From Pagrus major (taxonomy: Eukaryota > Chordata > Actinopteri > Spariformes > Sparidae), in contig NC_133230.1 of NCBI RefSeq assembly GCF_040436345.1, forward strand, positions 7,771,297-7,835,296: a DNA stretch of 64,000 nucleotides, in the 5' to 3' direction. The position numbers and the translations under genes were made by a program. Under the pieces are notes generated by a model. The model saw nothing but the letters and a program-made list of their open reading frames with translations. It had not been told where the DNA came from and made no database searches. Each line of letters starts with the position of its first letter. Position 1 is the stretch's first letter. Positions 1-64,000 of this stretch are shown one piece after another.

Positions 1-3000
1 CCTTTTCTGTTCGGTTCACTCGCCTCCAGAACAGTGGTGCTGCAGACGGAGCTGGAAGACGGAAGAAAGGGAAAGTATGAAAAATGCAACTTGTTCTCTG
101 GTTTTAGGACTTATTTCTGCAGCACTCTATAATTGGTGATCCTCTGAAATGTCTCAACAACTATAGGAGGAAATTTGTCACACACATTCATGTCTCTCTC
201 AGGATTAACTGTAATTCTCTAAAATTTCCTCGAGTGAGATCTTCTAATCAAAATTTCCATTTGTTCAGTATTTTGGTTTATGGCCAAATATCTGGCCTTC
301 CCATCAGCCTCAGCTGCACCTCGTGTTTATTGCTAATCAGGACATATTAGCATGCTTAGACACTAAACTAAGACTGTGTCTCGGTACAGCTTCACAGAAC
401 ATCACATGCTTCGGCGATAATCATGTAATCAATAAATCCCGTGTTCAAGCCAAGCCAGACACCCGTGTTGCAAGTCATCTACCCTCGCGTTCCAGTTATT
501 GAGTGATCACTCTGCTCAGCCTTCCTGGCAAAGCTTACGAGAGGGAACATGGAATGAAACTGTCGAAAAACTTAAGATTTAAAACGGGAAATTACGACTT
601 TACTCACACAAGGAGGGTCATAGGACTTTTCCTGTCTGGTGTCCATGTGGTTTACTGACTGGTCTTTGACTGTGTATACACGTAAACATCGTTTTAGGTC
701 ACTGAAAACGGACATTTTGGATACAGTTGTCGGTGTTAACATCTAGACGGGTCACATTTCCCTGCCTCATTCATAGGATTTTCTGTAACCAAGCAACCAG
801 CCACAGAGTAGAGAATCTGCTTCCTGTTTACACCGGCACGTGTTTGCCCAATGTATGTGAATGGCCATGTGATATGTGTTTTCAGGTGCGTTCGTATGGA
901 TGAGGATCATTCCTGGAACTGTGCTTAAACGCTCGTCTAGACGCAGATCGTTTTCATTGTAAAACCCTGTTTTCAAACACACAGTTGCATGTGTGGACCA
1001 GGCCTGAGCCAAAAACTGATGAATGGTGCTGCCTTTCCGCTTTCATCCTTTTATAGCATTATAAACAAAGAAAAGTGCACAAGAAAGCCTCAACAATTAT
1101 ATTGCTTCTTCAAGGACGATGACAAACATGAATAGTCCTATGACGGCTTGAGTCTCGTTGAGAATACCGAAGTTTTATCATCTTTTTGTTATCAATACTG
1201 CTATGAACCAGCACTGGCTTCACAGCTGTGATTAAGACTTTCATCAAACACAATACAAAGTTTCCTCTCACCGTCTTCTGCTGTCCTTCCCTGGCAGGCA
1301 TTGCTCCACGGGCTCCAGGGACTCTTGTGCGTGTCCTTGTAACTGTGACGAAGCCTGACGGTGTACAATGTGTCCGGTCTGAAGTTTCTTGGACAAGCCA
1401 GGAAGCTGAAGTTCCTCACACTCACATTTTCGACCTGAACATCAAACTGTAAGGGAAAGAGAAACAGGACAAAGTAAGGAGAGGATGAACTACACATTTT
1501 TATTCTTTACTAAAGGGCAACACTGTCTTTGAACGAAACCTGAGTTGGCGATTGTTGAGAGTGGAAAGACGAACCAAGACGGTTTTAGTGAGTCTTGCTT
1601 TTTTGTATCTGTCAGGTTTGAATGATGCGTGTTTTAAGATAATAAAATGACTGTTTATGCAAATGGCTTTGGTGAGAGTGATTTGGCAGCTGCGTCTGGT
1701 ATTAAGGTTTGTGTTTAGGCATGTTTGGGAATGGCTGACCTGGCCCTGCGATGTGAACGCAATTTGTGATTTCAGCGCTCCGGTTTTGACTTCATCGCTA
1801 TCCACAGTAAAGACAGCCGAGTCCCTGACCCAGGTTACTTCCAGACACCGAGGTCTCCCTCTGACTGGCTTCACACTTTTCAAAGTCACTGGAGGCAATA
1901 TCACTGAGAAGGACGGGGAGAGAAGAGTGAGACAGAAGCACCAGAGCAGCAATAAAGGATGCGAGTAGAAGAAGCCTCACCTTCAATCATACCAGACTGA
2001 CACCGACCGACTGAAGGGACGTCCTGGTTGTGACCGTGGTGTGCTGTGATGCTGATGCAAAAGTTAAACCTCACAGATGACTTGTTTATCATCGCCGTGC
2101 AGCTGGTGTTAGATGTTGTGCAGGAGAACAGAGTCGTTTTATTGGACCTGTGCATGTAAACAAAGAAACATACACACACACACACTTATATAAGAACAGC
2201 TTCAAACAGATACAAAACCACAAGCCCAAATAGAGGAATACTCACGCAAATGGATGCATGTGTATGTTTCAGATGCAGGTGCACATTTGCATGTCAACTC
2301 ACTCACATGCAACCTTGCCAACACAGACACAACCACATCACAGGGCTCCGGACACATAAATTGCCATCTCATCTTTTGATATTTTGAAATAACCAGACGG
2401 CAGCAAATTTTTTACAAAAAACAGATGGTGAGGTGGAAGTTGTGGGACTGTTAGCATGTCAGTTTATCAAACCCGCCATCAAAGCCTCACACGAATGTCT
2501 GAACATTCAAAACTGATTACAAACGCAAGATTTCCATACACGATGTAAAAGTGTTGGCACAAACACGCCAACATGCAAAAACACAACGGTTTCTTATTTT
2601 AACACAGGGAATTGGCTAATTCAGTTTGACTGGATCATTTTACGATGATAAACACACAAGATTGCAAATTGAAGAAAAGGTACAATGTTGGAAAGAAAAG
2701 TTAGCCTGACTGCATATTCTCTGGATCTCGAGATAAACTAACTTTTATCACAAGAGATTTTGAAAGAAGCCATCTTAAAGCAACATTATGTAGCAATCGG
2801 CCTCTCACTGAAGTTACATAGTGCAAAAACAAGTGATGGGGGGCAGAGTGGCTGAGACAGACACCATTCACCCTATTAAGGGTATGGTGCCACCAGGCAG
2901 TCAGTGGAAATGTGCCAGAATAACAACAAACATATCAAAAGTACATCTGAGACAATATCAGACCATCAGTCTATTTCCTGCTTACCAGCCGCTCAGCAGC

Positions 3001-4854
3001 TCGACAGAAAGTCTGAACTTCACACGATCTAGATTTTTCACGCAGTCTGCAAACACGTAAAATGGAAACTGTTTCTCAAGTTGAATTGTATTAAATGAAA
3101 ACTGTATGTCATCCTCTCTCTAGTGACTGTCCCCAACTTATCACAAATAATAACCGCTGCTGCATTCGTCACACAAACTCCGACATGATGATCGGTCGCA
3201 GAAATTTGAAACAAATTGAGGAAAGTCTTCGGGGACGGAACAAAATTCAAATGTTTTGCCGACAAATTTGCAATTTTAGGGAGCAAATGTTCTGCTAGCT
3301 GAATATCTAATGTTATTATTCAAAAGTTATTCACGTGAAAAATCAACAGATAAGGCCGGCACTATTCTGGATTTTTTGTTAAAGGGTAAGTTCACCCAAA
3401 AATGAAAAATTCTGATATTATCTTCTCAACCCCATGCTGCTGGGCGACGTTTTTCTCCTGAACAACATTGAAAAACAAAACATGAAATGGCTCCATAGAA
3501 AAACCTCACCTGACTTTCCATCGGCATGAGGGTGAGTGGATAATAACTGAATTTTCTTTAATGACTGCAAGTGTTGTCTGTGTAGCTGCATCTTGACTGA
3601 GCAGATGAAAGACCTGAAGCATTTTTCTCAAACTTGCATGGGTTCGAGCACGTCTTCTTACAAAACCGCAGGAATGTTTTATCTCACCGTGAAGGAATCC
3701 TCACGATTTTCAGAGTGTAGCTCCTCGCTTCGGGGTCGCCAGCCTCCCAGTAACAGGTGACGTTAGCTCGCATGTGGAACTCGCATCTTTCTAGCTGCGG
3801 GGGTCGGGGAACGGTCTTGGAGGTTGTCATGGAGAAGGCCTGAGGCAAGACTGAAGAGGAAGGAGAGAGGACGGCGTTAACGGCACAGGAGTTTGGAGTT
3901 AGGAAAACCTGAATGAATGAGTGCAGAAATGTTGACACCTGTAAACGCTTTCATACAGGACATGAGGGGTCATTGAATGATTTGATGAAAGAAGAGAGGT
4001 TTGTGTTGGTTTTTCCTTTAAATTGTCACCCATCTCTCGCTATGTACATGTTTTTAACTGATGGGAAGAAGATTTAAGGGGAAAAATAAGAGGAACGTGG
4101 GACAGATTTGCAGAAAGAAAACAAATGTTGCAGCTCCTCACATCCTTCCTGGCGAAGTTATTAAAACAGACCTTAGGAGAATTATATCTGAATCCAATCT
4201 TACCAACACAGTTTATCATGTCAAGTATTTACAAATGGCTGCAATTGCTGTTTAGCCTGAGGTCTTAAAAATAAGCTCATGCAAGACAGTACAAGATGTT
4301 TGAAGCATCCTGCCGTCATATTTACTCTGAGTGGCTTGAATGCCTCATTTGTAATTACTGTGTTGGCAGATTTATCAGTTGTTGGAAACCTTCCAGAAAG
4401 CTTGTTTACGTCTGTATTTTACTACCTGAGATATAACTTCAATTAACTTTAACTGTGCCTCTGTTCTTACTTGACATAAACATGCGTCCTGAGTGATCGA
4501 TCACAAGTGGACAGCTCGAAGTGCAGACGCAGCGAGAACGCATTTGAGATCTGATCACTCAGAACACGAGGTGGGCTGGGCCCGCTGAAGGACCGCCTAC
4601 TCAACTGACGTACCTCTGCTACACAAGAAGAACTCACAACAGCAGACAAAATGACTTACACACCGATTGTGCAAACTAGTCAGGTGACTTTCTCCTAATT
4701 ATTTCCTCCAATAGCTCTCAGACAAATGTCTGCATGTCATCACACTGGACCTATCTCAGTCAGTCTGCACAGGAGGAAAAAAGTAGACAATGTTACCCAG
4801 AATAAGTCCGGCCCCCAGCAGGCAGGTCCACACCACAGCCGGGCTTCGCTCCAT
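1..4854 (-). CDS. gp130/IL-12R-type class I cytokine receptor, 5' part (runs off left edge)
   Basis: Six coding exons can be read on the minus strand: 4854-4797, 3850-3688, 2147-1981, 1903-1740, 1446-1272 and 51-1 (continuing outside). All have AG/GT borders and matching phases. The first exon gives a signal peptide (MERSPAVVWTCLLGAG...). Domain 1 has the family cysteine pattern C-x9-C-Y-W (exon 2) and a second cysteine pair in exon 3. Domain 2 ends in WSPWS at about residues 228-232. The exon at the edge reads APSAAPLFWRRVN, which resembles the start of the third fibronectin domain of gp130 (PSKAPSFWYK). No N-terminal Ig domain is present, as in IL27RA and IL12RB1. Such receptors bind helical cytokines at the cell surface and signal through JAK/STAT. 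The exact orthologue (il27ra, il12rb-type or a gp130 duplicate) cannot be fixed without the missing 3' part. If the last intron is kept, the frame stops at 1201 and the product would resemble soluble EBI3. Confidence 0.72.
175..385 (-). repeat. Dispersed repeat, 'GCTAACATGCTAA / ggtttatggccaaat' family (inverted copy)
   Basis: The stretch contains attttggtttatggccaaat and attagcatgcttag. The reverse complement of these words recurs at about 48960-49240 (tttggccataaaccaaagt, gcatgctaacaattg). I recognise this as a very common, non-coding teleost interspersed repeat. It lies in the intron before the edge exon of the cytokine receptor. Confidence 0.55.
2160..2186. repeat. (CA)n microsatellite
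   Basis: A short run of alternating A and C (acacacacacacac) lies just upstream of receptor exon 3 in the intron. Confidence 0.7.
2774..2880. repeat. MITE-like fragment with 'ttaaagcaacattatgtagcaat' start
   Basis: The fragment begins with ttaaagcaacattatgtagc and contains the near-inverse word gttacatagtgcaa. The words resemble the AAAGGTGCACTATGTAG family found elsewhere in this window. It lies in the receptor intron and has no coding content. Confidence 0.4.
3378..3565. repeat. Short copy of 'AAAGGATAAGTTCACC' MITE family
   Basis: It begins ttaaagggtaagttcaccca and ends near catcggcatgagggtgagtggataataactgaattttc, which is the terminal part of the family. The longer copy is at 7775-8343. 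It lies in the intron between receptor exons 1 and 2. Confidence 0.6.
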
Positions 4855-7253
4855 CAAGACCAGCCGGTCTCTTCTGGCAATGCAGCTCTGCTCATTCACT
4901 TTCCTCATCACACTACCAGTGACTCAGCTGGAGGAACATACACACTGAAAATTCAAACATCATGCTGTCAAATTGTAAAGAGAGCGTCAGCACAAGATGA
5001 CCAAGAATGGCACAATTTAGTGGTTACATTTCATCATTTGCTACAAAGTAGCTTCCTGTAGTAAAACTACAACATTTTCTCTTTTTGACCAACAGCTGTG
5101 TCCTAGTTGTCCCACTTGGCATTGCAACATACTTAATGACAAAAACAAGTGTCCAAGAAAAAACAATCTAACTTCCCAAAGTGGGTGTGGTGGATTTGGC
5201 TTCCTCTGTCAAAATAAAAGACAGACTTTCAGGTCTGAACTTATCTGCAGCACAGAAATGTCACCTGAGTCACTGACTCTCTGTGTACGTGGTTAACAGG
5301 TGAAGGAGCAATGGCCGATTGCAGTTATTGTTAAATACAGTGTAAAATCTGACCCTGAAAAATGACCAATTACCTAAAAAAATGACCAAGTAAAGTCAAA
5401 CTTTTAAGCTTGTACAACTTATATTTAATAATCTAAAGTTTGCAGCTCTGCATTAAATCCAATCTTTGAGCCAGAGATGAGTCATCTTACTTTGGGGGGG
5501 CTGTTGATTCTGCTGGTATTGCATTGGGTTTCTTATGAATAGGTGTGGGAATTGATACTATTGCAGTACACGCAACCCCAGTCTCACAACTAAATGTGGA
5601 TTAATCCTCAGATCAGTCACATCAAGTTTCACAGTGATGGGTGTGAAAGATCACAAAAGTACGGACGCCCTAACAACCATGGGTTAAAAGTATTATCTTC
5701 TCCTTTTTCCACTTGAAGAAGTTAAATTTTATTTGTTTTCTTGAGATCGAGATTTATTTATATTAATATCATGGAATAACAAGATGTCGTTCTCCTGAGA
5801 TAAGAAGAAGAAAACACCTTCATATGACTCATAAGCGCAGACACACTGCTGTGTGGGCTGGGTTCGGGAAGTTTCAATGGGTACTCCTTGATCTGACTGA
5901 CATTTTCAGCTTAAATCAGTTGCTACACTTGTCAAGACTAATAAGTTAACTTCTGCCCACTTCACACTCATTCTTCTGAAAGCGCCACCGAGAGAAGTCA
6001 TGTACCAGTGACAGTCATGGTGGCAGGGGGAGTCTGTTTCGAACGCCTACATGTTTTGATACAAAATTGAAATCTGTATCAGTGTATATTGTAGTAGATG
6101 TGTAGTGTGTATATTTAAAAGCAGTCTGGCTAACACAATACAATTGAGTGTGAGCAGATATAAGTGCTTATTGATGCATTTGTTAAAGCCACTTGTGAGG
6201 TAACAATAAGTGGAGACTGCTGTAAAAACAGTAATAATAATATTAAATATGTATCATATAAAGTGCTGTGCAGCAATAAACATTTAAAACGCCCCTCTAG
6301 CTGAGTACAGATACATTACAGTGTGCTTCTAAGTGCTGTATCATAGGCAACCGGACTGAAGACGTTGCGCCTCTCATCCAGTGGTTCGGACTGAGGAAGC
6401 CTCTTGGGTGAGAACAAAAAGAGATATTGTGCAGCTCTGTTACTGATGCAACAACATGCTGACAGCATATCAATATGACAGCTGATTGAAGCAACGTTTG
6501 ACTATCTTACTGTGGGGTAATCTCCAACAATACATCCATTATAAGCAGTTTATATGCTTTGTGATTAAAATACTAACTTTCAAAATAAGTACAACCATCG
6601 TATAAAAAGAGTAGAAAAGTAAAAATGTCTTTGAAGTGTACCGGAGTGAACGTATAAAGCAGCAAAAATCAGTAATACACAGGTGGTTTCTTTCAGGGAT
6701 GCTGTATTTAACTGCATTAGACTGAGAAGGTGTACCTAATAAACTGGTAACTCAGTAAAACACAGTAAAAGTAACTCAAACTTAAGCACTTAAGAGTAAA
6801 TGTACTTTTTTTTCCCCCCCAGTCAAGCCCCACAGAGCTGCTGTGGTCAATCAGGAATATAGTTTTCATCATGAGAAACTACTCTTTTCAAATCAGGGCT
6901 GCACATATTGATTAATACGTGTATGAATGAATGAATGAATGCATCTTTTAGTCTTTGGAGGGGTGAAGGATGGAAGGAAGGAGGTTTCCAAGGATTTAAA
7001 AAACAGATAAAAATCAACAAATCTTCTCATATTGGGAGCTTGAACCAGCAGGAACACGAATTTTCTGTCACTCAACTAATCGATTAATGTTTCAGCTTAA
7101 GTTAATATAGAAAAAAGAGACATGAAGGCTCAGACTTAAGTGTTTAAACTAAAAACTAAACTTTACGATAAGTTATAAAGTGTTGTTAAGTCCCCACACA
7201 GCAGTCAGTGACATCAATCTACACTGATTTGAAACGGAAACAAGGTTACTCAC
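4855..7253. other. Non-coding stretch upstream of the receptor start codon
   Basis: No convincing exon was found on either strand. The region is AT-rich and holds a short GAAT tandem repeat near 6925-6940. It is probably the first intron of the cytokine receptor or its upstream region. Confidence 0.5.
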
Positions 7254-7500
7254 CTGTCTGTCTGTCGGAGAGTTAATCTTTGCATTTGACTTTAAACTTT
7301 TTCAGCTTCACATCTTCCTCAGCCTGTTTCAACAAGTTCACACATTCATTCACACGAGCGCTCAATGACGCGCGTCAATGGGGAACAAGGTTTGGAGTTA
7401 AATCTCGCCCACTTGCCGGCGTGCGCTCGGAGCACATGTGCGTCTCCTTCAGTCCAACTACAAAGATTGTGCGGGAGGAGGATCTCAGCCTGTAGTAAAC
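7254..7500 (-). other. Candidate 5' non-coding exon and promoter of the cytokine receptor gene
   Basis: A strong donor (CAG|GTGAGTA on the minus strand) lies at 7254/7253. The DNA just upstream in the sense of transcription is CpG-richer than its surroundings (about 7350-7450). This would be a leader exon spliced to the signal-peptide exon ending at 4797. The acceptor in front of the ATG is weak, so the link is inference. Confidence 0.3.
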
Positions 7501-7774
7501 ACATCTGATCCACCCAGCTGTTCGTCAGGAGGCGGGTGTCAAAACTGGGGTTTGGCGTCCCGTGGAGGGTCATGGGAGGGTTTCCGGTGAGGTCCGAGAA
7601 AAAAGAACTGACTCCACTTTTACTTGATATGTGAAAATTAGCCAACAATGAAAATACACACATGAGATGAAAGTAGGTTTCACTTTCTCCACTTCTTTAT
7701 TTGTGTATTTTACAGTTTGCACAAGCAAAATCTCAAATAATGGTCTGGGGATTCATTTAGAAAAAAAATATATC

Positions 7775-8343
7775 TTAAAGGATAAGTTCACCCACAGATG
7801 AAAAAGTGTCATAGTCTTCACAGCAAAACAGTGTTGCAGCATGTTCCTGAACAACTGAAGTAGACAGAGACAACAACTGAATAATGGCTCCATGCAGCTC
7901 CTCAGATGTTGTTCAAGTTTCCGGGAGCTCCAACTTGATTTTAACACCCCTGATGAGCAGTCAAGCTTGTGCATCCACTGCCAACGAGGTCCTTTCATAA
8001 ATCTATTTTGAGATTTGCAGCAAAACGACTAAAGTAGATAAGGACTTTTAAAATGTTAACCAAATAAAGATGGATCCGTGCTCCTTGTGTGACGTCATCC
8101 ACGTTTCCAGAAGCCTCGAGATCCCAAATTAATTCGAAAAGACCTTACTTACACCCTTTTTATGACGAAATAGTCACTGTAGCTGCTTAGTTCTTCTCAA
8201 ATAGGACTTGGCTTACATCCTGCGAACTGTACGGAGCCACATTTTGGTTCCCATCTTCACTTGTTGAGCAGAATGCTGCAAAACTTCACCTGACTGAGTA
8301 GGTAACGACTGAATTTTCATTTCTGAGTGAACTTGTCCTTTAA
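7775..8343. repeat. MITE-like element with inverted ends (AAAGGATAAGTTCACC family), about 570 bp
   Basis: The left end reads ttaaaggataagttcaccca and the right end reads tgagtgaacttgtcctttaa, so the ends are near-perfect inverted repeats. The interior (gtttccagaagcctcgagatcccaaatt and similar) has no reading frame. Further partial copies lie at 3378, 10700, 27395 and 38557. The structure fits a non-autonomous DNA transposon; the superfamily is not assigned. Confidence 0.75.
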
Positions 8344-9043
8344 AAGACTTCAGAGTTATGGCTCATTAGGAGTTTTGAAATGTTTTTTTTATGATTCAAC
8401 ACTTCCTTTCATAAACGTCTCACCGGCTCTCGGGCTTGTGTGAGCGATAACTAAGAGAACAATTAAAAAATGTGGAGGGATGTGTCTGCAGGATGTGTGC
8501 TCCAGGATGTCTCAAAGCAATTTCAGCTGCAGTAAACAATATCTCTCTGATTGTTTGCTTTATATCAGCGTCTAACTGTGACGTTAGCCTGCAATTACTA
8601 GAAGCCCTCTTGTTCATAACAATGGCACAGATGAGCAAAGCAAAACTAAATGATTCACAAGGCAGGTGCTTGTAGTGCATTCATGAAAGCATTCAACAGA
8701 TATTGATTGATGAAAAAAAAACCAATGCTCCCCTTAACGGCGTCATACTTTAACTTAACTTCACTTTATCCTGAAAATGTCCTGACAAGTTGTTCTGGGA
8801 AAAGTACACAGAAGAACTGAAGGGCTGCAGAAGAAGTAGAAATGATAGTTTTAATGATGGTCCAGCAAATGTCATACACAGCAGGGCACTGCTGTACTTC
8901 TCTACCCATGTATTTGTTCACGTAAGATAGCAAAAAACACAAAAAATTACAGCTTAGTGATGATTTTCCACGGAAGCAACTTTATCTCAGTAAGGAAAAG
9001 GAAAACAATCAGCACTTCTTTAGGGACCAGACCTCTTTCCCTC
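8344..9043. other. Intergenic DNA and 3' end of theg
   Basis: No gene was found from 8344 to about 8840. A minus-strand ATTAAA at about 8850 could be the polyadenylation signal of theg, which would give a 3' UTR of about 200 bases. Confidence 0.35.
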
Positions 9044-11353
9044 CTAGTTTGAGCTACATTTGCGAGGCAGAGGCAGGCAGAGCTGTCGTATCCGAGGCGA
9101 GGGGCTGGCGGAACGGGCTGCCCGGCTGACTTCGTAGGGGTCGTATCCCTCGAACAGGGCCTTCCTCTCTTTGGGACTGGACAGCTCTAGAAGTCTCTGG
9201 CTGGCGATGTAGTTTCTCGCCGCTCTGGAGACGAGCCAGCACACTGAGCGCTCTCCTTCAAACTTGGGGTGGTCATGCTTAGGGGCTGCAAAAGACAGAT
9301 GCAATCAGGTCAACCAGCGAGCAAAACAATGCAAAATTGGATCAAGGACGCTGCACGATGTCAAGAAGAACCTACTTGCAAGCAGCTCGATGTGTGCCGA
9401 TGCTTTGCAGGGTATGTGGGTCATGGGCACAGGTTTAGATTTGTGGCCAGAGCCCTCCAGAACCAGCCTTCTTTTAGGTTGGGCGAGCTGGCAAATACGT
9501 GAAGTGGCGACTGCCGTCTGCGTGGCTCTGCTCAACTAGGATCACAAATCAGCTCATTAATGAACTTACATTACATACATACACACACACACGCATACAG
9601 ACACACAGAGGCACAACATAAGACATCATCTCCTCTGAATCAATCAAACAAATGAATATAAATGAACTGATCCGTGAGAAGTGAAGTTCATAAAGCTGGT
9701 ATACATCACACAACATTGTGCAAGTCGAGAACAATTTGATGGATTAGATGGTGACTTCTCACTTACAGTCTTTATCACAGCTAAGGTTTGAAAAGTTGAA
9801 AAGTTATTTATTTCCACATTAAAAGGAAAAAAAGTGATTTTCCTGAATTCGCATTAAAGTTTTACCTCCTGTATAGAATTAAATGTAAACAGGACATGTA
9901 TAAATACCAACTTAAAAACTAGAAAAACAACTGTGTGCTATCAACAAATGGGTGAAACCACAGGTGGCAAAGTGAAAAAACCCCCAGAACAAACCACTGC
10001 ACAAATCAAAAACAACCCAACCTTTAGTCCTTTAAGTTCGGCTGTCAGGCTTTCTAAATAGCTGCCACCCTGCCCTTACTAGCACAATTGTTTAGGCACA
10101 ATTGGAAACCTACAAGTTATCCCATGATCTGCCTGTAAAAAACAGTTACTCAGGAAATGATGCATGCGTTACTCACAGGGGCCAGCGGTGGGCGGTCCGG
10201 CTGCCAGCCAGCGACAGGGGCCCGAGGTCGAGCCAGACTGCACAGCCTGTTGGACGCGACGGCCCTGAGAGCACGTTCACTCACCTCCCATATGGGAGAA
10301 AGTCTGAGGAAGGAAAGGAAGAGGACAAATGAAAGCAGAAATGAAAGGAGACACAGATAAAACTGAGAGTTAGATTGGAGGGGGAGGTTAAAGAGGTTAC
10401 TAGTATTATAGAGGAAGATGAAGAAAGAGGAAAGAGGAAGGAAGGAAGTGGGTAGGGTGGCAGATAAGAGACACAAGTACAGAATAGTAAAATAGTCAGA
10501 AGGAGACTCTAGACATTTCTCACAGGTACCTTGATTTCCTGTCAACAACTTGAGGCCTCGCAAACACACAGAACTTGATGTGTTTGAATGTTTTTCAGTG
10601 AACTAATATGATATTGATAAATGTGTAACATACACACTACACAGCCTATTTTCACTTGATTAATCACTGAAAAGGTTGTTCTTAAAAAGGGCTCTTACTA
10701 TCTGTGATGCTCCGGAAATGTTTTGCAGACTATGAAACTTCACCCAAACCTTGAGGGTGAGCAGCTCATGAGTGAGTTTCCTTTTTTCGTTGAACTTAAC
10801 CTAATCTTTGATGAGGTTTCTTTTGTTTAATTGATTGACGACACTGTGACGTATCTATAAGAATGGATGGACAGAATGAACAAGTCCCAGAAGCGTCTGA
10901 AATAAAATAAAAAAGTCTTGGATCTCTCTGCCACAGAGGTAAAAAGAAATCACACATGAGCAAAAGCAGAACTTGTTGTATTTACGTGACTTGAGAGTAG
11001 AACTTTTTACTCCTGCTCAGCTCCAACCAGCGAGGGGTTAACTCTGCAAAGAAAAACAATCATGCACATCATCACAAAATCATGGCTTGTGATTAAAAGA
11101 CAAAAGCGGCGAGTGACAGACGTACCAGCCTTGGTGGTGGATCCAGTCCTCTCTGGTTGAAGCTCATCCAGCCAGTAAACAGAACGACTGGGACATTTAA
11201 AAAAAATAAAAAATAAAAACCCAACAGATCTCAGAAGATAAAGAGGAAGACATGGAGACAAAGAGAGAAAGAAGGGTTCAGTCAGGCCTACCGGTCTGGG
11301 TATCTGAGTCTGTCGGGTTTGGGTTGAGCGAGCCTCTGCGTCCGAGTTGCCAT
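9044..11353 (-). CDS. theg: Testis-type THEG repeat protein (spermatid microtubule-associated protein 2)
   Basis: Six exons on the minus strand: 11353-11292, 11187-11126, 11043-10986, 10303-10177, 9535-9376 and 9285-9044. They keep frame throughout and code for 236 residues. The start is MATRTQRLAQPKPDRLRYPD. The protein is a chain of short THEG repeats, each with a core like R-x-x-x-L-A/S-x-P-K: RTQRLAQPK, WLELSRSKK, NRLCSLARPR, SRICQLAQPKRR and QRLLELSSPKERK. Order and spacing match mammalian THEG, including SVYWLDE (human SVYWTER), LSPIWEV (human TTPVWPI) and the late EGYD motif. Human THEG lies on 19p13.3 and is expressed in spermatids. The fish protein is shorter than human because it lacks the acidic N-terminal region. 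Its neighbours are the receptor and shd, all on the same strand. A duplicate or THEGL-like assignment is possible but less likely. Confidence 0.85.
10695..10800. repeat. Degenerate end fragment of the AAAGGATAAGTTCACC MITE family
   Basis: Words such as ccggaaatgttttgcagac, tatgaaacttcaccc and gagggtgagcag match, in the same order, the right-hand part of the family copy at 3378-3565 and 7775-8343. It sits in the theg intron between exons 3 and 4. Confidence 0.45.
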
Positions 11354-12604
11354 GGAAACAGTTTAAAGCTGATGGGGGAGCAGAAGCATATTGATGGCGA
11401 ATTACAACGTCACCCACTTTCGTCAGCATACGTATAAATAATGTTCTGATAAACACATCCAGGGACAAATTTAAAACTTAATCACTTGATTCATTTAAAG
11501 TGTGTGAATAATCATTAGTTGCAGGCTCGTTTCGCTGCACTCTGGAGGTGAATTGAGAGGAGTGAGGTACCCCTTGTTGACCTGCCATCCCCCTTCTTGA
11601 TCACCTCGTAGTAGATAGTGTGCGAGGACAGAGGGATTGTTTAGTTGAAGTAGCAGATGCATTTGTAATTGTGCCTTTTTCTCTCAGTCCCACCGCTCTG
11701 CATGTTTTGTCTTGGATCTAATATATTCAGAGTTTGACTGGTACTGGATTTTTGGGAAGAAATTCAAACTCAGAATTTTAATATTTGCAATATTAATGAG
11801 GTAATAATACAACGAAGTGAATAAACAAGCTGTTCTCAGAAGAAAATTAGGTTCCCAGCACAGTGTTTAAAGGCAGAAAGGTGGCAGGGTCCGCCAGATC
11901 TAAACAAATTGTGTTGTCCTTTAAGGTCAGTTTGTTTATTCAGTCATGAAAACAAAGACAGCTTGTTATCAAGTTTGTTTAGCATAAAAAAATCAGTCAG
12001 TGAAGATCTTTCTCCTCCGATTAAAATGTCTTCCCCCGAAACTACAAAGTGCACCTGTAAGCTACGCTAAAGTTTAATCATACTGCACCTGTAAGTTGCT
12101 CCTTTCCTTCTCCGGCCGTGACACCGACACCTGCTGGTTGCTAGGGGATCAGGTGACGCTGGTGGGGTACAGTACACTGAGGATCGTTTATGCGCAGGGC
12201 GAGTCTAACTCTGCCTTCCTGTACAGTCAGGTAGCCTACATCTAAATTAATTACATAACAGCTGTAGGTGAGTGATGACGAATATCCACTTCTGTGTCAG
12301 TTGCAGTGTTGTATTGTGTTTCAGAAAACATGTATAGACTTGTACTCAAAGTGGTTCCTGGAAAGAGGAACAGATTGATCTCCTTCCAACTTTAATTTTA
12401 TTCCTCCCAGACAGTGACAAACTAAGATACAGATTGTAGTTCTGGGAAGAAATGTATCCTGGTACAGTAAACCCTCCTTAGGTAATTTATCACAAACTGC
12501 AGTCTGAATAAAGAGACTTTAATCTTAAACTTCGCCACATCTGTTTATATGATATGTATTATGAACACTGATATAGAAAGCAGAATTAAACAATGCAACG
12601 CAGA
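11354..12604. other. theg upstream region and theg-shd spacer
   Basis: No coding exon was found. The theg promoter should lie close upstream of 11353, since the first coding exon is preceded by moderately CpG-containing DNA to about 11530. The rest contains the repeat at 11745-12060. Confidence 0.4.
11745..12060 (-). repeat. MITE-like element, 'AAAGGTGCACTATGTAGTTTTGG' family, inverted copy
   Basis: It contains ggtggcagggtccgccagat, gtcctttaaggtcagtttgt and gaaactacaaagtgcacctg. Read on the minus strand these match the plus-strand copies at 27588-27853 and 38141-38488. It has no coding capacity. Confidence 0.65.
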
Positions 12605-13569
12605 CCGTTTAAAAACAGACAACACCTTTATTTTCAACACACATTTAAAATCTTATAAAACAGCAAATAACAGTAAATAATCTACCAAAGCTTCTTTAAT
12701 AGTCATGATCACAAAGCCACAAGCTTTTCAATATAATACTGTAGTTATTACTCTCTAAACTAGTATTGCAGGAGTCTGTTCCTGTGTGAAGTTAACAAGT
12801 CACGTCTGTCACTTTGTTGTCGTTCACACGTAACATGAAGTGAGGAGGACACTGCAGGGCACAGCATCAAATAACATTCACAGGCCTCTGAAACACAAAG
12901 AAAGCCAGAGACGGCAGCAGTAAATATGTAGTGTTTGGTTGATAATACACTTAAAAGGATAATTAAAGTGTTTTTTGCAGTTACAGCAATTTTTTTTTCG
13001 GCATTTTCTACTCCTCACGCCTCATATTCATCATTTTTTTTGTCATTTTAAGAGAAAATAACTGCTGCTGTGGTTGAAAAGTCAGCCTAGTTGAGAAGAA
13101 AACACCACCGTTATCCTTTAAGTGAGCTGGCAGTACAGTCTATCTCTGCAATACAGTAAGAGAGACAAATCTCCATGCAAAATTCTGTAATTTCTACTCT
13201 CTCAAGACATCTTAAGATGCCAGTTTGTCTTTTTATCTTTTACCTAAAAAGTACTCAGCGACCATCTTTAATATTGATGATGGCTGATTCTCAGGAGTCT
13301 TAGGGATTTCAGTGATAAAACCAGTTCACAGGCGTATATTCATGAGGCGACAAGCTCTCTTATCAAGCTGCCAGTGTAGTTACTGGGGTTATGGTAAATG
13401 GAAAAAGATGGCACCAAACAGTCCAATCTCTCTGAGCAGTGCAGGTAGACTGGAAGAGGAAAGGCAGGTAGGAAAGGAAAGAGGCAGAAAAATGTAAATA
13501 TTGAGTATATATTGTATTCAGTAGCACCAGAAGAAGAACATGTAGGAAGAACATGTGAGTGCGTCAGTG
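12605..13569 (-). other. shd: Probable 3' UTR of shd
   Basis: The shd stop codon is at 13572-13570. A minus-strand AATAAA lies at 12632-12627, followed by a GT-rich tract. No other exon was found between the stop and the signal, so about 940 bases of 3' UTR are inferred. Confidence 0.55.
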
Positions 13570-18606
<5,037 letters not shown>

Positions 18607-18723
18607 GGGTCTGGAGATAAAATGGCAGACGGTGTTCTTTAGAATAATTCAGGATTAGTATTGAAATTAAAGGAAACGGCGCAGAAATTATTAGCTAAAA
18701 AGAAACATGAAGAAAATGTTTCT

Positions 18724-18938
18724 TTAAAAGGACACCTGTTATGCCTTTTCGTTATTTTCTTTCCCTTTAGTGTGTTATATAGGGTCTCGTGCAATGCTGG
18801 CTCAGGTGTGTGTGAGCTGACCAATCAGAGCAGACTGGATATTTAAAGAGACAGGAGCTAAAACAGAGCATGTCAGACAGAAGATGATGAAAAAATAAAA
18901 TGATGAACCTGAAAATGAGCATAATATGTCTCCCTTAA
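18724..18938. repeat. MITE-like element with 'GGACATATTATGC' ends
   Basis: The left end is aaaggacacctgttatgcc. The right end is gagcataatatgtctccctt, roughly the inverse. The middle contains tagtgtgttatatagg and gctgaccaatcagagcagac, which I recognise from a widespread teleost repeat. It is located in shd intron 1. Confidence 0.65.
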
Positions 18939-19606
18939 TTACTGATGTTTCTTAATGTAACACACACTTTCCATCTGGAGACCAATAAAATCTTGTGTTA
19001 CACTAATTGAAGTGCATGGCCCCAAAAAAATATAATGTCTAATATTTATGTATCACTGAGAATAAAATGATATACCCTTAATTTGGACCTATCACCGGTG
19101 AGTCAATCTAATAAATCACCATGAGGTCTTTGTTTATGATAGCCAAAATGAACTTGGCTGAAGTTTTTTAAATCCCCTGAAGAAGTGGCCATGCCCTGGA
19201 GGAGCAAGCTGTCGACATCCATCAACAGGTCCGGCGAAAAATAACATTTCTAACATTAACAAAGTGGCGCTGAAAGTGTGTTTTGATGATGGAGATGGAT
19301 GCTAGCCGGCTTGCTATGTCAGCAAATCACTGACAATAGCTAGTTAGCATTCTGGGGGTAAATAAGAGGGTTTTCAATCAGTCACTTATTCACAACAGTT
19401 GCTTTAAGACAGTATTTTAATTAAAAAACTATCACTACCAAGTTAAATAGTTGACTTATTCTTGTTTTTTTGTCATTAATTTAAGAGAATTGACAGGTTA
19501 AAGTGACGCGAGTCGTACAAATTGACGCTCGCCGCTCTGTAAATAAGCCAAAGCTAAGTTAGCTAAGTTAGCCGGACGCCGCTAGCGACACTTCTTCATC
19601 GCTCAC

Positions 19607-19850
19607 CTTCCTTCTCGGCATTGACGGCTTCCCGTTTCAGTCACGTCTTCTCGGTTATCATCCAGCGTTTCGTTTTTAACGTTATCAGGGCCCCCTAGAA
19701 ACGAAACATTGTGCTCAGCGAAAATCCCAGTCCCAGCCTCCGATGCCAAGCGGGTCAATCAGCTAATGTTAGCCGGAGCAGACCGTCTCCGACACAACAC
19801 TCATCTGGCACGGCGGAGCGACTTAAAGGGGAGGCGGGGAGACGCGTTGG
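19607..19850 (-). promoter_or_regulatory. shd: shd first non-coding exon and promoter region
   Basis: A good donor (GGAAG|GTGAGC on the minus strand) ends an exon at 19607. The DNA upstream in the sense of transcription (to about 19850) is CpG-rich compared with the flanks. The next acceptor is at 18610, four bases before the shd ATG. Transcription start is inferred somewhere in 19650-19850. Confidence 0.45.
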
Positions 19851-21435
19851 GTTGGCCGACATTAAAGCTTCCAGCATGTTAGTGAGCATCACGACTGCTG
19901 CTGAGTCCACAGATGCAATCCTTTGTCTGGCAGATGCACTTCCACTAATGCAATGCCATTTTTTTTTTTTTAATATACTATGAAAATCATGTCTTCTCTG
20001 CCACATTTAAGACTGAGGTGTCCTCTTGTGGTCAAAGCTGGGACATATTTCTGATGTTAAATGCCCTGAAGATATTTTAAACAGCAGCATTTAGGATATG
20101 AATATTAGTGCTTTTCATACTTGTTTTTAGAGGGGACATATACATTACAAATCAATCACACATCAAGAAAATGTTAAAATAGCATTTATTTTTGAGAAAC
20201 TAAAAACAAGAGCAAGCATATACTGACAGATTAAAAAGAAATAATGAATCTAATGAGCCACATTTAGCTCTGATTTTCATGAGCTGACAGTTAAAGCTGA
20301 CCTCAGGTGTTCAGGAAGTTTGTTCCAGAGGTGGAGAAACTCAAAAACTGCTTCACTTTGCTTGGTTTTGATCCTGGAAATATTGAATAATCATGTTCCT
20401 GTTGACCTGAGGGGTGTGTATGCTTTGTAATTTGCAACATAAAAGTAAATCAGAGATGTTTTTAGACCCTAGACCATTTAGTGCTTTAGAAACAAGTCAT
20501 AAAGATCTTACAATCTGGTAATAAATGCTTGAACAAGTGTTTCTGTATCTTGTTCAGACAGAAATCCTTTATTTTTTGCTGATTTTGTAGCTGTCAAACT
20601 TCAGGTTTGAGTCCATAACTATGCCAAGTTTTCTGGCTTAGTTTGTAGATTTAAGTGGCATGGATTCAAGTTGAGCACTGACTTTCAATCTTTCTTGCTT
20701 TGGGCCAACAACAATTAATTCAGCTCTTGCACATCCACTCACTAATATATTCGATGCACTTAATCAGCACTGTAGTCATGTGGTGACGCCGTTATGAGAG
20801 TTGTGTCATTCGCACAAGAGTGGGAGGAAATGTTACAATATTTCATAACCTGAGCGAGGGGGAGCGTGTAGATGTTGAAAAGAGGCCCGAGAATAGACCT
20901 CAAAGCTCCATGTGTGATGTTTGTTCACTCAGATTAATCACCAATTGACACAAAGTAGTCTCTATCTTGTAACTGTGATTTCAACCAATTAAGTAAAGCA
21001 CCAGACACTCAGTGATAATAAATATTCTGATCCCATATAACAGTTATATTAAAAGAGAGGTGTGTACGGATGTCAAAACATGTCGTGGACAAAAAGTTTA
21101 AGTTAAAGAGATTTTAATAAACATTAAAATATTCACCCTCATGGCAATGTTGCCTCACAGAAAATTCAAACATTAACATTTTTCATGTTAAATTCTAAAT
21201 AACAACACATCCATGAACCAGCGGATCAAATCAGGAATTATTTTGTCGCACTGGGTTTTCCATAGCAGACAATACAATTCCTTCTAATAACAGCCCACAG
21301 ACGCTTTGACTAATTATCAGTCTTTATAGAAAGGTTTTCATGAGCGAGACCCACATACTGTCTACACATATTTTAAATGTCATCATTTATACAATTCTGT
21401 GTCAGCGACTCAAATCCATCCTGAGCATCTTCTTT
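19851..21435. other. shd-yju2 spacer
   Basis: It contains no host gene that I can support. About 20240-21075 is a LINE relic (listed separately). The rest to 21435 is AT-rich and probably includes the yju2 3' UTR. Confidence 0.5.
20240..21075 (-). mobile_element. Decayed LINE reverse-transcriptase fragment (L2/Rex1-like clade)
   Basis: On the minus strand, broken reading frames give LYTLPLAQVMKYCNIS, then a variant of the YADDT box as CANDTTL, then LGIVMDSNLKFDSYK. These match the palm and following regions of the fish L2/Rex1-type reverse transcriptase (family pattern IYMLPLG..., YADDTQLY, NLGVIFDSDLKF). Several stops interrupt it and the catalytic YADD has changed to CAND, so it is inactive. 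The 5' part is absent. The clade name is from memory of the family pattern. Confidence 0.7.
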
Positions 21436-24073
21436 TCATTCGCTGTCATTGCTGTCACTGTCTGAATACGCCCCCAACAGGCTGAGAGATGAGGAGCCAT
21501 TTTGCGTGGTAACAGGCTTAGAGGCGTTGCTGGAAACAGCCGCAGATTTCTTTGAGTCTGAAAAACAAGATACACAATGAAAACATTTGAAGGAAGTGAA
21601 CAAGCAGCAAAAAGATAGTTGTGTGTCCAAGTAAATAGGAAAGTTAAACATACAGAAATCACACGTGTTCGTGTGAAGAGGAAGGGACCAATTTTTTTGT
21701 GAGGAAACAAATCAAAGAAATTCATAATATCTTTCAGAAGACTCAGGCTAAATGGCTTTCATATAAGCAGCAAGATAAGCTGATGTGTTACCTGTTTGTA
21801 ATCTGGGAGCAGCACCAGCCACTGGATAGGGTTTGGCGAAAGTCGCTGCGGGTTTCTTTCGCACGATCAGGGACCCGAGTGCCCCTCCACCGCCCAGCGT
21901 CCCCACACTCTTCTCCCAGGTCTCCACCTTGGCCCTCTTCACTCCCCCAGTTGAGGTTCCCTGTGGAAAGTCACAGTATAACACAATGTATTTCCTGCTC
22001 ACAGGTTGGCTTCATTAACTTCTTCTGTTGAGCTTTCTTTTAGTATTTGTGTCTTCAGTAACACACCAACATTTCCCCGTGCTGTTAGTTCATATTAAAC
22101 GTTTTCAGAGGAGGATTTTAACTGCGAAGCAGTCACTGAAAATGTAATATATACATTTGCCATCAAGTTAAGCACTGACAGCAAACATATTAAATAAGAA
22201 TGTCTCTACAAAACAAGATGCGGTCAATTTCAGGCATTCGACAGTGGATCAGTTTGAAATATTGTAGGAACAATGAGGAGAAGTGAGGTAGCAAGTTGCA
22301 GGCTACACAACTGAAATTAAACCTTGAGATAGACTGAAGAAAATGGCAAAATACTTGCAAATGTCATTTAAACCTGTCAATTGCAAGTCACTGAATGAGG
22401 CACACACCTTGCTGGATGAGAGTGGTCATACGTACCGGTGCCTCTGTGGGTTTATCAAAGGTGAGGATGTCTGTTGGTTTGTCTGGCTTGGATTTATTTG
22501 ACTGCAAGCTTCCGCCCTCCTCTTCCTTCTCCGAGTCAGAGTCAGAGTCCGAGTCTCTGAGTCTTTTCACGAGGGCACGGTCCAACATCTCTCTGAGAAA
22601 CAATTGACACATTCAGATTTAACTGGGTTTTTAATGGCTCAGTCTGATTATAAGCAGGCACACATGACAAAACTAATTTAGACACATGAGCAGAGATTAA
22701 AGTTAAAAAGTAAATGTTTAACCATTTGTCTTTTTGAACCTTCCACACTCACTTTGTCTCTCGCTCATCCTCTTCTTTCTCCCTCTCCTTCTCTATCCTC
22801 TCCAGCTCTCTGTATCGGTCGATCATTCCCTCGAAGTCCACCTGAGCCTGCCTCTGGTTCAGCTCCTTCAGCTCCTGGAGGTTCTCCAGCACCTCCATCT
22901 CCATCTTGGAATCCTTTGTGCGGTTCTCCAACACCTGGTAGATGATTGGGAGATCATGAACTCTTTATTCCTATTGCCAGTTAAAATAATCACGGTAAAT
23001 GACATTTAAAACACTGACCTTCATGGGATTGTTCAGTTCCTCTTCCTCTCTCTCCTGCTGGATTCTCTTCTCCTCCTCTTCAATCAGTTTCTCTGCCTGG
23101 AAGTTTCGTGTTGCACCGTGCTCCATGGCGTAGTCTGTGTTCTCTGGGTCGGTCTATAGTCGCAACACGAGATATCAAAGTGTGAGAAAGTGTTATTTTA
23201 CATAATGCGGGAGATGTCTTACCTTTAGAGTACTTCTTTTGTTTTATTCCAATAAATATCACAGTGATAATCAGAGCATTAAATACTCACCTTAAAAGTA
23301 ATCTCAGCAAGACACCGAGTACATTTGATGTAGAATCGGAAGATGGGCAGTCCCATGTACAGCTCGTTCTGAACGGTCTCTTTGCGTGCATTGAACTTCT
23401 TCCCCTTGTAGATGTACTCGCCACATGTTTTACACCTGCACACAACCATAGAGGCAAGGCTGATCACGCTACAGTCACAGAGGCCAGAAAGTCCTTGTCC
23501 TACAATAAATTCAACCCAGTCAATAAAACAGAAACAAGCCTGCCTAACCCTACTGACACTTTGTCCTGGGATTCAAAATGTACACATGTGACACTTTATT
23601 GTTTGTGTTTGTGTATTGAAAACAGCTCATATAAGCCTGTTAACATAAGTTATAAGCGTGGCAACATGGATGAGAGAGACGAACATACCTCATATTGAAT
23701 GGAGCCATCAATCTGACCACATACTGACGATCTTTTGGGAGTTTAAGTTTGGGGATTTTAGATGGATCAAAATCCGGGGGGTAGTATTTCTGTGGAGGAC
23801 AAAATAATCATTTGAGTTACTGACAAGCCTGAAAGTGGAACAAACGTGTTAATAACAATTACTTCTATAGAAATTACTCGTCGCTAACACATAAAGTACT
23901 TTAGATATCCCAAATGAGCAACTGCATACCAGAACTATCTCAATGCTACCATGGCTAATAACAATTAGCTTCGAAGCTAAAGTTAGCGTTCTTGCTCATT
24001 ACGACGGTAAACGTTGCCAACAGAGGCACCATTAGACTCTCATACTTACATTCAATACTTTTCTCTCGGACAT
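21436..24073 (-). CDS. yju2: Splicing factor YJU2 (CCDC94)
   Basis: Eight exons on the minus strand: 24073-24050, 23789-23689, 23435-23291, 23153-23019, 22934-22753, 22592-22436, 21960-21792 and 21557-21436. Together they code for 344 residues (human 323). The protein starts [19 protein letters not shown], the invariant YJU2/CWC16 start. Two CxxC pairs at about C43/C46 and C79/C82 ([20 protein letters not shown] ... [14 protein letters not shown]) form the zinc site. Next come [18 protein letters not shown], a long charged coiled-coil (about 140-210), a Ser-Asp-rich acidic stretch ([13 protein letters not shown]) and the C-terminal [17 protein letters not shown]2 joins the spliceosome at branching and promotes the first catalytic step. 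In human it sits next to SHD on 19p13.3, as here. The gene is expected to be constitutively expressed. Confidence 0.95.
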
Positions 24074-24084
24074 TGTCGCTTTTG

Positions 24085-24230
24085 TGAGAAACTCAAATTA
24101 ATCGGAGAAAGAAACGTCTGAATAGTTAGTTTGAGGGGATATTTCCTCAAGACTGCTCCAGCCAGCTTTTCTGTCTGGAGGCTGCACTCTGCACTTCCGG
24201 TTGTCTCCTTCGTAGATTTAAGGTACGTCA
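24085..24230 (-). promoter_or_regulatory. yju2: yju2 promoter with ETS-type site
   Basis: An ACTTCCGGT motif (24192-24200), the classical ETS/GABPA site of housekeeping promoters, lies about 120 bases upstream of the yju2 ATG. No TATA box is visible. The transcription start is inferred. Confidence 0.45.
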
Positions 24231-26040
24231 AAGGGTGGTGCTGCCCCCCTGTGGCAGAGGTGAGTAACGACACCTGGGGAAAAAAAATCCATATGACATG
24301 TGACAAGGATAAAATCATATAAAACAAGAAACAATTAGGAATTTAAAAGTAATATTCTTCCAAAAAAGGGTATAATTAGAAGAATGGTTTGTCTGGGTTT
24401 AAGTTAATGAGAATTGACAGTTTTTAAAACAGGCAAAATACACATAAAAACATGACTATATGACGAATATAACGTCACAAAAAACAAAATCTCTCTTCTG
24501 ATCTCTTCCAATTCATATGACAGGTCTTGGATTCCCTTTAGCTGTCATCAGTTCAACAACTTCTCTGTCAGTGGTCCAGAGGGAGCCAAAATTGAACAAG
24601 GAAATGTAAAATTATTGTATAAATCAATGAAAAGAGACAATAATATTACACGCATTTACACATAAAGAGGCTGCATGACAATACACACACATAAAGCAGG
24701 TGGTTAAATGAAATTAAACAAGACACGCTACCAGTTTATGGTAAGCATGCTGCAGCAACTTAATCCACATTATGATTTCTTGTAAATGTAAAAAAAATGA
24801 AATATAAAGCATATTTTAGTCACTTTTATTCATGTACAGTATTTTTTCCATCGCTTTTATTCAACCTGGATGAGTCATGGGCTTTATGTACTGACCTCTG
24901 CCCTCGTTTTGCTGCCTGCCTTCGCCTTGTCTCCTTATCATGATCAACATGGAGGAGATATGGCCTCTCAGGGGTAACGTGGGGTCTCTGCTGGGGTTGG
25001 TGTGCAAACATAAGCCACTCAAACACACGTACGACTGTTAAGGGGTGTTTAAGGTTATTCCTACAAGAGGAAATTGGATCCTGATTACAGATTGGTGTCA
25101 GTGGGGGTTAATCTGTCGGCCTGATTTATTGAACAGTGGTGACAGGAGCAGACAGGCAGAACAGATTAGCAGCAAAGCGATGGAAGAGAAAAGGATTGTG
25201 TTTACAAAAGTACAACCTCCATAACAGCATGTCGAGAGTATGACATTATGCCCTCAATCAAATCTATCTGTCTGGCCTCCGTTCTCATTTGGATTTGACA
25301 GTTTCACGTTCAGATGCACAGTTTAGTTCAGTGATGGCGAGTTCAGCCTCATTCTGACACATCGATATGACTCATTAATGAGTCAGATGCAGTCGCCTGC
25401 AGCAATGCAAGCTCGAGGTGTCCCATGGGGAACCAATTTGGAAACTAACACCCTCCATTCGGGGAAATGGCTCCCTGCTTTGGATATTGCACAGCTGGAG
25501 CTTTTTAAAAAGTGATAACATCATGCCAAAACACAAAATATGACTTGCTGTTTAAACTATGGAAAATCAGTTTCTTGTTCCAAATATTTCTAATGAAATG
25601 CCTATTTAACATAAGTTTTTCATGTATGTGCTACCTGCAAACTTTTATGTACACTTTCTCTTGAAAATTCACATTTGTGTTTGATAGGGAGGGAAGGTTG
25701 CTCATTTTTGTTTGTTGTTTTTTTTTAGGGTAAAGGTGGAGTAGGTGGATGGTGAAATGGGGGTGTTTCTTATAAACAATAAGGTAAATAGTTGATCACA
25801 ATAAAATAAATATTCAGTTGTATAGTATGTTTAATGGCCTGTTGTGTTCATCTGCACAGGATAGGCCATTTTGAGATTTAGAAAAAGACTTTAATTTTGA
25901 AGGGAAAGAAGTTTGACCCCCATTCACCCACCAGATTACTTTATCAAATATGTTTTATGAAATGTTTAACATCCTTGACATCATCCTGTCACGTCTCTTC
26001 CTGCTGATCACAAAGGTGATGACGGTGTCACCGTGTCAAG
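24231..26040. other. Divergent spacer between yju2 and cart
   Basis: No exon or recognisable repeat was found. The spacer carries the upstream regions of both divergently transcribed genes. The stretch from about 24880 to 25500 is less AT-biased than its flanks and could hold control elements. Confidence 0.4.
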
Positions 26041-26120
26041 AACGTCTGTCATGAATATTTCAGAGTCTGGCTGATGTCACCAGCTGCCTATAAAGAGGGG
26101 GGCTCCTCTGCACAGGACAC
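26000..26120 (+). promoter_or_regulatory. cart: CART promoter: TATA box and CRE-like sites
   Basis: A TATA box (tataaag, 26089-26095) lies about 95 bases before the start codon. Upstream are a CRE-like TGATGTCA (26072-26079) and an imperfect palindrome ggtgatgacggtgtcacc (about 26013-26030). Mammalian CARTPT is controlled by cAMP/CREB through a CRE in the proximal promoter, so conserved control is inferred. Confidence 0.55.
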
Positions 26121-26187
26121 CTCCACCAGTCCAGAGATCCTCCGCTGATTGAAGAGAAGGTCTCCACCCTGTTTGTGTTTCAGCACC

Positions 26188-26860
26188 ATGGTCAGTGCTC
26201 GAGCTCTCCTCCTCGCGGTTACCTGCTGCTGCGCCTACCTGTGGCTCGCCTGTGCAGAGGACTCATCGCTGGAGACGCGCTCGTTGGATTTCTCCCAGAA
26301 AACCCAGCAGGAGAAAGACCTGGTGAGAGAGGTTTGAGAGGGGACATGGGTGGTGCTTTTAAATGACTGTCTCAAGCTGCTCAGGATGATGAGCCTATTG
26401 CAGATGATTAATAGATGTTGAGCTTTAAACTTCAAGAAGGCTCATGTCAACTATTTCAATTTAATTTCTGTCATTTTTTTTCCTGCAGATCGACGCGTTG
26501 CAAGAAGTTTTGGAGAAGCTGAGGAGCAAAGAGATGCCCTTAGAGAAAAAGCTGGGCTGGCTGCCTTCGGTATGTACACTTCATCATAATAAAGGATGAT
26601 CAGCTTGCATTTTAGGGACAGGGAATAGGTTACTTTATTATTCATCATTAAGATAAAATAATTATGTATCGATGTAAATAATATCTGTAATATTATAACA
26701 TAACATACCTAAGTGTGATCCTTGTTGATCCATGTTATTTTTATCTTTGCAGTGTGACGCAGGGGAGCCGTGCGCCGTGCGTAAAGGCGCACGCATCGGC
26801 ACACTGTGCAGCTGTCCACGAGGGACGTCCTGTAACTTCTACGTTCTTAAATGTTTGTGA
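26188..26860 (+). CDS. cart: Cocaine- and amphetamine-regulated transcript (CART) neuropeptide precursor
   Basis: Three exons: 26188-26322, 26489-26569 and 26753-26860, giving 107 residues. This is the same exon number and almost the same length as mammalian CARTPT. A signal peptide ([21 protein letters not shown]) is followed by a spacer and a dibasic site (LEKKLGW) used by prohormone convertases. The C-terminal knot is [20 protein letters not shown]... with six cysteines and the final ...KCL typical of CART. CART peptides are secreted neuropeptides that reduce feeding. Teleosts have several CART genes and this sequence alone does not settle which copy it is. AATAAA at 26948-26953 suggests a 3' UTR of only about 100 bases. 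Adjacency to map1s mirrors human CARTPT next to MAP1B. Confidence 0.93.
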
Positions 26861-27361
26861 AGGGAAGAGATGACAAAGATGGAAGATGAAAAAAACAGGA
26901 AAGAGTTGGTGTCATTCTCTGTGAGACAAATGTAACATGATGTGATTAATAAATGAAACTTTTCTTTTATAAACTCGGGCTGGGAAATGTTAGAATATTG
27001 GTTTATGATTAGATTTGAAGGTCTGTGTCCGTCTGTCTCTGTCAGTGTTTATGATCTGTACACAGGGAATGATTTGTGAGGCATCTTTTGGCAGACTTTG
27101 AATGTAGTTTTTGTCATAAATACTTCTTTTTCCTTATCTTTTCTTGTGTTTTTGTTCCTGTTAAAGGTGGAGACAGTAAAGCTATTGGTTTCTTAGCACA
27201 TTTGTAAGATAAGGAGGTCAATAAATCAACTTAAATTCAAATCTGTGTGTCAGTACATCTTTTTTTGTTAAAGTCCTTCTAATAAACTTTAGTTAACAGG
27301 TAAGGCCCTTTTACATCCTTACAAGATGCATATTAATATTAATAAGAAGACTATAAGTGTG

Positions 27362-27446
27362 ATAATAGCTCAGTTGTTTAGGAGAATGCTGCAGTGAAGT
27401 TTTGCTGTGAAGCTAAGTTAGTGAATGAACTTATCCTTTAATAGGT
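27362..27446. repeat. End fragment of the AAAGGATAAGTTCACC MITE family
   Basis: It reads gttgtttaggagaatgctgc, then aagttttgctgtgaagc, and ends gtgaatgaacttatccttta, which matches one terminus of the family. Confidence 0.5.
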
Positions 27447-27587
27447 AATAAGACTTTTAAAGATTTTTATTAGCATTAATAAGACTATATACATGTAATT
27501 AATAGTGTAAAAAACATGTTTAGTGCCAGATTATAAGACATTTTTGAGTACTTCTGAGAAACTCAGTTTATAGACTGCTTAAAAACA

Positions 27588-27853
27588 TTAAAGGAGCAGT
27601 CTGTAGTTTTCAGGATGACATTTTAATCAGAAGAGAAAGATCTTTGGGCCTAAACAAACTAAATAAACAAACGCTCTTTGTTTTCATGACTGAATAAACA
27701 GAATAAACAAACTGACCTTGAAGGACAACACAGTTTCAAACTGTTTTACTTTGTTTATATGTGGCGGACCCTGCCACCTTTGGTGTATTCAGTTAAGGAA
27801 AAAATATTCTGAATTTGAATTTCTTCTCCAAAACTACATAGTGCTCCTTTAAT
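27588..27853 (+). repeat. MITE-like element, AAAGGTGCACTATGTAGTTTTGG family
   Basis: The left end is ttaaaggagcagtctgtag and the right end is aaactacatagtgctccttt, so the ends are inverted repeats. The interior holds tatgtggcggaccctgccac, shared word-for-word with the copy at 38141-38488. No open reading frame is present. Confidence 0.75.
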
Positions 27854-28572
27854 AACAGCCTAATGAATTTCTTTTTTTCTTTTTTTTTTCTTTTTTTGTG
27901 ACAAACACATTTGATGAGTTTAACTAACATATTATGTCATTTTTAAACCTTTTCTGTGCTTTCATGTTACTTTTTTTAGATTAATACACATCTTACTTTG
28001 CAATTATTAACAGTTATTATGCTTTTTGCAGCTATTGCATCTAAAGCGAGAACAAATGCATTTTAAGGTTAATGAATTCTTCTTTTTGTGCACTTATTAA
28101 CAGTTTTCTTTCATAGTTAACTGTTCATGAGTACATATTTTACTGTTAATAGTATTAATCTTAATAAAGCAACAATAAAAGGAGTAAAGGTTTAGCAATG
28201 ACATAGAAGGTAAGTTGTAATAACAGGTTAGTTATATTGAAATACATAAATAAATGTGTTTTTGTTGTGCAATTATAAGAAATAACGGTGTTTTGCACTT
28301 TTAATAAAAAACAGATGTTGAAACAGCTGGATTGTCGTCATTTTCCCATGCAGCATCACTTGTTGGTAGTTTCCTGTTGATTAAAGCCAATAAAAAGAAT
28401 ATATTGATTATTTTTGCCGCGTTTCATCAATAATTCAGCCTCTTCCTTCACGTCCACTAATGCACGAGTGCATTCCTGCACACCGGCCGCCTGTCTGATA
28501 TCTCTCGGTAATAAAAGGCGCCGTCAGCTTAGCTTATTCAATGACATCACATCCCAACTGCAGACTCCCAAC

Positions 28573-31500
28573 ATGGCGTCCAGCCGGGTGCCGGAGAGGG
28601 AGGTCCGGGAGGAGCCGAGGCGCGCCACGACCGCAAACCTCGACTTCAGCCCCCACAAACACTCCCTGCTCATCATTATCGGACGGACCGCACACCTCAG
28701 ACAGACGGGACACATCTGCGGGGACATTGAACGAGGTACGTTTACAGCCAACCCGCCTCTCACACCTCCCGCACGTCGCTCTCCTCCTTTTCCATATTCG
28801 CGTGAAAAATGAAGATGAACGCAAGTTCTCGTCGCGTAAATCACCAGAGGGATGCTTACATTGCCCCATTGCGGTGTTTATGTAATTTTATCCACCCTAC
28901 TGACCGAGGATGCGTCATCTGGCGGTGCTCCACCATCAGCATCACCTCCTCCTGGGCGCAGTATAATTAAAAGCAGTCCGGAGCGGGGTGGCTTGGGTAT
29001 CATTGCGCAATGAGAAGCTTTTTGGGGGAAGTGTTGCATGTTGATATTCAGTCAACACATGGCCACTTGTGAACGTTGTGCCATAAAGCTTTGTGTTTAT
29101 GTAAAGCAGTGCCTGTGGAGGCTGCAGGGAGTAGACATGGGTGCACTGGCATGATAACCCAGGACAGTGCGTGTCTTTACTGTGTGTCTGCAGCTCTGAG
29201 GGACATTTGAGTGCATGCAGTTTATGTAAAAACTGCACATAGGCTGAATAAAGATAACAGAGAAGGAAACAGGACACAGTGAGAGATGTTTATCGTCTTC
29301 ACAAGGCTTATTAACATTTCATAACTGTCTGGTGAGAACCGTGTTCCTTCAAAATGTCAGCTTTTCATGAGCCGAGAAGAGCGGCCCTGTTTTCAGCTGA
29401 CTGACGTGCAGTTTTTCCGAGTATTTCAATGTGTTTTTAAAGTATTTATCTAAAGGAGGAAGTAAATATCAACACATTTGGAGAATATTACTACCTCTTC
29501 TTTTATGAAGTCAGAAAGGTGATAATTCTGCATTATGTTCCTTATTGTTTTTTTACTTTTTGCTGTCCTTAAAGGGCAGCACCACCACTTTTACACATTC
29601 AATAGTGTTTACAGGTATTGTTGAGTACTTCTGTATATGTGAAAAAGAAGTTAAAAGTATTTTGTGGCTTTAGAGGAAGCTGCACATAATCTGATGCCTG
29701 CAGTGGGATTTAGCCTGGATCCCTCCGCATTTCTTGTAATACCGTTCTCCATGCCTGAGTCAAACTGTTAACTCACTCAGGTTGTTCTGTTTTTCTTGCG
29801 GTTCTGTTCTGGGCTCACTCATCCTTTGCTGCAAGAGTGTCTCTGGGTTCGTTAGGTGGAGCGGACAGGCTGGGTGTCCGCCACCTGGCCTGTTAGTTCT
29901 CCCTAACGAGCCCAGAGACACTGCAATTGCGACAGCCGAAGTTTACTGGGGAAACTGCGGCTTGCAATCCGCTACATTGTTTTGTTGGCATATTTTTATT
30001 TTACAAATGTGTTCGTTGTTTATGACATAGTGAAACCATTTGCTGCCCCATGTGACCGTAAGCCTCTTTTGTCTCCAGGTATTCGTTCATGGGACGTCGA
30101 CTTAAAATCCTGTAACCTGAACCTCTTTCTCCAAGAGTTTCTCTCCCATCACACAGCGTCTTTCAAGGGTGCAGGTCAGTAACTGTGTTGATTTGACTCC
30201 TTGTCCGAACCCTCAGACCCTGTATCCCACAGAAAAAAAGGCCCGTCCCCATGGTAACCCGCCGGTTTGTCCGGTCAGAGGTCAACGAGGAAGGAAGGAA
30301 GGAAGGAAAGTGCAGGAGCAGTCGGCGATTGTTAAACATGGGTGGACCCCTTTGGACAGAGAACAATAGAGATCTGTGCCACCTCTCTTTATGCATGTGT
30401 CGCAGTATTTCAGTTTGCAGAGTCAAGGACAACCAGGGAAAATGTTGAAAACGCAGACAAACATCAGAGTCAGATAGTCATGTTACAGCTGAGCTGTGAA
30501 GTGAGGTGATGAACACAGACAAGAACAGACACATCTCTTTTCACAGAGCACAAAATGGCAGCCGTATACAGACCGTTAGATGGTTATGATTAGACAAATA
30601 TGTCAGGGTCAGAGTTACTCAGACAGAGTAGGGCTGGGCTTTTGTGGAATTTGGTTGGGAAAAAAAATAACACAGGGGATTGGAGTAACGGGCCCTCGGA
30701 ACAACGGCATGGCATCATATTTTAGCCTTTATGCTAAGCTAAGATAACGAATTACACACCGAATGACAAGGATGTTTTACATTTGAACTTGAACTAAAAT
30801 GTGAAAGATGTCATTCAGTGCAACCGTCTGTGAGGACTTGAATCAAAGACAAAGAAACTTTTGTACTTATATGGGTCATCGTTTTCCGGTTGGCTGTGTC
30901 CGCCTCCGTATCCTCAAACGTTGATCCAGTTCTCCTCAGACAGGAGTTAACTTGGCATCTCATCCTCAGACAATCCCTCTGACTCAGCTGTTCCACTCTT
31001 CTTCCTTCCTCTTTTTTCACTCAGGGAGTCAATCACCCGCCCGGTTATCCCAGTTCAGTTTCTCACTGACCTCTTTGAGTTCACCTCCCATTTGGGTCTG
31101 GCTTCGGATCTGTTGGCTCGTTTCCAAACTCCCTCGGCTCTGAATTTTTCCCTCTCTTGTTTGCTTCCCTTTGTCTTGCTGCCTGCCTGTCCCTCTTTTT
31201 CTATTCTTTGTTTTTCTCTCTGCCTCTTCAGGGCAGAAGTGTCTGCGCCACAGTACCAGAGTGTTGGACACTCAGGTGCTGATCAGTCCGTCTCAGGAAC
31301 AGGTTCATTCAGAGGTGAGGGGGAGAAATCCTGGGTCCTTCACCAAGTTCATGGAAGATAGTTGACCAGGACAGGTGTTACAATGATGCAGTTTGTTCAT
31401 CACAATTTCCAGCAGATCAAGCCTATCAAATGTTTTGTTTTGTCGGACCAACAGTCCAAACCCTAAATGTATTAAATTTACAATGATATAAAGCAGAGAA

Positions 31501-34500
31501 ATCAGAAAATAGTCAAATTTAAGATGCTGTTGCCACCAAATGTTTGGTATTTCTGCTACTCAAATGTGAGTAAACACTGTGAATGTTAATTACTTTTATG
31601 CTAATTTAGCTAAAAAAAACCTTTTTCCTCTCTCTACTTTTTATTATTTGATACTGTTCTTTCAGTTTGAGTTATGAGGGATGAAATAATTAATCTCTCC
31701 GTCTGTCTGGTCCTGGCAGGTGTCGGCTCTGCTGTCCAGGGATTCGGCTCATAAGCTGCTGATCTTGGCCGGCCAGAGTGTGGAGGACAGTGGAGACCTG
31801 CTGTTTCACAGAGGACTGTTCTCACCACACCACCTGAAAAAAATACTGACAGAGCAGGTACAACAGCGTCTCTCTCTGAATTTTTATCTCTTTGTCTGTA
31901 AATATATTGATATTACTGTTCAAATCTCTTGTCTGACTGCTGAAAAACTGCTCTGTTTTTAGTTCATAGATCAAGAGAGCTCCTCCTCCAAACTCAGTCT
32001 GACTCTAAGTTGTCCCAACATCAGCCAGTGGAGGAATACTCTCGTGGGAAACCAGCCTCTGCAGGGTCCTTTCACGCTGCTCATCAATCCCCCAGAGGTG
32101 CTGCCTGCCATGGAGGCCCTGGGGGAATTCACCTCCCTCATCTCTGGCACCCTCTCCCCTCCATCTCCCTTCGACCTCCTGCCTCCTCCCACCACGGTGG
32201 GTTTTCTCAAGCTGTCCCGCCCCTGCTGCTACGTGTTCCCTGCCGGCCGCGGCGACTGTGCCTTTTTTGCCATTAACGGGTTCACGGTGCTGGTGGACGG
32301 CGGCTCGGACTCTCAGGCTTGTTTCTGGAAGCTGGTCCGCCACCTCGACCGAGTTGATGCAGTTTTGTTAACGCATGTTGGGACAGAGAACCTCCCCGGG
32401 GTCAATGTCTTCCTGGAGAGGAAGGTGGCTGAGTTGGAGCTGAGCTCTGATGTCAAAGGTAAGAGGTCGAGTCAGTTTTATTCATGCTGTACAGCCCAAA
32501 ATCAAAAGTTTGCCTCAGAGGGCTTTACAATCTGCTCAGCATACATCACTTTCTATAATTAGACCCTTGATTTCGATAAGGCATAACTCCCCTTAAAAAA
32601 CCAACAGGGGAAAACCCTTAGAAAGAGCAACAGAGGAGGGATTCCCGGTGATGTTTCTGATTCATCATGATAAAAGGAGATCTGTCAGGAGATATCTCTT
32701 TAGTCCACTCCTCTTTATGTGTTTCTCTGTGTCTCTATCTCCTTTTATCTGAACAGATGACTCCTCTAAGAGGCTTATCTCCCCAGAGCTTGGAGTTGTT
32801 TTCTTTAACGCCCCCAGCAGGTTGCAGCTGGAAGATCAGCCCTGTGAGTGATGCATTCAAACCTACAGTAGTACAGTACGTCTCTGCAATCTGCGGATAT
32901 GTTGAGTAAATGTTGGCAGTTTACATTAATGCAAACCATATATGTTTACATTGAAACTTTACATTTCTTTATGTTGCAACTTTACGGTTCAGTTTTAAAT
33001 GTATCTTGTGACAACACTGTGCTTATGGTCTGGTTAGGTTTAGGCACAAAAAACACTTGGTTAGGGTTAGGAAAACATCATGTTTTGGTTTAAAATACCT
33101 GTTTTTTGTTACTACAAACATGATTGTAAATGTCCAGACTTCCCATGAAACATGGTTTCATGAACAGTTGGGTTTCTAATGTGAATGATTGCTATCAAGT
33201 AAAGTTATCATTCTTCTTCTCAGGTGCGGACAGTGTACTGAAGAGCACACAGCAGGGGGCTCTAACCCTAACCTTGTTAAAGAAGTTAGAAATCAGACCA
33301 CAGCCATTGTTTCGACCACAAGGGATCCCCATTGAGCCACTGACCCTGTTCCAGAAGATGGGAGTGGGACAGCTGGATTTATACATCCTCAACCCCGGCA
33401 AAAACAGTCAAGAGTACCAGACATTCATGCAAAACTGGCCTGATGCCGTGTCATCAGCATCCAAATCCCAAACTCTCCCTCTCACCGCGCTGGCCTCAGT
33501 GTCTGCGCTGCTTGTGTGGCACCCAGCGTGTCCCCAGGAGAAGGTGGTCAGGGTGCTGTTCCCCGGTGTCACCCCACAGGCAAAGCTGCTGCAGGGGCTG
33601 GAGAAGCTGAAGGGTCTGGCCTTCCTCCAGAAACCTGCTGTGACGACCGGGGACCTGGAGAGGCTGGGAGAGGACAAAACGCCCAAGAGGACGGAGAGCC
33701 AGGACAGTGGTAAGTCTCAAGGGAAGGAGTCAACGGTGAAACACGGAAAAGATCGGGGAGGTAAAGAAGAGGGGAAAGGAAAACTGTTAAACGGAGTCGC
33801 TGCAAGAGATGCTGATAAAACCAGAATCAAAGAGACAGGTGTCAAGCACAAAGCAGCATCTTCAGAGAAGAATACTTCAAAGAAAGGAGGAGGTAAGGAT
33901 GGGAAGAAGGAGGATAAGCCTGGCAATAAAGAGGAGAACGGTGTTACGAGGCATGATCAGGGGAAAAGGGATGCTCTCACTCCAAAACCAAAGAATGACA
34001 ATAAAACTAAACTCAAAAAGGAAGCAAAAAATGACTCCAAAACAGGGGGGAAGAAAACAAAAAAAACATCAGGAAAGGAGGCAAATAATGGCAAGAAGGT
34101 GCATGAAAACGCTGAATTACCAGATAACAACTCAACAAAACCTGATGCTGGGACTGTGTTATCAGAGCCAGAGAGACTCGATGCAGAGCAAAAACCAGAG
34201 AAACAGTCTGAAGAGAACCCCTGTGGCTCCAAAATGTCTACCCCTGAGGACATGACAGCTGATTTTCTAAAGCTCAGGGAGGAAACTGCAGCACAGGTGG
34301 AAACAGCAGATAAAGGAGAGCAGAAAAGCAGTGAGTCCGGAAATGAAAAAAGCCTTGGAGACCTGAGCAAAGCGGCTGACACACTTGAGGAAGAAGCCGG
34401 AGATAATGCAGGGATAATGGGAGGAGAGAGTGGTGATAATGGAGCGCGAGACAAGGCTTGGACTGGAGAGAAAGCGCCAGAAGACCAGCCTGGAAATGCT

Positions 34501-36777
34501 TGTAAACCAGCAAAGGTTGTAGGATTCCCATCTCCCTTGAATAAGGCGCCAAAGAATGAGCCCTCAGACCAGCTCGACTTAACCCCGACTGAATACACTC
34601 TCCTGGACGGGGCTTTGAGAAGCAGCCCTCCCTCCAGATCCTCTCCAGAGAACCAGGTGCCAGTCAGCCCTGACGAGGAGACGGTAGAGCCCGCATCCCC
34701 TGATTCACGGCCCAACAGCGCAGGCCACACTCCTTACTGTCTGTCCCCAGATGATGTGTGGTGCAACAGGGCCACTCTCAACAGGTTACAGGCCCAGATG
34801 GGAAACGAAGAGTCAGCTAATGTCAACGATTCATCCAAGCAGAGTGAGGGACAATTAAACCAGCCCAAAACCACTCCAGAGAGCCAAGCAAACCCCAGAG
34901 AGAAGCACCTAAGTTTCCTTTCTTTGGGTTCATTTAAAGACGGCTCTTCAGACCCCTCTCCGTCTCTCACTACCACCACTACTACACACTCAATGCCGGC
35001 AGAGGTGAGCTCACCTCAGTCCACAGAGGTAGATGAGTCACTGTCCATGTCCTTAGAGCAGGGACCAACCTCTGTGAGCCAAAGAGATGGGGATGACAGC
35101 CTTCATCACTCAAGCTCCAATGGAGGCCATTTTGTTGGGATGTCTTTACCAATGAAGAAGCCACCAAGATCTGTAGGGCAGGGTTTCGAGATGGGGCGGC
35201 CTCCGGCTCCTAACACACTTCATTTTGAGGCATCAGCTCACGATGTGGATCTATGTCTGGTGTCTCCCTGCGAGTTCAAGCATTTCAAACAACCTGACTC
35301 TGGCTCAGGTGCGAGCGAGTCCCCCAGAGGAGCTTTTACTCCACATCATCACGGCAACAACAACAACAACCCCAAAGACACATCGCCCAGCGAGTCAAAT
35401 GCCCCCGCCTGCACTGAGGACTGCCCGTCCACCACCGCAGAGGGAGTTCTGGACTCAGATGAGGATGAGTCATGTAGTGAGCCGTCTAACTCGCCCCATG
35501 ACCTCCACACCAGCCGGGCTCTGCCCCAGGACCCTCTTCCTGCCCCTCTCAGGGACAGTCCACCCCTGCCCCCTCATCCTGACACCTCCATGCCCGTTCC
35601 TCAGTCTGACTCTGATGCTCACGGGAAGAGGGCAAAAGCCACTGGCACACGAGGCAAAAAATCGCCAGCGGTGAGTTTGTCTTATTAGCATTGACGAAAA
35701 GGATGTTTATGTAATTTGGCGCATTAGTTCATGTGTAGCATTTAAGCTAAATCGTTTGGTTAAAGGTCCTATTTGTAAGAAAAGTTGTTTTTTGATTATC
35801 ATTCCCAGCACATCAAAAACTGATGCTTTGGGTTTTCCAACTCGTCAAATACTGTGTTTATTGGTAAAGTCCCTCTCCAAAAACCACCTTCAACTAAGAA
35901 GATACTTTCTGTAGATTCATAAAAATCAATTTTGCTTTTTGTGACCAGGTTACTGAGGCCTCCCAAAGATCAGGCTCAGGGAAAAGCAGGACAGGGAACC
36001 AAAGTGGAGTCCTGAAGGGGAACGCCTCGTCTACTCGAACGCCTTCCTCCAGCCCCCGTTCGGCACCAGCAAAATCCTCACCCAATCCAGGTATGAGGCG
36101 TATAATGTAAATGATATAGAGAGCTGTAAATCGTTTTGTACTTTTCAAACTAAAGTGTGTCCACAGTTGGTGTCCGCTTAGCTGCTCTCTCTCCTGTCAC
36201 AGGCTCTAAGTCTACCTCTGCAGGAGAAGTCAGCCTATATGTTGACCTGGCCTATATTCCCTATGGAGGCTCCTCTTCAACAGTCAACGTGGACTTCTTC
36301 AGATGCGTTCGCTCCTCTTGTTACATCGTCAGTGGCGACAGTCCAGAGAGAGAAGAGCTGTTGAGGCATACGCTAGACGCATTACTGGATAGCAAGAAAT
36401 CCTGGCCTGAGACTATGCAGGTAGAAACACACAACTAGAATGGCAACCCTTTTTTGTCATCTTAAGCATGCAGCAAAACAATAGATCCATGTGAATCTGT
36501 AAGGTAAACTGGATCACCTATCCATGTTTCTCTGCAGCTACTGAAAACACATTTTAAAAGTAACCAATGCAGATCATTTTTTCTCCCCTTTTCATTCCCT
36601 TATCCTTGTCCTTTCTTTCAGGTGACAGTGATCCCCACCTATGAGTCGGTGGCGATGCAGGAGTGGTACCAGCAGACCCTGGACAGACAGAAGGAGCTGG
36701 GCATTACCGTCCTGGGCTCTAACAGCACTGTCGCCATGCAGGACGAGACCTTTCCCGCCTGCAAGATAGAGTTTTGA
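28573..36777 (+). CDS. map1s: Microtubule-associated protein 1S (MAP1 family)
   Basis: Ten exons: 28573-28735, 30079-30174, 31232-31314, 31720-31857, 31963-32458, 32757-32843, 33224-35670, 35949-36090, 36203-36420 and 36622-36777. All phases match, giving 1341 residues (human MAP1S 1059). The N-terminal MAP1 module includes GDIERGIRSWDVDLKSCNLN, FIDQESSSSKLSLTLSCP and a metallo-lactamase-like fold (NGFTVLVDGGSDSQACFWKL, then DRVDAVLLTHVG). The single giant exon 7 (2.4 kb) encodes a Lys/Glu-rich low-complexity middle, then the MAP1 motif VDLCLVSPCEFKHFK. The last exons form the light-chain domain (VYVDLAYIPYG-like, RSSCYIVSGD) and end MQDETFPACKIEF, almost the same as MAP1B. MAP1 proteins are cut into heavy and light chains that bind and stabilise microtubules. 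MAP1S also links to autophagy. Assignment to MAP1S rather than MAP1A/B rests on size and synteny. Confidence 0.9.
29580..29720. repeat. MITE-like fragment 'ttaaagggcagcaccaccacttttacacat'
   Basis: The start (ccttaaagggcagcaccacc) resembles a teleost repeat with TTAAAGGGCAACTCCACC ends that I recall. The other end was not found. It lies in map1s intron 1. Confidence 0.35.
29837..29921. repeat. Long inverted repeat (hairpin) in map1s intron 1
   Basis: The left arm 29837-29856 (gtgtctctgggttcgttagg) and right arm 29902-29921 (cctaacgagcccagagacac) pair over 20 positions with one G-T wobble. A second inner stem, ggtgg/gcggac with gtccgccacc (about 29855-29885), sits inside the loop. Nothing in the arms codes for a known RNA. 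Confidence 0.7.
30289..30310. repeat. (GGAA)n simple repeat
   Basis: About five tandem GGAA units lie in map1s intron 2. Confidence 0.7.
32466..32680 (-). repeat. LINE 3' tail, inverted, in map1s intron 5
   Basis: On the plus strand it reads tttattcatgctgtacagcc, then gcctcagagggctttacaat and gaggagggattcccgg. The reverse complement matches the plus-strand tail at 43400-43675 (ggatccctcctct, gtaaagcccattgaggc, gggctgtatgaataaaattg). Confidence 0.65.
33010..33115. repeat. 'ttaggtttaggcac / ggttagggttagg' dispersed repeat
   Basis: It contains ggttaggtttaggcac and cttggttagggttagg. Related words on the opposite strand occur at 52040-52085, 56270-56345 and 57950-58020. It appears to be a common teleost dispersed repeat that has telomere-like words. 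It lies just before the giant exon of map1s. Confidence 0.45.
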
Positions 36778-38140
36778 GGCAGACTCTTGGGATGCAGCGG
36801 CAGAGGATGGATGGTGATTATGAGCTGAAGAATGGAAATATGTGTGACCGTCAGAGAAAGTTAAAAGGAAATTTTCTGGCCCTTTTCTGCATGAACGCAT
36901 CCGAGTGGGTAATGACGGGACGTTCACCCCATCCCCTCTTGATTAATCTCTTCTTTGTGGGCTCCTTTTGCACCAGAAAGCCCTTATTTCTCTTGATCCA
37001 AGGAGAACACGTTCCCGTGGGGAGTTTTGCATGAATTTCTGTGACCCATGACCCTGTGCGAAGCAGGAGAGGTGATGACACTGGCTGCAAGAGAAGCACG
37101 TCGGGCTGCAAATGTGCATCCACATGAAAGCTGATGTTGTAGATTAGTCAATGTAGTTAGCATACATGCGGTTAAAGGCGCTATATGTGGGCTTGTTTTC
37201 TCAACACATTCAGCACTGAGGTGTGATAGTAGGCTGTGCGATGTTTAAAGACCGAATTCGCTGCTTTTAATACAACATTTATTAAGTTAAATACATTTGA
37301 TTTAGCAAATTAAACTACTGAAAATACTTGTTGGTTTATAAAAAACACTGAGCACATTTTATTTCTTTTATTTACTAAAATTATATTTGTCTGATCAGCA
37401 CGGAAGATGACTAAATTGTAAAAAAAAAAATAAAAAAAATAACATTTTACCTTTAATGACATCACAGTGTGCGGTCAGGTGTTTGTTGTGAGCGCCGAGT
37501 GCAGACATGAGATAAGCTGTGTCGTGTGTCGTAACTGCTTTAAGAAGTATCGCTCCACCGTGGCTTCACTGCTGACCTGACGTGACGTATCTAACGCGAG
37601 TGATAATCGCCCGCTGGATCTGAGATTAATGGATCTGCAAAGACAAATCTGTCGGCAGGGATTAGAGCACCAGATTAAAATGAATAGCATTACAGCAATC
37701 ATCTTATTAAGTATCGCAATTAATTGTAATCCATTACGAGTGCTTAAAATCATACTAATCAGGAATCAGACAGCAACATAGATGTTTAAAAAAAGTGATG
37801 ACATGTACTTTGATTGTTAATATGATCATGAGCTTATTGTGGACACATATTTTGCACAGCATTAATTCATGGTGTGGTCACAGTGGGTGGTAACGACAGC
37901 TTTCCACGTTGTAGTTTGTACATACGAATTAATTAAAAATCAGATTCTATTTATATTTAGAACAAAGTAATCTTGAAACTACTGGATTGCTGTACTAATA
38001 TCAGTAATGCTTTAGTTTTTTGGGTCCATAATTTGTTCATGATTTACTAGAAAGTTTTCTGGACTGATGTATATCATTGACATATATTACGGATAGATTT
38101 TCCAATAATAAATGACTAATAAATTAATATTTACTTTAGT

Positions 38141-38488
38141 TTAAAGGTGCACTATGTAGTTTTGAGGAAGAAATTTTAATCAGAGGAGAAAGAGAAAGAT
38201 CTTTATTGGCCCTAAACAAACTTTATTTGTTTTGACGACTGAATAAACAAACTGACCTTAAAGGACGACACAATTTCATACTGTTTTTCTTTGTTTATAT
38301 GTGGCGGACCCTGCCACCTCTTTACCTTCAAACAGCATTCTAGGAACCTTGTTTTCCTCTGAGAACAGCTTGTTTATTCACTTATGGAAAAATGTCCATG
38401 AATGAATTGTTTTATAACCTCATTGATATTGTAAAGATTAAAATCTGGGTTTGAATTTCTTCTCCAAAACTACACAGTGCCCTTCTAA
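38141..38488 (+). repeat. MITE-like element, AAAGGTGCACTATGTAGTTTTGG family, longest copy
   Basis: The left end is ttaaaggtgcactatgtag and the right end is ccaaaactacacagtgcc, so the termini are inverted. The interior shares aaacaaactgaccttaaagg and tatgtggcggaccctgccac with the other copies (11745, 27588 and 44404). It does not code. Confidence 0.78.
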
Positions 38489-38554
38489 ATCGTGGTCCAA
38501 GGGCCAACAGCAAACACCTGCTATGTTAAAATGTAAAATGGGGTCCCAGGAGCC

Positions 38555-38645
38555 TTTTAAAGGATTAGTTCACGCAAACATGAACGTGACATACAGTACA
38601 GAGTGTCCTCAATACCAAAGCATGAGACTGCAAAGACACCACTGA
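38555..38645. repeat. Partial AAAGGATTAGTTCACG MITE end
   Basis: It starts taaaggattagttcacgcaa, a variant of the left end of the family at 7775. The interior differs, so it may be a related subfamily. Confidence 0.4.
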
Positions 38646-39205
38646 CCATTGTTTCTGCTCCGTCTGAATGCTGCCTCCGAATACAGAAAAACAAACGTCG
38701 TTTTGATTCTCAAATCAGCTGAAATATATTTTGTAATTATATAAATGCACTGTTACACTTTTATCATCAGAGATTTTGTTTTGTTTTGTGCAATCACCTT
38801 TTATTTCTGTTTGTGTCACATATCCGACCCTAACTCATTAATGATGCCCCCCCAAATTTTCCACACACGTCTGTTTTCTGCAAAAGGCTGCCAGATTAAA
38901 TGATGTATTGTGGGGTTGAACCAGATCTGTAATCATGGGTAACTTGAACCCCACAGTAGCCGAAGTGAATTGTAACTATGTGTATGTGTCCCGCATGTAT
39001 AAACTGTATGTAGCCTACTGTATGTTGTTTCATTCATGATATTCATGAAGACAGAGAGCAAAGCACTGTGGGAGAGCGGGATGGTTGGGTTAAAAAAAAA
39101 CGTCTCTACTGGGATTAACGTAGAGAACATTTCACTTTGTCTGTAAGCGCATACTGTAACAAAATGTATGGGTTGTGGGGCCGGCAGTAATGTATGAATA
39201 AAGAA

Positions 39206-40090
39206 TGTGCATCACCATCCGAACGTGTCTGTTGAGAGTCATGGAAGTGCAGATTCCTTATTAGTGCTGCCTTATGGACGCTGAATTAAGTAAGTTATCC
39301 TGCTCCTTATTAGCAGAAACATCTCAGCAACAAAGCAACAAAATACAACTATTATATACATGCAGATCGGTGCACAGTACTGTAGATGTACTGTATATAA
39401 AGCAACAATGGACACTAACATAAACGTCTAGTATAGACGTATAGTATAGTATCTGCATGTGCAGCATATACAGTGTGGATATTTTCTCTTGCTTCTTACG
39501 CTAATTAACTATTTGAAGGTCCATTGAGTTATCAGAGAAGTAAAAACAATGTGCAATGTGTTTTTGTGAGATGATGAAAAGTTGGCATCTTGGAGGTAAA
39601 TGGACACTTTTGTACATTTTTTGGTACCAGTTACTGTAGTTTTTAGATCAGCAAAACAGCATGAAAGATTATAAAAAATGAGACTGAGGACTACTGAGTG
39701 CACGTCCTGTTCCTGAACAATGGTAAATACATTTTTTGATTTAATTTGCGGCTTGTTTTAAGTTTATTGCTTGTTGCTTTATATTCATATGCTGCTTGAC
39801 CAGGACTTATATAGAGATTAGTCTACCCAACAGCAGAAGTTGTTAAAATTAGCTTTACACTGACAACATTAAATGATAATATTCCAATAACATATAAATG
39901 GGATGAGTATAAACATTTTGCATAATGAGTATGTTGACGTTTCATATTTTAAGTTCATTTTGCTGCCAGTGTACCTAAAAAAGAGGATTTTAAATTAAAA
40001 CTTCAGAACTCATTAGACCTACCTCCTGACACACCTCACATTCATTTTTACAGGCTGTTTAACTAAAGGGAGGACCCTCCTAAAGGGCTG
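39206..40090. other. map1s-ifi44 spacer
   Basis: AT-rich DNA without an exon that I can support. It contains a short compound repeat near 39420-39460 (gtctagtatagacgtatagtatagtatc). Confidence 0.5.
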
Positions 40091-40099
40091 GTCATGGTA

Positions 40100-40340
40100 G
40101 TAAAAACTTACTTTCACTTCTGTTTTTAGAGACAAACAGGGACTGAACCACTGCGACCAGCTGCTTTTAATTGAAACACTTCTACTGTAGGTGAGTTTGA
40201 TCATATTTTCTTCATACTGCTAAAGTCAGATAAAAACAACAACTCAGAACTGTGATGCTGGTCTGTTATCAATTATAGATTGATGATGTGTTGGTTTTTT
40301 ACTGTTTTCTAGTGGATAAAGGCTTGCTTTCACTTTCTGT
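40100..40340 (+). promoter_or_regulatory. ifi44-like promoter region with ISRE-type site
   Basis: The sequence ctttcactttctg at 40327-40338 is an interferon-stimulated response element core when read on the minus strand (GAAAGTGAAA). A weaker variant, ctttcacttctg, lies near 40110. A strong donor (CTGTAG|GTGAGT) at 40190/40191 marks a possible leader exon, so the better ISRE may be in intron 1 or just upstream of an alternative start. Confidence 0.5.
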
Positions 40341-40730
40341 TAGAGGCTGAAAAAAACGGTGAAGAATGTTTGAAATATCATATTTCATCCTTTACATGTC
40401 ACATGAAAACCCTTTTTGTGTTTTTTGAGGAAAGTATGCTTTATTGGAAATCTCTCTTTTTGTGTTAAACATTGAACAACTCGTATGCACAGCATGCTTC
40501 ATTTAGCAAGGATCTTGGCTGCAATCAGGGTGTTGCCCGAAGCTGTTTCAGTTCACCTGCCATGTGATCATTACATCACAATAAATATACAGAATTTTGA
40601 AATCGTCTTTTTCAGTCACCACTTTGTTCTCAAAGAAATCCTTTTAATGGAGAATACAGCAGACTCAAATATTAAAAACTCTACCATAATATCTAATCAC
40701 AGTGCTGCATCCTCAGGTCTTCCCTCCATC

Positions 40731-43146
40731 ATGTCTGTCGTCACATCCAGCCTGTCTAGAGATCAGGAGAGCCAGCTGCTCTCTCTCCTCGGTCACGTCA
40801 GACTCCACCTGCTCTACAAAGCCAGCGTCCACGGCTTCACCGCTGCCGCTTTCCACAGCCACTGTGACAAACAGGGGCCCACCGTCCTCGTCGCCTATAA
40901 CGCAGCTGGGTTCGTCTTTGGGGCTTACACCTCCAAGGACTACACCCAGAGCGGAGAGGGCGTCAGGGACGAGCAGGCCTTCCTCTACAGCATCAAGGCA
41001 CAGGAAAACAAACCGCTGAGGGTGGCAGGTATCAGCGGACAGTGTGCCTTCACAGATGTAGGCACCGGCCCGAATTATGGTGCTTTGGTGTTCCTGCATG
41101 ACGACAAACCTGCTTTCCAGTCCGTCCCAGGGACAAGCTTCCAATTTCAGGCTGCAGCGATGCACGGAAATGACTTGGTGCTGACTGAGTTTGAAGTGTA
41201 TCGAGCTGAAGGTGTGTGACGATTAGCACTGATTCTTATTGAACATAGAAAGTTTATTTTATTCACATACTTGCAGTCAAGTACATAATTGGTCATTTTT
41301 TAGCCCATGACATGATTAAAATCTGCAAGTAAATTGACAAAGAATGGCATTTTCTTAATGTGGACTGTAGTGAATGCCGTCATGTTAAATGAATTTATTT
41401 TCATTTATTTTCACTTGCAGGTTTAGGAAGTCTCCTGCCCAAACCCTGGAGGAACGTGCAGTGGACTCCTGAGTACGTACATGTGGGACTTTTAGTCCCA
41501 GGAACAAGTTTTCAAGTATCTGAGAGGTTCTTTCAGGCTGCGTTTCCAGCACATCTACAGGCACACAAAGATTCGCTGATATATGAAAAAGAAACATAAT
41601 TTTGGCGTGCGATTCACTGTTGGACTCACAAGTGCCTTCTAAGATCCTCCTATGGTAGATAAAACACGATAAACTGCCCTCTGGAGTGTTCTCCAGTGTA
41701 TTAACGTGCACATCAGTTGAACTATCCAAACCTCTTTAGGTACCGTGTTTATGATGCTTCTCTTCCCTCTAGGAGGAAGCAGCAGTTGATGAAGAAGATT
41801 CAGAGCTATCAGCCTGACATTAAAGCAGTTAAACAAGCCCGGGTGGCGTTGGTGGGACGCATCGGGGCCGGCAAGTCCAGCTTCTTCAACTCCATCAGCT
41901 CTGCGTTTCGAGGCAACATGACATCCCAGGCCATCGCCGGTACAGCAGGCAAGAGTGTGACCACTCAGGTACCAGCACAGGATGTCATACTTTGACTGTT
42001 CAGAGGGGCCTGACCCCTTGAGTAAAGGGTAACTACACAGTTTATTCAACTAAATTACACTTCATGTCTCCTCTGTAGTTCCGCACCTACACCATCAAGG
42101 CAGGGAAGGGCGGTGAAGCCCTCCCTCTGATCCTGTGTGACACAATGGGCCTGGAGGAAAACCCTGACTCTGGTTTGGACACTGAGGACTTGGTCAACAT
42201 CTACAAGGGTCACGTAAAGGATCGCTACCAGGTCTATACAACTACCTTATTATCTACATTTTTGTGTGACTGATAACGTGGTCCTAATGATTCTGCCTCT
42301 CGCTCCTCAGTTCAGTCCCTCCACTCCTATCCTGGCGGACGCTCCAGGCTATAGGCAGAAAGTGACTCTGAACGACAAGATTCACTGTGTGGTTTATGTG
42401 GTCGACACCTGCAAGGCCTCTCTCCTCACACAGAAGATGCTCGACAAGTTTACTGCCATCAGGACCAAGACCAACCAGCTGGGTGAGGAGTATAATAATG
42501 TTATTTTAGCAGGGTTTTATGATTCTAATTTGTGACACAAACACATTATTTTCTTTTTGTACACCAGTTATTTTTGCTTTTTCACCAGCTGAATTATATT
42601 TCCTTCTTGCTGTAATAACTCTCTTTCCTCCTAGGGGTCAGTGAGCGTTCACTTTATCTTTCCGTCTATTTCAAATCTGCTCTTTTCTTTCTCTTGTGAT
42701 CTCTCACAGGTATTCCTCAGATTCTGCTGATGACCAAAGTAGATGAGGCCTGTCCGCTGGTGGCAGAGGACTTAAAGAATGTTTATCGCAGTGTTTACAT
42801 CCAGAGAAAGGTAAAATAGTCATACTGAGGTGGAAGCTTGTTATTGTTGTTTTTTTATAACTTCATCCATCTAGATTTCTTTCTTTCTTTCTTTCAGGCC
42901 CGGGAGTTGAGCGAGTCTCTCGGCATCCCCCTGTCCTGTGTGCTGCCGGTGAAGAACTACAGCGAGGAGCTGGAGCTGGACCACGACACTGACATACTGC
43001 TGTTTTCTGCCGTGGAGCAGATACTGAACTACGCAGACAGCTTCTTTGAGAACCAGGTTGTTGAGGACCAAGAGGTGAATGATCAACCGGAGCTCTACAG
43101 GTCCAGTGATCATATCCGAGCAGACATATCAGGACGCATTGTTTGA
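40731..43146 (+). CDS. ifi44: Interferon-induced protein 44-like GTPase
   Basis: Seven coding exons: 40731-41211, 41421-41472, 41773-41968, 42079-42231, 42311-42482, 42710-42810 and 42898-43146. They give 467 residues (human IFI44 444). An N-terminal TLDc-like domain (about 20-160: [20 protein letters not shown], then [11 protein letters not shown]) is followed by the family link PKPWRNVQW. The nucleotide-binding domain has the P-loop GRIGAGKSS (G1), DTMGLEE (G3) and TKVD (G4). The start at 40731 is chosen because an acceptor lies just before it (40715/40716). The frame is open upstream to 40485, but that part looks non-coding. IFI44 proteins are cytoplasmic, interferon-induced and antiviral in some settings. 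No exon-level damage was seen, so the gene looks intact. The symbol is at family level; fish have several ifi44-like copies. Confidence 0.9.
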
Positions 43147-44150
43147 AAGACAGATATCAAACTCAAAATAATGAGTCGGTTGATCAGATATATTTAATTA
43201 ATGCATGTTAACAGGTTTATCCATTTCTTTGTAGTTGTCTGTAATAGTCAGCACGTTTACATTTTCTCCATCATCAGATTGGGTGAGAACAATTTGATCA
43301 ACAGCTCCAAAAGTACTAATTAATGGACCTCGAGATGCGATTTATATTATAATTCGTATCAGATATTCTGTCAATGCAACTTGTAAACTGTGATTTTGTT
43401 GTTCTTTTCTGTACATGCGACATCTATTGCATGTCTCTGTCCTGGGAGAGGGATCCCTCCTCTGGCTCTTCCTGAGGTTTCTCCCATCTTCTTTCTGTTT
43501 TTTCCCGGTTAAAAGGGTTTTTTCCAACAACATGGCAAGTTTTTCCCCACTTGAATCGAGGGTCTAAGGACAGAGGATGTTGTTCACTGTACAGATTGTA
43601 AAGCCCATTGAGGCAATGTGATTGTGATTTTGGGCTGTATGAATAAAATTGATTTGATTTGATTTAGACTCCTTAAACCCTCAGAAACAATTGAAGATTC
43701 AGCATCTGCAGTTTCAATTTCAAGACATTTTTTTTTGCCTAAATATGGAAGTGCAATCGACTAACTCTTGAAACTCAAGACACTTTAGATGTGTTTTTTC
43801 AAACTAAAAGTCAAAGATATGTTACTGGCATACACATAATCTTAAAAATAATATATCAAAAGTAAAGTAGTTGATTGGCCTGGAGTGATGTTAGCTACTA
43901 AATAAACCTCGAAATGAGATTGTTTTGCTAACGTTGAGTTTCAGACATCTTGAAACGTTCACAAACTAAATAGGTTTATACATTTTGCTTCAAGTTGGGT
44001 TTATTTACTCTTAAAAACCACTTCAGTTGTTGTATTTTTGGTCACTTTTCTTTTTTAGCCATGAAGAGGTTTTAAGTTGATGCACGTGTCCAGAGATTTC
44101 ACTTTTTCTGCACGTTTTGCTTCTCTAATAAAGATATTGTGGGGCTTTAC
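43147..44150 (+). other. Probable 3' UTR and downstream region of ifi44-like gene
   Basis: The stop codon is followed by AT-rich DNA and a LINE tail (43395-43675). A clean AATAAA occurs at 44127-44132, followed by a GT-rich stretch. The 3' UTR may therefore include the LINE tail, or end earlier at the AATAAA inside it. Confidence 0.4.
43395..43675 (+). repeat. LINE 3' tail with (GATTT)n end
   Basis: It contains tgtcctgggagagggatccc, cgagggtctaaggacagagg, gtaaagcccattgaggcaat and gggctgtatgaataaaattg, then (GATTT)n. This is the familiar 3' end of a teleost non-LTR element. The 5' part is missing. Confidence 0.7.
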
Positions 44151-44234
44151 ACTCTGTTGTCAGTTTTTATTGCTCTTGTTATCATTATCCGGCCACAAAA
44201 TGAAAATAACCAGATAGGAGTCGGATAATGACTT

Positions 44235-44400
44235 GTTTGGTGGTTGGTTTGTCAGCAGGATTACACGAAAACTACTGGACAGATTTCCATGAAACTCGGA
44301 TGGAGGATGGGTCTCGGCTCAGGGAATAATAGATGGATCTTGATGAAAAAAAGATCACCCGTATTTAGGTGGCTGGTATCTATGAGGTCCTAGATCCCAG
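44235..44400 (+). repeat. Dispersed repeat 'caggattacacgaaaactactgga'
   Basis: The words gattacacgaaaactactgg and cagatttccatgaaactcgg match a repeat that I recognise from many fish genomes. The class is not known to me. Confidence 0.45.
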
Positions 44401-44403
44401 AGC

Positions 44404-44531
44404 TTAAAGGAGCACCGTGCAGTTTTGGTGGCAGGGTCTGGCAGATACAAACAAAGTAAAACAGGATGAAATCATGTTGTCCTTTAAGATCAGTTTGTTT
44501 ATTCCCCATATCTACATAGTGCACCTTTAAA
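44404..44531 (+). repeat. Short copy of AAAGGTGCACTATGTAGTTTTGG MITE family
   Basis: The left end is ttaaaggagcaccgtgcag and the right end is ctacatagtgcacctttaa. The inside contains ggtggcagggtctggcagat and tcctttaagatcagtttgt, shared with the copy at 11745-12060. Confidence 0.7.
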
Positions 44532-44919
44532 TTATGGCTCAGCAGTTATGGTTGATATTGAATTAATCTTAGGGTATGATGCCATCACAGTTTTATAAAA
44601 GCAGGAAGGTTATGCAGCTTTCTCCTCCCTTCGGTCAGCCACTAGATGTCAGTCATAATTTCATAATCTCTAGTCACCAGTTATGAAAACTTGTTATGAA
44701 AAGATGACAAGCTGATGTTGCACAACTGCATCCGGTCCAACACAATCAATCAAGTGTTTATTCTTAATTAGTTGATTTTTTTTAATGATGAATTTCCCTT
44801 GTAGTTATTTGTGTACATGCATAGATCAAGAAGTCAGGATGACGAAGCAAAAGTCGTGTGAAACCATCCCTGAATGCAACCACACAATCAAATGAAACCA
44901 CAGAAGGGAGACGGAGGGT

Positions 44920-45010
44920 TTTCCTCGCAGCCAATCGCAGGAGTCGTGCAGTTTCGGTCCCGCCCTCCTCTCAGCTCCGGTATAAAGCGTGTCGCAACGT
45001 TGCCAACAAC
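44920..45010 (+). promoter_or_regulatory. gadd45b: gadd45b core promoter
   Basis: A CCAAT box (44931-44935), a CG-rich block (cccgccctcc) and a TATA box (tataaa, 44981-44986) are correctly ordered about 150-200 bases before the ATG. The sequence gggttttcct at 44916-44925 is a possible NF-kB/Rel half-consensus. GADD45B is a known NF-kB target, but this site is weak evidence. Confidence 0.6.
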
Positions 45011-45137
45011 AAACACTCGAGCAGAGCCTGGAAACACACACACACACTGAGGAGACACTTAAAACACCTCACTTAACAACAATATCACCTTTTTTTTCTT
45101 CATCTCCCTCTGGGATTAATTTTGGATTTGCACAAAC

Positions 45138-46622
45138 ATGATCCCCGAGGAAAGCTGCGGCTCCATCGAGAACAGGTGAGATTTCATTTTCACTTCAGGC
45201 TCCAGCTGGAGTTTTTATGGCTTTTCTGAGCAATGTGCATGAAAATCATGTGCTGGACAGGAATGCGTAATGTCCTTTGACCTCTGCGTTGCATGAAGTG
45301 AGCTTGGATTATAGCTGGAGTGCAGAGATTTGCAGCAACACATGCTTAATATTTCCAAGCATTTAAAGTTTGACATATAAGATTACAACTTTAAAAGCTG
45401 CATAGCGTAAATCATTTTTGAGCTTTAAAAAAAAAAAAAAAGTCACATAACATCACTCTCATGCTAATTTTAGGATTTGATTGCGCAATACTGTGCCTAC
45501 ATGTTGCCCACCCTGCAGGGAGGCTGCATGTGGACTGCTGTATTTATTTATAGTAGGCTTGAAGTCAATCTTTTATGAATAACTTGAGTTGTGCTTCAGG
45601 AAGGGAGACTTTTTTTCTTGGTCAAGCCTGGGAGAGAAGGCATCTTTAAGACCAAGCTGCAGAACAACCTGTAATTTTATAATGAAATGTACTTTTGGTG
45701 TCTTGTAACTTGGTCTCAGGGTTAGAGCTAGGGGTTCATGAATTTGGTTGATACAATATTTTAATGATTTATTAAAAAACTGCAGCAGGTGTATGACAGG
45801 ACCAGTGTTAAGTCATTTATTCGATTGCAGAATACAATGAATGATTGTTCTGTCTTTCCCTCTCAGGATGCAGGCTGTGGGTCTGGCTCTGGAGGAGTTG
45901 CTGGTGACGGCTCAGAAACAAGACTGCCTGACCGTAGGCATCTATGAATCAGCTAAACTTCTTAATGCGTGAGTTGCAACTACTTCACAGTGCCCGTACA
46001 GCAGAAAATAACTTCATCCCACACATAACTCATCCGTAACTTTTCTCTTGTGCTCCTCAGAGACCCGGACAGTGTGGTCCTGTGCGTCCTGGCAGCTGAC
46101 GATGCGGACGACGTGGCGCTGCAGATCCACTTCACCCTGCTGCAGTCCTTCTGCTGCGACAGTGGCCTCACGATCCTGCGTGTCTCGGGAGTCCGGCGGC
46201 TCCAGCAGCTGCTGGGAGCTGTGGATGCCAACAGAAACCAGGAAGAGCTCAGAGACCTCCACTGCATGCTTGTTACGGTGAGTTGACTCAGTCAGCACAA
46301 CGGCAGCTCTCTCTTATGTAACTGCAAGCCCAGAGTGGGAATGTAACCTTACAGATTATTTTTCATGCCGTGGCTAAAATGCTGCTTCAGACTTTTGGCT
46401 GAAGTGAACTTTCATGTACTTTCTGGAACTTTTCAAACAATTTCCTTGTTGCAAAAGCTTCCTGCAGACAGAATTCAACATAAGCCTGAAGTTGAATTTG
46501 ATGTGTTTGATTCCCAGAACCCCCAGGCTGATCACTGCAGGCTACAGGAGGTGGGGACCTACTGCCAGGAGAGCCGACGCCTGGACCAGTGGGTGCCTGA
46601 GCTGGTCCTGCAGGAACGCTGA
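45138..46622 (+). CDS. gadd45b: Growth arrest and DNA-damage-inducible protein GADD45 beta
   Basis: Four exons: 45138-45175, 45867-45968, 46061-46277 and 46518-46622, giving 153 residues (human GADD45B 160). The four-exon structure and phases are those of the GADD45 family. Family motifs include [40 protein letters not shown], the acidic loop [32 protein letters not shown] and the C-terminal [11 protein letters not shown] (human QWVPYISLQER). GADD45 proteins are small L7Ae-fold nuclear and cytoplasmic proteins that bind MTK1, PCNA and CDK1 in stress signalling. The beta assignment rests on the next gene being gng7, as on human 19p13.3. AATAAA at 47468-47473 gives a 3' UTR of about 850 bases. 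Teleosts often have two beta copies, and which one this is cannot be told here. Confidence 0.94.
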
Positions 46623-47490
46623 AGGGCCTGGCACCCACATGCATGAACAAAAAACAAACGGGAGCTTTCTGGGTTCAGATACTCATGAACCTTCGTTGCT
46701 CGTGCGGGGATCGCCTGGAGTGGACTGGGCCGGGCCGTCCTGACTGATGACCAGCAGGAACCAAGGACTCAGTGACTTGTGATAAAGTCAGAGCGGAGAC
46801 TGGTTTACGAAATCTGTTTCGTGCAAAAGATACAAACAGAAAATCAGATTCCCACTGTCAGTAAAACTAGATCCAAGCTTCTATTTTGCGCTTCTGTTTG
46901 GCTGCTTCCGACGGGGTGTGACGATCAATCAGAGGAGTAGTAGCATTACAGAAACGTGCCCACACCCCAACCTGGAAATACCTGTGTGTTTTCTATGGAC
47001 CTGACAGGAATGCTGTAATGAAACTATGCCCAACATTCCTGTGCATTCCGACATGGGAGAGTCCTTGGAGAGAAGGTGTGTGTGAATGCGTGGTATGCGT
47101 GCACAATACTCGGGTCTCTCTTTAGAAAAAGACTGGGCGTGCGGCGTGTGCATTCTTGAAATGAGCAGCCGATCCTGCGGAGGAATCGTCGCCATAGAAA
47201 CTGAAATGGAAATGATGTTTTGAGTTAAAGTCGCACAGGGTTTATCGGCCCAATAAAATACATGATGATTTTGGTCGGAGGAGGGTGCAGAGTGAGCTGT
47301 ACATGAAGTGTGTCGGCTGTAAATTCTCATTGTGCTGCAACAGAAATCACAGTCGGTATCGTTGTGCCTTCAGGAGTGCTGCTTCTTTGATAAAATGCCA
47401 TTATGAACTGTAATTTATTGACTGTATGAGTGTATTGTGTAGCTATTTATTGTCTGATTTTGTGCTCAATAAATTATTGTATTCATAACT
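46623..47490 (+). other. gadd45b: 3' UTR of gadd45b
   Basis: No reading frame of note is present. It ends at AATAAA 47468-47473, followed by a GT-containing tract. This length is normal for GADD45 genes. Confidence 0.55.
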
Positions 47491-48857
47491 GATGGACTGC
47501 TGTTTATCAAGATGTTTGCGCTCAGATTTCAATGCAATGTGTGCGTAATGAAACTGGAGTTACAGCTGAGTCACGCAACTACAGTCAAAGTCATGGAAAA
47601 AAAACATGCACATGGGCCAAGGTCTTTGTCAGGTGCATTACAGTTTCTTTGTAGTAAACAAAAAGTCTGTCAAGAGAGGGAAACTGGGGTGGAGACAGAA
47701 ACTCTCCGTGGTGGAACAAACAGGCAAAACAAGCTGATGCAGATCTGTTGTCCCTGCAAGTCGAGCGGGTGGAGGCGGGAAAAGTTTCAGGAATGATGCT
47801 CAGACGATTTCTTCCAAGCAATTTGCATTTTAGCTTTGTTTTATGTCACGTTACCAAGCTAAACTTGCACATGCACGTTCCTGAGAGGGAGCCAAATCAT
47901 TTGCAAACATCATCCCAGTGGAACCCCACCCATGCCACTCTATCTTCACATGATCAGGTAGCATGATGTTCCTGCCAGACAAGTGTTTTTATCCCCTGTG
48001 CCCTCCTTTCACTCTGATTCTCTCCCCACTCCACCCTCCGCTCTCACATGTCTGTTCTCGGCTCAGACTGCACAGCAGAGGAGTGGGAACATTCAGGCAC
48101 ATGGACCTCCCATTTGTTTACCACTGGCTGGACAGGGGTGTGACAGAAGAGGGGGACGGACCTTTTGATTGGCTGCAGTTCATCCACCCTCAATGTGATT
48201 GGCCCTGACTTGCAGGGGGGTTGGTTTGAAACTTGGAGGAAACTCGTGACTGTTGAAGCAGTGCTTCAAAGGGCAGAGAGACAGCCTGAGACAGAGGGCC
48301 TGCAACAATGACATTCCTTTCAAATTATCCAAAAGGGAGGCTTAAACAAGTCGTGCTCTTTTGTTTACTCCTTCTGCAGCAGGTTCCCATCTTTTGTACT
48401 GTGCACCATGTACCTATTAGAACAGAGAGCATGTGTGTCCATGTGCATTGTGTACCTCTACAGTCAGTCTGAGAAAAAACACCTCCTACTCAAGGAAAAT
48501 AAAAACACAGAATAGACCATGAGACCTTACTTATGCAATACTAATGTCGTCATATCGGAGTTAATGTAACGAGCATTTGTGTCAACTTTCAAGTCCTAAT
48601 TATGACCCAGAAACTCAGCTTCTTCTCCAATATATCCAATATGGTCTTCACGAATGTGGTATGTAGGACTGAAAGAGCCAGAATTAAGAAATATATAATA
48701 ATTAATACATTTAAAAATGAATAAATCAAATGAAAAATTAGTGGCAAAGTAAATTAATGGATGAGTTATTGCAAAGGTAAATAAATACAGAGGCAAAATA
48801 AAGCAAAAATATCAATTTATGTCATGTTATTGGTGTATTTAATCCCATAAATCTATT

Positions 48858-48858
<1 letters not shown>

Positions 48859-48924
<66 letters not shown>
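48859..48924. repeat. (AT)n microsatellite
   Basis: About 30 uninterrupted AT units, ending in acacatatat. It is likely to vary in length between individuals. Confidence 0.9.
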
Positions 48925-48929
<5 letters not shown>

Positions 48930-48954
48930 TCAATGGCGTTATTTTCAGACACAA

Positions 48955-49245
48955 ATTTAAAGGATATGGTGTTATTTGGCCAAGGCTAACATGCTGATGT
49001 TTTGCAAACCTTTTACCATCAACACCATCTTAGCTTAGCATGTCAGCATGCTAACAATTGCAAATTAGAATAAACACATGGTATTTGGCCATAAACCAAA
49101 GTATTAGATGGATTCTGACCAGGTGAAGGCACTACAGGTAGTGTTAAAGGTTCACCGATTGGTTATATTTGTGGTCAAAGTTGACAACCTCATGTTAGTG
49201 CCAAGGTTGGTAGGATTTGTCATCTGGGAACCATGAATGTGAAGA
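48955..49245 (+). repeat. Dispersed repeat, 'GCTAACATGCTAA / tttggccataaaccaaag' family
   Basis: It contains aaggctaacatgctgatg, agcatgtcagcatgctaac, tttggccataaaccaaagt and gggaaccatgaatgtg. The inverted relative is at 175-385. This family is common in teleosts and is non-coding. Confidence 0.6.
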
Positions 49246-49880
49246 AAAAATCATGCAAATCCAGTATAACATATAACACAAGAACGTTTGTTATTATATC
49301 ATCTTTTTATTAATGTTATCTACTTCTCAATATCATCTTTTTAACAGCAATATCCACAAAATATTAACAGTGTGCAAGAAAACATGAGTTATGGCACATC
49401 AGAGAACAGTTACAAAAAATAGATATATTTTCTTCATAATCAATCAAGGCAAAAAGATACATATACTGTATGCATACACAGGAGATCAGAACACAAAAGA
49501 TGAGTCTCGGGAAAGGGCTCAGAGCTGATTCAGCGATGCTTGATTTCAAAGTCGACCGGTGAGGAGCCTCAACTCTCCCCACCTGACCTGAAAGTCATTT
49601 CACCGGGCTCGCTTTGCGTCACAACACCAGTGGATTTCCAATCTCGAGCCGTGTGTTCTCCTTTAACACTGTTCGTTCTGTTGATCCGATCACCCCAAGA
49701 CCAGCATTAACACAATATACGCCACTATAAGGCAAACTAATGACCAGCCAATCAAAACTGTCAGTCGAACCAGCGATTCAGGCCGACTGTCTCTGATTGT
49801 AAGCCCAACCAGCTATGGAATGATTGAAAAAAAAACAATAATGATAAAAAAATGTCTGTCAGACAACTCCAGGACAACAT

Positions 49881-49882
<2 letters not shown>

Positions 49883-49914
<32 letters not shown>
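49883..49914. repeat. (GT)n microsatellite
   Basis: Sixteen or so uninterrupted GT units. Confidence 0.9.
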
Positions 49915-49918
<4 letters not shown>

Positions 49919-50182
49919 ATATGTATGCATGCTTGCAAATCTTTTGCAGTTGTAACTCTCTTTTACGTAAGCTGCATCTTGCAAATGAATTACAAGGAAC
50001 TGCGTTTCCGTTTCCATGAAGTAGCTATTTCCTCAATCTTTCCTCAAACGGTTCAGAGAAAGGTCGGAGAAAAGTCGATCTGAGATTAGTCATACTGAGT
50101 TATTTCCTACCTGTCACTGCAGGTTGCACTCTAAACATCTCTTCAGATATCTCTACAGATTAGGCAAAGGAATTTAATCAAC

Positions 50183-50830
50183 TTAAAGGAATAGTTTTGA
50201 CAAAGAGAAGATCAATACCACTTTTATGTCTCTTTGCTAAATGCAACGACGATACAGCCAGCAGCTTGTTATCTTAGCTTAGCATAAAGACTAGAAACAG
50301 GGGGAAACAGCTAGCCTAGCTCTGTGAAGAGAGCTGAGGTGGAACTTCATGTTTTCAGAAAGAGCGATGAACGAAATGCTCACACAGCACTTAGTTACAG
50401 AAGCTATTGGAACAGAGGCTAGGCTAGGCTAACCAAACCTGGCAACTTGCACCTCTAAAGCCCACTAATTAACTGTTTAATCTGTGCAAGAATCCATGTG
50501 TAAAAAAGACAATGTGGTTTGTACGGGGTGGTTATAAGCAGGACTATTTCTTCGCCTGGTGGAAGGATTTCATTGAGCCTCTGCTGCTCGCCCAGCAACT
50601 TCATAATGACCAGATGACCCCAATTAGAAATAACCTGTTTTGGAGCTTTAGAGGTTTTGGTATGTGTATTTTTGTTATGCTCAGACAGAGCTAGGCTAGC
50701 TGTTTCTCTGTTTTGAGTGTTGAAGCTAAGCTAAGCTAACCCGCTGCTGGCTTTAGAGACAAATATGAGAGTGGTATCGATCCTCTCATTTAACTCTCTC
50801 TGTTTCCCAAAATGTCAAACTATTCTTTTT
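50183..50830. repeat. MITE-like element with 'AAAGGAATAGTTTtGACA' ends
   Basis: The left end is ttaaaggaatagttttgaca and the right end is cccaaaatgtcaaactattct, so the termini are inverted. Subterminal arms also pair: ttagcttagcataaagact near the left and aagctaagctaagctaac near the right. The whole element of about 650 bp could fold back on itself. I recognise it as a very abundant percomorph non-autonomous element. Confidence 0.75.
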
Positions 50831-51144
50831 GGGTCTCTAAGGCTTAAAACGTGTGGTGGAAATAAACTGCTAAAACAATGTGGCTGAGTCAGACACTAAA
50901 CAGAAAAAGAAATGATTGCAGGAAGAGAATTTGTCATCATTGTGACGGTTTTGGGGGGTTACGATTGGTCATCACATCAAAAAATAGCTTCCCACACTTC
51001 AACTGAACAACTTTAGCTTGTGACAGAATCCTTTTCCACCGCTCTGACCTCAGACTGATGCAATAGAGCGAGCGGAGGCCATACGTGCTGCTCTGACTCA
51101 CACGGCGTCACATGACCTCTCCACCAGTCAGACTCACCCTGACC

Positions 51145-51400
51145 TGGAATTGCTGGTCTTCAGTACAGTAACATTACTATGTGACACTCTGCACAGCACT
51201 GGAGGCACTGTGTGTCCATACACGCTGTCTCTGACATATACACACTCACTCACACATACACACTCACACACACAAATGCGTGCACCTCTATTTTCTCTCC
51301 TCTGCCCACCGCTCTGCCAAATCATCCTTTTTAGCTACCAAACACGAGCAACCCCCACACACATGCACACACACGCACGCCCTCAGCCTTCTCTGTGGCC
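51145..51400. repeat. CA-rich simple-sequence cluster
   Basis: Several short CA and CACT runs occur at about 51236-51275 and 51353-51380. No coding frame is supported. Confidence 0.55.
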
Positions 51401-51597
51401 TTTCTCCAGCTCCTGCTCGCTCTTGTACTTTGGGAACGGCCTGCTCTCACTTGTTTGGAACAAAGGCAAATGAGTGACGAAGCTGGGCTTTGTATCAGGA
51501 ACCGTCGCCTACATTGAACAGCGATGTTAATCAGCAATTTGTCCCTGATTTGAATTGTAAATTTGTGTTTTGTTTTTTTATGTAAGAAATTGTTTTC

Positions 51598-52160
51598 ACA
51601 TTTTAGGAAACGTGCTTATTCGCTCTCTCGCTGAGAGTTAGATGAAAAAAGTGGATTTCTCACTCGTGTCTGCGCCGTAAATATGAAGCTAAAGACAGCA
51701 GTCGGTTAGCTTAGCTTAGCATAAAGACTGTAAACGGGGAGACATTTAAACTTAGCCTGGCTCTGTCTTTAAAAAAAAATGAGTCTACCAACAGCTTCTC
51801 TCATTGAAATGTAAATAGCTGCAAACACTGGTTGGTGTTACTGTGGCTAGCTAGCAAACGTCAGCCAACCGCTAGCTAACATAAAGGGTTACCTGTAATT
51901 CAATGCAGTAAAAATGCTACGAAAAATTACTTATTGGAGGTTAAGAGTTTTTTTTTTTTAACTTACTAATGTACAGTAGTGAAGTTAGGTCACATACATA
52001 ATGTAATGCAGGTAACATACAAATCAGAATTAGGATTTTAACCCAAACCGTGTTGTTTCCTAAACCTAACCAAACAGCGACCATAGGGTGAAGGTCTGGT
52101 ACGTCTGAGACTGTTGTTGGGATTTTGCTAGCCATTTCCAGTCATTTTTGCTACGCTAAG
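51598..52160. repeat. Second, degraded copy of the AAAGGAATAGTTTGACA MITE
   Basis: It shares aacgtgcttattcgctctct, gagagttagatg, aatatgaagctaaagacagc, cggttagcttagcttagc and gctacgctaagctaact with the family. The outermost bases are decayed. It contains an internal stretch with aacctaacc-type words (52060-52075). Confidence 0.6.
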
Positions 52161-54780
52161 CTAACTGGCTGCAGATTGATTTAGGGTACAGACACAAAAA
52201 CTTCAGAAAATAACAAGACAAAATCACTTTTTAACGTGGTATTTTTGTAAGTTGTCCCCAGCAGACTGTCTGTTTTTCAAGCTGTGTGCACACTCAAGAC
52301 TAAAGAAAACTAGTCATCCTGACTCCCAGAAGTCACTTTGTGTCACAGGTGGCTCATATTGACCTAGTGATTAGGGAACAGAAAGAGCAGTGGGCTCAGC
52401 TCCCCCAACAGTCCATCAGCAGCAATAAGTCCTGTCCAAATGGCTCCACCCTGCTCTGTCACTGTATGTCTCTCCTGACAAAAGCCTCAACAAAATAATG
52501 CTCGTATGTAAATACGCAGCAAAGCACCTTTCTTTCAGCAGTAACCGCCGAAAGCAGCTCTCAGTGCCGAGCCTTACCACTCCTTCAACTTTTGACCATC
52601 GAACCTAAAAGAAACAACTGCAAAGAGCGTGGGGTGTGCGTTGTGTGCATGTGTGCGTTGTCCTAGTTGCCTGTCGCCCACCAAAACCAACGAAAAACGT
52701 GTGGGCTGCTCTGGTGTTAAAGGATAGATCAGGAGGTTGGTTTGTGCCACTGAAATGAGGTCCGATGTTGATTCATCCTCTAGCAGGATATGATCCTAAA
52801 CCTAACAGGGCTTTTTGTGTCTATCTGACATTATTCTAATATATCCTCATCAGGCGTTTTGTATTTGTATCTGTGGTTGAAACCATCCTCCACTATCTCA
52901 GGCCTCTTAAACCTGAATGGAAATGATAATCAATGAAGACAGACATGATCCTGACTGACAGAACGGAATAAGTAGTACTAAAAAAATCCAACATCCACAG
53001 AGGGGGAGTCTGTGTTTAGATTTTGTATCTTACAAACACTGTACAGGGTAATACTCAACTGACCAGGTTCCATGGACTCCATAGAAAGAAGAAACTCAGA
53101 AAATAAACCCAAAACAGCTACTCTTCAACTTATCACTTCTGCACATGTCTGAAAGAAAGTTTATACACTTAGTTTGTTTCTCTTGACTTCATTTTTTTTA
53201 TCACTTCGTCTTCAGTTTTTACAATCAAGTTTGGTTTGTCAGAGAGGAGGAGGAGCATCGTGGAGGAGAGGTGGGAAACCGAGAGGGGGGGCTGCTGGCT
53301 CTGATCCAGTCCCCGACCAGTTTATAAGCTCACGTTAAAGCGAGCTCTTCTTACTGGGGAGACGGGAAAACTTTAAAGACGGGTAAAGCCAGGTCACATC
53401 TATGATAATCTGATTTAAATCCAGAATTTAAACAAAGTGTATCCCTCTTCTCTACTGCAGAGGCAAACAAAACAAACGCCTCCGTCTTTTTTCTTCACTT
53501 CGCTTCTGATTTAAAGAATCAAACATGACTGGAGAAGGCGGGAAAAGGGCGCTTCACTTTTTGTTTTCTCCTCCAGCCTTGAGGTCCTTGCAAGACTGAA
53601 TCTCAGTCAGTCTACGATCTCGCCCTCTCTCAGGGTAAAGCACAGGGAGGCTTGATGTACAGTAGAAACCTTTGTTTAAGATCCTAGCAGGTATCTGGTT
53701 AGGTGTGACCCCCTGGCTTACAACCAGGCCCCCCTGTCGTTTCATTAGCATTTAATGCCAGACAGGAAGAGAAACCTGATCAGCCAGGGGCGACACCTAC
53801 GTCAAAGCTAAACAATTGAAAAAAAAAGTACAGTTTTATCTTATCTGTTAAGTAATGCTTCAACAAAATATCAAAACATACATTGAGTTCACAAACAAGT
53901 ACTTCTTAAGAAAAATGCAGTAAACGTCCAGGGTTAATAGCTTGAGTTCTGTGTAGAGCAGATCACTATGTTACCCTCATAGGTGCAGATCTGAGGTCAG
54001 CCTAGACATCGATTTTCAACCAACGGCAGCCGCGGTGAAGCTGCAGTGGAATCGGTGACGGCAGATCGGCATCTAGAGACGACTTTCTGTACATGTTGGC
54101 ACAGCTGGAGGTTTGGCCAAAGGCTGCAGACGGCCATAGTGAGGCCACAGGCAGAGAAGGTCTGTTCATACAGGTTTGGGTGGGAACATGCTATAGCCCG
54201 ATAAAAGGCAAAGGCTTCAGCCGCTCGCTCCAAAACGACCTGCCATGATTTAGCACTGGCAGGCTTGAGGGCAAAGCTCCCAGACCTTTTTTTAAAACAG
54301 CCTTAAAAAATAAAAAGCATTTTACTGAGCTTTTAACGGGACACCAGCTCGTGTTTGGCACGGCTGGCAGGAGCGCCTACTGTCCTTTTTCTGTTGCCCA
54401 CATGCATCCTCCCACTCCTTGCCTATGGCACTGCTGTCCATCCTTTACCCAACCCCCTTATTTCATGACAAAAGAAGGAGAGAAAATCCCAGTTTCCTAC
54501 TGATTATTAATGTCCAAATCCCTTTTTTTCAAGTTAAACTGACACTTGTAGTTAATTTACCAGCATACATGAATATTACCAAAGCACCTTGGATCATACT
54601 CAGTGATATACTGATCTCAGCCACTGTGAGCACAAGAAAACCTGCCCCCTAGCTGTGGCTCAGGGGTATGGCGCTTTTCCAGAGTGGCTATTTTGGGTGT
54701 GTGTCTGTGTTTGTGTGTCCTAGATGGGCTGCATCAAGTGTGTGTTTGCATGTCTCAGGAAGGATCAATTGAAGTATTGA
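52161..54780. other. No gene seen
   Basis: The stretch contains no exon or repeat that I can name. The most plausible role is part of the gng7 3' UTR or downstream DNA. Confidence 0.35.
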
Positions 54781-54850
54781 GCTTGAGAGTGTGCGTGTGT
54801 GCATGTGTGTTTGTGTGTGTGCGTGTGTGTGCGTATGTGTGTGTGTGAGG
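54780..54850. repeat. (TG)n/(CA)n tract directly after the gng7 stop
   Basis: An interrupted TG repeat (gtgtgcgtgtgtgcatgtgtg and similar) begins about 25 bases past the stop codon in gene sense, so the gng7 3' UTR opens with a CA-rich run. Confidence 0.8.
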
Positions 54851-54870
54851 GCAGGAGGAATGTAGTGTGG

Positions 54871-55219
54871 CTATAGGATGATGCAGGGTTTCTTGTCCTT
54901 GAAAGGGTTTTCGGAGGTGGGAACCCCAACCAGCAGAGGGTCGCTACGAGCGTGCTGCTCACAGTAACTCATCAGGTCTGCTGCTGCTTTAGACACCTAG
55001 AGGGGGAGACGAGAGGGGGAGAAGGTGGCAGATTCAAGAGGATGGTGGAAAAAGAAGAAAGGGGGACAAAGAGCGGTCAGAGGTGGATGGTAATCACGCT
55101 GACACGTACACGAACATGGCAGTAAAGCGTCCTCCTACCTTAATGCGTTCGATCCCTGCCTCGATCCTCAGCTGTTCCACCAGTTTCCTGGCCTGGGCGA
55201 TATTATTAGTGGTAGACAT
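54871..55219 (-). CDS. gng7: G protein subunit gamma 7
   Basis: Two coding exons on the minus strand, 55219-55139 and 54996-54871, encode 68 residues, exactly the length of human GNG7. The start [20 protein letters not shown] is almost identical to human, followed by [20 protein letters not shown], then [16 protein letters not shown]. The protein ends with the CAAX box CIIL, which directs geranylgeranylation. G-gamma proteins pair with G-beta at the plasma membrane; gamma 7 works with G-olf/adenylyl cyclase signalling in mammalian striatum. Both exons keep the standard gamma-gene splice position after IERIK. The acceptor at 55234 lies 14 bases before the ATG, so at least one leader exon lies upstream. 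gng12 is the closest relative, but the near-identity and the gadd45b neighbour favour gng7. Confidence 0.95.
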
Positions 55220-55767
55220 ACTGATCCATCAGACTGCACCAACACAGGAGAAAACTGAATGAGAGAGTGAGAGAGAGAAAGAAAATGTTTATAGTGCAGA
55301 CGGTGATGGATGATTTCATTAAATATGCACAGGGAGAGGGAGGGCTAGGCGACTCCACGGCACTAAAAATATACTTGGGAACAAAGTTTTGCATGTTTGT
55401 GTGTAAGCAGGACCAGTTTCAGTGGAAAGTGTTTGTTTGTTTGTTTGTATTGTCCATGCTACACTGATTTATGAGCTGTATCACCTTTTACGTTATCAAT
55501 AGTTTCACTCAGGTAACTGTTTGGCCTCAGTTGTAGAGTTATAGCACCACTATGAGGTGACCACATGGCGGTGCAACACTACCGATGAGCAGCTTCATGG
55601 CCAAACTACATTCATGGAGGTGATGTGCACAGTAAAACTAAGCATGGAGCTATTGCAAAAGCAACTTTAACAATATGATCCATGTTTGTCGTTCATGTTA
55701 AATACTCTTCAAGCTTTTAATATGTTGTAGTCAGACACAAAGATACACGGAAACAATAGAGTGTTAC

Positions 55768-55869
55768 CTGACTGCACAATCGTGACTGGTTGGCGATGAC
55801 GATCTGAGCGGTGCAGCGGACAGTTGCCAAGTCAGAAGAAGTCAGAGCTGAACTCACATTGGCTTGTCT
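55768..55869 (-). other. gng7: Candidate internal 5' non-coding exon of gng7
   Basis: On the minus strand an acceptor (cttctccacag) at 55870 and a donor (GTCAG|GTAACA) at 55768/55767 bound about 102 bases. It is suitable as a second leader exon between the distal promoter and the coding exon. Confidence 0.45.
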
Positions 55870-58800
55870 CTGTGGAGAAGGAGAGCAGGTGAGACGGCTG
55901 CTTATAAAAAGATGACAACATTTTAAACATTTCGAGATATCCGTTTCATTTGCAGTTTTGTAAACTTAATATGGGGAATTTTTTGTTGTTTTAGTCCTGA
56001 GGGTGAAATCTGCGTTGAAGGTCCAGTGTGTGTGGCATCTCACAGTGAATGACTGAATACCACTCGCTTCACTGTCGCCTACGATGGCAGCTAAAGACAA
56101 GAAATAAGGACCCTATCTAGTGCCGGTGTTTGGTTTGTAGAAACATGGCGGTGTAAAATGGCGAGCTCTGTGGAAGAGGACCCACTCCTGTAGGTTAACG
56201 TTTGTAAATGACCCACGTTGCGTGACTTACATTGACATTAAACATGATGTTACGAGACTGAGTGTTGTTATTTTAACCCAAAGTATGATCTTCTCCTAAA
56301 CTTAACCAAGTAGTTTTGGTGCCTAGCCACTGTAGTTACTTTGAAAGTGTAACCAGGAATTGTATATTACATTTATTGCTACCGTGGAGCCCTTCATGTG
56401 CAAAACTAACAACAGAGAGGTAGGTAGAGCTCCACAGTTTGAAGTTGAAGCGTGCTGAGCAAGCTGCCGTGTTTGGCAAGTTGGGAGTGAAGACTGTTCG
56501 GTTTACAGCAGCCGATTTTGAGTGGGGATAACTGCCGACTTTATTTAGAAAAATATCAATACCAACGCACATTAACAGACATTTCAAGATAAGAATGTGT
56601 CATCATCAACCTCATCAGTTCACATCACAATATCTGTCACCACAACTTCCTTTTTTCTTCACAAAGCCCCACTAACACCACCTTATTGAGCCGATGTAGG
56701 ACAAAAAGGAACCGTAGTGTCCAAAACTCACTTAAAAGCCTCCAGCTAATTTCTTTTACACGTCTGTTTGTACAGCGTAGAAGTTTCCCCACCGGTGAGT
56801 CTGATCAAAACACACCTTGCTCCTCACATTCATCACGCTGAGTGTGTCTCTCACTTTGTCTCTCTGTCTGTCGCCCTCTCTCTCTCCCGGGAAGAGAGTC
56901 CTGCTTTAATTACTCCGACTGTGGAGTAGCTCAGAGATTCATGTCTGTAATTAGGGCTTGTGTGTGTGTGAGTGAGAGAAAGAAAGAGAGAGAGAAAGAG
57001 AGGGGGGAGTGAAGAGACACCTGATGAAATCGTCTCCTTCTGTCTTTGCACGTTATACTTTGAGGACATTAACCGAACGTGCCCCAACCCGACCCCTAAT
57101 TCTGAATCCTAATCCTAATCTTAACCCTGAGCCAAAATCCTAATTCCAACCAGACCTTTGGTAGCAAACTGAGCCACTTCTGAGTGTTATTTACCTTTTT
57201 CTGTGTATCACACACATAAAAGCTTGTTTTTGACAGGATTAAATCGATTTAGATTAATGAGATTATTGGTGTGTGTGTCGATACTGCTGACACTAAAGTC
57301 TTGTTTTGAGTATCAATACTACTAACCCTAACTGAGACCAAGACGAATACATTATAGTGTCACCACGTTCTTGATGTAGGGAAGCACCAACGTTTCATTT
57401 TCTGTCGGTTTAATTCGCAGGGGTCAACCTGAACTCGGACTTGAATTTGAGATTAACAAAAAAGATGTTAAAAGTACGACACTACTATATTAAACTGTTG
57501 CTCATGATGGTGTTTTTTGGAGATTTTCTGAGGTGGTTTAGATTCCCCCACTATAGTTTCACAAAATAGGCACAGGGCCCCCAAAAAATCTAGAAACGGC
57601 CCTGCTTGATAGTTCAGTTTTTCACCACTGAAAATGTATTCAGAAGTGATAACGATGCATTTCCCTCTTAAATTATGGCACATGGCTCTCCCTCAACAGC
57701 CCTCCGCCAGGATAAAACGTAGGTAGTTATCGTTTCTACAAACAATAGATGCGTCAACATTTTTATGTTTCATAGGGTTAGGGGAGGAATATCAAGTTGA
57801 CGTTACATGTTTACGACCGTGACTTTCATATCAGGAGGTAGAGGAGTTAAGCGGGAGGTTAAGTGAGAAGGGTGTCAAGCTGGTGACCGCAGTCTGGACT
57901 TGTTTCAACATTTTTTAAGCCGTCAGGACATCTCTAGCCATGCTTGCGGTACGGTTCGGTTTGGTTTTTGTACCTAACCCTAACCAGAGCATAAGCAAAG
58001 CTCTGAAAGTTAAACCTAAAGAAATATAGTTTCCACATAAAGAAATGTAAAGTTTCAACATATCCATAGTCTGCAGAGAAGAGCATTGCCAACTTTTATT
58101 CAGGTGATTGGGTCGACCTAAATAAGCTGCTCTTAATAGTCAAAAGTATAGGCACTGGAAATTATTCAAAGAGTGATCTAACCGCTATATGCCTGACCTG
58201 AACGTTACCCTAAACGTCACCAAAACACAAGTTTTAACACTGAAACATAACAGTTCACCACCTGAGGACCTGCTCTCCATCCCTAAACAGGAGGTATCAG
58301 TCATGTCAGTGTGTGAGCATGTCTCATGTCTCCTAGATGCATGCAGACACACTTTTCCATCACAATATACATTCTCATTATCTGTCAGGAGTGTCCCTGA
58401 ATCACCTCACATGCAGCATCAGTGACAGCAAACACAAGACTATAGATATGAACAACAGCAACTGAAAACACAGCCTGGAAAACTGACAAAGATTAGAGCA
58501 CAACAACAACAAAAAGAAGGAGTTGGTGCTCTTATTTTGTCGTCGAACCCCAAAATAGGATCTGCTTCCTCTAAAAATAAAAACTCATTCTAACAGGAGC
58601 ATCTTTCAGAGAGAATAGGTCTTTTGTTTTGTGAACAAGTGAGCTGTGAAACCAAATGTAAGGTGTTTACGCACATATGTACTCATATGAAGGTGTCACC
58701 TGCAGGGACACCACGCTTAAGAATCCATAAACCACTTTTCCACACAGCTAACTCATATCATAACCCCACTGCTTTCATTTCTCCAGCCTGTTGATTTTTC

Positions 58801-59855
58801 AAACTTTTCTGTTGTGGCGCATTCCGCGCTGACAGAAGGAAGCTGTACCCTTAAAAAAAAAGAAGGAAAAAAACAGAAAAGCAGCACAAACATGAATTCC
58901 TGCCCCTCCACGGCCAAATCTCTCCTCTCCTACGCCCCCAGATTGAAAACACTTTCTTGCAAAGCCGATGCACAGAAGCAAAACCAACACAAGCTGCTCA
59001 TTTGTCTCGGCCTGGACCAGAAAAAACATCACCAGAGCTGGACAGGGCCCCGGCCAGCGAGCCCACAGCCGCTCTCAAGACGCGCAAAAATGCATCAATC
59101 CTTATTGATCCTAGCTGCTCCTGAGCGCTGATCGGGGCCTGCAGTTCGGAGCCATGTCCTCCGCTATAGGCCCCTGCTCGCTGCTCTACCGTGTGAAAAC
59201 ACAATGCGGGCATTTTGATGGATAGAACAGCATGTCCTCTCTCTCCCATGGCTATCTACACTCCACACACACACACAGGCGCGCACATACATACGCACAG
59301 GCAGGCGCGCAGGCACAGGCAGACCTTGTGCACATATCAAAGCCAGAGATATTTTTCCCAAGTGGAGACCAGACTAGACCGCTTCAGGTCTGCAAACAGG
59401 CCCTGATTGTTAGCCGTGGGAGCAGGGTGGTGACATGTTTTGAGGGAGGCAGGCTCCAGCAGCCAGTACGAACCCATCCAGCGACAATGGGCACAAGACC
59501 GGAGCGCATGCCTTTATGTTCCGCTATTATGCAAATTGATCGGCATACGGCCTACTTCAGCACATAAAATCCAGAGGGTTTTTCTTTTTCTCTTTCTTTT
59601 TTTTGTGTGGATACAGTGGCTTGTGCGTCCTCAAGTCCAGTCGAGCTGTAGGAAATCTTCCACTGACCCTGTCCCCAGTCCTCCCCACCCTCTCTGCCGG
59701 CAAAGGGCTGGGGAAAACCGGATTCGTGACACTGATGAAGCCCCTCTCCGCTGCAGCCGCCCTCGGTGGCGAGAAGCCGGGGTTGCAGAGGCGCACAGAC
59801 GCGTTACAATTATTATACACAGGGAGAAAAAATACCCGAATATCTCCAAACTCAC
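55870..59855. other. gng7: gng7 first intron (inferred)
   Basis: No coding exon was found on either strand. The DNA has a GA/CT-rich stretch (about 56860-57010) and two pieces of the 'aacctaacc' dispersed repeat (56270-56345 and 57950-58020). It is GC-richer near 59000-59800, close to the proposed promoter. Confidence 0.4.
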
Positions 59856-60110
59856 CTCCGAATGCGCTGTATTGGTGATTTAAAGGGCCAGATCCGCTGG
59901 TTTCTCACCCTCTCTGCTCGCTCACTCCCCGTCTTCACCGAGCCAAACGCCTCCCCCTCCGTTGCCAGTGTCTGTCCACTCCTCTATACCCCCCCTCCCT
60001 CCCTCTCTCCCTCCCTCCCTTCCCTTCGCTTCCTCCCTTCCCTTCCTCCCTCTCTCCTTCTCCCTCCCTCCCTCCATCCGATCCGGTGACAGCACCTTTA
60101 ACACAGGGGC
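59856..60110 (-). promoter_or_regulatory. gng7: Proposed gng7 first exon and promoter
   Basis: A strong donor (CGGAG|GTGAGT on the minus strand) at 59856/59855 ends an upstream exon. The adjoining DNA is GC-rich, with a purine-rich tract (GGGA repeats in gene sense, about 59985-60078). Assignment to gng7 is by strand, distance and absence of another candidate. Confidence 0.4.
59985..60078. repeat. (CCCT)n/(CCTT)n polypyrimidine tract
   Basis: An almost pure C/T strand of about 90 bases. Such tracts can form triplex or other non-B DNA and are common near promoters. Confidence 0.8.
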
Positions 60111-62549
60111 TCCAAAACAAACACTTTCGGATGTTCACACGCTCAAATCGCACGAATTCATCCAAGAGGCTGAATGGAAATGGGATCCAGTTCTGTCCCA
60201 TTAAAGAAAGAATCGGCTGTTTTGTTGGGGACCAGTAAAGTCTTGTGTTACCCTCTTTAAATTTGGACATTTGGTGGATGTTTTGAATCGTAGAATGGAT
60301 ATCACTTGCATGAATGAGGCATTCAAAAATAATCGCCTGCTCTCACATTTATTTAACAATGAAGTCAAAAAATATCCCTCCAAAACCTACAAAGGTGATT
60401 GTTCAGTGGCTTCATTTTCCAACCAGCAGATTTCATCTCTGATCTTTTAATCTATTGTAAATAAGACCTGCAGGCTCAGATTTCAGAATAATCCAAAAGT
60501 TGAGGGCAGACTGTGCCTGAATATTTTCATTGAATATCAAATGATCTAGGAATCATAAATTATTATGAACTAAATCAGAAAAAAATCAATTTTTGAGCTC
60601 CCCAAATTCTTTTACAAATAGATTTTGTATGTTTCTTTTAAGATTAAATGTCCCCAATACATTGCTTTATTTACATATACAGTATATTTTTGTTATATTA
60701 TAATAAGACCCCTAAATGCACCGAGAAACATATTTCTAAGACGTTAAAGCTTAAAAATAATCTGTGTTCCTCCTTAAAACTCAATACTTTGTGCAGGATT
60801 TGATGACGCAAAAACAAAAACAATTATCTTAATTGTGCATTTAATGAAGTTCAAGTTCTTGATTTGTCACTCTCATAAAACACAGTGGGCATTCATCTGA
60901 GCGAAAACAATCAGAAAATGAGACCATAAAAAGAAAGTCGCTAAATGAAAAAAGACAAAGTTCCTAGACGTATATAAAAACAGCTATGAGTCACTAAAAA
61001 AGAAAAATGTAGTGCATGAACCTATAATTTTACACATGTATCAGCTCAACACAATTCAAAGGCTTTATTGGCATTCAAGCTAAAGCATCAGTGTATAAAC
61101 ATGAAGACAATACACAGAAAATGGGAATAAGGCAGAAAAAAGAAGAAACAAGTAAAGAAACACATTTCAAAAATATATAAATGGCATTAAAAAAAAGACT
61201 GTGCACTTTTGAACTACTTTCAGTGCTGTTCTCCTGTTGTACACAGCTCTACCGTGACCTTAACTTATCCCAGCTGCGTTCCCTCTTGTCGTGCACATCT
61301 GGATCCCTGTGAGCTCGTCGCGCTGCGCTGCCACACGGTGGCGCCATTGATCCAGCTGTGCTCCCGTCCTTCTCCAGGGAGGTGGTGGGCCGCTCCTTCT
61401 ATTCCTGGCAGGGCCCGCCGCACAAACACGCATCCTCCGTCTCCACCGAGCTGTATAGTCCACTCCTCCACACTGTGGGGCTCAAAGTGCTGCAGGATCA
61501 TTGGCCGAATGGGACGCTGTTGTTGTTGTTGATGCGTGGATTTTATTTTTGCACCATATATTTAGTGTTTTTGTGCACATGAACCCCGGAGGTGTAGGTA
61601 CACACTCATATACAGTCACATCTCCTTCGTTGCTGTATGGGAACCTTCTCCAGCTGCTTATTATAACCACAGGAGAGCTATTTATAACTCCAACACAGCG
61701 CCGCATTGGCCCCGTTTCCACTGATGTGTGAAATTGTGCTGATGCCTATACATTTCTCCTTCATTTCCTCACCTTTCAGCTCTCTTCATTTGTCTCACTT
61801 CCTTCTTCCATTTTGACTCCCCCTCCCTCTTGTTGAGGAGGCACAATGGATTACAGCAGCAGAGCTCTCCATTCTCTAAGAAATCAGCGGTGGAAGCCCA
61901 TGAGTCACGACTGAAAAGATGCTCTCGGGCTGACAGAGGTGGCACCCCCTATCCAACCCTCCCACACGGACCCCTTTTATATATATTTTTGTCTCCTGCT
62001 CTCAGCTTTGTCTTGTGTGTGTGTGTGTGCGCTCTCAGGCTCATCTTTGACCTGATGCAAAGACTTTCCTCAGCTCGTGTGTGTGCGTAGGTGTGGAGGT
62101 GGAGGAGGAGGAGGAGGAGGAGGAGGGGGACAGCTCTCGTCTCTCTCCTTTGTTATACACTTCAGCATCAGCAGCCTGGGAGACCTCCGTCTGTCGTAAC
62201 GCATCCCTTGTCCCCACCAGGGTCACATGATGCGACAACCATCGTCAACGTCACACCGTCTCCATGGCAACCGAGCTGGGCACAGCATCCCCAAGCAGAT
62301 GTTAGAGGGTTAAGAGAGAAGTGAGAGTGAAATGAGGAGGAGTGGGAGACTGTGCATCCAGCATCTCTCTCTGTTTTTTTTTGTGTGTCATGTATTTGCA
62401 GTCAGTAGACGAGTTGTTTGGTTTTAATTGGGATAAATGGTCCTAAAAGGTAAAAACTATAGGCTTTGTAGTAGTCACAGCTCCCTTAAAGTATTTTGTG
62501 ACGAAGGGTGGCTTGGTATTAGGTGTATTTTCAGCAGCACAGGCTGCGA
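60111..62549. other. Intergenic region upstream of gng7
   Basis: No supported exon. The left part is AT-rich. Around 61040-61080 there is a LINE-tail-like word (caattcaaaggctttattgg). A GC-rich island (about 61260-61510) has overlapping open frames on both strands but no recognisable protein. A (GGA)n run lies at 62097-62127. Confidence 0.4.
62097..62127. repeat. (GGA)n simple repeat
   Basis: About nine tandem GGA units between a TG run and a CT-rich segment. Confidence 0.85.
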
Positions 62550-63101
62550 TATAAATAGATCAGCCACGAAAACACCTGCTTAATATTGAGCAGGTTTCCC
62601 TTTCTGACCTGTCAAGCCATGGTCATAAGACCTCTGGGGGTGTCCTGTGGTGTCGGGCACAGGGACATTCATAGTGGATTCTTTGAGTCCTGTATTTTGG
62701 GCGGTGGGCTCTCCATGGATCAGACTTATTGTGGTTTACTCGATCGGATTGGGATGGAGGACAGGTCAACCGTGTTTGGCTAGGTGGAGCACATGAATGC
62801 TAGGAGCCAAGATTTCCAACCAGAACATGGCATTGTAAAGTTTTCTTTTTTGGCCTTTCACAGCTTTATTGACAGGACTGATTGAGAGATGAGAGAAAGG
62901 GGGATGACATGCAGCAAAGGGCCACAGGTCGGAGTCGAACCGTGGGCAGCTGCAGTGAGGACACAGTCTCTGTACGTGGGACGCATGCTCTACCAACTGA
63001 GCTACTGGGGCGCCCCAGAATATTGCATTGTAACGAGAAGATCAGTGTTACTCACACCACCTGTCAGTGGTTTTAATGCTGTGGCCAATCGGTGCAGAAT
63101 A
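62550..63101 (-). mobile_element. Deleted Tc1/mariner element carrying a SINE insertion
   Basis: The ends read gatcagccacgaaaacacct (left) and ggttttaatgctgtggccaatc (right), the inverse of each other as in a common Tc1 family. Between them are words that match, on the minus strand, two separated parts of the Tc1 transposase gene: tcataagacctctgggggtg, ctccatggatcagactt, ctcgatcggattgggatgg and catgaatgctaggagcc. The central part of the transposase gene is deleted and the frame is broken, so the element is a non-autonomous relic. A tRNA-derived SINE is inserted at 62839-63024. Confidence 0.75.
62839..63024 (-). mobile_element. tRNA-derived SINE inside the Tc1 relic
   Basis: Read on the minus strand, it begins near cagtagctcagttggtagagc, a perfect type-2 A box. 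It then has ggttcgactccgacc, a B box, and ends ctgtcaataaagctgtgaaagg followed by an A-rich tail (plus-strand ttcttttttgg). It is flanked by a 9-base direct repeat, gcattgtaa (62830-62838 and 63025-63033), the expected target-site duplication. This is not a working tRNA gene, because the tRNA-like part has an unpaired anticodon arm. Confidence 0.75.
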
Positions 63102-63131
63102 GAATCAAGACGTGTTTATAGTATGTAGTTT

Positions 63132-63260
63132 AGAGCAGTGTTTCTCAAACTCTAACAGGCCTAGTAGGCTCCCAAGTAGCCTGACGTAGCTGACCATGTA
63201 TACTTGGGCGACATGTAGGGAATGACAAGACTTCTTTTAAATTACATTTAATTTGAAGTA
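63132..63260. repeat. Possible hAT-type element end
   Basis: The word cagtgtttctcaaactc at 63136-63152 matches the usual terminal inverted repeat of hAT/Charlie-type elements. The matching opposite end was not found, so only one end is claimed. Confidence 0.35.
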
Positions 63261-63640
63261 TTCTAATTTGAAATTCTGCAGTATTTTGATGGTATTATCA
63301 ACCTTATTCCCAGGCGTCATATGATGGGCGACAAGTGGGGTGCATTTTGCACTGCAGGTACTGAGGGTTTAGCTGTCTGTGTGTTTGAATTCATGTCAAC
63401 CTCTCATTGAACTCAGCACTCACCACAGACTCCAGTTCTCCTCTCTGTAATGTTACATTCATGAAGTAAAGTCCATTTCCCCTCCAGCTCCAGTTGACAG
63501 ACGTCGTACGTAAACATTTGGCAACTGAGGTCTCAGCTGTGGATCACTGCTGCAGTCAGGTTGATAGACAGGAGTGAAGGTAAATCCACTTTTAAGTAAG
63601 CAAGAGAAGAAAAATCAAAAAGACGAGAAACACTCCTCAG
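63261..63640. other. Intergenic DNA, nothing recognised
   Basis: No exon or named repeat was found in this stretch. Confidence 0.4.
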
Positions 63641-64000
63641 TTCACATTTTTATTAGGAAAATCATTTTGCAGATTTGATTATTATTATCATCTATATATA
63701 TATATATGTTATGTTCAGTTATTCAGAGGATGCATCAGCACAGTATATCTTAATAGGAAGACTATTGCTAGAATAAATATCTATACATCATAAGTAGTCA
63801 AATAAAAAAAAAGTTCCAACGTAAAGAAAAACAAAACAATAGAATCATTTACAAAAAACAATTAGTGCTTAAAAGAAATAAACCATTTTGCAAAACCGAA
63901 GCTGTAAATGCTGCTGAGGAATTTATTTAAAAAATACAAAGATGATTCACAGTTTGTGTCCTTGTTCTCATGCTGGCTGGAACACCAATAGGGACCATGC
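63641..64000 (-). other. Probable 3' UTR of the next minus-strand gene (possibly diras1)
   Basis: A minus-strand AATAAA at 63653-63648 with a following T/G-rich stretch suggests the 3' end of a gene that enters from the right. The rest is AT-rich without an open frame, as in a 3' UTR. GNG7 and DIRAS1 are neighbours on human 19p13.3, so diras1 is the expected candidate, but no coding sequence is visible here. Confidence 0.3.

Follow-up and report, generated by a model that had tools for sequence, protein, structure and literature searches.

A compact nine-gene block of Pagrus major, very probably one duplicated copy of an anciently linked neighborhood

The stretch of DNA analyzed here, called the window throughout, covers 64 kb of contig C16 (C16:7771297-7835296) in an assembly of 785,883,843 bases (786 Mb) and 25 contigs. 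An earlier note, made from the sequence of the window, had listed nine genes in the order class I receptor, theg, shd, yju2, CART, map1s, ifi44-like, gadd45, and gng7, and all nine were found in that order (Table 1); the end point that it gave for the block is also correct, with the gng7 start codon beginning at 55219. The gene models were built by hand from GT/AG splice sites and open frames, and they are complete from start to stop for shd, yju2, CART, map1s, the ifi44-like gene, gadd45, and the coding exons of gng7. Eight of the nine genes are backed by Pfam, the class I receptor being identified via PDB sequence matches instead. Searches of the window with Rfam (gathering scores) and ARAGORN returned zero matches and no tRNA gene call. 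By eye, the minus strand at ~62860-63020 resembles a tRNA-derived short repeat, and copies of a short interspersed repeat, recognizable by eye from shared end stretches, lie at ~11800-12070, 27590-27850, 38140-38490, and 44400-44530.

Table 1. Genes and map1s introns of the window (positions are those of the 64-kb stretch; negative numbers lie left of it).
Feature	Position	Strand	Evidence or remark
gp130-family class I cytokine receptor (by sequence matches), 5' part	1..4854, continues to -5299	-	PDB matches
Receptor signal exon	4797-4854	-	
Receptor exons in the window	3688-3850, 1981-2147, 1740-1903, 1272-1446	-	
Receptor edge-crossing exon, part inside the window	1-51	-	
theg-like gene, four 3' coding exons resolved	9044..11043	-	Pfam THEG 8.2e-44
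shd, 7 coding exons, 418 aa, C-terminal SH2	13570..18606	-	Pfam SH2 1.6e-16
yju2, 8 coding exons, 344 aa	21436..24073	-	Pfam Saf4_Yju2 3.5e-118
CART gene, 3 coding exons, 110 aa	26188..26860	+	Pfam CART 1.9e-33
map1s, 10 coding exons, 1341 aa	28573..36777	+	Pfam MAP1B MBL 1.2e-108
map1s intron A, with repeat remnant	32459..32756	+	absent from 4/4 paralogs
map1s intron B, with interspersed repeat	32844..33223	+	absent from 4/4 paralogs
map1s intron C	35671..35948	+	no counterpart in the C11 copy (C11 comparison alone; alignment weak, stretch poorly conserved)
ifi44-like, TLDc + GTPase, 7 coding exons, 467 aa	40731..43146	+	Pfam TLD 7.6e-13, MMR_HSR1 1.5e-7
gadd45 (read as gadd45b), 4 coding exons, 153 aa	45138..46622	+	Pfam L7Ae/Gadd45 1e-6
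gng7 coding exons, 68 aa, tail-to-tail with gadd45	54871..55219	-	Pfam G-gamma 7.3e-23

Three of these genes call for comment on their identity. The receptor has a full length of 842 aa, and 5.3 kb of it lies beyond the left edge of the window. Its fragment gave a single Pfam match (0.067), below the cut-off. In the PDB, the N-terminal fragment is best matched by IL-31RA (8e-12) and the full-length protein by gp130 (4e-51), followed by LIFR, OSMR, and IL-12RB2, and by these matches the gene is a class I member of the gp130 family. An assignment to IL12RB2 is too narrow, given that the gp130, LIFR, and OSMR chains all outscore IL-12RB2. For gadd45, PDB gamma and alpha chains score alike (~146 bits) and no beta chain is among the returns, thus the "b" in gadd45b rests on location. 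The CART protein has six cysteines, contains KK, is without the KR site, and ends in KCL. With its CART domain, three coding exons, six cysteines, and neither a KCI nor an RCY ending, it fits CART2 by the type motifs in the available text of PMC4436185, and we read it as CART2 by exclusion and location. A later scheme, in the part of its text available, recognizes four clades of CART genes and names them differently (PMC13364575), and "CART2" here therefore follows the earlier naming.

Genome searches were made for CART, MAP1, GADD45, and GNG; these scored the best candidates only, so all counts are lower bounds. At least seven GADD45 loci were found, on C5, C11 (two), C12 (two), C16, and C21. 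The GNG search listed 24 matches, from which at least 14 loci were counted by hand at E-values up to 0.1; rows above that value (on C3, and on C15, where the match is taken for a first exon) were left aside, as were repeated exons belonging to a single gene. Tail-to-tail GADD45-GNG pairs recur with similar spacing, worked out by hand as 8.2 kb on C16, ~7.7 kb on C21, and ~5 kb on C11 (at 4.98 Mb). Among the matches listed, the GNG genes of these C21 and C11 pairs rank directly behind the window's own gene by E-value, with 72 and 63% identity. Of the 13 GNG loci counted outside the window, two have one of the six non-window GADD45 loci within 10 kb, whereas 0.002 such pairs would be expected by chance. 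We take the C21 and C11 (4.98 Mb) pairs to be copies of GADD45A-GNG12. No GNG was found within 20 kb downstream of the other C11 GADD45, at 0.81 Mb, or, among the 24 listed matches, within megabases of the C5 and C12 GADD45 genes.

The two C12 loci are of some interest in themselves. They are head-to-head GADD45 genes ~6 kb apart, at C12:5822234 (-; L038) and C12:5828645 (+; L037), and their translated matches are identical over query residues 45-153, intron included, while their second exons differ. The pattern could come from a local duplication combined with gene conversion, or else from the assembly.

A second pair, CART-MAP1, is also repeated. The search with CART exon 3 gave at least seven matches, on C4 (two), C5 (two), C8, C15, and C16, much as tilapia has seven CART genes in the available text of PMC4436185, and the MAP1 search gave at least five genes, on C4, C8, C11, C12, and C16. 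The two families are neighbors on C16, where map1s starts 1.7 kb past CART, and also on C4, which has two CART genes at 87 and 116 kb from its MAP1 MBL exon; on C8 both occur, 18 Mb apart. Among the matches listed, C11 and C12 carry MAP1 with no CART, and C5 (two CART genes) and C15 carry CART with no MAP1. By the motifs used above, the C4 CART gene with a KCI ending matches CART4, and the C15 exon 3, with its RCY ending, matches CART5. An SHD-like gene also lies on C4 (32.55-32.57 Mb), ~3.7-3.8 Mb from the CART and MAP1 genes there.

This one genome directly shows the genes and paralogs as well as the repetition of the pairs, several families being repeated jointly on other chromosomes: GADD45-GNG on C16, C21, and C11, CART-MAP1 on C16 and C4, and SHD-like on C4. 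At the level of whole chromosomes, and excluding C16, two or more of CART, MAP1, and GADD45 occur on each of five (C4, C5, C8, C11, and C12); the corresponding P of ~0.002 is only indicative, as it treats copies from the teleost duplication (3R), which are not independent, as independent. The test was set up for 24 chromosomes, against 25 contigs in the assembly. The recurrence of the two pairs and of the SHD-like gene implies that the linked pieces predate the duplications behind their copies. To this extent the proposal of a linkage older than the duplications stands, but the block itself is not the unduplicated ancestor. All five families tested (CART, MAP1, GADD45, GNG, and SHD) have paralogs elsewhere, and the window has a likely sister on C11, which contradicts a single-copy block from before the two early vertebrate duplications (2R).

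The C11 set comprises MAP1 at 0.41 Mb, GADD45 at 0.81 Mb, DIRAS at 0.89 Mb, and SHD at 14.4 Mb, spread over ~14 Mb. C11 holds the best non-window matches to SHD, DIRAS, and GADD45 and the closest MAP1, and it is likely the teleost-duplication sister of the window. Identity to the genes of the window and its flank is 85-98% for DIRAS and 62-81% for SHD. The closest SHD relatives are on C11 and then C4, in a count that omits weaker SH2 matches on C16 (16.19 Mb), C17, C12, C11 (15.88 Mb), and C19, and the closest DIRAS is on C11, in a count that omits Ras-family matches of 33-51% on other contigs. SHD and DIRAS support the sister status of C11 more clearly than MAP1 does. The C11 MAP1 is 58.5% identical to the window copy, against 50.9-53.4% for the other three, and an unrooted tree of this genome's five MAP1 genes, built with no named MAP1S reference, sets C16 and C11 against C4, C8, and C12; however, the C11 protein is about equally like those of C12 (60.0%), C8 (58.3%), and the window (58.5%). 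Among the matches listed, no GNG or CART adjoins the C11 set. C11 also carries, ~4 Mb away, the presumed GADD45A-GNG12 pair at 4.98 Mb, such that two paralogous copies, the putative sister at 0.4-0.9 Mb and this pair, would now share one chromosome.

The spread of the C11 families over 0.4 to 14.4 Mb also speaks against the view that a nearly complete block within 55 kb was the ancestral state. With the sister genes scattered over 14 Mb, the 55-kb packing is either specific to the C16 copy or was lost on C11.

The 50-kb flanks on each side of the window extend the comparison with the human genome. The left flank holds a G-alpha gene, a TLE gene, and what we take for a lipid-phosphatase gene, from a PAP2 match that is weak (19 bits) and falls short of the Pfam cut-off. 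On the right, a Ras-family gene that we take for DIRAS is followed by one exon of TB2/DP1 (REEP-like) type and one of immunoglobulin C1-set type. Two further open frames were without a match. The immunoglobulin exon (L011:1606-1965, window coordinate 105606-105965, minus strand, Pfam 1.9e-13), ~42 kb to the right of the window, is possibly a light-chain constant domain. We take GNA11/GNA15, TLE2/TLE5, PLPP2, DIRAS1, and REEP6 to lie at human 19p13.3, and flank genes with such orthologs place the window in a 19p13.3-like region. The same assumption applies to the orthologs of THEG, GADD45B, GNG7, YJU2, SHD, and MAP1S, six of the nine genes, which we take to be on 19p13 and of which the earlier note had placed all but MAP1S there; this would put the bulk of the block on one human arm. 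The note had also held that each human chromosome kept a different subset, which would be true in part only, with six genes on a single arm. CART2 is the block's real addition relative to mammals, in which, according to the available text of PMC4436185, it has not been identified. In human, GADD45B is at 19p13.3 and GADD45A at 1p31.3 in the part of PMC10850240 available.

The window map1s, whose heavy chain is short, also differs from its paralogs in structure. Introns A and B interrupt the sequence for the MBL domain; at these points the four other MAP1 genes continue in one open frame. The 87-base exon between them is conserved and both introns are in phase 1, which counts against frame damage. 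The remnant in intron A (74% over 104 bases) belongs to a repeat that also occurs at 43554-43652, and the repeat in intron B has copies of 77-81% nearby. The simplest reading is that introns A and B were gained on the C16 branch, and the third intron (C) was perhaps likewise gained after the split of C16 and C11. New introns have been reported in other genes of compact fish genomes, according to the available text of PMC3151243. Because the MAP1 tree is unrooted, a single loss in a common ancestor of the other four MAP1 genes is a possible alternative, given a first-branching C16. The repeats, for their part, may be later insertions into introns that already existed.

Taken together, the block is very probably one copy, left by 2R and 3R, of a once-linked neighborhood that corresponds approximately to human 19p13, with CART2 kept and the exact order arising from later shuffling. 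Under this reading, a gene neighborhood would have been linked before 2R and 3R, and the window would be one of its descendants, equivalent mainly to 19p13.3 by orthology that we in part presume, and retaining a CART2 that mammals would have lost. Two small units within it would be truly old, the tail-to-tail GADD45-GNG pair (with DIRAS beyond) and CART-MAP1, the paralogous units on other chromosomes of the same fish being their putative duplicates, and MAP1, GADD45, DIRAS, and SHD on C11 would form the likely teleost-duplication sister. The exact 55-kb order would be a product of later loss and shuffling. We infer the assignment of individual copies to 2R or 3R.

It is conceivable, though we would not favor it, that only the pairs are ancient and that a rearrangement in the fish lineage brought CART-MAP1 and GADD45-GNG together. 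This overlaps with the explanation above, which itself sets no date for the packing. Among the matches listed, the two pairs stand beside each other on C16 only, as such a rearrangement would predict. However, C11 also links MAP1 with GADD45 (0.4 Mb apart) and has DIRAS beyond GADD45 as on C16, and this shared arrangement indicates that the MAP1-GADD45 linkage predates the C11/C16 split, which was probably 3R. Rather unlikely, in our estimation, is that the 30-kb CART-MAP1-GADD45-GNG core preserves a relic of local order from before 2R, MAP1S having later been separated from GADD45B in the human lineage.

It is more improbable still that the block as a whole compactly keeps the actual pre-2R order and that modern paralogons are thinned versions of it. 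The distance and orientation of GADD45-GNG are preserved in three copies, CART and MAP1 are neighbors in two, and MAP1 and GADD45 are 0.4 Mb apart on C11, all of which such a relic would explain. Nevertheless, SHD and GADD45 are separated by 13.6 Mb on C11, and SHD and MAP1 by 3.8 Mb on C4, the window mixes genes that we take to belong to human 19p13.3 and 19p13.11, and the full order is absent from every other region examined. Finally, a chance clustering of unrelated gene families has next to no credibility: nine genes per 55 kb would need no special cause in a compact fish genome, and the paralogous-linkage tests cover five of the nine families (CART, MAP1, GADD45, GNG, and SHD), but for GADD45-GNG chance is refuted by the two extra pairs of the pair test.

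The preferred reading, a duplicated copy of an old neighborhood, joins a paralogon that is already known (PMC4436185; PMC3502363; PMC5489176). CART genes with MAP1A, MAP1B, and MAP1S alongside have been proposed, in the text available, to have multiplied by local duplication and 2R (PMC4436185), a paper whose main text includes neither SHD nor YJU2. GADD45 and DIRAS are among eight families that mark a four-fold paralogon of proto-chromosome A in human and spotted gar, as the accessible part of PMC3502363 has it. The GADD45B-DIRAS1 copy of this Kissr/GADD45/DIRAS tetra-paralogon corresponds to the window and its right flank, however, its eight named families, in that part of the text, do not include the GNG, CART, MAP1, and SHD found here. 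The TNFAIP8-family paralogon, again from partial text, joins human 5 (~50-130 Mb) to paralogous parts of 1, 15, and 19, and zebrafish 2 and 22 match human 19 at 0-10 Mb (PMC5489176). These are the zebrafish chromosomes that carry CART2a/b (PMC4436185, Table 1), although the marker genes differ from those of the window.

Two further systems are related at a greater distance. Relaxin-family genes have been placed on vertebrate ancestral chromosome A, with RLN3 and INSL3 ~3.8 Mb apart on human 19 and unlinked in teleosts; the chromosome letter is the same but the genes are others, and CART, MAP1, and GADD45 are not mentioned in the portions of text available (PMC3310001; PMC2805637). JAK1, JAK2, and JAK3 on human 1, 9, and 19 are described as 2R duplicates in the available text of PMC2391169, and GADD45, GNG, and MAP1 are absent from the main text on this human 1/9/19 set. 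GNG and SHD are not named as paralogon markers in the available text of PMC4436185, PMC3502363, PMC5489176, PMC3310001, or PMC2391169. A literature search on the gene combination found no paper naming it, which is not proof of its absence from print.

The window therefore offers a clean worked case in which two small pairs, GADD45-GNG and CART-MAP1, are repeated within one fish genome, the former with its distance and orientation kept. The repeated pairs support the published proto-chromosome A paralogon, and we suggest GNG and SHD-like genes as extra markers of it. A more general lesson is that a tight cluster should not be equated with an unduplicated ancestor until its sister copies have been checked. 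If the gain of the map1s introns is true, this gene would be a usable vertebrate case of repeat-associated intron gain, and its introns may serve as a test case for the origin of introns in compact fish genomes.
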